Below are positions 1 to 64,000 of a stretch of 64,000 nt of DNA, piece after piece. Numbering within the stretch: position 1 is the stretch's first letter; every line of letters starts with the position of its first letter. The stretch spans positions 62,001 through 126,000 of the forward strand of contig CAIPAH010000004.1 in the NCBI GenBank assembly GCA_903862955.1. The letters run 5' to 3'. The notes under the pieces are model-generated. The model saw nothing but the letters and a program-made list of their open reading frames with translations. It made no database searches and was not told the origin of the DNA. The translations under genes and the position numbers were made by a program. The DNA is from an uncultured Opitutia bacterium. GTDB taxonomy: Bacteria > Verrucomicrobiota > Verrucomicrobiia > Opitutales > Opitutaceae.

Positions 1-3000
1 GCCTACCTCGACATCGAGAGCATCGTCGGCACCGCCAGGGAAAAGGGCGTGCAGGCCATCCACCCGGGCTACGGTTTTCTCTCGGAAAACGCCGCGCTCG
101 CCCGCGCCTGCGAAAAGGCCGGCATCATTTGGGTCGGCCCGCGCCCGGAACTGCTAGAAATGATGGGCGATAAGACCGCCGCTCGCGCGCTCGCCAAGAA
201 GATCAACGTGCCCGTGTTGCCCGGCACCGAGGAGCCGGTTACCGACCGTGGCGCCGCGTTGAAGATCGCGAAGGAGATCGGCTTTCCCCTCATCATTAAG
301 GCGGCGTTCGGCGGCGGCGGTCGCGGCATGCGCGTGGTGCACAAGGCCGGCGACCTTGCTGCGCTGCTCGACGAGGCGCAGGCGGAGGCCGAGCGCGCGT
401 TCGGCAATCCGGCGGTCTTCCTCGAGAAATACATCGCCAATGCCAAGCACATCGAGGTGCAGATCCTCGGTGACCAGCATGGCAACGTCATCCACCTGCA
501 CGAGCGCGACTGCTCCGTGCAGCGCCGCCACCAGAAGGTCGTCGAGGTCGCGCCCAGCTTCGGCCTGCCCAAGGGCGTGATCACGGAGCTGTGCGAGGCC
601 GCGGCGCGCATGGCGCGCGCGGTGCGCTACGATAACGCCGGCACGATCGAATTTCTCTACGACCTCGACCGGCACGAGTGGTTCTTCATCGAGATGAACC
701 CGCGCATCCAGGTGGAACACACGGTAACGGAGGTCGTCACCGGGCTCGATCTCGTCCGCGCGCAGATCCTGATCGCGCAGGGCCATGCGCTGCACTCGGA
801 CGCGGTCGGCATGCCAACACAGGAAAACGTCCCGTGCAACGGCTTCGCGATCCAGTGCCGCATCACGACGGAGGACCCGGAGAACAAGTTCGTGCCCGAC
901 TACGGCCGCATCATCGCCTATCGCTCGCCGGGCGGCTTCGGCGTGCGCCTTGACGGCGGCATGGGTTACTCCGGCGCCGTCATCACGCCGTTCTACGACT
1001 CGCTGCTCGTGAAGTGCATCACCAGCGGCCAGACCTACGAGATCGCGATGGCCCGCGCGCGGCGCGTGCTGAGCGAATTCCGCATCCGCGGGGTGAAGAC
1101 CAACATCCCGTTCCTCGAGAACGTCATCGCGCACCCGCTCTTCCGCTCCGGCGCGGCCACTACGACGCTGATCGACACCTCGCCGGAACTGTTCGCCTTC
1201 AAGCCCCGCCGCGACCGCGCGTCGAAGCTGCTCAATTTCCTCGGCAACGTCGTCGTCAACGGCAACCCGCACGCCAAGGGCTACCGCCCGTCCAAGCCGC
1301 CGGCTCACGCCGTCGCCCCGGGCCAGGACGACCGCAGTGCGCCGCCGCCCGGCACGCGGCAGCGGCTGCTCGAGCTGGGCCCGAAGAAGTTTTCGGCGTG
1401 GACGCTCGCGCAGAAGCAGCTGCTCGTGACGGACACGACGTTTCGTGACGCGCACCAGTCGCTCATGGCCACGCGCGTGCGCAGCTACGACCTGCTGGCC
1501 TGCGCGGGCTTCCTCGCGCGGCGCGCGCCGGAGCTTTACTCGCTCGAGATGTGGGGCGGCGCGACCTTCGACACCGCGATGCGCTTCCTCAATGAGGACC
1601 CGTGGGAACGCCTGCGCCACCTGCGGGCGCGCGTGCCGAACATCTGCTTCCAGATGCTGTTCCGCGGCGCGAACGCCGTGGGCTACACCAATTATCCTGA
1701 CGCGGTCGTTGCCGGTTTCGTCCGTCACGCCGCGGCGGAGGGCATGGACATCTTCCGGATCTTCGACTCGCTGAACTATCTCCCCAACCTGCGCGTGGCG
1801 ATGGAGGCGGTCCAGGACACGCACGCCGTCTGCGAGGCCGCGCTCTGTTACTCGGGCGACATTCTCGACGGGCAACGGGACAAATTTACGCTGAAGTATT
1901 ACGTGAAGATGGCGCGCGAGCTTGAGCGCATGGGCGCACATGTGCTCGCCATCAAGGACATGGCCGGTCTCTGCCGGCCCTACGCCGCGCACAAGCTGGT
2001 GAAGGCATTGAAGGAGGAAGTGGGGCTGCCGATTCATTTCCACACCCACGACACGAGCGGCATCGCGTCGTCGTCCATCCTGCGGGCCGCCGACGCCGGC
2101 GTGGACATCGTCGACCTCGCCACGGCGTCCATGTCGGGCAGCACGGCGCAGCCCAACCTCAACTCGCTCGTGGCTGCGCTGCAGCACACGCCGCGCGACA
2201 CCGGGCTCGACCTCGACGCGCTGAACAAATTTTCGGACTACTGGGAGTTGGTGCGGGAATATTACCGGCCGTTCGACACTGCGCCAAAGACCGGCAGCGC
2301 CGAGGTCTACCTGCACGAAATGCCGGGCGGGCAATACACCAACCTCAAGGAGCAGGCCGTTTCCATGGGCGTCGCCCACCGCTGGCCGGAAATCGCGCGC
2401 ACCTACGCCGAGGTGAACCAGCTCTTCGGTGACATCATTAAGGTCACGCCCTCGTCAAAGGTCGTTGGCGACATGGCGCTGTTCCTGTTCTCGCGCGGCA
2501 TCAAGCCCGCCGACGTCGTCAACCTCGAGCCCGGCGCCACGCCGTTCCCGGAGAGCGTGATCGACATGCTGAGCGGCGGGCTAGGCTGGCCGGATGGCGG
2601 CTGGCCTGTCGGGATGTGGCGCGCCGTGCTCGGCGAAAGGAAATTCAAGGAAGCCCAGGCGAAATACAAAGCGGCTCTCGCCGCCGAAAAGAAGCGCAAG
2701 GCCGGAAAGGGCCCTCACGCCGCGAAGACATTGGTCGCCGCAGGCGCCGCCGAACTGGCCGCGCTGAAAAAGCCGCTGGCCGACAAGCTCCGCCGCGAAC
2801 CGACGGATGACGAGTTTTACTCGCACCTGATGTATCCGCAGGTGTTCGCCGACTTTGCGAAACACCAGCGCGACTTTGGCGACGTGAGCGTGCTCCCGAC
2901 GCCGGCGTTTTTCTACGGCTTGCGCCCGCGCGAGGAAATCTCCGTCGAGATCGAGGAGGGCAAGGTCCTCATCATCCGCCTCGTCAGCGTCGGCGACCCC

Positions 3001-3342
3001 GACAAGGACGGCCGCCGCCCGGTCACCTACGAGCTGAACGGCATCACGCGCGAGGTGTTCATCGCGGACAAATCCGTCACGGCCACGGCGAAGTCCCGCC
3101 CGAAGGCGGATCTCGCCGACCCGCTGCAGGTCGCGGCGCCCATCCCTGGGTTGATCGTGGTCCTCTCCGCGTCGGTCGGCGCCAAAGTTGCGAAGGGCGA
3201 CAAGCTCTTCATGATGGAAGCGATGAAGATGCAGACGACGATCTACGCGCCAGCCGATGGCGTGATTGCCGAACTCCATGCGGGTGTTGGCGACACGGTG
3301 GAGTCGAAGGACCTGATTGTGAAGCTGAGGCCCGCCGGGTGA
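1..3342 (+). CDS. pyc: Pyruvate carboxylase (biotin carboxylase + carboxyltransferase + biotinyl domain), 5' truncated by window edge
   Basis: ORF open from base 1 (AYLDIESIVGTAREKGVQAIHPGYGFLSEN); carboxyltransferase TDTTFRDAHQSLMATRVR; biotinyl motif MMEAMKMQT near C-terminus. Confidence 0.96.
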   Translation, partial: AYLDIESIVGTAREKGVQAIHPGYGFLSENAALARACEKAGIIWVGPRPELLEMMGDKTAARALAKKINVPVLPGTEEPVTDRGAALKIAKEIGFPLIIKAAFGGGGRGMRVVHKAGDLAALLDEAQAEAERAFGNPAVFLEKYIANAKHIEVQILGDQHGNVIHLHERDCSVQRRHQKVVEVAPSFGLPKGVITELCEAAARMARAVRYDNAGTIEFLYDLDRHEWFFIEMNPRIQVEHTVTEVVTGLDLVRAQILIAQGHALHSDAVGMPTQENVPCNGFAIQCRITTEDPENKFVPDYGRIIAYRSPGGFGVRLDGGMGYSGAVITPFYDSLLVKCITSGQTYEIAMARARRVLSEFRIRGVKTNIPFLENVIAHPLFRSGAATTTLIDTSPELFAFKPRRDRASKLLNFLGNVVVNGNPHAKGYRPSKPPAHAVAPGQDDRSAPPPGTRQRLLELGPKKFSAWTLAQKQLLVTDTTFRDAHQSLMATRVRSYDLLACAGFLARRAPELYSLEMWGGATFDTAMRFLNEDPWERLRHLRARVPNICFQMLFRGANAVGYTNYPDAVVAGFVRHAAAEGMDIFRIFDSLNYLPNLRVAMEAVQDTHAVCEAALCYSGDILDGQRDKFTLKYYVKMARELERMGAHVLAIKDMAGLCRPYAAHKLVKALKEEVGLPIHFHTHDTSGIASSSILRAADAGVDIVDLATASMSGSTAQPNLNSLVAALQHTPRDTGLDLDALNKFSDYWELVREYYRPFDTAPKTGSAEVYLHEMPGGQYTNLKEQAVSMGVAHRWPEIARTYAEVNQLFGDIIKVTPSSKVVGDMALFLFSRGIKPADVVNLEPGATPFPESVIDMLSGGLGWPDGGWPVGMWRAVLGERKFKEAQAKYKAALAAEKKRKAGKGPHAAKTLVAAGAAELAALKKPLADKLRREPTDDEFYSHLMYPQVFADFAKHQRDFGDVSVLPTPAFFYGLRPREEISVEIEEGKVLIIRLVSVGDPDKDGRRPVTYELNGITREVFIADKSVTATAKSRPKADLADPLQVAAPIPGLIVVLSASVGAKVAKGDKLFMMEAMKMQTTIYAPADGVIAELHAGVGDTVESKDLIVKLRPAG

Positions 3343-3349
3343 GCGTTGG

Positions 3350-3410
3350 GTAGGTCGGGCTTTACGCCCGATATCCGCCTAAGCATATCGGGGATAAACC
3401 CCGACCTACG
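3350..3410. repeat. Family A intergenic inverted repeat (GTAGGTCGGGCTTTACGCCCGATAT ... ATCGGGGATAAACCCCGACCTACG)
   Basis: inverted arms between convergent pyc and nitronate monooxygenase genes. Confidence 0.85.
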
Positions 3411-4821
3411 CTCCGCGCAAATAGTGGAGGACGTCTTCCGCGCGGTAGTAATCCTCGCCGTCGCGGGCGAGGCGAGCGACCGTGGCCACTTCATTACCTG
3501 CGGTCACAAGGGCGGGCTCCGATCCCGTGGCCCGCAACTGACCCAAGTCCACGGTCGCCATGAGTCCGTTGCAGAGGCATTTCCGGCCGACGGTGTCGGC
3601 GAGGTTGCCACCCTTGCGCAGGTAGGCGTCGAGCGGCTCGCCGCCGCAGCGATAACCGACGCTGCCATCGGATCTCCGATAGGCCTGCCGAAGGTAGCCA
3701 AGATCGCAGTTCTTTTCCCGGGCCGCGTAGGTCGCGGCTTCCGACAGCGTCCCGGAGAGTTCCGCGATCTTGAACGGAAAGCCGGTCGGTGATGCGGCGG
3801 GATCGGTGAAGACCCGGGCGGTGCCGGCGCGGCTGGCCTGAATGATGCGGCGCTTGAGGTCGGCGGCGATGCCGGACTCATCACAAAATGCGAATGCGGT
3901 GCCGACCTGGATGCCCGCCGCGCCGAGGGCCAGCGACTCAGCCAGCTTGTCGGGACGCGCTTGGCTGCCAGCGAGCCAGAACGGCAGGCCCAGCTCGCGA
4001 ATCTTGGCCAGGTCGGGCGTGTCGCGGGGACCGTAGACCGGCTCGCCACGCGCATCGAGCTGCAGCGGGCCGCGCGGAGGTGCGTTGTGGCCGCCGGCCA
4101 AATCGCTCTCGACGATGAAGCCGTCCACCCGGCCGCTGGACTTGCGGGCGAGGGTCAGCGCCAGCGTTGCCGAGGCCACGATGGCGAAAAAATACGGCCG
4201 CCGCAGCTGCGGCGGCGGACCGCCCCAGAAGGCGGACGGGTCAAAGCGGATCGTGAATTCGTCACCGGGCAGCGCACCTTCGACGTCGACTTTTTGCTCC
4301 GCCAATTCGCCTGCCGCCAGTTGGTCGATCAGGCCGGGGATGGCGCGCGGAATGCCCGCGCCCATCAGCACGTAATCCACGCCCGCCAGCATGGCGCCGT
4401 AGAGCGAGGGCAGGGTCGGGAGCTGGATTTTTTCGAGCAGGTTGAGCCCGACCACCCCGGTGTGACCGGATTTGGCGAGAAAGACCTCGGCGAAATTGGC
4501 CACCACGGTCAGCTCGGTCAGGGCCGGCGCGGGTTGCAGCGAAGGCATGGGCGTGCCTGCGAACGGCGCATCAGCCGGCTTGCCGCCGGGGAGGAAGTAG
4601 GCGGCGAGCACGCGCTGGGCCACCGCCGGGAGCGGAAATGCGGCGAGCGCGCGGCGCATCTCGCCCGAGGGATCACCCAACTGCAGCCGCCTGGCCAGCA
4701 CACTGGACAAGGCGGTGCCGGAGACGACGCCGAGTCCGCCGAGGCGTGACACGGCGCGCGCCAGCTCCCAGTTGGAGACTGCGGCTCCCATGCCGCCCTG
4801 AATAATGACCGGATGTGACAT
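3406..4821 (-). CDS. Nitronate monooxygenase / 2-nitropropane dioxygenase-like (PfaD-like) protein
   Basis: MSHPVIIQGGMGAAVSNWELARAVSRLGGLGVVSGT start; GGHNAP and GIQVGTAFAFCDESG motifs; start chosen at internal Met. Confidence 0.8.
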   Translation of the reverse strand: MSHPVIIQGGMGAAVSNWELARAVSRLGGLGVVSGTALSSVLARRLQLGDPSGEMRRALAAFPLPAVAQRVLAAYFLPGGKPADAPFAGTPMPSLQPAPALTELTVVANFAEVFLAKSGHTGVVGLNLLEKIQLPTLPSLYGAMLAGVDYVLMGAGIPRAIPGLIDQLAAGELAEQKVDVEGALPGDEFTIRFDPSAFWGGPPPQLRRPYFFAIVASATLALTLARKSSGRVDGFIVESDLAGGHNAPPRGPLQLDARGEPVYGPRDTPDLAKIRELGLPFWLAGSQARPDKLAESLALGAAGIQVGTAFAFCDESGIAADLKRRIIQASRAGTARVFTDPAASPTGFPFKIAELSGTLSEAATYAAREKNCDLGYLRQAYRRSDGSVGYRCGGEPLDAYLRKGGNLADTVGRKCLCNGLMATVDLGQLRATGSEPALVTAGNEVATVARLARDGEDYYRAEDVLHYLRGA

Positions 4822-4993
4822 GTATTGAAACTCCCCGGTCATGGTGGTGCCCGGCGGAAAAACCGAAGGCATTGGAACGGCCGATATGTCCGGCTATCCT
4901 GCCCCATCCGCTCTCGCAAAGAAAGGCCCATACCCCGCCCTGCGCAGTTATTAGCGCCACCGCCTCCGCAATAATTGCTATTTCGCTCTTCGG

Positions 4994-5563
4994 TTAGCTC
5001 CGGTCGGGCGGCGGGTTGAGGTCTCCATACCCCTTGTAGCCATCGATGCTCACGCGGTTTTTCTGCTGGCGGTATTCCTGCAGGCCTTCGGGCCCCTTCT
5101 TTTCCGCCCAGCGGTCGAGAAGGTCGCGCTCGCCTTTGAAATTCATCAATGGCACCGCGTAGCCGCAGGAATCGCCGATGCGCATGATGGCGACGCGGAT
5201 GATACCTCGTGCGCCCGGGTTGCCGGGAAAAAGCGCGAGCAATTTCGGAAAATCCCGGTGACTCGGATAGACGACCTCGGCACGGCCGTGCAGCCGAACG
5301 ACTTTGGGTGGGCCGTCGAAAGCGCAGAACATGATCACGATCCGGCCGTTTTCCTGGATGTGCGCGACCGTCTCGATGCCGCTGCCGGTCAGGTCGAGAT
5401 AGGCGACTTCACGTTCGCCGAGGATCCGAAACGTGTCGCCACCTTTCGGCGAGCAATTGACGTGACCCTCCCGCGCGAGCGGCGCCGTCGCCACGAAGAA
5501 AACCTTCTGCGCCTGCAGCCACGCCTGCAGTTCCGGGCTCAGGTTCTCGTAGGTTTTTCCCAT
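4994..5563 (-). CDS. Pyridoxamine 5'-phosphate oxidase family protein
   Basis: FVATAPLAREGHVNCSPKGGDTFRILGEREVAYLDLTGSGIETVAHIQENGRIVIMFCAFDGPP typical of PPOX-like split-barrel proteins. Confidence 0.8.
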   Translation of the reverse strand: MGKTYENLSPELQAWLQAQKVFFVATAPLAREGHVNCSPKGGDTFRILGEREVAYLDLTGSGIETVAHIQENGRIVIMFCAFDGPPKVVRLHGRAEVVYPSHRDFPKLLALFPGNPGARGIIRVAIMRIGDSCGYAVPLMNFKGERDLLDRWAEKKGPEGLQEYRQQKNRVSIDGYKGYGDLNPPPDRS

Positions 5564-5572
5564 AGGAGTCCT

Positions 5573-5878
5573 TTATTGCGCGAACTCCGGACGATCGGAC
5601 ACCAGAACGGCAAAGTGCTTCGACGTGCTTTTCAAGCGATCGGGCAGGACCGCTTGGTATTGTTTAGACCGATAGAATTCGCGCGCCTTCTCGGGCGACG
5701 TGAACCGGAAGATCACGGTTTGGTGCCCGACCTTTTCTCCCTCGAGTACTTCGGTCTTCGGCTCGTAGACCAGGAATTCAAGCAGGCCGGAAAGCACCTG
5801 CGCCTTGGCCTTGGCTTGGTACTGTGTGAACAACTTTGCGTCATCCACGTCGTAGTTCAGAATAATGTAAGAAGACAT
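5573..5878 (-). CDS. DUF1330 domain-containing protein
   Basis: MSSYIILNYDVDDAKLFTQYQAKAK...VIFRFTSPEKAREFYRSKQYQAVLPDRLKS. Confidence 0.75.
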   Translation of the reverse strand: MSSYIILNYDVDDAKLFTQYQAKAKAQVLSGLLEFLVYEPKTEVLEGEKVGHQTVIFRFTSPEKAREFYRSKQYQAVLPDRLKSTSKHFAVLVSDRPEFAQ

Positions 5879-5984
5879 GGCGGTTAGGCTCTCATCCTGT
5901 CGTAAGTCAGTCGTTGGCTTATCTAAAATCGAGTTAATTGGCCCTGGCGATTGACCCACGTCGGATGGAGGCGAAGCTGAATTC

Positions 5985-6653
5985 ATGAATCCCGAGCAAT
6001 GGACCGAGGTGGATCGCTACATCGGCAGCGCGCTGATCCCGGCGGATCCGGTGCTGGACGCGGCGCTCAAGGCCAGTGCTGATGCGGGGTTGCCGGCGAT
6101 CAACGTGTCGCCAGCGCAGGGGAAACTCCTGCACCTGCTCACGCGCATCCACGGTGCGCGCCGGGTGCTCGAGGTCGGCACGCTGGGCGGCTACAGCACG
6201 ATCTGGCTCGCGCGCGGGATGCTGCCGGCGGGCGGCAAGGTGGTGACGCTCGAGGTCGACCCGAAGCACGCCCGGATCGCGCGGACGAATTTTGAACACG
6301 CGGGCCTCGCCAAGATGATCGAGGTGCGCGAAGGCCGGGCGCTCGACACGCTGCCGCAGCTGGCCACGGAGGGTCGCGGACCGTTTGACCTAATTTTCAT
6401 CGACGCCGACAAGGTCCGGATTCCGGAATATTTCACGTGGGCGCTGAAGCTCTCACGCCGCGGATCAGTCATCATCGTCGACAACGTCATTCGCAAGGGC
6501 GAGGTGACCGATGCGCAGAGCAGCGACCCCAGTGTGCAGGGCGTGCGTCAGCTGAATGAGCTGCTGGCGAAGGAAACGCGCGTCTCTGCCACCACGATCC
6601 AGACCGTCGGCAGCAAGGGCTACGACGGCTTCACGCTAGCGGTGGTGAATTGA
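5985..6653 (+). CDS. SAM-dependent O-methyltransferase (COMT family)
   Basis: VLEVGTLGGYSTIWLARGMLPAGGKVVTLEVDPKHARIARTNFEHAG; DLIFIDADK motif. Confidence 0.88.
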   Translation: MNPEQWTEVDRYIGSALIPADPVLDAALKASADAGLPAINVSPAQGKLLHLLTRIHGARRVLEVGTLGGYSTIWLARGMLPAGGKVVTLEVDPKHARIARTNFEHAGLAKMIEVREGRALDTLPQLATEGRGPFDLIFIDADKVRIPEYFTWALKLSRRGSVIIVDNVIRKGEVTDAQSSDPSVQGVRQLNELLAKETRVSATTIQTVGSKGYDGFTLAVVN

Positions 6654-6705
6654 GTGATTTGCGTTTGCGGCCGGGCGGGTGGGGCACCTGACTCGCGGGC
6701 GACGC

Positions 6706-9267
6706 ATGAGGCTACTTTTTCGCCTACTCGCCGGGGCAGCGCTGGCCACCGGCCTCGTGCGGGCGGAATCCACGGTTCAGTTCGGTCCCCCGGCGTCCTG
6801 GGTGGTGCCGGAGCAGTTGGCGCAGTGGCCGCCGACGCCGCCGGGGGACGTAAGTTACGGCTATGACTTCCTGCAGCTCGATACGCAGGTGTCCGTGCGC
6901 GAGCAGGAAACCTACGTTCATCGCGTGTATCGCGTGACGGCTGAGGGATCATTGCAGTCGGCATCGCGCCTGACGCTGGATTTCAACCCGAGCTACCAAC
7001 GCCTGACGGTGCATCACCTCCGGGTCATTCGCGACGGTCAGGTGGAGGACCGGTTGAAGACGACGCCGGTGAAAGTCATCCAGCAGGAGCGCGACCTCGA
7101 CCGTCACATGCTGAACGGCGAGCTGACGGCCCTGTGGGTCTTGGAGGACATCCGGGTGGGGGACGTGGTGGACTACGCCTACACGCAGCGCGGATGGAAT
7201 CCGGCGCTGGGCCGCAGCTATTTTTCCCGCGTGCCCACCGGGTGGGCGGTGCCCGTGCGGAGCGAACGCTTCCGGCTGGTCGCGCCCGCGGGACATCTCC
7301 CGGCGAACCAGTCGCACGGGCCGGGTCGCAGCGAACCGCTGCGCAGCAAACTGGGAAATGACGAGGTGCTGACGTGGACCGGCCGGGACCTCGCGCCGAT
7401 CGCGGAGGACGGGGAAACCCCGGACTGGTACGAGGCCTATCCCGCGATGCAGCTGTCGGAATACACCTCCTGGGGCCAGGTGGTGCGCTGGGCGGAACCG
7501 CTCTATGCGCTGCCGGATCCAATTCCGGAATCCGTGCGGCGACAGGCGGAAAAGCTCACGGCCGGCGCGCGCAATCCCGGCGAGCAGGCCGCGGCGCTGC
7601 TCCAATTTGTGCAGCAGGAAATCCGCTATCTGGGCATGGAGCTCGGCACGGGTTCCTACCGGCCGAATCCGCCCGATCAGGTGCTGTCGCGGCGGTTTGG
7701 CGACTGCAAGGACAAGACCATGCTGTTTTGCGCGATGGGCCGCGCGGTGGGGCTCACGGTTTACCCGGCGTTGTTGCACACGACGTATGGCCGGCATATC
7801 GAGGGATGGCTGCCCACGCCGCTGGCCTTTGACCACGTGATCGCCGTGCTGTCGTTGCCCGGCGGGAAGATGCTGTGGACTGACCCGACGCTGACCTACC
7901 AGAAAGGCGAGATTCCGTGGCGCGGCCTGCCGGATTATGAATCCGCGCTGATCATCCGGCCCGGCAACGACCGTTTCACGCCCGTGGATGCAGCAAACAT
8001 GATCCACGGCACCACCGTCATCGAGGAAACCATCGATGTGCCCGCCTTCACGCAGCCCTCCCACCTGCATATCCGCAGCACTTACACGGGTCGGGACGCC
8101 GACGGCATTCGCCGGGAATTCGCGCAGAACCGCCCGGCGGAGATCAGCAAGTCTTACGTCAATTACTACGCGGCCGCCTATCCCGGCCTGCAAGCGATCC
8201 AGCCGCCGCGGATGAGCGAGATTGACCTGCGGAACATCGTCTTCGTGGACGAAGACTACACGCTGCCGAGCCTCTGGAAACACGACGGCACCACGCACCG
8301 GTGGCGGGCGGAATTCTACCCCAAACCGATCATCGACCTGGCCCAGCGCCCCACCGCCCCGGTGCGCACGATGCCGCTGGCCATCTCGCATCCCCGGCAC
8401 GCCGTCCTGACGACGACGGTGAAACTGCCGATGGTTTGGAAAGTTAACCCCGCCGAGAAGACGATGGAAAGCGACGGCTTCCGCGGCCGGGTGGGCATCA
8501 GTGTCCGCGACGACGGTCGCACCGTGACGATGCATTACACGTGGGACACGAAGGCGGACCACGTGGAGCCCGCGCAGGTGGCGCAGCATATCGAGGCGTT
8601 GAACCGCTTTCGAGACGCCCTCGGCTACACGCTGACCCACTCGGACGGCACGGCGGTGGCGCCGCCCGACCAAAGCAATTACCGGGTGAACTGGCTGCTC
8701 GTGCTGGTGGTGCTGCTGACGCTGACCGCCACGGGTTTGGTCATCCGCGCGACCTTGGCGCGCAACCATCCCATGCCGCCGTCGCTGCCGGCACCGGGGG
8801 ACGAGCGGCTGGTGGGCTTGGGGGGTTGGCTGATTTTGGTGGGGATCGGGGTCACGGTTACACCCTTTCGCGTGGGTTTCCTGAGCGTGTGGCGGTCGCG
8901 CCAGTGGTTGAACCAAACCACATGGGAGGCCATCACCCTGCCGGGAACCGCCTCCTATCGCGAAAACTTGGGACCGCTGCTGCTGGGGGAAATCTCGGGC
9001 AATCTCGTGCTCTTCATCGGGGCGATCTGGCTGGTAATTTTGTTTTACGGGCGGCGCCGGCTTTTTCCCAAAGTCTTCATCGGGGTCGTGAGTTTTGCGC
9101 TGGTGATGGTGCTCACCGACCTGCTGCTCGCGGAATGGCTCATGAAGGTTTCGCCCGAAAACGAGGCCAAGGCCGCCGGCGAATTAACCCGGTGTCTGGT
9201 CCAGGCCCTCATTTGGATCCCCTACATGCTGAAATCCCGCCGGGTTCGATTGACGTTTACCCGCTGA
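6706..9267 (+). CDS. DUF3857 / transglutaminase-like protein with C-terminal DUF2569-like membrane region
   Basis: N-terminal signal-like segment; transglutaminase core RRFGDCKDKTMLFCAMGRAVGLTVYPALL; C-terminal multi-TM segment GLGGWLILVGIGVTVTPFRVG. Confidence 0.8.
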   Translation: MRLLFRLLAGAALATGLVRAESTVQFGPPASWVVPEQLAQWPPTPPGDVSYGYDFLQLDTQVSVREQETYVHRVYRVTAEGSLQSASRLTLDFNPSYQRLTVHHLRVIRDGQVEDRLKTTPVKVIQQERDLDRHMLNGELTALWVLEDIRVGDVVDYAYTQRGWNPALGRSYFSRVPTGWAVPVRSERFRLVAPAGHLPANQSHGPGRSEPLRSKLGNDEVLTWTGRDLAPIAEDGETPDWYEAYPAMQLSEYTSWGQVVRWAEPLYALPDPIPESVRRQAEKLTAGARNPGEQAAALLQFVQQEIRYLGMELGTGSYRPNPPDQVLSRRFGDCKDKTMLFCAMGRAVGLTVYPALLHTTYGRHIEGWLPTPLAFDHVIAVLSLPGGKMLWTDPTLTYQKGEIPWRGLPDYESALIIRPGNDRFTPVDAANMIHGTTVIEETIDVPAFTQPSHLHIRSTYTGRDADGIRREFAQNRPAEISKSYVNYYAAAYPGLQAIQPPRMSEIDLRNIVFVDEDYTLPSLWKHDGTTHRWRAEFYPKPIIDLAQRPTAPVRTMPLAISHPRHAVLTTTVKLPMVWKVNPAEKTMESDGFRGRVGISVRDDGRTVTMHYTWDTKADHVEPAQVAQHIEALNRFRDALGYTLTHSDGTAVAPPDQSNYRVNWLLVLVVLLTLTATGLVIRATLARNHPMPPSLPAPGDERLVGLGGWLILVGIGVTVTPFRVGFLSVWRSRQWLNQTTWEAITLPGTASYRENLGPLLLGEISGNLVLFIGAIWLVILFYGRRRLFPKVFIGVVSFALVMVLTDLLLAEWLMKVSPENEAKAAGELTRCLVQALIWIPYMLKSRRVRLTFTR

Positions 9268-9853
9268 TTTCGGTCCCGCCGCTTGCTTCCTGAACCATCG
9301 CGGCAACATCGGGTGGCAGAGTAAGCGAACGGGCCAGCTCCTGCCCGCGCGGGCTGAGTTTCCGCCAGGACTTCCGGAGGATATCGATGAATTTTTCGCG
9401 GGGATACCCGGAGTGCTGCGCGGCGAAGGCCTTGATCTCGCTTTCCAGAAAAACCAGCACGGCGGCATCCTCGAGTGCCTGGGTGCCGGCATTCGTCTTG
9501 AGGCCGGTCTTGGAAACCCACGTGGCGGCCTCGTCCGCCTCGGCCGCGGCTACGCCGGCGAGCAGCAGGAGTTCCTTGGCGCGGGCGGCTTGCTTGACGT
9601 AGAGCGATCTCCGCCACGCCAGATACCCGGCCTTGCCCTCGGGAAAGCTCGCGCGCGGCACCGACCAGCGCTCGAGGTGCTGGCAGCGTGCGGCGAGGCG
9701 CAGCAGCGGTGACGCGTCCGGCACGAGCTTGACGACCCACGCCTCGATCTGCCCGGCATAGACCAACTCTGCCGGCTGGCCGTCGGAGCCGAGGGTGGGA
9801 TCCGCGGCATGCGCGGCGTCGATCAATTCACGGGCGCGGGAGTAGGGTGCCAT
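9257..9853 (-). CDS. DUF4202 domain-containing protein
   Basis: RARELIDAAHAADP...AARCQHLERWSVPRASFPEGKAGYLAWR...KTNAGTQALEDAAVLVFLE. Confidence 0.75.
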   Translation of the reverse strand: MAPYSRARELIDAAHAADPTLGSDGQPAELVYAGQIEAWVVKLVPDASPLLRLAARCQHLERWSVPRASFPEGKAGYLAWRRSLYVKQAARAKELLLLAGVAAAEADEAATWVSKTGLKTNAGTQALEDAAVLVFLESEIKAFAAQHSGYPREKFIDILRKSWRKLSPRGQELARSLTLPPDVAAMVQEASGGTEISG

Positions 9854-9978
9854 GAGGCGCTAACCTGAAACAGGAAACGGGTTTCGCGCAAGCGGCGCCG
9901 GCGAGGACAAGCGCTGCGGCATATTCGCCCTGTTCCGCCGGGGCCGCGGGGTGTAAGCTATGGCCGGCCACTCCTCGC

Positions 9979-10443
9979 ATGCACACTCCCTCGCTCACCC
10001 AGCTCGTGCCGATCCTGCAACTCGCAGTCGGTCCTGTGATCCTCATTTCCGGCGTCGGCCTGCTACTGCTCACGCTCACCAACCGGTTTGGACGCATGCT
10101 CGACCGGTCGCGGACGATCATCCGGGAAATCACCGAGGGCAACCACGCGCCCTCGGTTGTGGCCAATCTCAATGACCAGGTGCAGATCCTGCACCGGCGG
10201 GCGCGCATCCTGCGGCTCTCCATCACCTTCGCGGCGGTGACGGTGCTCTGTGTGGGCGTGCTGATCCTGGGTTTGTTCGTCGCGGCGCTCGGACAGATCG
10301 AGCTGGCGGGGGCCCTCGTGGCGATCTTCTGCGTCGCCATCGTCGGGCTCATCGGGTCGATGCTGGCGTTCATCGCCGACATGAACCTCTCGCTGCGCGC
10401 GGCGCAGCTGGATTGGAAACGGATCGAGCGGACGGACGACTGA
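9979..10443 (+). CDS. DUF2721 domain-containing membrane protein
   Basis: LVPILQLAVGPVILISGVGLLLLTLTNRFGRMLDRSRTIIREI. Confidence 0.8.
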   Translation: MHTPSLTQLVPILQLAVGPVILISGVGLLLLTLTNRFGRMLDRSRTIIREITEGNHAPSVVANLNDQVQILHRRARILRLSITFAAVTVLCVGVLILGLFVAALGQIELAGALVAIFCVAIVGLIGSMLAFIADMNLSLRAAQLDWKRIERTDD

Positions 10444-10522
10444 GCCGGCTCCCGCCTTCGCCGAGCCTACGGCGGGCAGGCCCGCGTTCGCCTAGGCTGG
10501 GGCGGGCAAGCCAGCGTCAATT

Positions 10523-12121
10523 TCAATAGACCTGCTCGTCGAGCAGCGCGAAGAGTTCGGCCTCGGTGATGCGCTTCTGCGCCATGGAGTCGCGCTCGCG
10601 GAGCGTGAAGGTCTGCCCGGGCTTTTCGATCGTGTCGAAGTCGATGGTCACGCACCACGGCGTGCCGATTTCGTCCTGGCGGCGATAGCGGCGGCCGATG
10701 GCGCCGGCCTCGTCGTAGAACACGGCGTATTTTCGCTTCAGCTTGGCGTGGAGCGCCTGCGCGACGGCGACGAGCTCGGGCTTGTTCTTGAGCAGTGGGA
10801 GCACGGCGACCTTCACGGGCGCGATGCGTGGCGAGAAGCGGAGGACAGTGCGCTTTTCGACCGCGCCCTTGTCGTCCTTCACGTCCTCCTCGGCGTAGCC
10901 GGCGCAGAGGACGGCGAGCAGGATGCGGTCGACGCCCACGGCGGGCTCGATCACGTGCGGGACAAATTTCTTCTTGGTGCCCTCGTCGAAGATCTCCTGC
11001 GGCTTGCCGCTGGCGTTGGCGTGCTGCGTGAGGTCGTAATTGCCACGGGCGGCGATGCCCCACAGCTCCTGCACGCCGAACGGGTAGGCGAACATGATGT
11101 CGACGGTGCCGCGCGAGTAGAATGCGAGTTTCTCCTTCGGGTGGGTGTGGCGCGAGAGGTGGCTGGCGGGCAGGCCGATGCTTTTCAGCCAGGCTTCGCA
11201 CCAAGTGATCCACTCCTCGTGGCACTTCGCCCAGTCGGCGTCCTCATGGATGAAATATTCCATCTCCATCTGCTCGAACTCGCGCGAGCGAAAGATGAAG
11301 TTGCGCGGCGTGATCTCGTTGCGGAAGGACTTGCCGATTTGCGCGATGCCGAACGGCAGCTTCACACGGCCGGTGTCCCAGACATTCTTGAAGTCGACGA
11401 ACATGCCCTGCGCCGTCTCGGGCCGCAGGTAGGCGATGGCGGACGAGTCGCGCATCGGGCCGACGTGCGTCTCGAACATCATGTTGAACGCGCGCGGCGG
11501 CGTCAGGCTGCCGGGCTCGCCGGTGGCGGGCGACGGGATCAGCACGATCTCGTCGGGCTGGGCCTCGGTCATATCGCGAACTTGCACCGGTTGGAGGCGA
11601 CCACGAATACCCTTTTTTCGTTTTAACTCCTCGGCCTTCTCTTGAAGTTCCGCGGCCGTTTTCTCGCTTTCGAGAGCTGAGACATAGCCAATGGTCGCCA
11701 TTTCCACATCCAGAGTGGTCAAATTCTCACTAGGCGAATTTAGGTCCTGTTTCGTTTCTGTCTTTGGAATCGCGACAATTACCGCGGCGAAGAACAGCTG
11801 GTCGGCGCGGTAGCGCTGCTTCGAGACTTTGCAGTCCACGAGTGGATCGGTGAACCCGGCGACGTGGCCGGACGCCTCCCAGACCTTCGGGTGCATGATG
11901 ATGGAGGACTCGAGGCCGACGACGTCGTCGCGGCGGCGCACCATGTCGTTCCACCAGCAGTCGCGGATGTTCTTTTTCAGCTCGGCGCCGAGCGGGCCGT
12001 AGTCGAAGAAGCCGTTGAACCCGCCGTAGATCTCGGAGGACTGGAAAATGAAGCCGCGGCGCTTCGCGAGCGCGACAATGGCGTCCATGGAGACGGCGGC
12101 GAGAGCGGGGGAGTCGGACAT
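10523..12121 (-). CDS. glyS: Glycyl-tRNA synthetase
   Basis: [61 protein letters not shown]; class II aaRS motifs. Confidence 0.95.
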
Positions 12122-12159
12122 AGCCCGCCAGAGATGGCGACTGCCCCGGCGGGGGTCAA

Positions 12160-12360
12160 TTTTAACCACGAAACCCACGGCAGACACAAAAGGGGCCCAA
12201 TCCCGATCCTTTGCCCGCGAATAGCGCGAATTTACGCGAAGGGTCAGGACTGAACACTATGTGCGGTTTGGGTTCGGAAACATTCGCGCAGATTCGCGCT
12301 ATTCGCGGGCCAAAACCATTCTGACTTGGGTTTCGTGTGCTTCGTGCTTTTCGTGGTGGA
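12160..12360. repeat. Nested family C inverted repeat
   Basis: inner arms 12213-12240 GCCCGCGAATAGCGCGAATTTACGCGAA and 12283-12310 TTCGCGCAGATTCGCGCTATTCGCGGGC; outer arms ACCACGAAAC... and ...TTTTCGTGGT. Confidence 0.85.
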
Positions 12361-12364
12361 AATC

Positions 12365-13300
12365 ATGCAGCTACGCCCGCTTGGCCGCACCGGTCTCCAG
12401 GTTTCCGCCGTCGGCTTCGGCGGTTCGCCCATTGGCGGGGTGTTTCGGCCGGTCTCCACCGCGGAGGCCGACGCCACCGTGCAGGCGGCGCTCGATGCGG
12501 GGATCAACTACTTCGACACCGCGCCGTACTACGCGGCGACGGTCGCGGAGAGCGTGCTCGGAAACGCGCTGACGGGCGTGCCGCGCGAGCGTTACGTGAT
12601 GGCGACGAAGGTCGGACGTTATGGGAAGGACGATTTTGATTTCTCCGCGTCGCGCGTTGTCCGCAGCGTGGACGAGAGTCTCGCGCGCCTGCGCTGTGGC
12701 CATATCGACGTGATCCAGGTGCATGACCTGGAATTCGGTTCGCTGGCGCAGGTGGAGAACGAGACGCTGCCGGCGCTCGATCGGCTGCGCGCGACGGGCA
12801 AGGTCCGCCACCTCGGCATCACCGGCCTGCCGCTGGCGGCGCTGCGCCGGGTGCGGCATCGGGCGGAGCCGCTGGTGGACACCGTGCTGAGCTACTGCCA
12901 CGGCACGCTCAACGACACGACCTTCCTGCCGTTTGCCGCGGAACTACGCACGTCGGGCGTGGGCGTTATCAACGCCGCGCCGCTCGCGATGGAGCTGCTG
13001 ACGCGCCGCGGCCCACAGGACTGGCATCCGGCGCCGCCGGCGTTGCGCGCGGCCTGTGCGGAGGCCGCGGCTTATTGCAACGAACGCGGCGCGGATCTGG
13101 CCGACCTCGCGTTGAGCTACGCCTTCAGCCTGCCGGGCATCGATTCGACTATCATTGGACTGGCGAGCGTGGCGCAGGTGCAGAGTGCCGTCGCCTGTGC
13201 GGCGCGACGCCCCGATCCGGCGCTGCTCGCCGGTGTGCAGGCGTTGCTCGCTTCCGTGCAGGGTGTGAGCTGGCATACCGGCCGGCCCGAAAACCACTGA
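12365..13300 (+). CDS. Aldo/keto reductase (L-fucose/L-galactose dehydrogenase-like)
   Basis: MQLRPLGRTGLQVSAVGFGGSPIGGVF...GINYFDTAPYY...RYVMATKVGRYG; start chosen at internal Met. Confidence 0.85.
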   Translation: MQLRPLGRTGLQVSAVGFGGSPIGGVFRPVSTAEADATVQAALDAGINYFDTAPYYAATVAESVLGNALTGVPRERYVMATKVGRYGKDDFDFSASRVVRSVDESLARLRCGHIDVIQVHDLEFGSLAQVENETLPALDRLRATGKVRHLGITGLPLAALRRVRHRAEPLVDTVLSYCHGTLNDTTFLPFAAELRTSGVGVINAAPLAMELLTRRGPQDWHPAPPALRAACAEAAAYCNERGADLADLALSYAFSLPGIDSTIIGLASVAQVQSAVACAARRPDPALLAGVQALLASVQGVSWHTGRPENH

Positions 13301-13303
13301 ACC

Positions 13304-14317
13304 ATGCAGACGCTCATCCTGAACCAGCCGGGTGAATTGGTCCTCGGGGACACCCCTGCGCCGGGCGCGCCGGGACCGGGGGAAGCGCTCGTGCGCGTGC
13401 ACTGCAGCGGCGTGTGCGGCACGGACCTGCATGCGTATGCGGGCAACCAGCCGTATTTCACTTATCCGCGGATTCCGGGCCACGAGTTGGGCGTCGAAGT
13501 GCTGGCGGTGGGCGCGGACGTGACGAACGTGCGCGTGGGCCATCGCTGCGCCGTGGAGCCGTATTTGAGTTGCGGACGCTGCATTGCCTGCCGGCGCGGG
13601 CGGACGAATTGCTGCGAGACATTGAAAGTGCTCGGCGTGCACGTGGACGGGGGCTGGCGCGGCGAGATGATCGTGCCGGCGGTGAAGCTGCACCGCTCGA
13701 CGAAACTCAGCTTCGAGCAACTGGCGCTGGTTGAGACGCTGGGCATTGGTGCCCATGCGGTGGGACGCGGTGCACCGGAGCGGGGCGAGTCCACGCTCGT
13801 GGTCGGCGCCGGCCCCATCGGGTTGGCGGTGGCGCAATTTGCAGTGGAGGCGGGTGCGAAAGTGACGGTGCTCGACGTGAGTGAGACGCGGCGGGCCTTC
13901 GCGGCCCGCTGGCTGGGCGTCAACGCGCTCGACGGCCGCGGGCTGACGCCCGAGGCGCTGCGCACGGCGTTGGGCGGCGACCTGCCCACGCTGGTGTTCG
14001 ATGCCACCGGCAATCCGGCGTCGATGCGGCAGGCGTTTCTCTGGCCGGCGCAGAGTGGCCGGATCGTGTTCGCGAGCCTGGTGCAGGGGGAGATTGCGTT
14101 CGACGACCCGAATTTTCACCGGCGGGAACTCACCGTACACGCGACGCGCAACAGCACGCCGGCTGAGTTTCGGCGCGTCATCGCGCTGATCGAGTCCGGC
14201 CGGATCGACACCGCGCCGTGGGTCACGCACCGCGCCCCGCTGGCGGAAGTGCCGAAAGTCTTCGCGAGCTGGACGAAGCCCGAGACCGGCGTCGTCAAGG
14301 CGATGATCGGGCTGTGA
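13304..14317 (+). CDS. Zinc-binding alcohol dehydrogenase (MDR family)
   Basis: VHCSGVCGTDLHAYAGNQPYFTYPRIPGHELGVEV; Cys-rich structural zinc lobe CGRCIACRRGRTNCC; Rossmann VVGAGPIGLAV. Confidence 0.9.
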   Translation: MQTLILNQPGELVLGDTPAPGAPGPGEALVRVHCSGVCGTDLHAYAGNQPYFTYPRIPGHELGVEVLAVGADVTNVRVGHRCAVEPYLSCGRCIACRRGRTNCCETLKVLGVHVDGGWRGEMIVPAVKLHRSTKLSFEQLALVETLGIGAHAVGRGAPERGESTLVVGAGPIGLAVAQFAVEAGAKVTVLDVSETRRAFAARWLGVNALDGRGLTPEALRTALGGDLPTLVFDATGNPASMRQAFLWPAQSGRIVFASLVQGEIAFDDPNFHRRELTVHATRNSTPAEFRRVIALIESGRIDTAPWVTHRAPLAEVPKVFASWTKPETGVVKAMIGL

Positions 14318-14330
14318 CCACGGAAGTTGT

Positions 14331-14486
14331 CACCACGAAATACACGAAAGGTTTGGCCCACGGAACACACGGAACCGGACCCTCTTCGGATTGGCTCAGC
14401 GATTTTCCGGTTCCGTGTCATCCGTGTGTTCCGTGGGCTCATCTTCCGGAGTTCGACTTTTCGTGTATTTCGTGTGTCTCGTGGTG
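14331..14486. repeat. Nested family C inverted repeat
   Basis: outer arms CACCACGAAATACACGAAA / TTTCGTGTATTTCGTGTGTCTCGTGGTG; inner arms CCCACGGAACACACGGAACCGGA / TCCGGTTCCGTGTCATCCGTGTGTTCCGTGGG. Confidence 0.85.
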
Positions 14487-14499
14487 AACTCTCCTCCCC

Positions 14500-16347
14500 A
14501 TGGCTAAATCGCCCGCTGTTCCCCGCCCCGAGTATCCGCGTCCGCAGCTCGTCCGCCGCGACTGGCTCTGCCTCAACGGCCGCTGGCAGTTCGAGGTCGA
14601 CCAGGGCGACAGCGGGCTCGACCGCGGCCTGCTCGGGCGCGCGCTGAAGGACACCATCAACGTGCCCTTTTGCCCGGAGTCGAAGCTCTCGGGCGTGGAG
14701 AACACGGATTATCTGAACGCCGTGTGGTATCGCCGCGAGGTCACGATCCCGCGCGCGTGGCAGGGCCGGCGGATCCTGCTGAATTTCCAGGCGTGCGACT
14801 ACGACACATTCGTCTGGGCGAACGGCGTGGAAGTCGGCCGGCACCGCGGGGGAATGACGCCGTTCAGCTGCGACCTCACGGCCGTGGTGCAGCCCGGCAA
14901 GAAGGTCACACTGGTCGTGCGGGCGCGGGACAACCCCCGCGAGTCCGTGCCCTCGGGCAAGCAGTCGTGGGTGTTCGAGAATTCCGGCTGCCACTACACA
15001 CGCACCACCGGCATCTGGCAGACGGTGTGGCTGGAACCGGTAGCGCAGCGGGCGCACCTGCAGCGACCGAAGATCGTGCCGGACCTCGCGCATGGGCGGT
15101 TTTTGATCGAGCAGCCCGTGACGGGCGCGCAGGCGGGGCTGACCTACCGTGCGCGGCTGCACGACCGGCTGGGCTACATCAGCGAGACGGAATGCGTGTG
15201 TGGTTCGGGCTTTTATCCGCGCCTTGAACTCGTCATCCCCGACGCGCGCCAGCACCTCTGGAGTCCCGAGGATCCGCATCTCTACGATCTGGAACTGGAG
15301 CTCGTGGACACCGACACCGGCGAGCTCGTGGACGCGGTGAAGAGCTACGCCGGCCTGCGCAGTGTCTGCATTGACGGCTTCGCGGTGAAACTGAACGGCC
15401 GTCCGCTCTTCCAGCGGCTCGTGCTCGACCAGGGTTATTATCCCGACGGGATACTGACCGCGCCGAGCGACGCCGCGCTGGTGCGGGACATCAAACTTTC
15501 CCTGGCCGCCGGCTTCAACGGCGCGCGGCTGCACCAAAAGGTGTTCGAGGAGCGGTTTCTCTACCACTGCGACCGGCTCGGTTACCTCGTGTGGGGCGAG
15601 TTCAGTGATTGGGGCCTCGCGGGCCGGGCGGCGGTGCGCGGCTGGGTCGCTGACGGCAAGGGCGGCTACGTCCGCGGCGGCAACCACATTGGCAACGAGT
15701 ATCCGGCGGGCTACATCACGCAGTGGCTGGAGGCACTGCAGCGCGACTTCAACCACCCGGCAATCGTCGGCTGGTGTCCGCTCAATGAGAGCGAGAGCCG
15801 GCAGGACGAGCGCAACACGACGCACGACGACGTGATGCGCGCGATGTTCCTCGCGGCGAAACTCTACGACACGACGCGCCCGGTGTTGGACGTGTCCGGG
15901 TACTGTCACCGCTTGTCGGAAAGCGACATCTACGACGCGCACGACTACGACCAGGATCCGAAGACCTTCGCGGTGCGCCACGCGGCGCTGATGCAGGACC
16001 AGCCCTGGGGCAACTCATCGCCGGTGCACAGCTCGATTCCTTGGCACGGCCAGCCGTATTTCCTGAGCGAGTTCGGCGGCATCTGGTGGAATCCCCGCGC
16101 CAAGCCCGGCGATCCGTCGTGGGGCTACGGCGCGCGGCCCAAGTCCATCGGGGAGTTCTACACGCGCTTCGAGAAACTCTGCCGCGTGCTGCTCGATCAC
16201 CCGCGGATGTTCGGCTACTGCTACACGCAGCTGACGGACGTCTACCAGGAGCAGAACGGCATCTTTTTCTTCAATCGGAAGGGCAAGTTCGACCTGCGGC
16301 GGATCCGCGCGGCGCAGCAGCGGCCGGCCGCGATCGAGAAAACCTGA
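14500..16347 (+). CDS. Glycoside hydrolase family 2 protein
   Basis: LNGRWQFEVD sugar-binding domain; acid/base region GWCPLNESESR; nucleophile region FLSEFGGIWW. Confidence 0.9.
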   Translation: MAKSPAVPRPEYPRPQLVRRDWLCLNGRWQFEVDQGDSGLDRGLLGRALKDTINVPFCPESKLSGVENTDYLNAVWYRREVTIPRAWQGRRILLNFQACDYDTFVWANGVEVGRHRGGMTPFSCDLTAVVQPGKKVTLVVRARDNPRESVPSGKQSWVFENSGCHYTRTTGIWQTVWLEPVAQRAHLQRPKIVPDLAHGRFLIEQPVTGAQAGLTYRARLHDRLGYISETECVCGSGFYPRLELVIPDARQHLWSPEDPHLYDLELELVDTDTGELVDAVKSYAGLRSVCIDGFAVKLNGRPLFQRLVLDQGYYPDGILTAPSDAALVRDIKLSLAAGFNGARLHQKVFEERFLYHCDRLGYLVWGEFSDWGLAGRAAVRGWVADGKGGYVRGGNHIGNEYPAGYITQWLEALQRDFNHPAIVGWCPLNESESRQDERNTTHDDVMRAMFLAAKLYDTTRPVLDVSGYCHRLSESDIYDAHDYDQDPKTFAVRHAALMQDQPWGNSSPVHSSIPWHGQPYFLSEFGGIWWNPRAKPGDPSWGYGARPKSIGEFYTRFEKLCRVLLDHPRMFGYCYTQLTDVYQEQNGIFFFNRKGKFDLRRIRAAQQRPAAIEKT

Positions 16348-16364
16348 ATGGCCGCGCCCGTGTC

Positions 16365-17156
16365 TCAGCGGGCCGGCCAGGTGAGCGCGATTAGGCCGAC
16401 GTAGGCCACGCCGATTCCTGCCTCGAGGAAACCCACGCGACGCGCCGGCCAGGCCGGGCGCAACGGCGTGACGAGGAAGATCGTCCGCGCGAGCAGCACA
16501 GCCGCGAGGACGGACGCGGTCCACGGGGCGAGGTGCAGTCTTGCGAGCGCGAGCAGTCCCAGCAACGCGAGTACGGCCGCAAAGATGGACCAGAGCGGGT
16601 GGGCCGAACCACCTTTGTTCAGCCGCAGGTAGGTGCGCACCGTGAGCACAGTGGGGAAATTACGCGCCAGCATCACGCCAGCCAGGGCCAACGCCGGTGC
16701 CGTCGGCCAGTGGGCGAGCGTGGCGAGGGCGGCGGGCAGCACGGCAAACGCGGCGCTGCCTGAAAGCTCGGCGGCGGCGGCGCGCATTTCGTTCTGCCGG
16801 TCGAAATAGAGAAACAGCGCCCCCGGCGGGATCGCGAGCAGCAGCGGCCAGAGCGCGGCGGTTCCGCCGAGCAGCCAGGCGGCGAGCAGGCCGAGCGCGC
16901 TGAGCGCTGCGAGCAAAAGGCTGACGCCGCGCGCGCCGGGTCGTGGAGGATTGCCGCCGGGGGCAAGCATGAGCTTGAGGGGTCGACGCAGCAGGAAGGC
17001 CGACGCGGCCGACACGGCCAGCGCCACGCCGGCTACCGATGGCGCCACAAGCAAGCCCAGTGCCAGCGGTTCCAGCGCGAGCGACCACGACCCGTGTTCC
17101 CGCGGCAGGTAGACAGAGCCGCGGGGCGTCGGAGCGGGGGCAGGGGGCGGAGTCAT
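16365..17156 (-). CDS. YwiC-like family membrane protein
   Basis: YLPREHGSWSLALEPLALGLLVAPS plus multiple hydrophobic segments. Confidence 0.75.
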   Translation of the reverse strand: MTPPPAPAPTPRGSVYLPREHGSWSLALEPLALGLLVAPSVAGVALAVSAASAFLLRRPLKLMLAPGGNPPRPGARGVSLLLAALSALGLLAAWLLGGTAALWPLLLAIPPGALFLYFDRQNEMRAAAAELSGSAAFAVLPAALATLAHWPTAPALALAGVMLARNFPTVLTVRTYLRLNKGGSAHPLWSIFAAVLALLGLLALARLHLAPWTASVLAAVLLARTIFLVTPLRPAWPARRVGFLEAGIGVAYVGLIALTWPAR

Positions 17157-17272
17157 GGCGATGAGAGCAGCGCGGATTCTGACCGGGCGCCTTGACCCGC
17201 GTCAAACCGGGGCGCCTTCGGATTGAAACCATTGCCAGCAGACAAATTCCCGCAAAGGTTGGCCCCTGCGCC

Positions 17273-18073
17273 ATGGCGAAGACGGCAAACGATTTTCCCG
17301 CAGTGTCGGTCAATCCGATCCAGCCCTACGATCGCATCCGGGAACTTTATCTTTACGAGGAGCCGGCGCTGCTGGCGTCCATCCAGCGGGGCGACCGCAA
17401 ACAGGCCACGCGCATCATCAACCTCATCCTGCTGCACATCTACAGCGCGGGGGCGGAGCGGAGCGAATTGCTGAAGGGGCTGCTGCTCGAGCTGGTGGTC
17501 ATGATGTCGCGCGCCGCAGTCGAGGCGGGGGCGCCGCAGTCGGAGGTGCTGGGCTTGCGCTACCGCCACCTTACAGAGCTCGCGGCGATTTCCGACGACG
17601 AGCAGTTGTCGCGCTGGTTGAAGGAGGCGGTGGTGCGGATCTTTGACGCGGTGGAGCGGTGTCGGGCCGGCAGCGTGCCGCAACCGGTGCGCAAGGCACT
17701 GGACGTCATCCGCGCCGGCGCCGGCAGTGCGCTGACGCGCGAGCACGTCGCCCGGCAGGCCGGCGTCTCGCCGCGCGTGCTGGCCGAGTTGCTCAAGGAA
17801 CGCACCGGGCGCTCGTTCACCGAACTCCTGCGCGAGGCGCGCATCGAGCGCGCGTGCGAATTGCTGGTGAAAACCGAGATGACGGTGGCGGCGATCGCGT
17901 TCGACTCGGGCTTTTGCGACCAGAGTTACTTCACGCACGTTTTCCAAAGCCTGAAAAAGACCACTCCCCGGCAATACCGCATCGCGGGCCAGGGCCAGCC
18001 GGCGCCGCCGGCCAAGGATGACGTTCCGAATCCCAAGAAGGCGGGTCGGGCGGCGGTGTCAGGGAAGACCTGA
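17273..18073 (+). CDS. AraC family transcriptional regulator
   Basis: C-terminal double HTH: LTREHVARQAGVSPRVLAELLKERTGRSFTELLREARIERACELLVKTEMTVAAIAFDSGFCDQSYFTHVFQSLKKTTPRQYR. Confidence 0.88.
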   Translation: MAKTANDFPAVSVNPIQPYDRIRELYLYEEPALLASIQRGDRKQATRIINLILLHIYSAGAERSELLKGLLLELVVMMSRAAVEAGAPQSEVLGLRYRHLTELAAISDDEQLSRWLKEAVVRIFDAVERCRAGSVPQPVRKALDVIRAGAGSALTREHVARQAGVSPRVLAELLKERTGRSFTELLREARIERACELLVKTEMTVAAIAFDSGFCDQSYFTHVFQSLKKTTPRQYRIAGQGQPAPPAKDDVPNPKKAGRAAVSGKT

Positions 18074-18505
18074 GGCGAGGTCGGGGTAAAAGAGGGACTT
18101 AAGCGCGAAGGCGCAAAGACGCGATGCCGGACAGGGCAAGTTGCGGGTGTTAATTTATGCAAAACAATAGGTTAAGTAGCATTGTTGGATCGGGTCATGG
18201 GGCGTTTCTTGTTCTTATCACAACTTTCTTCCCTTGAATACTTTGCACGATTTGGGCGAAACCATGTGCGGTTTGGAAGTGTTCGAATTAGGTGGTTCTA
18301 ATGAGCGCTAGTGGATGTTCTAACTCGTTATAGGAAAAGAGGATTTGGTTAATTGGATTTCGTCAAAAAAGCCCCGCCTCGAATCACCAAAGATAGGTTT
18401 CAGAACACAAGACCCGAAAACGGGGTTCGGGTAGGCTCTTTCCGTGAACAACCCCGCACCCCAAACCAAGCTGTCCCGGACGGCGGCGTCGGCTACTCAC
18501 GACCT

Positions 18506-20110
18506 ATGATCCAACCCCAAAGCAACGCCACCTTCCGCGAGATGCTGACGTCCGGGCCGTTCATTTACGGCGCCGAGTTGGTGACGACGCGCGGAATCCC
18601 TGAGCCGGACCAGCGCCCGAAGCTGGTGGAGTTGGGCGAAGGCCTCGCGGCGGACTCGCGGATCGCGTGGGTGTCGATCACGGACAATCCCGGCGGCAAC
18701 CCGATGATCCCGGCGGACTGGATCGCGAACGTTTTGAAGCCGCGCGGGAAGCAGCTGGTGATTCACCTCACCTGCAAGGATCTCAACCGCAACGGGCTCG
18801 AGTCGGCGGCCTGGCGTTACGCGGCGGAGGGGTTCAACAACATCCTCGCGCTCACGGGCGATTACCCGGTCGCGGGCTTCAGGGGCCCGGCGCAGCCGGT
18901 GTTCGATTTGGATGCGACCAGCCTCATCTCGATGCTGCGCGCGATGAACGAGGGCATCGAAGTGACGAAGCCCAACGGCAAGAAAGACCGGCTGCCCAAG
19001 ACGAATTTCTTCACCGGCTGCGCGGTGGCGCCGTTCAAGCGCCAGGAGCGCGAGCTGATGCCGCAATATTTCAAGTTGGCGCGGAAGATCCAGTGCGGCG
19101 CGGAGTGGGTGATCCCGCAGCTCGGCTACGACATGCGGAAATTCCATGAGATTAAGCTCTTCCTCGACTGGGCGCATCTCTCGGCCCCGATTGTCGGCAA
19201 CGTTTACGTGCTGAACAAGGTCGTGGCCCGCATGTTCAACCAGAACAAGATCCCGGGCTGCGTGGTGAGCGACGCGCTCTATGCGCAGGTCGAGAAATAC
19301 GCCGCGGGCGTGGACAAGGGGAAGGCGTTCTTCAACGAGCTCGCCGCGAAGCAGCTTGCGGTGTTCAAGGGCATGGGCTTCGCCGCCGGTTATCTGGGCG
19401 GCATCCACAAGGCGGAATCGTTCGCGCAGATCATCGACCTCGCCGAGAGCTTCGCGCCGGATGACTGGAAGCAGTTCGCGAAAGAGATCCAGTTCCCGAA
19501 AGAGGACGAGTTTTACCTCTTTGAACAGGATCTCGCGACCGGCCTCGGCGATGGCGCGCAGCTCAACGCCGCCTACCTGAAGTCGCTCGACCATCCGGAA
19601 AAGTCCGACGAGGCGACCCTCGCCTACCGGTTCACGCGCATGATGCACGGCCTGGCGTTCAAGCCCGGCGAGAAGCTTTTCCCCGTCGTCCAGCAAACTT
19701 ACGCGCGCCTCGAGTCGGGTCACTTCGCCCGGACCCTCAAGGCCGCCCACGCGATCGAGCATATCTCGAAATCCGTGATGTTCGGCTGCCAGGACTGCGG
19801 CGACTGCTCGCTCCCCGACACGGGTTATTTCTGTCCCCGCGCGTCCTGCTCGAAGAACCAGCGCAACGGCCCCTGCGGTGGTTCCGCCGACGGCCGCTGC
19901 GAGCTGAACGACAAGGACTGCATGTGGGCACGCGCCTACGACCGGCTGAAATCCTACGGCGAGTCCCGTCACATGATCGAAGGCCCGGCGGTCTTCCCCA
20001 ATCTCGCGCTCAGCCACACATCCGGCTGGGCGAACAATTTCCTCGGCCGCGATCACCATCAGGTCGCGGTCGCCCCCAAAGAGCCCGCCGCGCCCGACAA
20101 GCCGGCCTGA
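18506..20110 (+). CDS. Methylenetetrahydrofolate reductase fused to MetV-like Cys-rich C-terminal domain
   Basis: MetF-like barrel (FIYGAELVTTRGIPEPDQRPKLVELGEGL...LALTGDYP); C-terminal CQDCGDCSLPDTGYFCPRASCSKNQRNGPCGGSADGRCELNDKDCMWARAYDRLK. Confidence 0.85.
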   Translation: MIQPQSNATFREMLTSGPFIYGAELVTTRGIPEPDQRPKLVELGEGLAADSRIAWVSITDNPGGNPMIPADWIANVLKPRGKQLVIHLTCKDLNRNGLESAAWRYAAEGFNNILALTGDYPVAGFRGPAQPVFDLDATSLISMLRAMNEGIEVTKPNGKKDRLPKTNFFTGCAVAPFKRQERELMPQYFKLARKIQCGAEWVIPQLGYDMRKFHEIKLFLDWAHLSAPIVGNVYVLNKVVARMFNQNKIPGCVVSDALYAQVEKYAAGVDKGKAFFNELAAKQLAVFKGMGFAAGYLGGIHKAESFAQIIDLAESFAPDDWKQFAKEIQFPKEDEFYLFEQDLATGLGDGAQLNAAYLKSLDHPEKSDEATLAYRFTRMMHGLAFKPGEKLFPVVQQTYARLESGHFARTLKAAHAIEHISKSVMFGCQDCGDCSLPDTGYFCPRASCSKNQRNGPCGGSADGRCELNDKDCMWARAYDRLKSYGESRHMIEGPAVFPNLALSHTSGWANNFLGRDHHQVAVAPKEPAAPDKPA

Positions 20111-20188
20111 GGCGCGCAAATACCAAGAGCCCGCAGCCACCGTCTCAATTCCCCTCCTCTCGCCTCTTACCCATCACCCAACTTTCCC

Positions 20189-21055
20189 ATGCCCATCCCC
20201 AATCTCACCATCATCGGCGAATCCATCAACGACTCGGTGCCGTCGACCAACAAACTTTTCGAGGCGAACGATCTCGCCGGCCTGAAGGAGCTCGCGAAAT
20301 CCCAGGATGTCGGCGGCGCCGGCTACATCGACGTCAACGTCGGCCCGCGCGCCGCCTCGTTCCTCGCCGACATGATCCGCGAAGTCCAGGGCGTCACCAG
20401 CAAGCCGATCTCGATCGACACGCCCGACCCGGTGATGGCGGAAGCCGGCCTGCGTGCCTACGATGCGGCGCGGGCGGGCGGGAAGCTGCCGGTGCTGAAC
20501 TCGATTTCCCAGCCGCGGCGCGAGATGTTCAAGCTCAGCAAGATTGCGCCGTTCATGCCGATCCTCCTGGCGTCCGAGCGCGTCGAGCACGGCGTGAGCC
20601 AGCCGAACCACACTGCCACGCAGGTCTACAACACCGCGCGGGAGCTGGTGGAAGAGGCGGGGCGCCACGGCATCCCCGTGAACCATTGCATCATCGACCC
20701 GGCAATTTCCCCGATCGGTGCCGACTCCGAAGGCCGTTTCCACTGCCTGATGAGTGCGATCAACCTCATCCACAATGACCCCACGCTAAAGGGCGTGCAT
20801 ATGTCCGTCGGCCTGAGTAATTTCAGCGTCATGCTCCCGCCCAAACGCGCGGACGGTTCACCCACGAAGGGGCCGCTGGAAAGCGCGTTCCTGACGATGG
20901 CCGTCCCGCTCGGGATGGACCACGTGATCGGCTCCGTGAAGCGCAAGTATGAGGTCCTTGCACCCGACCACCCCGCGATGTTGTGCCTGACCGACTGCCT
21001 GAAGCTCGAGGGCTTCGACGTGATCATGCGCGTCCAGGAATACTACTCCAGCTGA
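20189..21055 (+). CDS. Methyltetrahydrofolate:corrinoid methyltransferase (AcsE-like, pterin-binding DHPS fold)
   Basis: MPIPNLTIIGESINDSVPSTNKLFEANDL...GAGYIDVNVGPRAA...PISIDTPDPVMAEAGL...HNDPTLKGVHMSVGLSNFSVMLP. Confidence 0.88.
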   Translation: MPIPNLTIIGESINDSVPSTNKLFEANDLAGLKELAKSQDVGGAGYIDVNVGPRAASFLADMIREVQGVTSKPISIDTPDPVMAEAGLRAYDAARAGGKLPVLNSISQPRREMFKLSKIAPFMPILLASERVEHGVSQPNHTATQVYNTARELVEEAGRHGIPVNHCIIDPAISPIGADSEGRFHCLMSAINLIHNDPTLKGVHMSVGLSNFSVMLPPKRADGSPTKGPLESAFLTMAVPLGMDHVIGSVKRKYEVLAPDHPAMLCLTDCLKLEGFDVIMRVQEYYSS

Positions 21056-21094
21056 CCCGCCCCGTTCCTTTCGTCCCAAAAAATACTCCCCGCC

Positions 21095-22780
21095 ATGGCT
21101 GCCAAAATCGTCCCCTCCGACATCGATATCGCCCACCAGGCGACAATGCTCCCGATCGACCAGATCGCAGCCAAGCTGAAGATCCCGGTCGACGCGCTCG
21201 AACACTACGGGAAATACAAGGCCAAGGTCGGGCTGAGTTTTTACCAGGAGCAGCTGAAAAAGCCGGCCGGTAAATTGGTGCTCGTCACCGCCATCTCGCC
21301 GACGCCCGCGGGCGAGGGTAAGACCACGACGACGGTCGGGCTCGGTGACGCGCTTAACCGCCTCGGCAAACGCGCCATCGTCTGCATCCGCGAACCCTCA
21401 CTCGGGCCCAGCTTCGGTGTGAAGGGCGGCGCGGCCGGCGGCGGTTACGCGCAGGTCATGCCGATGGAGGACATCAACCTGCACTTCACGGGCGATTTCC
21501 ACGCCATCACCTCCGCGCACAACCTGCTCTCGGCGATGGTCGACAACCACCTCACCCACGGCAACGCGCTCGGGCTCGATCCGAACCGCGTCGTGTGGAA
21601 GCGCGTGATGGACATGAACGACCGCGCGCTGCGCGAGATCGTCCTCGGGCTGGGCGGCGTGGCCAACGGCACCGTGCGCCAGTCCGGTTTCGACATCACC
21701 GTCGCCTCCGAGGTCATGGCGATCTTCTGCCTTTCCCAGAATTTGAAGGAGCTCCGCGAGCGGCTCGGCCGGATCGTCATCGGTTACACCCGCGAAAAGA
21801 AACCGGTCACCGCCGCCGACCTGAAAGCCAACGGCGCGATGGCGGTGCTGCTGCGTGACGCGCTCGCGCCGAACCTGGTGCAGACGCTGGAGAACAATCC
21901 CGCATTCGTACACGGCGGGCCGTTCGCCAACATCGCGCACGGCTGCAACAGCGTGCTCGCAACCAAGCTCTCGATGAGCCTCGGGGAATATACCGTTACC
22001 GAGGCGGGCTTCGGCGCCGACCTCGGCGCCCAGAAATTCCTGGACATCAAATGCCGTTTTGCCGGCCTCGCGCCCGACGCGGTGGTCATCGTCGCGACCG
22101 TCCGCGCGCTGAAGATGCACGGCGGCGTGGACAAGAAAGAGCTGAAGACCGAGAACGTCGCCGCCGTCGAGCGTGGCCTGGTCAACCTGGAGAAGCACCT
22201 TGAGAATATCGCCGGCTACAACCTGCCCGCCGTGGTCGCGATCAACCGGTTCACGTCCGACACGGACGCCGAGTTCGCTGTCATCGAGGCCCGCTGCGCC
22301 AAGCTCGGCGTGAAAGCGGTCCCCGCGACCCACTGGGCCGACGGCGGCGCCGGCGCCGAGGCGCTCGCGCACGCGGTCATCGAGGCCACGTCGAAGAAGG
22401 ACAAGAAATTCCAGCTGCTGTATCCGGACGACATGCCGCTCTGGGAGAAGGCCCGGACGATCGCGCAGAAGATTTACGGCGCGAAGGACATCTCGGCCAG
22501 CGCAAGCGTGAAGACGAAGTTCGAGGACCTGCAGAAGGCCGGCTACGGGAAGTTCCCGATCTGCATGGCGAAGACGCAGTATTCGTTCTCGACGGACCCG
22601 ACCCTCCGCGGCCGGCCCACCGGCTTCAACGTGGAGATCCGCGAAGTCCGGCTGTCCGCCGGCGCCGGCTTCATCGTCTGCCTCACCGGCGAGATCATGA
22701 CTATGCCCGGCCTCCCGAAAGTCCCCGCTGCCGAAGCCATCGACCTCGACGACGCGGGGCAGATCGTAGGGTTGTTCTGA
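21095..22780 (+). CDS. fhs: Formate--tetrahydrofolate ligase
   Basis: [75 protein letters not shown]. Confidence 0.97.
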
Positions 22781-22830
22781 CCAAACCTATTGGGTTGCGA
22801 GGCAACGGCAGCCGCTGAAAATGCGGCTGC

Positions 22831-23253
22831 TTGAAAACCATCATTGGTACTTTGCGCCAACAGCTTCGGCGTTGGTTTAAGGGCGATGAGGAGGCGTGCA
22901 GTAGCGTCTTCAAGGGTCGCCCGCTGCTTACGGACGACGAGTTTTACCAGCGGTATTTTCTGAACAGTAAAGTCCAGCGAGAGGTGGCAATTGGCGTACG
23001 ACGCGTCTTTTGCGAAAAGGTCGCGCTGGACATGCGGAGGCTCGCGCCGGATGACGACTTCAGCCGCGAACTAAGTGCTGTTTGGACGTATGATTCCTTG
23101 GGCGATGTCGAAGTGGTGCTGGAGATCGAAAGGCGGTTCGGCATCTCGATCAGCGAAGAAGAAGCGAGAGAATCCCTCACGATGGGCGGGCTCATTCATC
23201 TCGTAGACCTCAAGGTGAAAGGTAGGGGAGGGAACTTGCGAGGCGGCGCATGA
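22831..23253 (+). CDS. Acyl-carrier-protein-like protein (TTG start)
   Basis: C-terminal ACP-like helix with WTYDSLGDVEVVLEIERRFGISISEEEAR (DSL phosphopantetheine-site-like motif). Confidence 0.6.
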   Translation: MKTIIGTLRQQLRRWFKGDEEACSSVFKGRPLLTDDEFYQRYFLNSKVQREVAIGVRRVFCEKVALDMRRLAPDDDFSRELSAVWTYDSLGDVEVVLEIERRFGISISEEEARESLTMGGLIHLVDLKVKGRGGNLRGGA

Positions 23254-23307
23254 CCCGCAGCGTCTTTGACTTCGCCCGGGGTGCCGCGTATTGAACGCGG
23301 CACTTTT

Positions 23308-25227
23308 ATGGCGGATTTCCTGACCACGCTGAAATCGCAGGCGCTCCTGGCGGACGGGGCGATGGGGTCGTATTTGTTCAACCTCACGGGACGGTTGTCG
23401 GAATCCAACCACGTCTACGAGGCGTTCAACGTCGAGAATCCCGACCTGATCCAGTCCATCCACCAGGAATACCTCGCCGCCGGCGCGAGCTGCCTGAAGA
23501 CGAACACCTTTGGCGCGAACCGCGAACAACTGCGTCCGTTTGGGATGGAGAACCGGGTCGTGGAGCTCAACTGCGCCGGCGTGAAGGTGGCGCGCGCAGC
23601 CATCGCCAAGCACCAGGCGCAGCGCGGTGACGAGGAGCCGTTCTTCGTGCTGGCTTCGGTGGGGCCGACAAGCGTGCCGCTGACGACCGCGGCCGCCGTG
23701 GCGGAATGCTATCGCGAACAGGTGGAGGCGCTGGCGGCGGCCGGCGCGGATGCGCTGTTGCTTGAGACGTTTGGTTCGCAGGTGCAGCTGGAATTGCTGG
23801 TCAAGCTGATCAAGTCGCTGCCCGGGATGCCGCCGATCATCGCCGAGATGATGGTCCTGCCGGGCGATGGACTGAAGCCGCTCGAGCCCGACCCGGTCGA
23901 GTTCGTCAACCGGATGGCGCTGCTCGGCGTCAGCCTCGCGGGCGTCAACTGCTGCGCGCCCTGGGACGCCAGCGCGTTCGTGGCGGCGGCGAAGGACGCG
24001 CCGGTGGTCAAGTCCGGGGCGTTGTCCCTCGTGGTGATGCCGAACGCCGGCGGTTTCCAGCGCATCGGCAACCGGCTGATGACGTCGGTGAACCCCGAGT
24101 TGGCGGGCAAGCTGGCGCGCAATTTCTCCGACCTCGGCGTGCGCCTACTCGGCGGCTGCTGCGAGATGCACCCGCCGCACATCCAGGAGATGCACAATTA
24201 CCTGCAGTCGCGCCGCGTCGGCGAGCGCGTCACGGCGGGCGCGGCGAAGTTTTCGACCCCGCCGCCGGTGGGCGACGCGGAGAAACGGAAGAATGGCCGC
24301 TTCTCGCAGAAGCTGAAGGACGGGAAATTCGTCGTAAGCATCGAATCGCTGCCACCGCGCGGGACCGACGAGCGCGTCATTTCCGGCAAGGTCGAGCTGC
24401 TGGGCAAGATGGCGGCGAGCGGGCTGATCGACGCGGTGGATTTCACGGACGGCTCGCGTGGCATCCCGCTGATCACGCCCGGCGATTTCATCGCGGTGCT
24501 GCGCTCGCGGCTGGGCTGGACGGCGGCGACGGGCGATGCGGTGGAGTTGATCCCCCATTTTACCGCGCGGGACGTAAACATGATGGGCATCCAGAGCCGG
24601 CTCGTCGGCTACCACCACAACCGCATTCACAACGTGCTCTTTGTGACGGGCGACCCGCCGAAGATGTCGCCGACATATCCGCGCTCGGCGGCGGTGTTCG
24701 ACTTGGACTCAGTGGGCATGATCCGGCTGACGCAGACCTGCCTGAACGCCGGCGTGGATTTTGGCGGCGTGCCGTTGGGCAAGCAGGAGCGGCCGCAGAC
24801 GCATTTCACGATCGGGGCCGGCGTGGAACCGGAGGCGCAGGACGCCGCGCGGGAATTCCGGCGGCTGCAGGAGAAGATCGACGCGGGCGCGGACTACATC
24901 ATGACGCAGCCGGTCTTCCACGAGGCGCCGGTGGCAGCGCTGGAGAAATTCCGCGGCAAAATTCCCTTCCTGATCGGCGTGATGGTGCTGGCCCACCTCG
25001 AGCATGCGCAGCGGATGGCGCAGGTCCCGGGTGTGGTGATCCCGTCGGCGCTCATCCAGCGCATCGCGGCGAAAACGACCGTGGCGGACCAGGCGAAGGT
25101 CGGCCGCGATATCGCCGCCGAGCAAATCCAAGCGCTCGTGCGCGGCGGCTGGGCGGGCGTCTACCTGATGTCCACCGCCGTCGGCGAAGGCACGCTGGAC
25201 GTGCTGCGGGCCGGTCTGGGAAAATAA
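23308..25227 (+). CDS. Bifunctional homocysteine S-methyltransferase / methylenetetrahydrofolate reductase
   Basis: N-terminal HMT domain (LLADGAMGSYLFN...LKTNTFGANREQL...LLGGCCEMHPPHI) and C-terminal MTHFR (VSIESLPPRGTDERVISGKVELL...VLFVTGDPPKMSPTYP). Confidence 0.92.
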   Translation: MADFLTTLKSQALLADGAMGSYLFNLTGRLSESNHVYEAFNVENPDLIQSIHQEYLAAGASCLKTNTFGANREQLRPFGMENRVVELNCAGVKVARAAIAKHQAQRGDEEPFFVLASVGPTSVPLTTAAAVAECYREQVEALAAAGADALLLETFGSQVQLELLVKLIKSLPGMPPIIAEMMVLPGDGLKPLEPDPVEFVNRMALLGVSLAGVNCCAPWDASAFVAAAKDAPVVKSGALSLVVMPNAGGFQRIGNRLMTSVNPELAGKLARNFSDLGVRLLGGCCEMHPPHIQEMHNYLQSRRVGERVTAGAAKFSTPPPVGDAEKRKNGRFSQKLKDGKFVVSIESLPPRGTDERVISGKVELLGKMAASGLIDAVDFTDGSRGIPLITPGDFIAVLRSRLGWTAATGDAVELIPHFTARDVNMMGIQSRLVGYHHNRIHNVLFVTGDPPKMSPTYPRSAAVFDLDSVGMIRLTQTCLNAGVDFGGVPLGKQERPQTHFTIGAGVEPEAQDAAREFRRLQEKIDAGADYIMTQPVFHEAPVAALEKFRGKIPFLIGVMVLAHLEHAQRMAQVPGVVIPSALIQRIAAKTTVADQAKVGRDIAAEQIQALVRGGWAGVYLMSTAVGEGTLDVLRAGLGK

Positions 25228-25237
25228 ATCGGTTGGC

Positions 25238-25329
25238 CTGTAGGAGCGGCTTTACGCCGCGAAGAACCCCGAATGACGGGCTGATCACGGCGCAGCGCGG
25301 TCAATCGCGGCGTAAAGCCGCTCCTACAG
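25238..25329. repeat. Intergenic inverted repeat family B (CTGTAGGAGCGGCTTTACGCCGCGA ... TCGCGGCGTAAAGCCGCTCCTACAG)
   Basis: ~25-bp near-perfect inverted arms flanking ~40 bp, between convergent genes. Confidence 0.85.
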
Positions 25330-25388
25330 GGACACAAAAAAGGGGCCGGTCCCTCGACCGGCCCCTGCCTGTGAACACAACCCAACCC

Positions 25389-25958
25389 TCACGCAGTCTG
25401 GGTCCGCGTGACGCGGGCCTTCGACATCGCGAGGGCAAAGACTCCAGTGAAGAGCAGGTCACCGATCAGGGTGTTGCGGAAGAACCACAGCGTCGGGAGA
25501 TACTCGGTGTGGCCGACCGTCATGGCCTGCCACCAGCCGGCGGTGGTCTTGACGTAGTAGGCGTCACCGAGCCAGGCGGCGGTGTTGCTCACGAGGTAGA
25601 ACAGGATCGAGCAGCCGAGGGCGCCGCTGAACAGGTTCAGCGCGGTGCGGCGGCGGGCGACGAAGGCGCCGACCCCGAGGGCGGCGGCGAAGCAGGCGAT
25701 GCGCAGCATGGCGCCGCTCAGCTCCCAGGTGTAGCCGTATTGGGTGGCGTAGTAGCGGTCGATCCAGAGGTCGCTCGCCACCAGCGCCACGAACGGCACG
25801 AGCCAGAGGCTGCGGCGCTCGAGGTAGGCGGCACCGCAGAAGGCGAGGGCCATGATGGGCGAGAGGTTGGACAATTCCGGGACAAACACCGCGCCGACCC
25901 GGTAGGCGGCGGCGGCGGCGATGAGCGCGAGCGCGAGGATGACGTGGGACTTTTTCAT
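25389..25958 (-). CDS. DUF6580-type integral membrane protein (putative transport protein)
   Basis: MKKSHVILALALIAAAAAYRVGAVFVPELSNLSPIMALAFCGAAYL; multi-TM. Confidence 0.7.
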   Translation of the reverse strand: MKKSHVILALALIAAAAAYRVGAVFVPELSNLSPIMALAFCGAAYLERRSLWLVPFVALVASDLWIDRYYATQYGYTWELSGAMLRIACFAAALGVGAFVARRRTALNLFSGALGCSILFYLVSNTAAWLGDAYYVKTTAGWWQAMTVGHTEYLPTLWFFRNTLIGDLLFTGVFALAMSKARVTRTQTA

Positions 25959-26004
25959 GATGGTGATTTTTTGGTTGGGTTGAAGTTACAGCGGAAAAAA
26001 GGGG

Positions 26005-27105
26005 TCAGGCGAAGCGGATGGATTTCACCTCATCGACGAGGGCGAGGATGTTTTCGAACGGGACATCGGGCTCGAGGACGTGCGTCGGCGCGATCATCAC
26101 GCGGGCGGGGTGCTCGCGGCGGAGGTGCAGCGCGGCGATTTCGCGGACGCGGCGGCGGACGTCGTTGGGCGTGCCGAAGGGCATGGTGGTCTGCGTGCCG
26201 ACCATGCCGCTGAGCCCCAACTGGTCGCCGTGGCGGCGGGCGAGTTCGTTGGCGTTCATGCACTCGGGCTGCACGGGATTGAGGATGTCGACGCCGACCT
26301 CGATGAGCTCCGGGACGATCGGCATGATGTCGCCATCGGAATGGTAGTGCACCCAGACCTTGCCGCCGCGCGACGCGTCGCGGATGGCGGCGATGACCTT
26401 GGCGAGGCGGGGCTTGAGGTGCTTCCGCCACATCGGGACGGAGAGAAGCATGCCGGTCTGCATGCCGACGTCGTCGCCGAGCCCAATCACGTCGACGCCG
26501 GCCCGGGCGAACGCGCGGCCGACGTTGACGGAACGTTCGGTGAAGTAGTCGAGCAGCCAGTCGGCGATGCCGTTGCCCTCGGCGAGGTCCTGGAAGAGGT
26601 TGTCCATGCCGCGGACATACCACGCCGCCTCGAAGGCGGTGCACTCCAGCCCGGCGAAGGCGACCTTGCCGCGCGTGTGGATCTGGCGCATGCGGTGCTG
26701 GACGACGGTGTAGTGGGCCGGATCGGAGGTGTCGGGCCAGGGAAGTTTTTCGAGCTGGGCGACGCTCGTGATCTTCTCGAGCGGGTGCAGCATGGTGCGG
26801 AAGTGGTAGGCCTTGCCGAGGGTGCCCTTGGGCGGCTCGACGTGCGCGATGCAGAACGGCCCCAGCTCGACGTTGTGGGGCAGCTGGCAGCCGATTTCCG
26901 CGAGCGCGGCTTTCCAGCGCGCGGGGTCCTCGTTGTAGCCGACCCACTCGAAGCCGAAGTCCGTTTCAAACGCCAACTCCGAGTTGCGCACGCCCGTGCG
27001 CTCCTCGATCAGGTCGGCGACCGGGGGCGTGACCGGCAGGTTCAGCGGCAGCCACTCAGCACGTCCGCCGGACATCATCGCGTGGAAATTTTCGCGGGCG
27101 TTCAT
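26005..27105 (-). CDS. UroD-family (corrinoid methyltransferase-like) protein, paralog 1
   Basis: MNARENFHAMMSGGRAEWLPLNLP; VWVHYHSDGDIMPIVPELIEVGVDILNPVQPECMN; start overlaps upstream gene stop (ATGA). Confidence 0.82.
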   Translation of the reverse strand: MNARENFHAMMSGGRAEWLPLNLPVTPPVADLIEERTGVRNSELAFETDFGFEWVGYNEDPARWKAALAEIGCQLPHNVELGPFCIAHVEPPKGTLGKAYHFRTMLHPLEKITSVAQLEKLPWPDTSDPAHYTVVQHRMRQIHTRGKVAFAGLECTAFEAAWYVRGMDNLFQDLAEGNGIADWLLDYFTERSVNVGRAFARAGVDVIGLGDDVGMQTGMLLSVPMWRKHLKPRLAKVIAAIRDASRGGKVWVHYHSDGDIMPIVPELIEVGVDILNPVQPECMNANELARRHGDQLGLSGMVGTQTTMPFGTPNDVRRRVREIAALHLRREHPARVMIAPTHVLEPDVPFENILALVDEVKSIRFA

Positions 27106-27998
27106 CGCGGCAGGACCGCGGCCATGGCGGTGATGTGGGCGGGCGTCGTGCCGCAGCAGCCGCCGACCACGCGCGCGCCGGCGGCGAGGAGGCGGGGGAC
27201 GGCCGCCGCGAACTGCTCGGGCGTAACGTCGTAGGAAATGTTGCCGTTCGCGAAGCGCGGCGAGCCGGCGTTGGGCTGCACGATCACGGGACGGCCGGCA
27301 GCAGCGGCCACCAGCTCCGCGGTGAGCTTCACGTAATCCTCGAGCGAAAGTTCCGTGCCGCAGTTGGCGCCCACGACGTCCGCGCCGGCGGCGAGGACGG
27401 GCGCGAGGGCGGCCGCCACCGAATCGCCCATCATCGTGGCGAAACCCGTGGCGGATTTCTGAAAGGCAAACGTGGCGAAGACGCACCCGGCGCCGGCGGC
27501 GCGCGCCGCCTCGACGGCCAGCACGGCTTCGGCCGGGTCGGACATGGTTTCGATGAGCAGCGCATCGGCGCCGCCCTCCAGCAGCGCGGAGGCTTGCTGG
27601 CGAAAGGCGATTTTCACGTCAGCGGGATCGGCCTCGCCGTAGGGCTCGAACATGCCGCCGAACGGGCCCATGTCACCGAGCACCCACGCGCGGTCGCCCG
27701 CGACGTCGCGGGCGAGTTGGGCGGCGGCAAAATTGATTTCCCGGACCCTCGCACCCGCGCCGTGGGTGAAGAGCACGTAGGACGTGCCGCCGAAGGAATT
27801 GGTCGTGAGCAGGTCGGCGCCCGCGGCGATGTAGTTGCGGTGCACCTGGCGCACGCGGATCGGTTGCTCAAGATTCCACAGTTCCCCGCAGGCGCCGGGG
27901 GCGAGGCCGAGTTGTTGCAGCTGCGTGCCCATGGCGCCGTCGGCCAGCAGGGGCCGGCGGGCGAGGGTGGAGCGGAGCAGGGCGACGCGCGGGTTCAT
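27102..27998 (-). CDS. Homocysteine S-methyltransferase family protein
   Basis: RRPLLADGAMGTQLQQLGLAPGACGELWNLEQP...GADLLTTNSFGGTSYVL...GANCGTE...VVGGCCGTTPAHI zinc motif. Confidence 0.9.
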   Translation of the reverse strand: MNPRVALLRSTLARRPLLADGAMGTQLQQLGLAPGACGELWNLEQPIRVRQVHRNYIAAGADLLTTNSFGGTSYVLFTHGAGARVREINFAAAQLARDVAGDRAWVLGDMGPFGGMFEPYGEADPADVKIAFRQQASALLEGGADALLIETMSDPAEAVLAVEAARAAGAGCVFATFAFQKSATGFATMMGDSVAAALAPVLAAGADVVGANCGTELSLEDYVKLTAELVAAAAGRPVIVQPNAGSPRFANGNISYDVTPEQFAAAVPRLLAAGARVVGGCCGTTPAHITAMAAVLPR

Positions 27999-29080
27999 GC
28001 GGAGAGAACGTGGACCTCCTCGAGGAAGGCGGTGGCCTGGTTGGCGTTCTTGAAGGGCGTGCCCACGAGCAGCCAGACGCCGTCGGGCCCGAGTTCGCGC
28101 AACACGTGGAGCGCATCGGCGGCATCCTCGGCGAGAATCTGGACGGCCTTTCCGGCCTGGCGGCAGGTGCGATACACCTCGAGCCAATCCGAGGCGCGGC
28201 CGTGGCCGGCGCCGAAGACCCACTGGACGGCGTTGAGGCGCGGCAGGCGCAGGACCATGTCGAGGTGATGGAGCGCCTGGGGGCCGTCGAGGTGGAAGAT
28301 GGTCCGTTCCATCGGCGCCGTTTCCTGCTCCACGGCGGGGCGAATGAAATCCTCGCCGATATCCTTTGAGACGAGGCAAAGGAAGTCGCAGCTCGGAATG
28401 TACGCCGGGCCGTTGTGCAGGTAGCTGCACCACGTCGTGCAGGGCTGGCCGAGCGAGGTGAGGCGCTGGTAAACGCGGCGGTAGGCCTCGAGATACGCGC
28501 GGCTCGCGTGCGAGCAGGCGCGGCGCACGAGCTCCGGGTCGTCAATCAGGTCGAGGCAGAGATCCTCGGGCCCGCGGAGGCCCGCGAGGATGTCGTAGTT
28601 GCCATGCAGGTCGGGCTGGGCGACGTAAAACCTTCCGCCGAAGCGATCGGCGGCGAGCGCGATCATCTCCTCGATGGCCTGCCAGTAGGGATTGTTGAAG
28701 TCGGGCGGCGTCGCGATGAAGCGTTCCCAGTCGGCGAGCTCGTGCACGGTGTGCTGGCACCAGCTGGTGGACTCGCCGAAGACCAGTTCGGCGCCGAAGA
28801 GCGTGGACACCAGGTCCGGCCCGACGTTGGGGAAGAATGAGGGCACGCAGTCGCCGTAGGCGGGGTTGTGCGACAGGTGCGCGTAGGCCGACTCCACCTG
28901 AAATTTCGCGTCGAGCCAGCGATCACGGAGCGTCGCGTGGTTCGAACGCGGGGCGGACGCCGGATGCCGGGGTTCCACCCAAAGTGAAACGGGCGGGCGG
29001 TCGAGCCGCTGGCCCAGCCACCACGCGTCGTAACGGGCGCTCGCGGCGGCGAAGGAAAAGTGATGGTTGCGCTTGGCCAT
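27995..29080 (-). CDS. UroD-family protein, paralog 2 (divergent)
   Basis: RYDAWWLGQRLDRPPVSLWV...HNGPAYIPSCDFLCLVSKDIGEDFIRPAVEQE...IFHLDGPQALHHL; ATGA overlap with next gene. Confidence 0.75.
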   Translation of the reverse strand: MAKRNHHFSFAAASARYDAWWLGQRLDRPPVSLWVEPRHPASAPRSNHATLRDRWLDAKFQVESAYAHLSHNPAYGDCVPSFFPNVGPDLVSTLFGAELVFGESTSWCQHTVHELADWERFIATPPDFNNPYWQAIEEMIALAADRFGGRFYVAQPDLHGNYDILAGLRGPEDLCLDLIDDPELVRRACSHASRAYLEAYRRVYQRLTSLGQPCTTWCSYLHNGPAYIPSCDFLCLVSKDIGEDFIRPAVEQETAPMERTIFHLDGPQALHHLDMVLRLPRLNAVQWVFGAGHGRASDWLEVYRTCRQAGKAVQILAEDAADALHVLRELGPDGVWLLVGTPFKNANQATAFLEEVHVLSA

Positions 29081-29084
29081 AAGA

Positions 29085-30344
29085 TCAGACGGCGGCGCCG
29101 TTGAAGTCGCGGACGGCGTCGACCATGGCCACGATGTTGGCCACGGGCGTGCGCGCCTGGACGTTGTGGATGGTGTTGAACACGAATCCGCCGCCGGGGG
29201 AAAAGGCCTTGAGCCGCTCGGTGACCTGGGCGCGCACCTGCTCCGGCGTGCCGAAGGGGAGCGTCTGCTGCGTGTCGACGCCGCCGCCCCAGAAGACGAT
29301 GCGGCGGCCGAAATCCGCCTTGAGCCGCACGGGGTCCATGTCCTTGGCCGAGCACTGGACGGGGTTGAGGATGTCGAAGCCGACGTCGATGAACCGGTCG
29401 ATCAGCGGCCGGACGGCGCCGCAGGAGTGCTTGAAGGTCTTCCACGCCGTGTGCTTGTGCACCCAGTCGTTCACGCGGCGGTAATATGGCGCGAAGAGCT
29501 CGTCGAACGTCGCGGGTGAGCAGAACTGCGAGTTCTGCGTGCCGAAATCCGTGCCGCAGACCACCAGCACGTCGATGGTGTCGCCGGCCAGCGCGGCGTA
29601 GGTCGCGAGATTGCGCAGCGCGATCTCACACTGGTAGTCGAAGATGTGGTGGATGTAGTCGCGGCGTTCCACGAGGGAGATATACCACTCGCCGACGTCG
29701 CGGATGCCCTTGGGGTGCTTGAGGAATGCGGCGGGGACGAGGGCGATGTCGCCGAAGCCCATGCCGCCGACGCCGGAGACGATCGCCCGCTTGTCGCCGC
29801 GCACGCGCGCGAACTCGCGCTCCCAGTGCTCCACGTCGGCCGCGCTGAGCAGCTTGAATTCCTCGCAGTTGTCCGCCGGGTCGAGCTGTTCCTCGGTGAA
29901 CGGCGGCTGCCGCACGATGGCGTCAAAGAAATACCCGCCCGCCGGCATGTGCCCGCTGGCCGGCACGGAGGTGTCGCCCTCGGGGAAAAGATAGACGTCG
30001 CCCGCCGCGCTCTGGCGGGTGCGGAAGCCCGCGGGCACGAGCACAAGCTGGTTCCACGGCGTGCGCCACTCGTGCCAGCCCTCGTTGGGAAAACCAAACA
30101 TCGTGCTGCGGCCGTTGGCCGCGATGCAATCGGAGCCGAGGGCGTTTGCGAGGTCGTCCTCGACTTCGCCGAGCATCTGGAACGGCTCGCAGACCTTCAC
30201 CGGGTGCCGCGGCAAACCGTAGTGTTCCCGCAGCGCGGCGACGCAGCTGACGTGGAAGCTGGTCAGGCCGGTGCTGCCAAAGTCCACGGGCACGGGGCCG
30301 GCTTCATGCCGGAGTGCGCGACGGACTTTTTCGCGGGAGGTCAT
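29085..30344 (-). CDS. UroD-family (corrinoid methyltransferase-like) protein, paralog 3
   Basis: MTSREKVRRALRHEAGPVPVDFGSTGLTSFHVSC; FKHSCGAVRPLIDRFIDVGFDILNPVQCSAKDMDPVRLKADFGRRIVFWGG. Confidence 0.85.
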   Translation of the reverse strand: MTSREKVRRALRHEAGPVPVDFGSTGLTSFHVSCVAALREHYGLPRHPVKVCEPFQMLGEVEDDLANALGSDCIAANGRSTMFGFPNEGWHEWRTPWNQLVLVPAGFRTRQSAAGDVYLFPEGDTSVPASGHMPAGGYFFDAIVRQPPFTEEQLDPADNCEEFKLLSAADVEHWEREFARVRGDKRAIVSGVGGMGFGDIALVPAAFLKHPKGIRDVGEWYISLVERRDYIHHIFDYQCEIALRNLATYAALAGDTIDVLVVCGTDFGTQNSQFCSPATFDELFAPYYRRVNDWVHKHTAWKTFKHSCGAVRPLIDRFIDVGFDILNPVQCSAKDMDPVRLKADFGRRIVFWGGGVDTQQTLPFGTPEQVRAQVTERLKAFSPGGGFVFNTIHNVQARTPVANIVAMVDAVRDFNGAAV

Positions 30345-30367
30345 GGGGTTTGGCCGTGGGGCGGCAT

Positions 30368-31498
30368 TCAACCGCGCATCCCGAACAGCTCCTCCTTCAG
30401 GTTGAGATAATACAGGTAATCGTCCGGATCGACGTTGGGCGGGCACCGGTGGTCGCAGAAGGGGATGAAGCCGCCGGCGGCGACGTAGGGGACGAGCGAC
30501 CCGACCCACTGGCGGATCGCGGCGCGGCCGCGGCCGAGGGCCATCTTGTCCACGCCGCCCATGATGCGCAGTTCCGGGCCCCAGCGGTCGAGCGACTCGC
30601 CCGGATGGCCGGAACCGTTGACTTCCCACGGGAACATCGTGTTCACGCCGCCGGCGAGAAAATGCGGGATCAGCGGGCGGACGTCGCCGTCGCAGTCGAT
30701 CCACCAGATGTCCACGCCGTGCGCGCGGAGCTTCGTGCTGATGCGCTTGTAGCGCGGCACGACGACGTCGCGGAAGAAGCCCACGGAGACGAGCGGCCCG
30801 CTCTTGTAGCAGATGTCCTCCCAGCCGGCGGCGTAGTCGAACGCGACGTGCGGCAGCACGGCATCGAGGAAGTCTTCCACCAGGACGCAGGACGTCTCGA
30901 CGATGTCCTCGACCATCTCGGGGTAGTCGAACACGGCATACGCCAGGCCTTCGACGGTGAGCATGTCGCGCACCTTGCCGATCATGGAGCCGCACCAGAC
31001 GCCGAGCGGATAGTCGCGGTTGGCGGGGTGGTCGCGCAGGATGGCGGCAATGTCGGCCTTGCGGTCGGGGTGACGGCGGTCGAAGCGCTCCTCCTTCACG
31101 CGCTTCCAGTCGTCGGGCGTCTTGACGCTCGAGTCGAGGAAGTGGGGGATCGTGTCGTGGCCGTCCATCGGCACCTCGGCGATGAGGCCGTCACCGTTGC
31201 GCAGGACGCGCGTGGTCGCGGTGCGGGAAATCTCCTCGTAAGGGAAGGTCGGGTGCATCCAGTGCGACCCGACCACCGCGGTGCGGTCGAAATTCAGGAA
31301 GATGTCGGCGTCGTTGTTGTTGGTGATGCCGTGGTCACGGAACATCGGCCAGAGCTTGAAGTTGTCGTCCCAGTACCCGAATTCCATGTTGAAGCACCGG
31401 TCCACCGGCTGGCGGTGCATCTGGCGCTGGAAACGGGCGCGGTCGGTGAGCGAGCCGCGCCACTTGGGCAGGAAGGGGGTGATGGCCGGGGTGGACAT
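30368..31498 (-). CDS. UroD-family (corrinoid methyltransferase-like) protein, paralog 4
   Basis: RARFQRQMHRQPVDRCFNMEFGYWDDNF; DIWWIDCDGDVRPLIPHFLAGGVNTMFPWEVNG. Confidence 0.82.
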   Translation of the reverse strand: MSTPAITPFLPKWRGSLTDRARFQRQMHRQPVDRCFNMEFGYWDDNFKLWPMFRDHGITNNNDADIFLNFDRTAVVGSHWMHPTFPYEEISRTATTRVLRNGDGLIAEVPMDGHDTIPHFLDSSVKTPDDWKRVKEERFDRRHPDRKADIAAILRDHPANRDYPLGVWCGSMIGKVRDMLTVEGLAYAVFDYPEMVEDIVETSCVLVEDFLDAVLPHVAFDYAAGWEDICYKSGPLVSVGFFRDVVVPRYKRISTKLRAHGVDIWWIDCDGDVRPLIPHFLAGGVNTMFPWEVNGSGHPGESLDRWGPELRIMGGVDKMALGRGRAAIRQWVGSLVPYVAAGGFIPFCDHRCPPNVDPDDYLYYLNLKEELFGMRG

Positions 31499-31503
31499 GA
31501 AGT

Positions 31504-32589
31504 TCAGTAGTTCCCGTAACGGTCGATGAAGCCGATGATGGCGCGGTAGGTGTCCCAGCTGACCTGGGGAGGCACGGAGTGATCGGAGTGGTAGGCATAA
31601 CCGCGCGTGGCCATGCCGGCGGCGAACTTCGTGCGGATTTCCTCCTCGATGAGCGGGAGGTTGTTCGTCGCCATCTTCATGACGTCGATGTTGCCGAACA
31701 TGGCGAGGCGGTCGCCGTACGTGGGCGCGAACTGGCGGATGTCCATGCCCGCCTTGGCCTCGATGGGCTGGAGGCAGTCGAAGCCGGCGGCGATGTAGAG
31801 GTCGAGGACGCCGCTGACGCGTCCGTCCGTGTGATAAATGACGCGCATGTCCCGCGCGTGCGCCCATTCGGCCATGCGCTTGTGCTGCGGCCAGACGAAC
31901 TCGCGATACATGGCGGGCGAGCAAATCGTGGCGTGGTTGTAGGCCATGTCGCCGTAGATCCAGAGGCCGTCGGGCTTGATGCCCTCGGCCAGGACGGCGT
32001 CGAAGGTGCGGAGCACCACATCGGTATGCACCTGGACGATGTCGCGCACCCAGTCGGGATCCTCGATCATGGCGACCAGGAAGGCCTCGTCACCGATCTG
32101 TTTGCGCAGGGCTTCGAAGCCTTCGACCCCGCTCAGAAACGTCCACCGCCCGAGCTGGCGGCCCTTCTGGTAGCGCAGCGCGGAGAGCTTCGGATTCACC
32201 TGCAGCGGGGCGGCCAGCAGGGCGGGGCGGTAGATCTTATCCCAGGCCGCGCGGGAATCGCAGCCGAAACCCACGTGCTCCGGCGTGCCGGAGCGGCCCT
32301 TCCAATACCGGACCACGCCGCCCCAGGCGTCGCGGTAGGTTTCGGTCTCGGTATCCTGTGTGATCAGCTCTTTCTGCTGTGGAAATGGCGCAGGCCAGGA
32401 CCAGCAGAGCGGCTGGAAGTCACTCTGCAGGAAGAGCAGCGCATCCTCGTGGTCCCAGAGGAGACCTTCGCGTTGCCAGCGGGTGATCGTCTCAGGCCAG
32501 AAGGTGTCGCACCGCGGGATGCGGTCCTGGTCCTGCCGCGCGAACATGCGATTGACGCGTTCGCACCCGGTCATGGCAGTGGAAATCAT
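31504..32589 (-). CDS. UroD-family (corrinoid methyltransferase-like) protein, paralog 5
   Basis: GCERVNRMFARQDQDRIPRCDTFWPETITRW; MRVIYHTDGRVSGVLDLYIAAGFDCLQPIEAKAGMDIRQFAPTYGDRLAMFGNIDV. Confidence 0.85.
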   Translation of the reverse strand: MISTAMTGCERVNRMFARQDQDRIPRCDTFWPETITRWQREGLLWDHEDALLFLQSDFQPLCWSWPAPFPQQKELITQDTETETYRDAWGGVVRYWKGRSGTPEHVGFGCDSRAAWDKIYRPALLAAPLQVNPKLSALRYQKGRQLGRWTFLSGVEGFEALRKQIGDEAFLVAMIEDPDWVRDIVQVHTDVVLRTFDAVLAEGIKPDGLWIYGDMAYNHATICSPAMYREFVWPQHKRMAEWAHARDMRVIYHTDGRVSGVLDLYIAAGFDCLQPIEAKAGMDIRQFAPTYGDRLAMFGNIDVMKMATNNLPLIEEEIRTKFAAGMATRGYAYHSDHSVPPQVSWDTYRAIIGFIDRYGNY

Positions 32590-32627
32590 GTCCGCACCTC
32601 ATGGAGGCCCGGAAGCAGGTCGGCGGC

Positions 32628-33263
32628 TTAAGCCGCCTGACCCACGAGTTTCTTGGCGATGTCGACGGCCGTGCCGGCGTCGGCGGCGTAGCCGTCGGCC
32701 CCGATCTCATCCGCGAAAGCCTGGGTGATCGGCGCGCCGCCGACCATGATCTTGGTGCTGAGCCCCGCCGCCTTGAGAATCCGGACGGTGTCCTTCATCG
32801 CGGGCATCGTGGTCGTCAGCAGGGCGGACAGGCCAACGAGGTTGGCGTTGTGTTCCTTCGCGGCAGCCAGGTACTTGTCGGCGCTCACGTTGGTGCCCAG
32901 GTCGATGACGGCGAAGTTCGCCCCGCGCCACATCATGGAAATCAGGTTCTTGCCGATGTCGTGGAGGTCGCCCTGCACGGTGCCGATGATAGCGGTGTAT
33001 TTCGGCTTGATGCCCGCGCTGGCCAGCAGCGGCTCGAGGAGCTTCAGGGCCTCCTTCATCGCGCGCGCGGCGACGAGCATCTCCGGGACGAAGATCTCGT
33101 TTTTCTTAAACTGCTCACCGACAATCGCCATCCCGGGGACCAGCCCCTTTTCGACGATGTCTTGCGGGGCAGAGCCAGCCGCGAGGAGTTCCTGGGTGAG
33201 TCGCACGGTGTCGGTCCGCTTACCTGCGGCCACGGCGGCGGTCAGTTCGGATAATTGGGGCAT
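32628..33263 (-). CDS. Corrinoid (cobalamin-binding) methyltransferase corrinoid protein, MtxC type
   Basis: N-terminal cap (KGLVPGMAIVGEQFKKNEIFVPEMLVAARAM) and B12-binding GTVQGDLHDIGKNLISMM (DxHxxG), VGLSALLTTTMPAM, GGAPIT. Confidence 0.95.
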   Translation of the reverse strand: MPQLSELTAAVAAGKRTDTVRLTQELLAAGSAPQDIVEKGLVPGMAIVGEQFKKNEIFVPEMLVAARAMKEALKLLEPLLASAGIKPKYTAIIGTVQGDLHDIGKNLISMMWRGANFAVIDLGTNVSADKYLAAAKEHNANLVGLSALLTTTMPAMKDTVRILKAAGLSTKIMVGGAPITQAFADEIGADGYAADAGTAVDIAKKLVGQAA

Positions 33264-33518
33264 GCCACTTTCTAAGGCGTTGGGGAGCGGGTTGTAAATG
33301 CGAACACCGCGCCCAACCCGTTATGCACAAAAGTATTCCCAATTTTTACATGAAGCGCGCTTTGTCAGGCCTAGGGGCGGGTGGTTTATGCTGGTAAGCA
33401 TGGGAAGGCCCCACGGACTGCACCCGCTTCCAATGCCCAATTTATATAACATTTTGGTATTAGCAGGCACACTGGCCTCCTTCGGACCCCTCACGGGCCG
33501 CACCGAAGGGCGGGCCCC
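33264..33518. promoter_or_regulatory. AT-richer divergent intergenic region between corrinoid-protein operon and RACo-like operon (putative bidirectional promoter)
   Basis: 255-bp gap between divergent CDSs; lower GC than flanks; ATGCTGGTAAGCAT inverted repeat at 33388-33401; TTATATAAC stretch. Confidence 0.5.
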
Positions 33519-35147
33519 GTGAACCCGCGTCTCAAGCTCGAAACGCCCGATGGCCCCGTCGAGGTGGGCGTCAGCGGCACGGACGCCCGCCTGCCACTCT
33601 CCGAGCTGCTGGCCCACCGGGGGCATCCGCTCAACACCCGTTGCGGCGGCCGCGGGCTCTGCGGCGGCTGCGAGGTCGGGCTGCGCGCCGGCACGCTGCA
33701 GCGTCCGGACGGCACGACCGTCGGTCCCGGTCCCGACGACCGGCTGCGCTCCTGCCAGCTGCGGCTGACGGGCAAGGATGACGTGACGGTGACTTTGCCC
33801 GCGCGGTCGCTGCTGAGGCACGAGCCGGCGATCGTGGCGGAGTTCAAGATCAATGTGCCGTGGGCGCACGACCCACTCGACCCCGACGCTCGGATCGGCG
33901 CGTCGGTGGACGTGGGCACCACCACGGTGGCGCTGTTGCTGTCCGACCTGAAGACCGGCAAAGTGCTCAGCGAGGCGTCGGCGTTCAATGCGCAGATCCG
34001 TTTCGGCGAGGACGTGCTTACGCGCATCCAGATGTGCAGCCAGGGACCCGCGGCGGTGCAGCAGCTGCAGCGGGCGGTGGCGGTGGAGACGATCCAGCCC
34101 CTTTTGGCCGAGGCGTGCCAGGAAGCCGGCGTGGCCCTGGGCGACGTCGGCGTAATGACCGTCGCGGCCAACACCACGATGCAGCACCTGTTAGCGGGTG
34201 TGGACCCGAGTCCCCTCGGCGTGCATCCGTTCAGGGCGGTTTTTCTCGATCATCGCGTCTATGCGCCGAAGGAACTCGGCCTGGACTTTGGCGGCGCCCA
34301 GGCGAAGGTTCACCTGTTGCCTGGACCGGCTGCCTACGTCGGCGCGGACCTCGCGGCGGGGCTGGTGGCGACGGGCATGCTTTACGACGAGGGCCCCGTG
34401 CTGCTCGTGGATGTGGGCACCAACGGCGAGATTATCGCCAAGGTCGGCGATCGCCTCGTGGGCTGCGCGACGGCGGCGGGGCCGGCGTTCGAGGGCGCGG
34501 GACTTTCCAGCGGGACCCGCGGGGTGAAAGGCGCCATCGAGCGCATTCGGCTGGAGGCGGCCCCGTTTCACGCGGAGCTGGGCATAATCGGCGGCGCGGC
34601 CAAGCCGATCGGCATCTGCGGCTCGGCCTACGTCGATTTCCTCTGGGAGGGGCGGCGGACTGGCATCGTGCAGGCGAACGGACGTTTCTCCGAGGACTTC
34701 ATCGCCAGCGCCGGGTCGCGCGTGCAGGCGGACGAGTATGGGCGCAAGCTCCAGCTCTGCGCGCACGGAACGTCGGGGCCGGTGTGGGTCTCGGAGGTGG
34801 ACATTGCGCGCCTGCTCCAGGCCAAGGCGGCGATCGCCGCCGGCATCAACACCCTGCTGGGCCTGCTGGGCGTGGCGGCGGCGGACGTGAAGACGCTCTA
34901 CCTCGCGGGCGGCTTCGGCATGCACCTTTCGCTCGACCATGCCATCGGCTGCGGCCTGCTCCCGGGTTTCACGCCGGCGCAGATCCACGTCGTGGGCAAC
35001 ACCTCGCTCGGCGGCGCGTTCCTCGCGCTCAATGACCGCAACCTGCTCGCGGAAATGTCGGGCGCCTGCGCGCGCCTGGAATCGATCGAACTCAACCTGC
35101 AGCCCGGCTTCGAAGACGCCTACATCGACCAACTGATGCTGCCCTGA
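33519..35147 (+). CDS. RACo/RamA-type corrinoid reductive activator ([2Fe-2S] ferredoxin + ASKHA/DUF4445)
   Basis: NTRCGGRGLCGGCEVGL ferredoxin-type Cys cluster; ASVDVGTTTVALLLSDLKTGKVL; LLVDVGTNGEIIAK; LYLAGGFGMHL. Confidence 0.92.
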   Translation: MNPRLKLETPDGPVEVGVSGTDARLPLSELLAHRGHPLNTRCGGRGLCGGCEVGLRAGTLQRPDGTTVGPGPDDRLRSCQLRLTGKDDVTVTLPARSLLRHEPAIVAEFKINVPWAHDPLDPDARIGASVDVGTTTVALLLSDLKTGKVLSEASAFNAQIRFGEDVLTRIQMCSQGPAAVQQLQRAVAVETIQPLLAEACQEAGVALGDVGVMTVAANTTMQHLLAGVDPSPLGVHPFRAVFLDHRVYAPKELGLDFGGAQAKVHLLPGPAAYVGADLAAGLVATGMLYDEGPVLLVDVGTNGEIIAKVGDRLVGCATAAGPAFEGAGLSSGTRGVKGAIERIRLEAAPFHAELGIIGGAAKPIGICGSAYVDFLWEGRRTGIVQANGRFSEDFIASAGSRVQADEYGRKLQLCAHGTSGPVWVSEVDIARLLQAKAAIAAGINTLLGLLGVAAADVKTLYLAGGFGMHLSLDHAIGCGLLPGFTPAQIHVVGNTSLGGAFLALNDRNLLAEMSGACARLESIELNLQPGFEDAYIDQLMLP

Positions 35148-35158
35148 ACCCTTTTACC

Positions 35159-36187
35159 ATGAGTGCTACCTCCCGAGAAATCGTGCACCAGTCACTGGCC
35201 TTTGCCGGGCCACCCCGCGCGCCCCGCGACCTGTGGGTGCTGCCGATCGCCGCGGAGAAATTCCCGGAGGAGCTCAAGGCCCTCGAGCGGGACTTTCCCT
35301 CGGACTTCACCGCCATCTCCGGCCACGAGCGCCAGACCGCCCCGACGCGCGGCAATCCGCACGTCATCGGCGAATTCACCGACGAGTGGGGCTGCACCTT
35401 CATCAACATCCAGCGCGGGGTCATCGGCGAGGTGAAGCAGCCGCTCGTGCGCGACTGGGCCACCGACCGCCGGCGCATCCACGTGCCGCGCGAGTGGCTC
35501 ACCGTGGACCGCGACGCCGTCAACCGCGACTGCGCGGCGACCCAGAAATTCACGTTTTCCGCCGCGTGCCCGCGGCCATTCGAACAGCTGCAGTTCTTGC
35601 GCGGCTCGGAGGACCTCTACCTCGACCTGGCGGAGCTGCCGCGCGAGCTGCTGGAGTTCATGCGCGAGCTGCACTCGTTCTACTGCGAGGTGCTCGAGAC
35701 CTGGGCGCGCACCGACGTGGACGCGCTGCGGTTCATGGACGACTGGGGTTCGCAGCGCGCGCTGCTGATCGCGCCGGCGCTCTGGCGCCAGCTGTTCAAG
35801 CCCATGTATCGCGACTACGTGCAGATCGCGCACCAGCACGGCAAGAAGCTGTTCATGCACTCCGACGGGCACATCACGGCGATCTACCCGGACCTCGTCG
35901 AGATTGGTATGGACGCCGTCAACTCGCAGCTGTTCTGCATGGGCCCGGAGAATCTCGCCCCGTTTGCAGGCAAGATCACCTTCTGGGGCGAGATCGATCG
36001 CCAGCACCTGCTGCCTGATGGCACGCCGGCCGACAACGAGGCCGCTGTCCGCCGCGTCCACCAGCATCTCTGGCGCAACGGCGGTTGCATCGCGCAGTGC
36101 GAATTCGGCCCCGCCGCCCGTCCGGAAAACGTCCGCGCAGTCTTCGCCGCATGGGACAAGCTCGCGCCTGCCAAAACCCGCTCCTGA
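35159..36187 (+). CDS. UroD-family (corrinoid methyltransferase-like) protein, paralog 6
   Basis: REIVHQSLAFAGPPRAPRDLWVLP; KKLFMHSDGHITAIYPDLVEIGMDAVNSQLFCMG; 11 bp downstream of RACo-like gene. Confidence 0.82.
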   Translation: MSATSREIVHQSLAFAGPPRAPRDLWVLPIAAEKFPEELKALERDFPSDFTAISGHERQTAPTRGNPHVIGEFTDEWGCTFINIQRGVIGEVKQPLVRDWATDRRRIHVPREWLTVDRDAVNRDCAATQKFTFSAACPRPFEQLQFLRGSEDLYLDLAELPRELLEFMRELHSFYCEVLETWARTDVDALRFMDDWGSQRALLIAPALWRQLFKPMYRDYVQIAHQHGKKLFMHSDGHITAIYPDLVEIGMDAVNSQLFCMGPENLAPFAGKITFWGEIDRQHLLPDGTPADNEAAVRRVHQHLWRNGGCIAQCEFGPAARPENVRAVFAAWDKLAPAKTRS

Positions 36188-36189
36188 CC

Positions 36190-37470
36190 ATGCCCGCCCC
36201 CGTCGCAGCGCCTTCCGTTTTCCCGGTCCATGCCGCGGACCGCGACATCCTGCGCGGCCTCGCCGAGCAGGTCGCCGTCATCGCGGCCCTGCCGGTGCAG
36301 CGTGAGAAGGCGGAGCTCTGGCGTCGCATGAACGACCTGAAGTCGGTCCGGCCGATGATCTGGATCACGGAAGCGCCGTGGCACGAGTTCAGCGCGGACA
36401 CCGACGAGTTGAAGGTCCAGTGCCGCGCCCCGTGGGCCCGCGAGCTCGAGGTGGAGCTGCGCCGCACGCTTTACCAGTGGCGGCACCTGCCGGTGGACAT
36501 GATCGTCAGCGACTACCTGCCGTGCCCCATCAGCTGGCGCACGACCGGCTTCGGCATCCTGCGCCAGGGCGAACTACTCAACATCACCGACGGCGGCATC
36601 AGCTCGCAGCATTTTGAGCCGCAGATCACCTGCCTAAAGGACGTCGCGAAGATCAAGGATCCCGTCGTGACCGTGGACCGCGCGGAGACCACCGCGCGCC
36701 TGGCCGCGATGAACGAGGTGTTCGGCGGCGTCATGCCCGTGCGCGAGCAAAAGCGGGACAACTACTGGTTCACGCCGTGGGACAACCTCGTGATGTGGTA
36801 TGGCGTGCAAGAGGCGCTGATGGACCTGATCGAGCAGCCGGAAGTGATCAACGCCGCGGTGGACCGCATCGTGGAGTGTTGCCTGAAAGAACTCGACCAG
36901 ATGGAGGCGCTGAACCTCCTCGCGCTGAACACGACGAACTGCCGCATCGGTTCCGGCGCGTATGGCTACTCGAGCGAGCTGCCGAAGGCCGGCTTCAATC
37001 CGGACCATCCGACGGCGGGGCATCTCTGGGGCTGTTCCAACGCCCAGATTTTCACCGAGGTCTCGCCCGAGATGCACTGGGAGTTCGCGTTGCGGCACGA
37101 CGTGCCGTGGCTCAAGCGCTGGGGGCTGGTTTACTACGGCTGCTGCGAGGTGCTGGACACCAAAATGGAAATCCTCCGCCGCATCCCGAACCTGCGGAAG
37201 GTGTCGATGAACTATCGCATCAACGTCGAGCGCGGCGCGAAGGCGGTCGGCGCCGACTACGTTTTCAGTTACAAACCGAACCCCGCGCATTTCGCCACCG
37301 ACGGCTGGGACCTGCCGAAGGCGCGGGACGAGCTGAAGCACATGCTCGACTGCACGCGCGGCGGGCACGTGGAGATCGTGCTGAAGGACATCTCGACCGT
37401 GGCCCGGAAGCCCCAGCGCCTCTGGGAATGGGCCGCGATGGCAAGCGAACTCGTGGAGGGCCGGGGATGA
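36190..37470 (+). CDS. Large UroD-like protein (trimethylamine corrinoid protein 2-like annotation class), paralog 7
   Basis: RPMIWITEAPWHEF...WGCSNAQIFTEVSPEMHWEFALRHDVPWLKRWGLVYYGCCEVLDTKMEILRRIPNLRKVS; start 2 bp after previous stop. Confidence 0.7.
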   Translation: MPAPVAAPSVFPVHAADRDILRGLAEQVAVIAALPVQREKAELWRRMNDLKSVRPMIWITEAPWHEFSADTDELKVQCRAPWARELEVELRRTLYQWRHLPVDMIVSDYLPCPISWRTTGFGILRQGELLNITDGGISSQHFEPQITCLKDVAKIKDPVVTVDRAETTARLAAMNEVFGGVMPVREQKRDNYWFTPWDNLVMWYGVQEALMDLIEQPEVINAAVDRIVECCLKELDQMEALNLLALNTTNCRIGSGAYGYSSELPKAGFNPDHPTAGHLWGCSNAQIFTEVSPEMHWEFALRHDVPWLKRWGLVYYGCCEVLDTKMEILRRIPNLRKVSMNYRINVERGAKAVGADYVFSYKPNPAHFATDGWDLPKARDELKHMLDCTRGGHVEIVLKDISTVARKPQRLWEWAAMASELVEGRG

Positions 37471-37484
37471 AAACCCGCGCCGCG

Positions 37485-38531
37485 CTACCGCTTCGCCCCG
37501 AACTCCCCGGGCTTGTGCTCGCGGGCGTAGGCGAGCATGGCGCGAACGTTTTCCGGCGGAGTGAGCGGCGAGAGTTCGCAGCCGGCGCCGACGATGAAGT
37601 ATTGGCCGCAGGTTTCGTGGCAGCGCCGGCACGCCTCGTAGACCTTCTCCGGGGTGCCCTCGAGCAGGTCGGTGATGGTCGAGACGTTGCCTGCAAGCGT
37701 GCGGGTGGGCCCGAGCTTCTCGCGCGCGAGGGCGAGGTTGGCGGGAAAATCGATTTCGTAGATGTCCACGGGCAGCTCGGCCATCTTCGGGTAGAGCTTG
37801 TCAATGCGCCCGCACATGTGCTGCCGCAGGAGGACGTCGGGGTGGTGGCGCTTGATCGTCTCGAGGACGCGGCGCTGTTGGGGCCACAGGAACTCCTCGT
37901 AGAGCACGGGTCCGATCAATCCCGCGGCGGCATCGCTCATGCCCATCGTGTCGGCGCCAGCCGCGATCTGGGCGGGAGCGTAGGCGATCGCCACGTCGGC
38001 GCAGAACGCCAGCAGGTCGTGCGCGAACTGCGGGTCGTCACCGAAATCCAACATGATGGTGTTCAGGCCGCGCAGCTCGGCGGCGAGCGCGAGCGGGCCC
38101 TCGATCCAGCCGACGATCGACATGCCGGGACCGGCGGTGCGGCGCATCAGCTCGATGCTTTTCACGCGGTCATGCATGCGGCCGCCATTGAGCGGGTCGG
38201 GCACCTTGAAGGACCGCAGCCGGAGCTTGTCCGCCAGCGCGGCGCGCTCCTCGTTGATCGCCGGCCCCTGGTCAGTGAACCAGTCCACGCTGCCGTCGCC
38301 GGCGATGTCGATGACCTCGCGCGCGGGGTCGGAGCAAGTGAGCAGGCAATCAAGCCCGAAGTCCGCGACGAGCTTCAGCTGCGCCTCGGCCATCTTCCGG
38401 CCATCTTTCGTGTAGTCGATGAACGGGATGCCGGCGTGCTTGGAGGAAAACATCATCGCCATCGGCTGCGCCGCCAGATGGTCCACCGGTTCGCCGCGGA
38501 TCGTGCGGCGCACTCGTTCGATCGAGGTCAT
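37485..38531 (-). CDS. UroD-family methyltransferase with canonical HxC...C zinc-type motif (MtaA/MtbA-like), paralog 8
   Basis: MTSIERVRRTIRGEPVDHLAAQP; LLRQHMCGRIDKLYPKM ... YFIVGAGCELSPLTPPENVRAM. Confidence 0.88.
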   Translation of the reverse strand: MTSIERVRRTIRGEPVDHLAAQPMAMMFSSKHAGIPFIDYTKDGRKMAEAQLKLVADFGLDCLLTCSDPAREVIDIAGDGSVDWFTDQGPAINEERAALADKLRLRSFKVPDPLNGGRMHDRVKSIELMRRTAGPGMSIVGWIEGPLALAAELRGLNTIMLDFGDDPQFAHDLLAFCADVAIAYAPAQIAAGADTMGMSDAAAGLIGPVLYEEFLWPQQRRVLETIKRHHPDVLLRQHMCGRIDKLYPKMAELPVDIYEIDFPANLALAREKLGPTRTLAGNVSTITDLLEGTPEKVYEACRRCHETCGQYFIVGAGCELSPLTPPENVRAMLAYAREHKPGEFGAKR

Positions 38532-38602
38532 CCCAGCGTGATGCGGGCGCCCCGGCCCGAAATCAACCCCGCGCTGCCGGCAACTTTGCGCATTTTTTGT
38601 CC

Positions 38603-39766
38603 ATGAAGCCCATGACGTCCCGCCAGCGCCTCGTCGCCGCCCTCGACCGCCAGCCCCTCGACCGGCTGCCGGTCACCACGCACCACCTGATGCGTTCCTA
38701 CATGGAACGGCACTTCCCGGGGAAGCCCGACGCGGCATTTTTCGCGGAGTTCGGGCTCGACCCGATCTGCTGGGTCCAGGCCCACCGGCCCGACACGGCG
38801 GCGGGCGCGACCTACGAGCCAGGCCAGATTTGCGGTTTTCTCGAGGCGCAGCGCATCGTCTCGCCCACGTGGCGCTTCGAGCACCAGGACGTCCCGGGCC
38901 GCGAATACGCCACCACGCGCCACGCCATCGTCACGCCGCGCAAGACGCTGACGATCGAGCTGCAGAGCAACCAGTTCACCGCGTGGGTCTCCGAGCGGCT
39001 GCTCAAGGAGAAGTCCGACATCGACCTCATCGCGGAGTTTGCCCCGCAGCCGCTTTGCGACGTGGCCGCGATCAACCGCCAGTCCGACGCCTGCGGCGAC
39101 CACACGCTCTGCCGGGGCAACATCAACTGCTTCGAGCTCTACGGGCAGCCCGGTTGCTGGCAGGACGCCTGCGTGCTCTACGGCGTCGAGGAGATGATCC
39201 TCGCCACCTTCGACGACCCGGAGTGGGTCCACACTTTCCTCGGCATCCTGCGCGACCGGAAAGTGCGGTTCGCCGACTCGATGAAGGGCGCGCGTTACGA
39301 CCTCATAGAGCACGGTGGCGGCGACGCCTCCTCAACGGTCATCTCGCCCAAGGTGTTTGAGGAATTCGTCGCGCCCTACGACCGCGAGGTCATCGCGCAC
39401 GCCCGCGCCGCCGGCCAGCGCGTCGTCTACCACACCTGCGGTGGCATGATGCCGATCCTGGAACGACTCGTCACGCTGGGCTCCAACGCGCTCGAGACGT
39501 TCACGCCGCCGGCGATGGGCGGCGACATGGACCTGGCGGAGGCGAAACGCCGGATCGGCGACAAGGTCTGCTTCATCGGCGGCTTCGACCAGAACCGCTT
39601 CTTCACCACCGCGACGCCCGAGGAGACGCGCGCCGAGGTGCGCCGCTGCTTCCGCGAAGCGGGGGCGGGCGGCGGCCTAATTCTGAGTCCCTCGGATCAC
39701 TTCTTCGAGGCGAAGCCCGAACTCCTGCACGCCTTCGCCGACGAGGCGCACCGCTGCACCTACTGA
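38603..39766 (+). CDS. UroD-family (corrinoid methyltransferase-like) protein, paralog 9
   Basis: MTSRQRLVAALDRQPLDRLPVTTHHLM; RVVYHTCGGMMPILERLVTLGSNALETFTPPAMGGDMDLAEAKRRIGDKVCFIGG. Confidence 0.86.
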   Translation: MKPMTSRQRLVAALDRQPLDRLPVTTHHLMRSYMERHFPGKPDAAFFAEFGLDPICWVQAHRPDTAAGATYEPGQICGFLEAQRIVSPTWRFEHQDVPGREYATTRHAIVTPRKTLTIELQSNQFTAWVSERLLKEKSDIDLIAEFAPQPLCDVAAINRQSDACGDHTLCRGNINCFELYGQPGCWQDACVLYGVEEMILATFDDPEWVHTFLGILRDRKVRFADSMKGARYDLIEHGGGDASSTVISPKVFEEFVAPYDREVIAHARAAGQRVVYHTCGGMMPILERLVTLGSNALETFTPPAMGGDMDLAEAKRRIGDKVCFIGGFDQNRFFTTATPEETRAEVRRCFREAGAGGGLILSPSDHFFEAKPELLHAFADEAHRCTY

Positions 39767-39789
39767 TTTTTCCCGCCAACCCTTTTATC

Positions 39790-40917
39790 ATGAACCCGCT
39801 CGATCGCTTCCATGCCTGCATGAATTACCAGCCCGTTGACCGCGTGCCCAACCACGAGGTCGGCGTCTGGGTCCAGACCAAGCAGCGCTGGCGGGACGAA
39901 GGCCTCGCGACCGACGACCTGCACTGGGACTGGTTCACCGGCGAGCCGCTGTGGGACCTGGACCCGCGCGAGTATATCGACGTGAACACGGCCATGGTGC
40001 CGCCATTCGAGGTGAAGGTCATCAGCCGAGACGGCGAGACGGAAACCATCCGGGGCGCCAACGGCGTCACGACCAAGGGCCTCATCACCGGCATGGCCGA
40101 AGGCATGCGCATGAGCATGGACGAGTTCATCGCCTTTCCCGTGAGCACGCCGGCGGATTTCCAGGAACTGAAGCACCGTTTTCGCCCGTCGTGTCCCGTG
40201 CGCTATCCGCAGCACTGGCGGGAGTTCCTGCTGCCCGGCTGGGGCCGGCGGCAGCATCCGCTGATCCTCGGGCGCAACTGCGCGATCCTCGGCTATTACT
40301 GGCGGGCGCGGGAGTGGATGGGCACCGAAAACGTGAGCTACGCCTGGTATGACGAGCCCGCGATGATGCACGAGATGATGGAGTTCATCACCGACTTCAC
40401 CATCGAGACCGTGCGGCCGATCCTCGAGACGGGCGTGAAGCCGGACTACGTTTTCATCAACGAGGACCTGAGCATGAAGAACGGCCCGCTGCTCAGCCCG
40501 GATTGCTACCGCGAGTTCATCCTGCCGGAGCTGAAGAAGCTCGTCGCCTTCCTCAAGTCGCACGGCGTGCGCTGGGTGGTGATCGACACGGACGGCAACT
40601 GCGAGCTGGTGATCCCGCCGTTCATGGAAGCCGGCGTGGACGGTATCTGGCCGATGGAGCGCGCGTCCGACATGGATCCGCTCGCCCTGCGCAAGAAATA
40701 CGGCCGCGACCTGCGGCTGTGGGGCGGGGTGGACAAGCGGGAGCTGGCGAAGGACTTCGCCGCGATCGACGCGCACCTGCGCACCTTCCAGCCGCTGATC
40801 GCCGAGGGCGGCTTCATCCCGTCGGTGGACCACCTCGTGCCGCCGGACGTGTCGCTCGCGAACTTCCGCCATTACATGAAACGCAAGCAGCAGCTCCTCC
40901 GCGGGGAGGGGTTCTAA
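39790..40917 (+). CDS. UroD-family (corrinoid methyltransferase-like) protein, paralog 10
   Basis: MNPLDRFHACMNYQPVDRVPNHEVGVW; VRWVVIDTDGNCELVIPPFMEAGVDGIWPMERASDMDPLALRKKYGRDLRLWGGVDK. Confidence 0.85.
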   Translation: MNPLDRFHACMNYQPVDRVPNHEVGVWVQTKQRWRDEGLATDDLHWDWFTGEPLWDLDPREYIDVNTAMVPPFEVKVISRDGETETIRGANGVTTKGLITGMAEGMRMSMDEFIAFPVSTPADFQELKHRFRPSCPVRYPQHWREFLLPGWGRRQHPLILGRNCAILGYYWRAREWMGTENVSYAWYDEPAMMHEMMEFITDFTIETVRPILETGVKPDYVFINEDLSMKNGPLLSPDCYREFILPELKKLVAFLKSHGVRWVVIDTDGNCELVIPPFMEAGVDGIWPMERASDMDPLALRKKYGRDLRLWGGVDKRELAKDFAAIDAHLRTFQPLIAEGGFIPSVDHLVPPDVSLANFRHYMKRKQQLLRGEGF

Positions 40918-40932
40918 GAACCGACCGGATCT

Positions 40933-41022
40933 CCCGCGAATGCACGCGAACTGTCACGAATCCAGAGCTGGGACAGGTGTGCTTGTCCTGAGCTTCGCGA
41001 CCATTCGCGCGGATTCGCGGGC
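40933..41022. repeat. Intergenic inverted repeat, family C (CCCGCGAATGCACGCGAA ... TTCGCGCGGATTCGCGGG)
   Basis: imperfect inverted arms ~20 bp. Confidence 0.7.
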
Positions 41023-41040
41023 ACCCAAACACCCCTCTTC

Positions 41041-42087
41041 ATGAGCCGACAACTTGCCCTCGACACCATTGCGCTGAAGCCGGTCGACCGGTTTGCGCGC
41101 ACGGAATACAGCCTGGAATACCACCAGGCCGGGCTGCATCGCGTCGCGGGACCGGAGCCGGACACGAATGCGGCGGTGCGCGGCCTCTACGCGCACTGGG
41201 GGCTGGATTTTCTCTGGACGGTGGAGGACGGCCTGACGGGCGACTGGGCGAAGCTGGGCCGCTGCACCGACATGGGCCATGCCGAGTATGCGCAGGGCGG
41301 CACTGACATGCGCCCGCCGCAGCACTGCCCGTTTGAGAAAGTCGAGGAAGTCTGGGCCTTCGATGCCGTGAAGGAATACGGCCTGCCGACGATGACCGAG
41401 CAGGTGGCGGCGTATGAATCGTGGCATCAGCAAAAGCGCCGCGACTTTCCCGACCAGCTCTGCACCGGCGGCTATTACAAGACCATCGTCTCCGGCGCGA
41501 TCCAGGCCTTCGGCTGGGACATGCTGCTCGAGGCGGCGGCGGACCGGGACAAGATGGAAAAGGTCTTCGACAGCTTTTTCCGCCGGACGAAGTTCCACAT
41601 GGACGCGTGGGCGCAGACGAGCGTGGAGGCCGTGATCCAGCACGATGACTTCGTCTGGACCGCCGGCGCGTTCATGCGGCCGGAGATCTACCGCTCGGTC
41701 ATCATCCCGCGCTACGCCGAGCTGTGGAAGCCGCTCAAGCGCGCAGGCAAGAAGGTGCTGTTCTGCTCCGACGGCGACTTCCGCGAGTTCGCGGGCGACA
41801 TTGTCGCAGCTGGGGCCGACGGGCTGATCTTCGAACCGGTGATGGAATTCGGCGAGATGGTGGAAAAGTTTGGTTCGGGTACCGCGCTGGTCGGCAGCGC
41901 GGTCGACTGCCGGGACCTGACCTTCGGCACCTGGGACACGGTGCGCGCCACCCTCGAGCGGACGCTCGAACTCGCGCGGCACTGCCGCGGCGTGATCCTC
42001 GCCACGGGCAATCACCTGCCCGCCAATATTCCCGCGCCCATCCTCGAGCAATACCGCGCCTACCTGCAGGCGCACCGGAATCGCTGA
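41041..42087 (+). CDS. UroD-family (corrinoid methyltransferase-like) protein, paralog 11
   Basis: MSRQLALDTIALKPVDRFARTEYSLEYH; KKVLFCSDGDFREFAGDIVAAGADGLIFEPVMEFGEMVEKFG. Confidence 0.82.
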   Translation: MSRQLALDTIALKPVDRFARTEYSLEYHQAGLHRVAGPEPDTNAAVRGLYAHWGLDFLWTVEDGLTGDWAKLGRCTDMGHAEYAQGGTDMRPPQHCPFEKVEEVWAFDAVKEYGLPTMTEQVAAYESWHQQKRRDFPDQLCTGGYYKTIVSGAIQAFGWDMLLEAAADRDKMEKVFDSFFRRTKFHMDAWAQTSVEAVIQHDDFVWTAGAFMRPEIYRSVIIPRYAELWKPLKRAGKKVLFCSDGDFREFAGDIVAAGADGLIFEPVMEFGEMVEKFGSGTALVGSAVDCRDLTFGTWDTVRATLERTLELARHCRGVILATGNHLPANIPAPILEQYRAYLQAHRNR

Positions 42088-42092
42088 TTTTT

Positions 42093-42181
42093 TCACGCAA
42101 AGTCGCCAAGCCGCGAAGACCGAGCCATCCCTCATTCCCGCCCTCAAAATCCAAACTTTGCGCCTTAGCGGCTTTGCGTGA
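42093..42181. repeat. Intergenic inverted repeat (TCACGCAAAGTCGCCAAGCCGCGAAG ... CTTTGCGCCTTAGCGGCTTTGCGTGA)
   Basis: imperfect inverted arms between paralogs 11 and 12. Confidence 0.7.
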
Positions 42182-42194
42182 ACCCCAAAAACCC

Positions 42195-43316
42195 ATGCGC
42201 TGGAACCGCGAACAGTATCTCGACCTGATGACCTTTGGCCCCGCCCCGCGGCCGATGTTCACCGAACTCTTCGGCCCGCTCGTCGGGTTGGACGCCGAGT
42301 GGCGCGCGCAGGGCGCGACGGAACTCGAGATCGGCATGACGGCCTTCGACTGGGATTACGTGCCCACGGTCTTCTGCGGCGGGTACACGCACCTGCAGGG
42401 CCCGCCGTCAGTGGTGCTCGAGGACACGCCCGACCTCCGCCGCGAGCGGGACTGCCTCGGCCGCGAGATGCTCCTGCTGAAAAAGACCGCGACGATCCCT
42501 CTGCCGATGAATTTCCCGGTGCAGACGATGGACGACTGGCTGCGCGTGAAGCATTTCTACACGTTCAAGCCCGACCGGATCAAATGGGACGAGGTTGAAG
42601 CCGCCCGCCGCGCGCAGGCCGAGGGCGCGGTCGTCGTGGCCCATATGCCCGGGGCGTTCGACACGCCGCGCGACCTGATGGGCGAGGAGATCGCGTGCCT
42701 CGCGTATTACGAGCAACCCGAGCTGATGGCGGACATTGTGGCCACAATCGCGGACACGACGATGCGCGTGCTCGAGCCGATCAGCGAAAAGCTGCACATC
42801 GACCAGCTGATGGTGCACGAGGATTTCGCCGGCAAATCCGGTCCCCTGATCGGGCCGGTGCAAATCGCGGAGTATTTCAAGCCCTACTACCGCCGGGTCT
42901 GGAACCTCGTGTCGTCCCGCGGGGCGCGCATTTTCGAGCAGGACACCGACGGCAACATCAACCCCGTCATCCCGGCGCTGCTCGATACGGGCCTCACCAG
43001 CATCTACCCGATGGAGCCGGCGGCCGGCATGGATATCGTGGCGGTACGGGAGACCTACGGTCAGCGGCTGGCGATGCGCGGGGGGATCGACAAGCACGTG
43101 TTGCGCGAGGGCCGCCCGGCCATTCGCCGCGAACTTGAGCGCAAGCTCCTCGATCCCGGCTTGCGGGCCGGCGGGTGTGTCTTCGGGCTCGACCATCGCA
43201 TTCCCAACGGCACGCCGATCGCGGACTACCGTTACTACGTCGAACTCGGCCGCGAGCTGCTCAACCTGCCGCCGATGGACCCGGCTCGGACCGGCTGGGC
43301 CCGCATGGCGATGTAG
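42195..43316 (+). CDS. UroD-family (corrinoid methyltransferase-like) protein, paralog 12
   Basis: MRWNREQYLDLMTFGPAPRPMFTELFG; RIFEQDTDGNINPVIPALLDTGLTSIYPMEPAAGMDIVAVRETYGQRLAMRGGIDK. Confidence 0.84.
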   Translation: MRWNREQYLDLMTFGPAPRPMFTELFGPLVGLDAEWRAQGATELEIGMTAFDWDYVPTVFCGGYTHLQGPPSVVLEDTPDLRRERDCLGREMLLLKKTATIPLPMNFPVQTMDDWLRVKHFYTFKPDRIKWDEVEAARRAQAEGAVVVAHMPGAFDTPRDLMGEEIACLAYYEQPELMADIVATIADTTMRVLEPISEKLHIDQLMVHEDFAGKSGPLIGPVQIAEYFKPYYRRVWNLVSSRGARIFEQDTDGNINPVIPALLDTGLTSIYPMEPAAGMDIVAVRETYGQRLAMRGGIDKHVLREGRPAIRRELERKLLDPGLRAGGCVFGLDHRIPNGTPIADYRYYVELGRELLNLPPMDPARTGWARMAM

Positions 43317-43459
43317 CGCGGAAGTGGCCGCCCTCCTTCGCCCCGCCGTCGCCAAGGCTATGGCGGGCACGGCAAGGCTTCGGAGGGCAGGCTGACCCCG
43401 CCCTACAGTCCCAGCTCCGGCTTGTGTCCGGCGCGCGCCTCTCTTCTCTCATCCAACCC

Positions 43460-44563
43460 ATGAATGAAACCGATTCCCTCGGCCCTGTCGTTCGTCGCCG
43501 CGGCGACCTCGCCCACACGCGGGCTGCCCTGGCGCAGGGCCGACTGACCGTCGGATTCCTGGGCGGCTCAATCACCGATCCGTCGACGTTCAACCGCTGG
43601 CCCGAGCCGCTCGCCGGCTGGCTGGCCGATGCCCAGCCGGGCGTGCACCTCACGATCGAGAACGCCGCGATCGGCGCGACCGGCAGCGACCTCGCGGCGG
43701 TGCGCGCCACGCCGGACATCGTCGGCCGCGGCTGCGATCTCGTGTTCGTCGAATACGCCGTGAACGACCTCGGCACCGAGCCGGGACTGCGGGCCCGCAC
43801 GCGCGAAGGCGTGCTCCGCCAGCTCTTGCGGACGGACAAGTGCGACGTGGTGATCATCTACACCTACGGCCCGGACATGCAGGCTGACCTGCTGGCGGGG
43901 CGCGTGCCGGCCTCGATCGCGGACTTCGAGCTCCTCGCGGAACACTACGGGCTCAACTCCATTTGGGTGGGTTTGCATTCGCTGCGCGAAGTTCAGCGCG
44001 GTGTCATGACCTGGGAGGAATGGCTGCCGGATGGGTTGCATCCGGAGTCGCGCGGCAGCCTGAGCTACGCGCAGGCCGTCATGGCGTTTCTCTCGGAGGC
44101 CATCGCGCGTCCGGCGAAGGCCGCAGCGCGGCCAGCCCTGCCGCCGGCGCTCACGGTCGGCGCGTGGGAAAATATGAGCCGCGTGTCCTTCGACGCGGTG
44201 GAACGCACCGGCCCGTGGGCCGTGCAGCGCAGCCAGCTTTGCCGCGGAGTGGACCAGTTGCTGATTTCCAGCGCGCCCGGCGCGGGGCTGAAGCTGAAAT
44301 TCACCGGCCGCGGACTCGTGCTGGGATTCGATTTTGGAAAAACCGCCGGTGAAATTCGCTATCGCATGGACGGTGGCGAATGGGTCACCACGCGGCGCGA
44401 TTGTCCGGGCTGGGCCGGGACACTCGGCTGGCTGCGGTCCCACGTCATCACGGACACGCTGCCCGCGGGGCCGCACACGTTCGAGCTGGTCACGCTGCCC
44501 GGCGCGACCGTCGAAGTGCGCGGCACGCGCACAGCGATCGGGTTCTTCGCGGTGATCGAGTGA
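43460..44563 (+). CDS. SGNH/GDSL-type hydrolase
   Basis: LTVGFLGGSITDPSTFNRWPEPLAGWLAD (GGSI block I), VEYAVND block III, LPDGLHPESRGSLSYA block V (DxxH). Confidence 0.85.
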   Translation: MNETDSLGPVVRRRGDLAHTRAALAQGRLTVGFLGGSITDPSTFNRWPEPLAGWLADAQPGVHLTIENAAIGATGSDLAAVRATPDIVGRGCDLVFVEYAVNDLGTEPGLRARTREGVLRQLLRTDKCDVVIIYTYGPDMQADLLAGRVPASIADFELLAEHYGLNSIWVGLHSLREVQRGVMTWEEWLPDGLHPESRGSLSYAQAVMAFLSEAIARPAKAAARPALPPALTVGAWENMSRVSFDAVERTGPWAVQRSQLCRGVDQLLISSAPGAGLKLKFTGRGLVLGFDFGKTAGEIRYRMDGGEWVTTRRDCPGWAGTLGWLRSHVITDTLPAGPHTFELVTLPGATVEVRGTRTAIGFFAVIE

Positions 44564-44591
44564 CCGGATCCCGCGGCCTGTGCTTTTCTGC

Positions 44592-46505
44592 ATGAAACTC
44601 CGCCGCCGGCTGGTCCTGGCTCTCGGGTTGGGCCTCGTTTTCCAGCGCGCCGCGGCCGGAGCCGAGTCCGATTCGCGCCCGACGTCGGAACGCATCGCCG
44701 AAATTGCGGCGTGGTTGCCGGAAGCGCCCGCCGGGATCGGCGCCCCCGCGAGCGACCGCGCGGCGTGGACGGCCGTCGCGGGCCGGTTGCCGGTGGCCGC
44801 CCTGCTCGCGGCGGCGGAGAAGGCGGCGGCCGCGCCCGTGCCGGCGCTGCCGGACGAGCTGTATCTCGAGTTTTCGCGGAACGGAAACCGCACACATTAC
44901 CAGGAACCCAGCCGCCGGCGGCTGGACCGGCTCAATCTCTTCGCGTGGGCCGAGGCGCTGGAGCACCGCGGTCGGTTCGTGCCGGCGCTGGAGCGGGAGC
45001 TGGCGGCGATTCTCGGGGAGAAGACCTGGGTTTATCCCGCGCACGACGCGAAGCTGGATAGTTTTTACGGGCGGGCGACGCAGGTGGACCTCGGCGTGGC
45101 GACGCGCAGCTGGGTGGTGGCCACGGTGCTGTGGTGGCATGCGGACCAGCTGGCGCCCGCGACACTGGTGCGAGGGCGCGCGGAACTGCGCCGGCGCATC
45201 ATCGAGCCGTATCTCGCTCGGATGCAGGGCAGGAACGGCGGGTGGAATTTTCCCGACGGCCTGTGGTGGTATCGCGTCAATCACAACTGGAACGCCGTCT
45301 GCCACGCCGGCGTCGTGGGCACGGCGCTAGCCGTCGTGCAGTCGCGGACGGAGCGCGCCGAAATCCTCGCGCAGGCCGAGCTGAACCTGCAGGTCTACCT
45401 CGGCGGCTTCACGCCCGATGGCTACTGCGGCGAGGGCGTGGGCTATTGGAATTACGGCTTTGGGCATTTTTCGATGATGGCCGAGGCGGTGGCCCACGCG
45501 ACTGGCGAGCATCTGAGGTTGCTGGCGGGCGAACACACCGCGCGCATTGTCGCATATCCGCGCCAGCTCGAGATTCTGCCGGGACTTTACCCGGCGTTTG
45601 CGGACATGAACCCCGCGGACCAGCCGTCGCCGTGGTTTCTTGCGCTCGCGACGCGGCAACTGGCGGCTGCGCCCGTCGGCGTGCCGCAGCCGGCACTCGG
45701 CGTGGCGGAATTGCGCGAGCATCTGCTCTACCAGGGCGCACTTGAGGTGTTCGTCGGCGCCGCCACCGCCAGTCTGCCCCCGGTGGGAGTCGTCAAGGCG
45801 GAGGGCGACAGCCATTGGTTCGGCGACGCGCAGGTTTACGTCGGGCGCGCGTCGCGGGACTTCGGGGTGGCGCTCAAGGGCGGAAACAACGGCGAGAATC
45901 ACCATCACAACGACCTGGGTTCATTCGTGGTCGCCGCGGGCCACACCGAGCTGCTCGTGGACCCCGGTGCGGAAATCTACACCGCGCGCACGTTCAGCCC
46001 GAAGCGGTTCGACTCAAAAGTCCTGAATTCCTACGGCCACTCCGTGCCAATCGTGGCAGGCCAGCTGCAGCAGGACGGCCGGCAGCACGCGGCGCGGGTG
46101 ATCGCGACGGAGTTTCGCCCGGCGGCTGACACGGTCGTGTTGAATCTCGCCGGCGGATATTCGGTGGCCGCGCTCAAGAGCCTGGTGCGCACGTTGACGC
46201 TCCAGCGCGGCGCGCATCCCGCGGTCGTCGTCGTGGACACGGTGGAGTTTTCTTCGCCGGCCAGCTTTGGCACCGCGCTGATCACCTTCGACCATTGGAA
46301 GGAAATCTCGCCCGGGGTTTACGAAATCGGGTCGGGCAAGGATCGCGTGCGCGTCGAAGTGGACATGGCCGGCGCGAGCTGGACGATGCAGCCGGAGGTG
46401 TTGCATGAGGATTTGCCGGGCAAGCGCCTGCCGACGCGGCTGGGCTTCAATCTGACTTCGCCGGTGCGGACGGCCACGATCCGGATGACGATTACCCCGC
46501 GATGA
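44592..46505 (+). CDS. Heparinase II/III-like polysaccharide lyase family protein, secreted
   Basis: signal peptide; NFPDGLWWYRVNHNWNAVCHAGVVGTAL; GEGVGYWNYGFGHF; GGNNGENHHHNDLGSFVVAAGHTELLVDPGAEIYTARTF. Confidence 0.82.
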   Translation: MKLRRRLVLALGLGLVFQRAAAGAESDSRPTSERIAEIAAWLPEAPAGIGAPASDRAAWTAVAGRLPVAALLAAAEKAAAAPVPALPDELYLEFSRNGNRTHYQEPSRRRLDRLNLFAWAEALEHRGRFVPALERELAAILGEKTWVYPAHDAKLDSFYGRATQVDLGVATRSWVVATVLWWHADQLAPATLVRGRAELRRRIIEPYLARMQGRNGGWNFPDGLWWYRVNHNWNAVCHAGVVGTALAVVQSRTERAEILAQAELNLQVYLGGFTPDGYCGEGVGYWNYGFGHFSMMAEAVAHATGEHLRLLAGEHTARIVAYPRQLEILPGLYPAFADMNPADQPSPWFLALATRQLAAAPVGVPQPALGVAELREHLLYQGALEVFVGAATASLPPVGVVKAEGDSHWFGDAQVYVGRASRDFGVALKGGNNGENHHHNDLGSFVVAAGHTELLVDPGAEIYTARTFSPKRFDSKVLNSYGHSVPIVAGQLQQDGRQHAARVIATEFRPAADTVVLNLAGGYSVAALKSLVRTLTLQRGAHPAVVVVDTVEFSSPASFGTALITFDHWKEISPGVYEIGSGKDRVRVEVDMAGASWTMQPEVLHEDLPGKRLPTRLGFNLTSPVRTATIRMTITPR

Positions 46506-47875
46506 GCCTGCCGGACGAAAAACCCGCGGCAGGCGGCCGGCGCTGGCACGTCGGCACGCTGACCTACACGGCGGGCGGGCTGGCGGTGCTCTTTGGCTGG
46601 CTGCTCTGGGGCGATTTTGCGTGGCAGTTGCGAGAGCGTTCGGTGGCGCCGGTCGTGCAGATCATGCTGCGGAAGTTCGAGGCGTCGGACTTCATGACCG
46701 GGTTGTTTTTGCTTTCGCTGCCGGCCGCGATCGGCGTGCTACTGGGGCCGGTCATCAGTTATCGCAGTGACCGGCACCGCGGCCGGTGGGGCCGGCGTAT
46801 TCCCTACCTGATGATCACAGCTCCGTTCACCGCGCTGGCGATGTATGGACTCGCGCTTGGCCCGGTGATCGGGGCGTGGCTGCACCACCGCCTTGGGCTG
46901 GATCCGGCTTCGCGGAACCTGGTGGTGGTCGTCGTGCTGGGGCTGTGCTGGACGATCTTCGAGCTGGCCGCGGTGGCGACGAACGCGATTTTCGGGGCGC
47001 TGATCAACGACGTGGTGCCGCGGGAGATCATCGGCCGTTTCTTCGGGCTGTTCCGCGTGGTCAGCCTGATCACCGGGATGCTGTTCAATTTCTACCTGAT
47101 CGGGCGGGCGCGGGAGAATTACCTGCCGATCCTGGTGGCGCTCGGCACGATCTACGGGTTGGGGCTGGCGGTGATGTGCTGCTTCGTGCGGGAAGGCGAG
47201 TATCCGCCGCCGGATACCACCGCGGCGGGAGGCGCGCCGGGATTGCGCGAGGCGATCAAGACCTATGCGCGCGAGTGCTTCACGCATTCGTATTATTGGT
47301 GGATTTTTGCCTGGCTGGCGCTGTCGGGGCTGATGTCCTGGCCAGTCAACCTCTACAGTGTCTATGCGGCGGAGAGCTTCGGGCTCTCGATGGAAACTTA
47401 CGGGCGGTATCTGGTTGCGACCTATGCGTGCTCGCTCGTGCTGGCGTATCCGCTGGGCTGGCTGGCGGACCGGCTGCATCCCATCCGCGTGGCGTTGGGC
47501 TCGCTGGGGCTCTACGGCGTGTTGATGTCGATCGGGTTCTTTCGGATCACCGGGCCCGCGAGCTTCGGGGTGATCTTCCTGCTGCACGGCGTCATCGGCG
47601 GCTGCTACTTCACCGGTGCCGCGGCGATCAACCAGGTGCTTTTCCCCAAGCTCAAGTTCGCGCAATTTGCCTCGGCGGCCGGGCTCATCGGGGCGGTGGT
47701 CAACATCGGCTTCGGCCCCGTCCTCGGCCTGCTGCTCGACCGGCTGGGCCGCGACTACCACTACACGTTCGGCATCGGCGGGCTGCTGGGCCTCGCCTCC
47801 TTCGTCGTGGGCCTGGCGGTTTACCGGCGGTTCAACGCGCTGGGTGGAACGCGCAACTACGTGGCGCCGGAGTGA
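46502..47875 (+). CDS. MFS transporter (GPH/SUC-like sugar symporter)
   Basis: ~12 TM; DRHRGRWGRRIPYLM loop 2-3 motif; starts inside stop of lyase gene (ATGA). Confidence 0.85.
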   Translation: MSLPDEKPAAGGRRWHVGTLTYTAGGLAVLFGWLLWGDFAWQLRERSVAPVVQIMLRKFEASDFMTGLFLLSLPAAIGVLLGPVISYRSDRHRGRWGRRIPYLMITAPFTALAMYGLALGPVIGAWLHHRLGLDPASRNLVVVVVLGLCWTIFELAAVATNAIFGALINDVVPREIIGRFFGLFRVVSLITGMLFNFYLIGRARENYLPILVALGTIYGLGLAVMCCFVREGEYPPPDTTAAGGAPGLREAIKTYARECFTHSYYWWIFAWLALSGLMSWPVNLYSVYAAESFGLSMETYGRYLVATYACSLVLAYPLGWLADRLHPIRVALGSLGLYGVLMSIGFFRITGPASFGVIFLLHGVIGGCYFTGAAAINQVLFPKLKFAQFASAAGLIGAVVNIGFGPVLGLLLDRLGRDYHYTFGIGGLLGLASFVVGLAVYRRFNALGGTRNYVAPE

Positions 47876-47890
47876 ATCCCAAGCGCCGAG

Positions 47891-48367
47891 TCAGTATTTC
47901 AGCCCGAGCTTGCGGTAGATTTTGCTGAGCAGCCAGGCGGGACCGATGAGGAGGAAGATGATGTCCTTCAGGAAGGACGGCTTCTTTCCCTCGACCTTGT
48001 GGCCGATGAACTGGCCGATCCAGGCCAGGATGAAAATGACGAGGCAGATCTTCCAGACCGCCCACGGCGCGTGCATCTCGAGTCGCAGGTGGATCGTCTG
48101 GCACACGGCCATGAAGGCGAGCAGGCCCACGGCGAGCGCCACGGAGAGCCGAGCGTAGAACACCGTGACGAGCACGATGGCCACGATTGACCAGTTGAAC
48201 CAGGACACGGCCGTTTCCCATGAGTCGGGCACGGGAATTTCCCAGACGAAGCCGAGCACGCTGAAGAAGATCAGCGGCACGCAGACCCAGTGCACCAGCT
48301 CGTTGGCGTGGTGCTGGTGGCTCTCGCCATACTCGGCGAACCACTGGTCGGCGGATTTCTTGGGCAT
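47891..48367 (-). CDS. DUF962/Mpo1-like membrane protein
   Basis: WFAEYGESHQHHANELVHWVCVPLIFFSVLGFVWEIP; QFIGHKVEGKKPSFLKDI. Confidence 0.82.
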   Translation of the reverse strand: MPKKSADQWFAEYGESHQHHANELVHWVCVPLIFFSVLGFVWEIPVPDSWETAVSWFNWSIVAIVLVTVFYARLSVALAVGLLAFMAVCQTIHLRLEMHAPWAVWKICLVIFILAWIGQFIGHKVEGKKPSFLKDIIFLLIGPAWLLSKIYRKLGLKY

Positions 48368-48376
48368 GGGGGAGAG

Positions 48377-49294
48377 TTAGATCTTCAGCGGGATGGCGAT
48401 GCGAACCGGCACCGGCTGGCCAGCCTTCAGCTTGGGCAGGAAGAGCCAGCCTTCCAAGGCCTCGGTAATGCTCCGCTGCGCATACGGGTCATCAATTCCC
48501 TGCAACGCAACCTCGGACACGGAGCCATCCTCGCGGATCGTCAACAGCGCCGAACCGGAAAGGTTCAGGGGTGCATGCTCCGGGGCGAAAACCGGTCTGG
48601 GGGTGACCGCCGGAACGGCGTCGTGGTCCTGCCCTTTGAATCGCTCGAGATACATCCCCAGTGAGGTGGCGAATCGATGGCGATGCCGCAGGGAGTAGTA
48701 GGTCCAGGCGTAGTCCGCGTCGGTCGTTCGGACTTCGCGGCCGGCATCATCGAAGATCTGGATGAAGAATTTCGGCTCAGGGAGCGAGGTCAGCCGGTTG
48801 ACGAACAGCTTCACTTTGACGGTTTGTCCGGCCGGCAGTTCGGGCAACTCGTGAAGAAATACATCAGCCGGGACAGTGTAAGTGGGATGGTGGGTGAATT
48901 GCTCCAGCGAATAGAAGACGATGACCGCAAACCCCATCTTGATGGTCTTGGTCGCAGTCAGGGGGACTTCGACGCTGGTGGATCCTTCCTGGCTGAAAGG
49001 AGCCCGGACCCCATGACCAATCACCCGGATGGTTAGGTCGCCTCCCAGCGAACCTCGGGGGGCGGCGATGAAATTGTCACCAAAGCCGTCGCCATCCTCG
49101 AGGTTGTACACGGGGGTTGAACGGACGAGTTGCAGCTCACCGTCAACTTTCACGTAGGGATCGGTCTCCTGCACTTTGACGACCGGCAACATTTTGCCGT
49201 GATACCGCACGGTGACAGTCGTGGGGTGGGGCGCCACGGCCCTCAGTCCCGGTGAAAGGCAGCAAAGGCCCAGCAAGTAGAGAAGGGGTTTCAC
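48377..49294 (-). CDS. Hypothetical exported protein with TonB-C-like C-terminal domain, copy 1 (GTG start)
   Basis: VKPLLYLLGLCCLSPGLRAV signal; C-term LNLSGSALLTIREDGSVSEVALQGIDDPYAQRSITEALEGWLFLPKLKAGQPVPVRIAIPLKI. Confidence 0.65.
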   Translation of the reverse strand: MKPLLYLLGLCCLSPGLRAVAPHPTTVTVRYHGKMLPVVKVQETDPYVKVDGELQLVRSTPVYNLEDGDGFGDNFIAAPRGSLGGDLTIRVIGHGVRAPFSQEGSTSVEVPLTATKTIKMGFAVIVFYSLEQFTHHPTYTVPADVFLHELPELPAGQTVKVKLFVNRLTSLPEPKFFIQIFDDAGREVRTTDADYAWTYYSLRHRHRFATSLGMYLERFKGQDHDAVPAVTPRPVFAPEHAPLNLSGSALLTIREDGSVSEVALQGIDDPYAQRSITEALEGWLFLPKLKAGQPVPVRIAIPLKI

Positions 49295-49310
49295 CGAGAA
49301 AAGGCCGGAT

Positions 49311-50207
49311 TCAGAACCGCAGCGGGACGCTAACGGTCGTGAATTCCGGCTGGCCGGCGGTGAGTTTCGGCAGGAACAGCCAGCCACCCAGCGCCTCGAT
49401 GACGCTGTTGCGGGCGCTGTCATTGCCGATCATGCCCGCGTCGACATCGGTGACCGTGCCGTCGGCCCCGACGCTGAGTGTAACGGTGATCTCCCCGGTC
49501 GGCAGCACGGCGCCGGCCCGAAAGACGGGGCCAACCATGAGAAAAGGCACCGCCTCGTGATCGGCGGTCGGATATTTGGCCTGATATTTCGTGATCGCCG
49601 CCGCCAAGCGGGCGCGGTCCCGGGCTGCGTAATACTGCCAGGCATAACTCAGGTCGTTGGTTCGCACTTCCCGGCCGGTGTCGTCAAAGATCTGGATGAA
49701 ATACATCGGGGTGATCGTGCGGGGCAGCGCGTGCACGGTCATTTTGAACTTCACCGCCTTCTCCGCCGGCAACTCGGGCAACTCGCGCACGAGGATCTCC
49801 GCCTGATTCAGGCCGGAAAACATGACGACGACAGCGTAGCCGCCCTTGATGGTCTTCCACGCCTTCAGTTCCATCGGCACCTCAATGTCCCCTTGGTTCA
49901 GGGCGGAAACGTCGTAGGTGTTGGCGCCAATGAGCTGGAATTGGAACTTGCCACCCAGCCCGCCCCGTGGCGCTTCCACGAAATTGCTGCTGTAGCCGGA
50001 GGCTCGGTCCAACACATACACCGGATCCGAGCGCACGAGGACTTCCTTGCCCACCACCATGACATAGGGGTCGTCGTGGTGCACGCGCACCACGGGCAGC
50101 ATTTCGCCGCCGTACCTCACCTTGAGCACGGACGGACGGGGGGCCACGGCCAGGAGTGTCGGAGCGAGGAGACAGAAACCGAGGAGCAGGGCAGCGGGGT
50201 TTTTCAT
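49311..50207 (-). CDS. Hypothetical exported protein with TonB-C-like C-terminal domain, copy 2 (paralog of upstream neighbour)
   Basis: MKNPAALLLGFCLLAPTLLAVAPRPS; shared blocks with copy 1 (MLPVVxV..DPYV; LVRS.PVY.L; APRGxLGG; EALxGWLFLPKLxAGQP). Confidence 0.7.
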   Translation of the reverse strand: MKNPAALLLGFCLLAPTLLAVAPRPSVLKVRYGGEMLPVVRVHHDDPYVMVVGKEVLVRSDPVYVLDRASGYSSNFVEAPRGGLGGKFQFQLIGANTYDVSALNQGDIEVPMELKAWKTIKGGYAVVVMFSGLNQAEILVRELPELPAEKAVKFKMTVHALPRTITPMYFIQIFDDTGREVRTNDLSYAWQYYAARDRARLAAAITKYQAKYPTADHEAVPFLMVGPVFRAGAVLPTGEITVTLSVGADGTVTDVDAGMIGNDSARNSVIEALGGWLFLPKLTAGQPEFTTVSVPLRF

Positions 50208-50218
50208 GGGGGAGGGGG

Positions 50219-51292
50219 TCAAAGTTTCGCAACGGCGGCCTTCTCGAGGGCCTTCAGGTTGATGTCGTGGCCAAGGCCGGGCGCGGCGGGAACACGGACG
50301 TGGCAGTCTTTGCCGATGTTGGCGTCGACGAAGATCGGGTTTCCGCGAATGAGCGTCTCGTAGTAATGGTTGTTGCGGATCGCCAGGCAGAGGTGGGTGT
50401 TCTCCACGCCCATCCCATGCACCTCGGCGCTCAGCTGGAACGAGTCCGCCAAATGCGCGACGCGCAGCGCGCCGGTGATGCCGCCCTTGTAGAAGAAGCT
50501 CGTGCGCACCATGTCGGCCGCGCCCTGCGCGATGAAATCCGCGACGTTGTAGTGGCAGCCGTCGGACGTCTCGGCCGCGAGCACCGGGATGTCGAGCTGC
50601 TCGCAGAGCCGGCGATAGGCGTTGATGCTGAACTCGCGCATCGGCTCCTCGTACCAAAGATAACCGGCCTCCTCGAGGGCGCGGCCGAGGTAGAGCGACT
50701 CATACGGGTCGAATCCCGCCGAGCCGTCATACATCAATGCGATGTCCGGACCGACGTGCTTTCGCAGCGCCTGGCACAGCGCGGCGTCCTTCCGCGCGTC
50801 GCCCCAGGCGTGGAGCTTGATGGCGCGAAACCCGCGGGCGAGGCACTGGTCGGCGACGTCGAGGAATTCCTCCGTCGTGCGGTAGGTCACGGTGCTGGCG
50901 TAAGCCTCGATCGTGTCCCGATAGCCGCCGAGCAGCTGGTAGAGCGGCAGCTTCGCGGCCTTGGCCGTGATGTCCCACAATGCGGCGTCCACCACGCCCA
51001 TCATATACATCGGCAGCTCCTCGATGCGGTCGATTTCCCACAGTTCGTGCCAGAGCAGCTCCTTCATCAATGGGTCTTTGCCCAGCAACCACGGCTTGAG
51101 CCGGCGAGCGATGAGGTCGAAGGCAATCGGCCCCCGCATCGCGCAGCTCCAGCCCTCGATGCCCTCGTCCGTCACGAGCCGCAGCCACGTCTGCTGTGTG
51201 ACCGGGTCACTGCCGGGCAGACCGCGGCGCCAGACAAACGGCACCTTGGTCTTGGTGAGCACGACGTAGGCATGAACGGCGATGATCTTCAT
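50219..51292 (-). CDS. Mandelate racemase/muconate lactonizing enzyme family (enolase superfamily) protein
   Basis: AIKLHAWGDARKDAALC, DIALMYDGSAGFDPYESL, LWYEEPM, LAAETSDG, AEVHGMG metal/acid-base positions. Confidence 0.9.
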   Translation of the reverse strand: MKIIAVHAYVVLTKTKVPFVWRRGLPGSDPVTQQTWLRLVTDEGIEGWSCAMRGPIAFDLIARRLKPWLLGKDPLMKELLWHELWEIDRIEELPMYMMGVVDAALWDITAKAAKLPLYQLLGGYRDTIEAYASTVTYRTTEEFLDVADQCLARGFRAIKLHAWGDARKDAALCQALRKHVGPDIALMYDGSAGFDPYESLYLGRALEEAGYLWYEEPMREFSINAYRRLCEQLDIPVLAAETSDGCHYNVADFIAQGAADMVRTSFFYKGGITGALRVAHLADSFQLSAEVHGMGVENTHLCLAIRNNHYYETLIRGNPIFVDANIGKDCHVRVPAAPGLGHDINLKALEKAAVAKL

Positions 51293-51466
51293 GGGGAAGT
51301 GACGAGTGACGAGACAGGGTCGGGGTGCGGGCAAGATGCAGAAGCGGCCGGTCTTCGCCGATAGAAAAATTACGCGAGGGGTTGTGCGTGGCCACCGGTG
51401 GGGCCCGCGACCGATGGCCTGCTCTCGTCACTTGTCACTCATCCCTCGTCACTTCAGCCTGCCGGC

Positions 51467-51628
51467 ATGTTCGACCTCACGGGCAAGACGGCGCTGGTCA
51501 CGGGAGCGGGTTCCGGTCTCGGGCGTGCGATCGCCCAGCGGTTCGCCGCCGCCGGCGCGCGCGAGATAGACGTGGACGAAGCCGGCGGTTGCGAGACCGC
51601 GGACGGCGGCTGGAGCGCTGGAAAATAG
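51467..51628 (+). pseudogene. Truncated short-chain dehydrogenase/reductase (SDR) N-terminus remnant
   Basis: MFDLTGKTALVTGAGSGLGRAIAQRFAAAGAREIDVDEAGGCETADGGWSAGK* contains the TGxxxGxG nucleotide-binding motif then stops; next ATG follows the stop directly. Confidence 0.7.
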
Positions 51629-52588
51629 ATGGAGCTGCCCCTCCAGGTCATCCCGCATCCCTCGCGGCACGCGGCCTTCACGCCGGCTGACGCCCTGGAG
51701 CGGCTGGGACTGCGCGCGGATCGCCTTGCCTTCGGCCTCGCGGGAATCGGCGGCGCGTGGGGCGAGGTGGATCAGGGCGTCGCCCGCGAGACCTTGCGGC
51801 AGGCGATCGAGGCGGGCGTCGGCGTGTTCGACGTCGCGCCGGCCTACGGCACGGCGGAAAAGCTTTTGGGCGAGGCGCTCGCCGGGTGGCGCGGTCCCCG
51901 TCCGGTGGTCAGCACGAAAGTCGGCCGGATGCCGGGCCTCAGCGGGCACGTCGGGGTTTTCGACTACTCCAGTGCCACAATGCGGGACTCACTGCAGCGC
52001 AGCCTGGACACGCTCGGACTGCCGACGGTGGACCTGCTGTTTCTGCACGAGCCGGAGATGGTGCCCGTGGAGCAACGGGCGCGCGTGGTGGAAGTGTTGC
52101 GGCAGATGCAGGCCGACGGGCTGACGCGGCGCCTGGGCCTCGGCGGCGGGGATGGTCCGGGTTGGTCCAGGTTCATCGAGTCCGGCTGCTTCGACGTCGT
52201 GATGCTGTTCCGGCGGCTCGACGCCTGCATCCTCGACGGGATGACGGCCGATGTGCCGCGCGTGAAGGCGGCGGGACTGGCGATTTACGGGGCGAGTCCG
52301 CTGCACATGGGTCTGCTCGGGTCGCGCCATGAGGAATTCATCCGCGAGCGGCCGGAGTGGGTCTGGGCGCAACCGATCCAGCGCGCGATCCGGCTGCGCG
52401 CCCTCGCCGAGCGGCACGGCCTGTCCCTTTCCACGCTGGCCCACCGCTTCATGTTCAGCGTGGCCGAGATTGACCGCACGGTGATCGGCGCGCGGAGCCC
52501 CGCCGAACTCACCGCCGCGCTCGCGGATTTTTCCGCCGGCCCGCTGCCGGCTGCGTTGTTCGAGGAAGTCTGCGCCACGTCGCGTTGA
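51629..52588 (+). CDS. Aldo/keto reductase (D-threo-aldose/pyridoxal dehydrogenase-like)
   Basis: LAFGLAGIGGAWGEVDQGVARETLRQAIEAGVGVFDVAPAYGTAEKLLGEALAG; STKVGR; IGARSPAEL. Confidence 0.83.
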   Translation: MELPLQVIPHPSRHAAFTPADALERLGLRADRLAFGLAGIGGAWGEVDQGVARETLRQAIEAGVGVFDVAPAYGTAEKLLGEALAGWRGPRPVVSTKVGRMPGLSGHVGVFDYSSATMRDSLQRSLDTLGLPTVDLLFLHEPEMVPVEQRARVVEVLRQMQADGLTRRLGLGGGDGPGWSRFIESGCFDVVMLFRRLDACILDGMTADVPRVKAAGLAIYGASPLHMGLLGSRHEEFIRERPEWVWAQPIQRAIRLRALAERHGLSLSTLAHRFMFSVAEIDRTVIGARSPAELTAALADFSAGPLPAALFEEVCATSR

Positions 52589-53742
52589 AGACCGAGTTCG
52601 GCGGCCGGAACCAAGATCGGCTTGAGGTGGCTTCGCGCTTCTGTTTGCTCGGCCGCATTAACCCGACCCGTGTTATCTGTTGCGCCGTCGTGATGCTGGC
52701 GGCGTTGGTGAGGGCCCAATCGCAGCCCGCGGACGGTCCACCCAAGGTGCTCGAACCGGCCCCGCTGGAATATCCGGCCAAGCTAAGAGAACAGCGGATC
52801 ACGGGCTGGGCCAGGATTGCGCTGCGCATCGGTGAGCAGGGCGAAATCACCGAGGCCAAGGTAAACGAGGAGACCACGAGCGAATTTGGCCAGGCCGCGC
52901 TGGCGGCGGCGCGCCGGTTCAAATTTCAACCGGCCTACAAAGCCGGGCGCCCTTGCGCGATGCCCGTGATCCTCCCGTTCGTCTTTGACTTTGATGACGC
53001 CGACTTCGCGGAAATGGAGGCGCACCGCACGAAGGAAGTGCTGCCCCCGGGACCGCCGACGGTTGAAATTTCCGCGGCCCAGGATTGGCCCGAGTTGAAG
53101 GACGAAGTCCGCCCGAAAACGCCGGCGGCGCTGCAGGACAGGAATTGGATGGGAGAAGCGACGATCGGTTTCGTGGTCGATGAAACCGGGATTCCCCGTG
53201 ATGTGCACCTGGTTGAGGCCACCGAAGTCGAGTGCGTCGCGCCCGCGATCGCGGCGGTTCGCCAATGGAAATTTTTCCCGGGCCGCGTGGACAACCAGCC
53301 CGTGCGGGTCGCCCTGGAGGTGCCGATCGTCTTCTTCCCGGAAAGCAACCGCAGCAATGGTGCGCGCGTGAAACCGGGGGTGAGCCGCCGGATCAACCGC
53401 TGGAAACCCGGCCCGGATGTTTCCGCCGGAAGTTTTCAGCCGCCGCGCGCCATCAAGAAAGTGATGCCGGCGTATCCCGAGGAAATGCGCTCCCTTGACA
53501 TCGATGGGGAGGTGACGGTGGAAGTGGTGATCGACGCGTTCGGCCGGGTGACCCATGTGCGCACCATCAAGGCGGAGAACATGTTTTTTGGCGTGTTGGC
53601 CGAACGGGCGTTGAGTTACTGGACCTTTGCTCCCGCCTCGCGCGGGGGAATGCCGGTGCCGTGCCGCTTCCGCCAGGGCATCCGGTTCATGCTATACGGT
53701 GGGCCCGCGAGGGCGAGTGGTGGCCATGCCGCGGGCAAGTAA
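52585..53742 (+). CDS. Protein with apparent repeated TonB-C-like domains (start uncertain)
   Basis: three successive segments of type LEPAPLEYPAKLREQRITGWARIALRIGEQGEITEAKV...RRFKFQPA; GEATIGFVVDETGIPRDVHLVEA..RQWKFFPG; KVMPAYPEEMRSLDIDGEVTVEVVIDAFGRVTHV..SYWTFAPA. Confidence 0.75.
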   Translation: MKTEFGGRNQDRLEVASRFCLLGRINPTRVICCAVVMLAALVRAQSQPADGPPKVLEPAPLEYPAKLREQRITGWARIALRIGEQGEITEAKVNEETTSEFGQAALAAARRFKFQPAYKAGRPCAMPVILPFVFDFDDADFAEMEAHRTKEVLPPGPPTVEISAAQDWPELKDEVRPKTPAALQDRNWMGEATIGFVVDETGIPRDVHLVEATEVECVAPAIAAVRQWKFFPGRVDNQPVRVALEVPIVFFPESNRSNGARVKPGVSRRINRWKPGPDVSAGSFQPPRAIKKVMPAYPEEMRSLDIDGEVTVEVVIDAFGRVTHVRTIKAENMFFGVLAERALSYWTFAPASRGGMPVPCRFRQGIRFMLYGGPARASGGHAAGK

Positions 53743-53767
53743 GGCTCGGCGACGAGGGCCGCGGCTG

Positions 53768-53823
53768 TAACCCCGGGGTTAATCCACCGGCAAGGGGATA
53801 TCGGGCGTAAAGCCCGACCTACG
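53768..53823. repeat. TAACCCCGGGGTTA palindrome plus family A repeat arm (ATATCGGGCGTAAAGCCCGACCTACG)
   Basis: sequence identity to arms at 3350, 55298 and 55471. Confidence 0.8.
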
Positions 53824-53876
53824 TGAAATGGGTGAGCGTTGACCGTGCCAATGCACGGGGCCAAGGTCGGGGCCGA

Positions 53877-55301
53877 ATGTCCGCTCCAGCGATGATCCAG
53901 CTCAGCCACGCCGAACTGTTCCGGATCCAACTGCGCGCGCGGATGCCGTTCCGCTACGGCATTGTGACGATGACGGAGGTGTCGCACGTGATCATGCGGC
54001 TGACGTTCGAGATCGATGGCCGCACGCACGAGGGGCTGGCGGCGGATCATTTGCCCCCGAAATGGTTCACCAAGGACCCGAACCGGCCGCTCGCCGAGGA
54101 GATTGACGAGATGCTCGTGGTCATCCGCGCCGCCGTGACCGGCGCCCGCGCGATCCAGGCAGCGACACCGTTCGCGTTCTGGCAGCAGCTTTACGCCGCG
54201 CAGGGCAAATGGGGCGTGGAGCACAAGATCCCGCCGCTGCTCGCGCATTTTGGGACGTCGCTCGTGGAGCGGGCGTTGATCGACGCGTTCTGTCAATCGA
54301 TCGGGCAGCCGTTCGCGGCGGCGCTGCGGGACAACCGCTTCGGCGTGGACCTGGGCGCGGTGCACGCGCCGCTCGCGGGCACGACTCCGCGCGACTGGCT
54401 GCCGGCGTCACCGCCCGCAAAGGTTTTCTGCCGGCACACGGTGGGCCTGCTCGACCCGATCGAGGAAAACGAAATCGCGGCGGGTGAGCGCGTGCATGAC
54501 GGGCTGCCGCAGTCGCTCGCGGCGTGCGTGAAGTTTTACGGGCTGAAACATTTCAAAATCAAAATCGACGCCGACGTGGCCCGCGCGAGCGAACGGCTGC
54601 GGCGCATCGCGCCCGTGCTCGCGCGCGAGTGCGGCGGCGACTACGCGTTTTCGCTCGATGGTAACGAGAGCTTCCGCGACCCGGCGGCGTTTGCGCGGCA
54701 GATGCGCGCGCTGCTGGCGGAGCCGGCGTTGCAGGATTTCTGGCCGAAGCTGCTCTTCATCGAGCAGCCGCTGCACCGCGACGTGGCGCTGACACCCGCG
54801 GCGGACTGGTCGGCGTGGCCGGAGCGTCCGCCGATCATCATCGACGAATCCGACGCCGAAATCGGCAGCCTCCCGGCAGCGCTCGCACTCGGTTACGCCG
54901 GGACGAGCCACAAGAATTGCAAGGGCATCTTCAAGGGCGTCGCCCATGCGTGCCTGCTGGCGCAGCGCCGCGCGGCGGGAAAACCGGCGATGCTGAGCGG
55001 CGAGGACCTCACCAACGTCGGCCCTGTCGCGCTGTTGCAGGACCTGGCGGTGCAGGCGTCGCTGGGGGTGACGAGTGTGGAGCGCAACGGTCACCATTAC
55101 TTTACGGGGCTCTCGCAATTTCCGGCGGCGATCCAGCAGCACATCCTCACGCACCACGGCGATCTCTACGTGCGCAGCGCGGCGGGCTGGCCGAGGCTCG
55201 ATGTGCGGGCGGGGCAAATCGCTCTCGGCACGGTTCTCCGCGCGCCCTTCGGCTGCGCGACGGGGCTGGATCTGGGCGCGCTGGAAGCGGTGTCGGTGTA
55301 G
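53877..55301 (+). CDS. Enolase-superfamily (muconate-cycloisomerase-like) protein, large form
   Basis: LKHFKIKIDADVARASERLRRIAP (KxK), FSLDGNESF, LLFIEQPL, IIIDESDAEIGSLPAALALGYAGTSHKNCKG. Confidence 0.8.
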   Translation: MSAPAMIQLSHAELFRIQLRARMPFRYGIVTMTEVSHVIMRLTFEIDGRTHEGLAADHLPPKWFTKDPNRPLAEEIDEMLVVIRAAVTGARAIQAATPFAFWQQLYAAQGKWGVEHKIPPLLAHFGTSLVERALIDAFCQSIGQPFAAALRDNRFGVDLGAVHAPLAGTTPRDWLPASPPAKVFCRHTVGLLDPIEENEIAAGERVHDGLPQSLAACVKFYGLKHFKIKIDADVARASERLRRIAPVLARECGGDYAFSLDGNESFRDPAAFARQMRALLAEPALQDFWPKLLFIEQPLHRDVALTPAADWSAWPERPPIIIDESDAEIGSLPAALALGYAGTSHKNCKGIFKGVAHACLLAQRRAAGKPAMLSGEDLTNVGPVALLQDLAVQASLGVTSVERNGHHYFTGLSQFPAAIQQHILTHHGDLYVRSAAGWPRLDVRAGQIALGTVLRAPFGCATGLDLGALEAVSV

Positions 55302-55496
55302 GTCGGGCTTTACGCCCGATAGGCCGGTGGATGGCTGGTGAAAGGCGAGAGGCGATGGGCCAGAGGTGCGGTCGGTCGGCAGTCGTCTTTTGTGGGTCGG
55401 GCTTTAGGCCCGACAGCGGCTAGATGGATGTCGGGCGTAAAGCCCGACCCACGGAGAGGACGGAAGACAGATATCGGGCGTAAAGCCCGACCTACG
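55298..55496. repeat. Cluster of four family A arms (GTRGGTCGGGCTTTACGCCCGAT and its complements)
   Basis: arms at 55298-55322, 55392-55416, 55429-55454, 55471-55496, alternating orientation. Confidence 0.88.
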
Positions 55497-55557
55497 CGGA
55501 CGGTTCGTCCCGATCTCCCATCTCCGATCTTCGATCTCTGCGGCCTTGGGCCGCCGT

Positions 55558-56973
55558 TCACACCGACTCGAGCACCTCGCAGGCGTGCACGCAGCCGCCG
55601 GCGGTCCAGCCCATCATGTGCGGCATCTTGTATTCGTCGGCGACGTCGATGCGGCCGGTCAGGGCGTTGTATTTTTCCCAGAGCTGGCCGGTGGTCGTCA
55701 GGTTGCGCGCGCAGGTCAGGACGTATTTTTCCGCGACGCGGCGGGCGTCGGCCTTAAAACCGTGGCGCAGCAGACCCATGATCGCGGCGGTCTGGTGCGG
55801 TGGCCAGGCGTTGGGGGCGTCCCACTGGTAGGTGTTGACGGAGTTGTTGCTGCCCTCAGCACAGGCCATCACGCCGTGCGCGCGCTCGACGAGCGGGAGA
55901 TTGCGCGTGAGCGCGGCGGCCTGGACATCGGAGCAGATGCCAGACCACAGCGCGAAATAAGGCGCGGCCGAGACGACGCGGCCGGGGCGCCGGTTGGCCC
56001 AGTCGTAGTCGAAATAGAAACCCTGGTCCTCGTGCCAGAGATACTCGTCCACGAGGGCACGGCGGCGGGCGGCGCGTTCCCGCCAGACGGTTTCCGCGTC
56101 GGCCAGGCCGAGTTCGCGGGCGAAATCGCCGGCGATGGTTTCGAACTGGTAGAGGATGGCGTTCGTGTCCACCGGGTTGAAATCCGCCGCGCGCTGGTCG
56201 AAGCGCGGGTTGAAGTCCCAGACCTCGCACTCCGCCATCTTGTGGTGGAGGTAGCGCAGACGCGCGACGGGATCCTCGGGGATGTCGGCGAGGCGGTGTT
56301 TGATGACGTCGTAAAAGTTGGCGAGCGTGACGGGGTCGGCGAAGTTGCCGCAGGTGGCGAGGCCGTTGGGCGCGACGCGCAGGGCCATCCAGAAGGCGTA
56401 TTCCTTCACGAGCGCGGCGTAGGCGCGGGCGAGCCAGACCTTGTCGCGGGAGTGCGCGTAGATCTCGGCGAACAGCACGGCGGAGACGGGGACTTGGGTG
56501 CGGTTGAGCGCGATCTTGACGGAGATGTTGGGCACGAAGCCGAGGCGCTCGAGGAGGTAGATGACATTCTCGGCGTTGTTGAGCGCCTGGTCGAAGCGGC
56601 CCTGGCGGATGAGACCGAGGTTGGTGAAGTAGGTGTCCCAATAGAAAAAGAGCCACATGCTCGGGTCCGTGGACGGGACGGTGTGGGGGCGGGGGAGGGA
56701 AATTTCCTTGGGGGTCTCCTCGCGAGACACGCGGAAAGTATTTTCCCAGTTGGCGTCGATGTAGGACCGCGTGGCGGCGATGGCGTCGGCGAGATTCAAG
56801 CTGGCGATGAAGAACGGGGAATTTGCCGGAGGCAATTCTGGCAAAATGAACGTTCGGCGCGGGAATAGGTGGTCGTCGATTTCCACATCGACGATCGGCG
56901 CCGGTCGGAGGCCGGCGCCCATCCGCAGGGCGCTTCCTCCAGGCGCCGACCGGCTGGCAATTCCGTCCAGCAC
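55558..56973 (-). CDS. Trehalase/GH37-GH63-like (alpha/alpha)6 glycosidase
   Basis: DPSMWLFFYWDTYFTNLGLIRQGRFDQALNNAENVIYLLERLGFVPN; NTYQWDAPNAWPPHQTAAIMGLLRHG; EKYNALTGR. Confidence 0.83.
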   Translation of the reverse strand: MLDGIASRSAPGGSALRMGAGLRPAPIVDVEIDDHLFPRRTFILPELPPANSPFFIASLNLADAIAATRSYIDANWENTFRVSREETPKEISLPRPHTVPSTDPSMWLFFYWDTYFTNLGLIRQGRFDQALNNAENVIYLLERLGFVPNISVKIALNRTQVPVSAVLFAEIYAHSRDKVWLARAYAALVKEYAFWMALRVAPNGLATCGNFADPVTLANFYDVIKHRLADIPEDPVARLRYLHHKMAECEVWDFNPRFDQRAADFNPVDTNAILYQFETIAGDFARELGLADAETVWRERAARRRALVDEYLWHEDQGFYFDYDWANRRPGRVVSAAPYFALWSGICSDVQAAALTRNLPLVERAHGVMACAEGSNNSVNTYQWDAPNAWPPHQTAAIMGLLRHGFKADARRVAEKYVLTCARNLTTTGQLWEKYNALTGRIDVADEYKMPHMMGWTAGGCVHACEVLESV

Positions 56974-57048
56974 TCAGACTCCCACCTGCCGCACCAACAG
57001 CGGGCTTTCCTCAGGCGGCCAAAACTGCTTAACCACGCTGCGTCACGG

Positions 57049-57124
57049 GGGCCGATAGCTTAATGGTTAAAGCAGAGGACTCATAATCCTTTGAGTCTGG
57101 GTTCGAGTCCCAGTCGGCCCACCA
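57049..57124 (+). tRNA. tRNA with CAT anticodon (tRNA-Ile2 candidate, or tRNA-Met)
   Basis: GGGCCGA/TCGGCCC acceptor stem, anticodon loop CTCATAA, T-arm CTGGGTTCGAGTCCCAG, encoded ACCA end; D-loop and anticodon arm look closer to Ile(CAU) than to Met. Confidence 0.9.
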
Positions 57125-57382
57125 AAACGCCTCGCGGGAGGGTGAATCACCTGAAAGGGATGACCTTTCTGCGAGCTGGCGGGTTTGGGCCGAGCACCGA
57201 ACCTGTGGGCTATCCGGCCGCTGCCATTAGGAGTACTGTCGAAGCATCCGCGTAGAGAGGGCTAAAAGTTATAGCATCCGATAAAGTCCTTAATTCGTTA
57301 CAGGAAAACGCCCTTATTTCGTCGACAGTCCAGGCACAAACGGGGCATTCTTCTTCGCTCCGCAAGTTGCTGATTTGCACCC

Positions 57383-57710
57383 ATGCGCACGTTTCACCCC
57401 ACGGTTGCAGTTCGATTCTTAGCCCTGCTGGCGGCGATCGCCCTATTGCTTGCGCTGGCGACCCCGGCCAGCGCGACGACGGTCATCGCGCCGGACTTTA
57501 ATGGGCTTGTCAGCCAAGCGGACTATGTGGTCCGGGCAGTCGTCAAGTCAGTGACTTGCGAATACCGCACCACGCCCCGCGGTAAGGCCATCTTCACCAA
57601 GGTGGAATTGCAGGTGTTGGAAACGATTACGGGCACGCCGCCGTCGCCGCTGGTGCTCGACCTGTTGGGCGGCACGGTTGACGGGGTGACGCTGCAGGTA
57701 TCGGGCCACG
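57383..57710 (+). pseudogene. 5' portion of an exported hypothetical protein, apparently truncated at ~57.71 kb
   Basis: MRTFHPTVAVRFLALLAAIALLLALATPASATTVIAPDFNGLVSQADYVVRAVVKSVTCEYR...LQVLETITGTPPSPLVLDLLGGTVDGVTLQVSG, then low-complexity sequence that is the antisense of the neighbouring acyltransferase. Confidence 0.6.
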
Positions 57711-58405
57711 ACCATCACCACCTCGGCCCTCCAACCCGTCCATTGCGGCAACCGGTGGCGACCGCGTTCCACGATGAGTCCGACGGCCACGCCCAAGAGA
57801 AAGGCGTTGAAATGAAACACCGGCGAATAGGACAGGAAGTTGGACGATGGCGACATGAAGGGGCCGCCCCAGAAACTGCTCAGGAACACGAACGAGACCT
57901 GCGAAATGACCCAAAAGAGCAGCCCGATCCAGAGCAACGCGGCGGCCTTCCGGGGATAGAGCCAGCGCAGGACCCACGGGAAAACGACGTAGAAGAATGC
58001 CTCGGTGGAAAGCGACCACGCGGGACCATTGAGATCGAGGGCATAGCCCGGCACCCACGACTGGAGCAGCAATGCCCCGAGCCCGACAGTGGCGGGATAG
58101 GTGCGTCCGGGCCAGAGATGGAGCGACCAGAGAAAGGCCAGGAGATAGACCGGGTAAATCCGGGCAAAACGGGCGACGTAAAATCCCTTTAGATCGAATT
58201 TTTCCACCGCCCGCGGCGCGTAGACCAACGCCATGATGAAACCGGAAAGACAGAAAAAATAACTTACGGCTTCAGGCCCTGACGCCAGCAAGCGGTGGCT
58301 GGCCCAATGGCGAAAACCCGGCAGGTCGCGTGCGTAGTGGTAGAACACCACCATCAAGGCGGCGATGAACCGGGATCCCGTGAGGGCATTAAGGTTAACG
58401 CGCAT
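57705..58405 (-). pseudogene. Acyltransferase 3 (OafA/YrhL-like), C-terminus apparently truncated
   Basis: MRVNLNALTGSRFIAALMVVFYHYARDLPGF...VSYFFCLSGFIMALVYAPR...LNGPAWSLSTEAFFYVVFPWVLR; reading then runs antisense into the 57383 gene. Confidence 0.7.
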
Positions 58406-58479
58406 TGCCCTCCGAGACTGGGGTGCTCACGGGTTTCGCCGGGCTCGTCTTGGTCGGGGACATCTCAAGGGTCCCGGCC

Positions 58480-59289
58480 TTACGCGCCCTGCAAGCCCTG
58501 CGAAAACCGGCGAACGTCGACAATGTAGGAAACATTGCGGCCGCCGTTGTAAATTCGTGTCTGGATGTCGGTGGCGGGGATGCCGAGCCGCCCAATGTAG
58601 GTTGTCAGGAATTTGGGGCTGAAAGTGAACCCGTGGTGGCTCTGGTCCGCGGCGACGGAAAGGCGCGCCATGGACTCGTCGGCGGGCACGTCGGCCGCGG
58701 GCACGTCGATCACCACCCACCGGCGGGAGATCCGGCACATTTTGTAGATGGCAAACAGCGGGAAGAAGAGGTGGTCCAGCACGGTGCTCATGAAGACCAG
58801 GTCGAACTGACGATCGGGCAGCGGGATTTGCCAATCGCTGTTGGAAAGCAGGCCGGGAGCCGGCTGGGGCAAGCCGTCGTAACGCATGAAATCGCAGTTG
58901 AAGAACCGCACATTGTCGAAGCCGAGCACGGCCCGGGCCCACTCCGCGTTCTCCAGCCACTTGGGCGCAACGTCGAGGCCGGTCACGGACTTGGCGCCGC
59001 GGCGGGCAAATTCGAAGGAGAAGAAACCGCAATTGCTCCCAATCTCCAACACCTCGAGGCCCTGCACGGAGGGCAGGAACGTACCGATGGCGTCCCACTT
59101 GGGCCGGGGACGAAGCCGCGCCGCCTCTTCAATGGTATTGTGGTCGGTCTTGTTGTCCCACGCTCCGTCCAGCATCGCGTTGGCCGCGTTGTCGGTCGTG
59201 GCGATCCCATGCTGGGGAAACGAAATGCACTGATACCAGGGTGCGCGGCGGGCAATTTCAGCTTGGAGCTGGGCAACGGTGTAGGTCAT
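58480..59289 (-). CDS. Class I SAM-dependent methyltransferase
   Basis: GLEVLEIGSNCGFFSFEFARRGAKSVTGLDVAPKWLENAEWARAVLGFDNVRFFNCDF. Confidence 0.82.
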   Translation of the reverse strand: MTYTVAQLQAEIARRAPWYQCISFPQHGIATTDNAANAMLDGAWDNKTDHNTIEEAARLRPRPKWDAIGTFLPSVQGLEVLEIGSNCGFFSFEFARRGAKSVTGLDVAPKWLENAEWARAVLGFDNVRFFNCDFMRYDGLPQPAPGLLSNSDWQIPLPDRQFDLVFMSTVLDHLFFPLFAIYKMCRISRRWVVIDVPAADVPADESMARLSVAADQSHHGFTFSPKFLTTYIGRLGIPATDIQTRIYNGGRNVSYIVDVRRFSQGLQGA

Positions 59290-59333
59290 GTGAGTCGTAG
59301 GTGAAGCCGGGGCGCCGATCGGGCCCGGGCGGC

Positions 59334-61550
59334 TCACGGCCTCTGCATCTTCAGCCACGCGCGATGGAGGTAGCGACGATGGAATTCGGCCGCCCGCCGG
59401 GAGGAGGCGTTGGGACCTTTGACGATCGAGCCATAGAGGGAAAGCAGGTACCGCGGCCGGAGTACGATCGGTGGCCACCAAGTGAAGGAGGTCCACAGAT
59501 GCTTTAGCGGGCGGCGGCCCTGCGTCGTCGAGAGCAGGTAATGCTCGGCGAGGTCCAACAGCTTGCTCGCAACGTGCCGGCGAGCCTTGAACGCGATGTC
59601 GCGGCGCTCCGCGGCGGTCAATTCATGCCAGAACTCGCTGCTCGCGATGTATTCCTCATGGTACATTTCGTCGGTGCGACTGCTGGTCTTGCTGCTCGGG
59701 ATGATCCGGAAGGCGGCCAGTGTCTGGTCGATCACGTGGAAGTGGTGGACGCGGGCGACGCGCAGCCAGAAATTATAATCCATCACCATGTGGAAGCGGG
59801 TCTCGAACATCCCGATTTCCGACAACAGGGAACGGCGCAGGAAGACGCTTTGCTGCGGGATGCAGTGCAGCTCGTCCCACCTCCAGTATTGGATGAGGTC
59901 CTTGAAGCTTCCCGCGCGGGCCTTCAGGTGGCCAGTGACTTTGGCACCGGCGTCGATCAGATCGCAGTTACCCACGACGATCTGCACGTCGGGATTCTCC
60001 TGAAAGGCGCGGGCGACGGCTTGGAATGCACCCGGACGGTACACGTCGTCGCTATTTAAATACGCCACAATCTCTCCCCGGGCCATGAGCAGGCCCTTGT
60101 TGATGGCATGGGACTGGCCGAGGTCCTTCTCGGACGACCATTGCAGGTGGCGGTATTTACGCAGGATCTGCACCGTGTGGTCCGTGGACCCGCCATCCAT
60201 GACGATGTGTTCGATGCGGGGATAATCCTGGTATAGCACGGACTTGATCGTCTCCTCGATCCACTCGGCGTGGTTGTAGGACGGCGTGACGATGGAAATG
60301 AGTGGCAACGCCGACGCCGGCTTCGGCGTTGCTGCGGGGAACGTCCGGACGGCATGACGTTCCAGCAGCCGGGCGAAGAGGTCGATATTCTGCAGGAGGA
60401 GATGATCGCGGTTGAAAACCTGTACGGCGCGCGCGCGGCAATAGTCGCTCCGCTGCCGCCAGGACGCTTCGTCCCCCATCAGGATGCGCAGTTTGTCCAC
60501 CATGTCGCCGAGGTCGCCATTGCGGAATTCCAGCTCCGGGCTGGCGGTGGCGTCGATGAGGGCGGTCTGGTCCGACACCAGCGGCACGCAGCCGTGGTGC
60601 ATGGCCTCGATGGCGACCATGCCAAAGGATTCAAAGCGAGAAGGCACCACGATGACCTTGGCGCGGCGGTAGAGCTTCTCCATCTCGTCGAAGGGCAGCG
60701 CGCCGTGGTAATGCCAGCGGGTTGGGTCGAGGTCGGTGAGGTGCCCCTCGCAGAGCTGCCAGGTGGTGCGTCCCTCGGGTTGGGGCATGTCCGGGCCGGC
60801 GAATTCCATCCGCCAATGCGGGAACTCCTCCGCCAGCGCCCGGAACGCCCGGGCGGCGAGATCGGGCCGCTTATGCTCCTGCACCAGGCGGCCGGCGAAA
60901 ATGACCAGGTTTTCCCGGGGGCCGTCCTCCGGCGTGGGTGGCGGGGAGGCAGGCGGCGCGGTGAAATTCGCCAGCACGGGGGCCGGGTCAGTCAGGCCGA
61001 AATCTTCCCGGATGATCGCGTCGATGAAGGTGGAGGTTGCCACCCGGAAGTCCGCGGCGGTCAGGCTCAGCCGCTCAAGGCTGCTGATCCGCGGCAGCAC
61101 CGGCCAGTCCACCAACCCACGTTTCACGAGGCTGTGATAGGACGTATGGTAGCGCGTGACCGTGACGACATTGTCCGGCGCGTATTGGTTGATGAAGGCA
61201 TTGACGCCGAGATGCTCGTGGCCTTCCACGAGCTCAAAGGGCTGCTCATGATGGCGGAGGAGAAAGACGCGCAGGAATTCCTGCGCCAGGGAGAAGGCAA
61301 AATTGCTGAGGTCCGCGTTTTCCGCTTGGGAGCCTCCCGCGGCGGGCCCGACCACGTTTGTTCGCGCCATCACGCGGTGGACGAGAATCCCTTCCACCAT
61401 CTGGGTATGCTCGTGATAAATTCCTTGGGAAAAAACCTCCACGTCATGACCATGCTCGAGGAGCCCCCGCGCCAGTTGCACGTAGAAGGAGGAAATGCCA
61501 CCCCAAGGCGTTTCCGGCGGATATTCACGGGTGACCAGGGCGATTCTCAC
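59334..61550 (-). CDS. GT4-GT2 two-domain glycosyltransferase
   Basis: N-term MRIALVTREYPPETPWGGISSFYVQLARGL with VVPSRFESFGMVAIEAMHHGCVPLVSD; C-term LISIVTPSYNHAEWIEETIKSVLYQDYPRIEHIVMDGGSTDHTVQIL. Confidence 0.88.
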   Translation of the reverse strand: MRIALVTREYPPETPWGGISSFYVQLARGLLEHGHDVEVFSQGIYHEHTQMVEGILVHRVMARTNVVGPAAGGSQAENADLSNFAFSLAQEFLRVFLLRHHEQPFELVEGHEHLGVNAFINQYAPDNVVTVTRYHTSYHSLVKRGLVDWPVLPRISSLERLSLTAADFRVATSTFIDAIIREDFGLTDPAPVLANFTAPPASPPPTPEDGPRENLVIFAGRLVQEHKRPDLAARAFRALAEEFPHWRMEFAGPDMPQPEGRTTWQLCEGHLTDLDPTRWHYHGALPFDEMEKLYRRAKVIVVPSRFESFGMVAIEAMHHGCVPLVSDQTALIDATASPELEFRNGDLGDMVDKLRILMGDEASWRQRSDYCRARAVQVFNRDHLLLQNIDLFARLLERHAVRTFPAATPKPASALPLISIVTPSYNHAEWIEETIKSVLYQDYPRIEHIVMDGGSTDHTVQILRKYRHLQWSSEKDLGQSHAINKGLLMARGEIVAYLNSDDVYRPGAFQAVARAFQENPDVQIVVGNCDLIDAGAKVTGHLKARAGSFKDLIQYWRWDELHCIPQQSVFLRRSLLSEIGMFETRFHMVMDYNFWLRVARVHHFHVIDQTLAAFRIIPSSKTSSRTDEMYHEEYIASSEFWHELTAAERRDIAFKARRHVASKLLDLAEHYLLSTTQGRRPLKHLWTSFTWWPPIVLRPRYLLSLYGSIVKGPNASSRRAAEFHRRYLHRAWLKMQRP

Positions 61551-64000
61551 GAGGGAAGGCGGGGTTCGCGGACGAGCTTGGTTAGGTTGGGAATACGGCG
61601 GTCCTGAGCAGCACAGAGCATTTCTTGATAGAGGTTAAGGTATCGCTCAACCATCAATTTAAGCGAGAATCGGGCCTCGGCTGACCGCCGGCAGGCAATA
61701 AAGCGCTGGCCCCGGACGAGGGGAGGCTCCCCGTCGATTTTGGCCAGCGTTGTTGCAATTGATTGATGATTAAAGGGCAGGGAGGCGAGCCAACCCAACT
61801 GAGGATCATTGATGATTTCCGGAATACCGCCGACCGCTGAGCCGAAAACCGGCCGACCGCAGGCCAAGGATTCGATGCACATATAGGGCAGGTTGTCGCT
61901 GCGGGACATTGAGAGAGTGACGTCGCACGCGCTGAAAAGATTCCGCATCGTGGCCTTGTCGCGGACATAGCCAACAGTGACGACGGGAAGACCGGCGACC
62001 TGCGCCTTGAGCTCTTCCGTGATATTGCCGACAACGACGAAGAGCAGGTTGCTGGGGCAAGGCAGCAGGCGGATCGCGGCAAGCACACAATCGAAACCCT
62101 TGCGACGATCCGACAGGTGGTTCGCCACGACGAGCGCGATGGTTTTGTCCAAGGGCAGGCCGAGAGCGTGGCGCGAGTCGGCCTGGGGTTGCGGCCGCCA
62201 GAAATCCAGGTCGACGCCGTTGTTGATGCTGATGATGGGCAAGTGGCGGAGATTGGGTGAACGCCTGGCTCGTTCTGCGAGCCAGCGCGAAGGCGTGACG
62301 ATGACCAGCGGATACGCACGGGGGGCCCGAAAAAGCGCGCGCTTGAGGTGGATGTTGAGGCGCGTGAGGTCGCTCCCGCCCAGGGCGTAACGGGCGTCTC
62401 GCGCCAAGCCGATTTGCGGGCACTTTCCGCACCCCCGCAACCAGCGCTCACAATCGTAGCTGTAACAGCAATCGCCGGTCAGCGTGTGCTCATCATGCAG
62501 CGTGATCACGAGCGGATGCTGCATGCCCAGCGGCAACAGCGTGGCCGAGTTCCAATACTGCCCGTGCATGTTGTGGATGTGCACCACATGCGCCTGACGG
62601 AGATGCGGCCATTCGAAGACTCCTTTGACGGGCGTGGGATACAGGACCTCGGTCAACCCCCAGCGGTCGCGCCAGATGGCGGCGGGCTCCCAATCGTAGG
62701 GTTTGAACGGAATGGCGAAGACGTCGTCGTCCTGTCCCTTTTTACCCCCGACCGTCAGGCTCGGCCGAAGCCCGCGCTGGCGATATTGAACGTGTAGATC
62801 GTAAGACGTGCGCTCCGCCCCGCCGATTAGGTCGTGGGTGTTGACCTGCGCAATGCGCGGCGCCGTCAGTGCGCCCGCGGGCACAAATGGCTTCATCTTT
62901 GCCCAGCAGTAAAGCCTCCGCAGCGCGCGCACCGTGGCATTGCGGAAACCGAGCCAGCGTCCCATCCCGCTGTGTCGGAAATTATCGTGCCGGCGCTGCT
63001 CGGCCGCCAGCTCGAGCGCGAAGTCGGCCTGGGCCAGCCGGGTGGTCAGCGCCGAGACTTCCGCCTCCGCCTGCGACCGCGCTGCTTCCACGGCTGCGAG
63101 TGCGTAGGCTCGCTGGGCGCTTTCCGCGACCCGCGCCGCCACGTCGGCCTGCAGCTGGCGCATCTGCGCCGCGCCTTTGTCGAGCTGGCGCCGCGCGTCA
63201 TCCAGTTCCCGGCGGAGAGAGGCCGGCAGTTGCTCCGCGGCATGGCAAAGGGCCTCCCATTGCTGGCGGGCGGACACCTCCACCGCGAGCGACTGCTGTG
63301 CCTGCTCCTTGGCGCCGGCCTCGGCAGCGACCTGATTCCGGAGGGCGGCGATTTGGACCTCGGCTTCACCGCTGAGTTTCTCCCAGCGCCGGTGGGCCGC
63401 GAACTCGGCGTCGAGCGCCTGCCGGGTTTGCCCGTGCGCAGCGATTTCGCGGTCGCGTTCTGTGATGACGACACGGATGCGCTGCTCGGCCTCGGTGAGC
63501 CGCTGGTTGAGGGCGGTCTTGGCTGCAGCCTCCGCTGCGACGTTCGCTTGGAGGGTGATGATCTGGGCTTCCGCCGCTTGACAGAGTTTTTCCCATCGCC
63601 GGTGGGCGGCGACTTCCGCCTCGAGCAGGCGCCGAGCCTCGGCCTTGGCGGCGATCTCTTGGTCGCGCTCAGCGGAAACAGCCACAACGCGCTGTTCCGC
63701 GTCCGCGAGCCGCTGGCTCGCGGCGGCCTTGGCGGCGGCCTCGGCGGCGACATCCCGCTTGAGGGCAGCAATCTGGGCCTCGGCCGCTTGACAGAGTTTT
63801 TCCCATCGCCGGTGGGCGGCGAGCTCCGCCTGGAGCAGGCGCTGGGCCTCGGCCTTCGCGGCGATCTCTCGGTCGCGCTCAGCTGAGACCGCAACAACGC
63901 GTTCTTCAACCTCCGCGAGCCGTTGATATGCGGTGGCCTTGGCGAGGGCCTCGGCGGCCATAGCTTTTTTGAAAGCGGCAATTTGAGCCTCGGCCTCGCG
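61547..64000 (-). CDS. Coiled-coil / GT4 glycosyltransferase fusion, 5' truncated by window edge
   Basis: C-term GT4 (RIAQVNTHDLIGGAERTSYDL...IEHLACGRP-like ESLACGRPVFGSAVGGIPEI); N-term ~70-aa tandem coiled-coil repeats; frame stays open to base 64000. Confidence 0.85.
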   Translation of the reverse strand, partial: REAEAQIAAFKKAMAAEALAKATAYQRLAEVEERVVAVSAERDREIAAKAEAQRLLQAELAAHRRWEKLCQAAEAQIAALKRDVAAEAAAKAAASQRLADAEQRVVAVSAERDQEIAAKAEARRLLEAEVAAHRRWEKLCQAAEAQIITLQANVAAEAAAKTALNQRLTEAEQRIRVVITERDREIAAHGQTRQALDAEFAAHRRWEKLSGEAEVQIAALRNQVAAEAGAKEQAQQSLAVEVSARQQWEALCHAAEQLPASLRRELDDARRQLDKGAAQMRQLQADVAARVAESAQRAYALAAVEAARSQAEAEVSALTTRLAQADFALELAAEQRRHDNFRHSGMGRWLGFRNATVRALRRLYCWAKMKPFVPAGALTAPRIAQVNTHDLIGGAERTSYDLHVQYRQRGLRPSLTVGGKKGQDDDVFAIPFKPYDWEPAAIWRDRWGLTEVLYPTPVKGVFEWPHLRQAHVVHIHNMHGQYWNSATLLPLGMQHPLVITLHDEHTLTGDCCYSYDCERWLRGCGKCPQIGLARDARYALGGSDLTRLNIHLKRALFRAPRAYPLVIVTPSRWLAERARRSPNLRHLPIISINNGVDLDFWRPQPQADSRHALGLPLDKTIALVVANHLSDRRKGFDCVLAAIRLLPCPSNLLFVVVGNITEELKAQVAGLPVVTVGYVRDKATMRNLFSACDVTLSMSRSDNLPYMCIESLACGRPVFGSAVGGIPEIINDPQLGWLASLPFNHQSIATTLAKIDGEPPLVRGQRFIACRRSAEARFSLKLMVERYLNLYQEMLCAAQDRRIPNLTKLVREPRLPS
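63000..63990. repeat. ~210-bp tandem DNA repeat encoding 70-aa coiled-coil units
   Basis: TTGACAGAGTTTTTCCCATCGCCGGTGGGCGGCGA recurs at ~63577 and ~63787 (210 bp apart); degenerate third unit before them. Confidence 0.85.

Follow-up and report, generated by a model that had tools for sequence, protein, structure and literature searches.

Twelve divergent UroD-type proteins and one corrinoid protein in an ancient gene cassette of a lake bacterium of the Opitutaceae

Several known methyl-transfer systems are relevant here. The O-demethylase systems (Odm, Vdm, Mtv, and Mto) combine a UroD-family MT1, a corrinoid protein, the activase RACE, and a methyl-corrinoid:THF/H4MPT transferase. In them, each corrinoid protein serves one or two MT1s; one MtoC is common to MtoB1 and MtoB2 (PMC8630106), and the corrinoid protein gene has 20 homologues in Desulfitobacterium hafniense (PMC3306737). 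MtqC of Eubacterium limosum is proven to serve several MT1s (MtpB, MtcB, and MtyB) and is unloaded by one MT2 (PMC8604678). The type 1 mlp clusters (type 1 MGCs) contain several UroD-family paralogues of distinct old lineages along with one corrinoid protein and one activase (Ram or RACE; PMC10418091). The chloromethane methyltransferase CdmB is another UroD-fold MT1 with a corrinoid protein and an MT2 (PMC13222342), and MtaA and MtbA are methylcobalamin:CoM methyltransferases of the same fold.

The window (64,000 nucleotides of contig CAIPAH010000004.1) comes from a lake bacterium of the Opitutaceae in which an ancient cassette encodes twelve UroD-type enzymes, highly dissimilar to each other, and one corrinoid protein (Table 1; we refer to genes by their lower coordinate). 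All twelve open reading frames listed by an earlier, sequence-only reading were found, each with exactly the motif that it quoted. The array flanks the corrinoid protein and the activase on both sides, and these two genes are divergent. As in the O-demethylase systems, MT1 candidates, corrinoid protein, activase, and a methyl-corrinoid:THF transferase are encoded together. In contrast to those systems, the genome combines one corrinoid protein with 12 clustered and at least 16 scattered UroD genes (Pfam-positive satellites, besides HemE). Also in contrast to them, we detected no CODH/ACS: a genome-wide search for CdhC (PF03598) gave no match, so this marker of Wood-Ljungdahl acetogenesis was not found. 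We propose that several substrate-specific MT1s share one corrinoid protein, as with MtqC. However, the MtqC system involves the MttB superfamily, quaternary amines, and three demonstrated MT1s in separate clusters, whereas here we have the UroD superfamily in one dense array. Type 1 mlp clusters have two or three Mlps with His-Cys-Cys (H-C-C) sites and no THF methylase nearby, while the array has mostly carboxylate/His sites and an MT2. In a literature search, we found no paper combining these elements.

Table 1. Genes of the array and its neighbourhood, with motifs and putative ligand residues or the domain matches behind each annotation
Feature	Coordinates	Strand	Motif and putative ligands, or domain evidence
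Methylene-tetrahydrofolate reductase with MetV-type C-terminal domain	18353..20110	+	PF02219 + PF12225
Methyl-tetrahydrofolate:corrinoid protein methyltransferase (MT2, AcsE/MtrH-like)	20189..21055	+	PF00809, PRK07535
Formate-tetrahydrofolate ligase (FTHFS)	21095..22780	+	NF010030, 919.7 bits vs. cut-off 652
Homocysteine S-methyltransferase/methylene-THF reductase fusion	23266..25227	+	PF02574 + PF02219
DUF6580 membrane protein	25389..25958	-	PF20221
UroD-family MT1 candidate 26005	26005-27105	-	HSDG; H255-D257-H342
Stand-alone homocysteine S-methyltransferase domain	27102..27998	-	PF02574; within array operon
Divergent UroD-fold protein 27995	27995-29080	-	HLDG; H263-x-D265
UroD-family MT1 candidate 29085	29085-30344	-	HSCG; H306-C308-H393
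UroD-family MT1 candidate 30368	30368-31498	-	IDCDG; D268-D270-H350 (C269 is a spacer)
UroD-family MT1 candidate 31504	31504-32589	-	HTDG; H253-D255-H337
Corrinoid (B12) carrier protein, MtbC/MtgC-like	32628..33263	-	PF02310 + PF02607
RACE/RACo-type ATP-dependent reductive activase	33519..35147	+	PF14574, PF17651
UroD-family MT1 candidate 35159	35159-36187	+	HSDG; H234-D236, third probably C314 (or C310)
Divergent UroD-fold protein 36190	36190-37470	+	YGCCE: Y-G-C318-C319-E320; D400
MtaA-like UroD-family enzyme 37485	37485-38531	-	HMCG; H238-C240-C318; predicted thiol/thioether-type transferase
UroD-family MT1 candidate 38603	38603-39766	+	HTCG; H277-C279-H366
UroD-family MT1 candidate 39790	39790-40917	+	IDTDGN; D266-D268-H348
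UroD-family MT1 candidate 41041	41041-42087	+	CSDG; C242-D244, N324/H325 at third position
UroD-family MT1 candidate 42195	42195-43316	+	QDTDGN; D250-D252-H334

Ten of the twelve proteins can be placed in the UroD superfamily by sequence and the other two by predicted fold. Nine score above the cut-off of Pfam's URO-D model (37485 matches PF01208 with E = 5.6e-57), and 30368, which falls slightly under it (21.9 vs. 23.9 bits), gives 100% in hhalign to 39790, 42195, and 31504. Because 27995 and 36190 had no significant hhalign match to other array members (nor any Pfam match), we modelled them with AlphaFold. The AF2 models (pLDDT 78 and pTM 0.81 for 27995; pLDDT 76 and pTM 0.80 for 36190) matched UroD/MtaA (E = 7.5e-9) and UroD (E = 3.8e-5), respectively, in Foldseek; all matches with E ≤ 0.001 were to UroD or MtaA, except for one MetE (for 27995). 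A sequence search of the PDB with profiles of 27995, 36190, and 39790 gave no matches. None of the twelve proteins reached the NCBIfam cut-offs for MtaA, MtbA, or mtaA_cmuA (the best was 37485, at 145.9 vs. 235.4 bits).

The likeness to MtaA and MtbA extends to the positions of the metal site. When 37485 is aligned to MtaA (PDB 4ay7; E = 1.9e-21), all three zinc ligands are matched, and in a direct alignment of 26005 to the same structure, its H-D-H triad falls on the zinc ligands. Among the ten alignable proteins, the glycine of the motif is in register in nearly all pairwise hhalign comparisons, and the ligand columns coincide in one joint alignment that includes the satellite UroD proteins. 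As judged from these alignments, the ten proteins align with each other and, via MtaA, with the MtaA zinc site. Nine of them have Cys or His at the third position, and in the tenth this position is displaced by one residue; the third ligand of 38603 also moves by one residue in one alignment. In the models of 27995 and 36190, the motif strand is the fourth from the C-terminus. The His-x-Asp of 27995 lies at the end of this strand, with no third ligand evident; in 36190, Cys-Cys-Glu lies at its end and D400 comes after the last strand.

The sequence-only reading had equated the motifs by eye, and this holds for the ten by alignment and for 27995 and 36190 only by strand order in the models. It recognised two of the three metal positions and overlooked the third (Cys in MtaA). 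The diversity that it saw is real, but its twelve strings come down to only about six ligand sets: H-C-C, H-C-H, H-D-H, H-D-C, D-D-H, and C-D-H. The strings combine ligands with spacer residues, so HSDG, HLDG, and HTDG would be one chemistry. Similarly, 30368, 39790, and 42195 are a single D-x-D subfamily in one clade, and 29085 and 38603 have the H-C-H set. Only 37485 has the His-x-Cys...Cys zinc site, and because the site differs in the nine other alignable members, the MtaA/MtbA label does not fit them by this feature either.

The motif string is kept within each group of orthologues (10-24 genomes; 42195 was assessable in five), and each ligand set is invariant among orthologues. Invariant His, Cys, or Asp columns account for just 4-9% of each array protein, and all twelve genes are under purifying selection (dN/dS of 0.12-0.31), so the motifs are conserved more than expected by chance. 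In this superfamily, H-C-C sites are associated with S-methyl transfer, and substitution by a carboxylate is associated with O-methyl transfer (PMC10418091). By this rule, 37485 would be the array's sole thiol-type site and most of the others would be oxygen-type, and the roughly six ligand sets suggest different metal chemistries among the paralogues. Because the UroD-type relative CdmB functions without zinc (PMC13222342), a ligand-like triad is not proof of metal dependence.

In a phylogenetic tree, ten groups form clades of their own (support of 97-100). Furthermore, gene order is shared across the Opitutaceae: 11 other genomes contain these genes, and their order and orientation nearly always agree, with small variations. 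This bears out the proposal of old functional diversification instead of recent duplication; for ten of the twelve proteins, the motifs are equivalent in position and the proteins do not form one recent clade. The tree rejects recent lineage-specific duplication, the exception being a tandem copy of 30368 in L004. Three of the ten clades extend to Planctomycetota or Armatimonadota: the 31504 clade is common to both, and 26005 has an orthologue in Armatimonadota. The most widely retained member is 29085; it and 39790 are the main ones that remain in minimal clusters. Sets of corrinoid protein and UroD genes recur in Planctomycetota and Armatimonadota, and genes for the corrinoid protein, MT2, MetV, FTHFS, and UroD proteins cluster together independently in L038 and L079.

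Searches of the genome found no stand-alone corrinoid protein besides 32628 (the other B12-binding_2 domain lies in MetH), no reductive activase besides 33519, and no pterin-binding domain outside MetH besides 20189. (32628 is not above the cut-off of any NCBIfam corrinoid-protein model.) One of each, against 12 array and 16 satellite UroD genes, argues for a hub. Across 80 Opitutaceae genomes, at least two UroD genes are present in 34 of 35 genomes with a stand-alone corrinoid protein and in 3 of 45 without (Fisher p = 6e-18, uncorrected for phylogeny). Within three pairs of genomes from the same genus (G000/G014, G020/G059, and G035/G065), UroD genes and the stand-alone corrinoid protein are both present or both absent. 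Several members of the family have a different corrinoid protein, roughly 50% identical, and the corrinoid protein of the array might not serve all twelve proteins. Among the folate genes, the counterpart of 18353 adjoins the array in two genomes of the same genus. The DUF6580 gene is also conserved beside the array. An Rfam scan near the array for cobalamin or SAM riboswitches returned only a tRNA.

We propose, with a probability of roughly 70%, that the array works as a hub-and-adaptor system for demethylation, consisting mostly of O-demethylases plus one predicted thiol-type enzyme. RACE, powered by ATP and low-potential electrons, would reduce the one corrinoid protein to Co(I). At the end of its TIM barrel, each UroD-fold protein would bind a methyl donor of its own, and a bound metal (with two of its ligands following the motif strand and the third following the last strand) would activate the leaving heteroatom. 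Every one of them would dock the same corrinoid protein, and Co(I) would take the methyl group; we infer that each is an active MT1 and binds a metal. MT2 would then unload methyl-Co(III) onto tetrahydrofolate, and the folate-bound methyl would probably be oxidised via methylene-THF reductase towards formate by FTHFS. Alternatively, the methyl group could pass to homocysteine via the operon's own homocysteine methyltransferase. The predicted donors are a thiol or thioether for H-C-C and oxygen donors, such as methoxy groups, for H-D-H, D-D-H, and C-D-H; H-C-H would be intermediate between the two types. More tentatively, about 28 UroD-type demethylases, including the twelve of the ancient cassette, might all depend on the single corrinoid protein as their obligate hub. 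The bacterium could then demethylate a wide range of O-methyl compounds (carbohydrates, aromatics, or both) without acetogenesis, and the substrate class could be read from a three-residue metal-ligand code.

A rival reading is that the array carries out methionine/selenium salvage like that of type 1 mlp clusters, in which the UroD proteins would move methyl groups among S- or Se-compounds with homocysteine as the acceptor and little would reach folate. Such clusters also have several UroD-family proteins, one corrinoid protein, and one activase; 27102 lies in the array operon, genes of its type accompany that of the corrinoid protein in many relatives, and 37485 is H-C-C. However, type 1 Mlps are almost always His-Cys-Cys, as is just one of the twelve proteins here. 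Also, type 1 clusters are defined as at least two Mlps, a corrinoid protein, and Ram in one direction with no THF methylase within 20 kb, and the array falls outside this definition because RACE and the corrinoid protein are divergent and MT2 is about 12 kb from the corrinoid protein. We therefore consider salvage quite unlikely.

It is also unlikely that only a few members (29085, 39790, 31504, and 37485) are methyltransferases and that the rest drifted to other UroD-fold reactions or became non-catalytic partners. 27995 and 36190 cannot be recognised by sequence and have incomplete or different ligand sets, and the short list of genes that remain in minimal clusters fits this idea, but purifying selection acts on all twelve genes, and all remain with the hub across the clade. 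Furthermore, relatives of the two divergent proteins adjoin a corrinoid protein: that of 27995 in L044 (Armatimonadota) and a distant one of 36190 in L025 (Spartobacteria). Very improbable is the same hub-and-adaptor chemistry with metal-free sites acting on haloalkanes or other small methyl donors. The precedent is the zinc-free CdmB (PDB 9rui; PMC13222342), but its cavity is aromatic and hydrophobic, whereas 10 of the 12 array proteins retain polar residues that could hold a metal where MtaA has its ligands; CdmB has only a weak N-terminal match to 37485.

After the array come genes for a GDSL esterase, a heparinase-like protein, a sugar MFS transporter, an enolase-superfamily protein, and an aldo/keto protein. 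Satellite UroD genes have a sugar ABC transporter (L093), a heparinase-like protein (L087), or Gfo/Idh oxidoreductases (L082, L084, and L093) as neighbours. Relatives from the same genus retain only the GDSL, Mpo1-like, 49311, enolase-like, and trehalase genes at that end of the array, and G020 retains none. Because so few of these genes are kept, we do not claim sugars as the substrate.

Each corrinoid protein of the known demethylation systems works with one or a few MT1s, and this conserved array has twelve old and highly divergent paralogues around a single one. The array offers a natural panel for asking how the ligand set of a UroD-fold site decides the methyl donor and what number of partners can dock to one corrinoid protein. 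It further suggests that Verrucomicrobiota have a capacity for anaerobic demethylation that the papers searched do not report.

All twelve reading frames that the sequence-only reading had placed at 26005-43316 were found as described, with their motif strings. (Array members are named here by their low coordinate.) The source genome (3.6 Mb in 31 contigs) has its nearest named relatives among Opitutaceae MAGs, with corrinoid proteins (CP) up to 92% identical. On the minus strand, CP is followed by 31504, 30368, 29085, 27995, a homocysteine methyltransferase gene (27102), and 26005, and because the gaps are at most 38 bases or are small overlaps, this run is probably one operon. The reductive activase (RACE/RACo), 35159, and 36190 lie on the plus strand, opposite to this run; 37485 is a lone minus-strand gene, after which come the plus-strand genes 38603, 39790, 41041, and 42195. 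The 18-26 kb stretch of the window, some 12 kb from CP, carries folate/C1 genes (for a MetV-type methylene-THF reductase, the methyl-THF:corrinoid transferase MT2, FTHFS, and a homocysteine methyltransferase/MTHFR fusion) together with DUF6580. The DUF6580 membrane protein is retained beside the array in several genomes and is possibly involved in transport.

Features of the array and its surroundings, with the putative ligand sets of the array members
Feature	Position in the window	Strand	Remark
Corrinoid protein (CP)	32628-33263	minus	flanked by twelve UroD-family genes
RACE/RACo activase	33519-35147	plus	divergent from CP
Homocysteine methyltransferase gene	27102-27998	minus	near array
Homocysteine methyltransferase gene	23266-25227		near array
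DUF6580 membrane protein	25389-25958		
Ligand set H-C-C	37485		
Ligand set H-C-H	29085, 38603		
Ligand set H-D-H	26005, 31504		
Ligand set H-D-C	35159		C probable
Ligand set D-D-H	30368, 39790, 42195		
Ligand set C-D-(N/H)	41041		

Nine of the twelve array members pass the Pfam URO-D cut-off, and 30368 falls just under it. For 27995 and 36190, neither the URO-D search nor profile searches of solved structures by sequence gave a match. AlphaFold models of these two proteins, built on their orthologues (pTM 0.81 and 0.80), matched almost exclusively UroD and MtaA structures in Foldseek (best E = 7.5e-9 and 3.8e-5), with moderate TM-scores (about 0.6 and 0.5) that represent a match of fold, not a residue-level superposition. 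By the curated MtaA/MtbA models, the array proteins do not qualify as MtaA or MtbA.

The motifs had been proposed to occupy the position of the zinc-ligand HxC of MtaA/MtbA. For 10 of the 12 this equivalence was borne out: the motif glycine is in register in pairwise profile alignments (with probabilities nearly always high among close groups), and a joint alignment with HemE and the satellites (UroD genes of this genome outside the array) gave the same motif columns. When aligned to MtaA (4ay7), the H, C, and distal C of 37485 and H255, D257, and H342 of 26005 fall on zinc ligands. We take the MtaA ligands to be His237, Cys239, and Cys316, which agrees with the 4ay7 alignment if the crystallised chain bears a nine-residue tag. 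The motif strings had caught two ligand positions and did not include the third, which is H in 26005, 29085, 30368, 31504, 38603, 39790, and 42195, C in 37485, probably C in 35159, and N with an adjoining H in 41041 (its placement in 38603, 42195, and 35159 moves slightly with the reference chosen). The putative ligand residues are invariant inside each orthologue group, whereas just 4-9% of the positions in each protein are invariant H, C, or D. Judging from the topology of the models, HLDG of 27995 and YGCCE of 36190 appear to close the strand fourth from the C-terminus, which is the rank inferred for HMCG in 37485. The satellites have a ligand palette much like the array's in the joint alignment.

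The sequence-only reading took the spread of motifs as a sign of functional diversification, not recent duplication. In eleven other Opitutaceae genomes, we found 11 or 12 of the array genes with order and orientation kept, except that the end is altered in locus L005 and 30368 is duplicated in L004, where its orthologue stands in tandem within the array (10823-14036). Identity is mostly 50-90% inside orthologue groups versus 13-25% between groups (relative to the first array member), and dN/dS is 0.12-0.31. In a quick tree search without bootstraps, in which some long branches are unsure and the group clades are robust, ten groups each form a single clade (SH-aLRT 97-100), and those of 31504, 29085, and 26005 take in sequences from Planctomycetota and/or Armatimonadota. 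Part of the motif spread belongs to one subfamily, as the three D-x-D members (30368, 39790, and 42195) and 31504 form a larger clade. The observation is confirmed, and the separate clades and shared layout support old diversification over recent duplication, with these corrections.

The array is patchy: of the 286 genomes sampled from the class, just 2 have a close match to 39790, and the array is absent from a genome of the same genus (G014). In small clusters at L017, L021, and L023, 29085 and 39790 are the sole UroD genes beside CP (RACE was seen in L017 and L021); these two genes with CP are a possible minimal core. One satellite (L091:6910-8025) is close to 42195 (596.9 bits), and its nearest relative, a copy at L005:15378-16691, takes the place expected for 26005 at the far end of that locus's array; a gene move is likely.

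The genome encodes a single stand-alone corrinoid protein (MetH contains the genome's remaining B12-binding_2 domain), one RACo, and one pterin-binding transferase besides MetH, which is MT2; CdhC was not found in the genome. Its 26 Pfam URO-D genes are HemE, nine array genes, and sixteen satellites, all but one of which are on contigs other than the array's. Adding 30368, 27995, and 36190 brings the non-HemE UroD genes to 28. Of 80 Opitutaceae genomes, 35 have a stand-alone CP, and 34 of these carry at least two UroD genes, compared with 3 of the 45 that lack such a CP (this comparison ignores kinship, and counts in rich genomes are at least ~22). In three same-genus pairs, CP and UroD genes are both present or both absent. 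At independent loci from other phyla, CP occurs together with UroD, MT2, MetV, and FTHFS (L038 and L079) or with relatives of 31504, 30368, 26005, and 27995 (L044).

At L083:6832-9704, another satellite stands immediately upstream of the gene for a second MetV-type methylene-THF reductase; L015 contains a relative of this satellite along with a MetV-like gene. At L082:7678-12068, also in the source genome, four UroD-family genes stand in a row, two of them with H-C-C; a Gfo/Idh-aldo/keto reductase fusion lies ~5 kb upstream of them. The source genome, which is rated 100% complete, has one Pterin_bind domain in MetH, one in MT2, and no others, and FolP (dihydropteroate synthase) was not found in it. 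Its MetH frame (on contig C9) is only 928 amino acids long, and some relatives exceed 1200; MetH's homocysteine domain might come from the separate homocysteine methyltransferase genes close to the array, as in a split methionine synthase.

By analogy with the Mto/Odm/Vdm demethylation systems (PMC8630106), our model for the array, each UroD protein would methylate Co(I)-CP; RACE would re-reduce CP; MT2 would form methyl-THF; and MetV/MetF and FTHFS would carry the methyl group towards formate, as CODH/ACS was not found in the genome. Homocysteine methyltransferase may draw off methyl groups for methionine. MtqC is a proven case of one CP used by several substrate methyltransferases (MT1) (PMC8604678). 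A published rule for the UroD superfamily (PMC10418091) links His-Cys-Cys to S-methyl transfer, and a carboxylate or the loss of ligands to O-methyl transfer; by this rule, 37485 would be thiol-type and most other members oxygen-type. CdmB is a zinc-free UroD-type case (PMC13222342), so ligand-like residues alone are no proof of metal binding in the array. Carbohydrate genes lie near the array and near several satellites, and the sugar-related neighbours of the array are mostly not kept beyond the genus. The array probably represents UroD-type demethylation, which is already known as a kind; unusual here are the size and age of the set of putative adaptors that would share one corrinoid hub.
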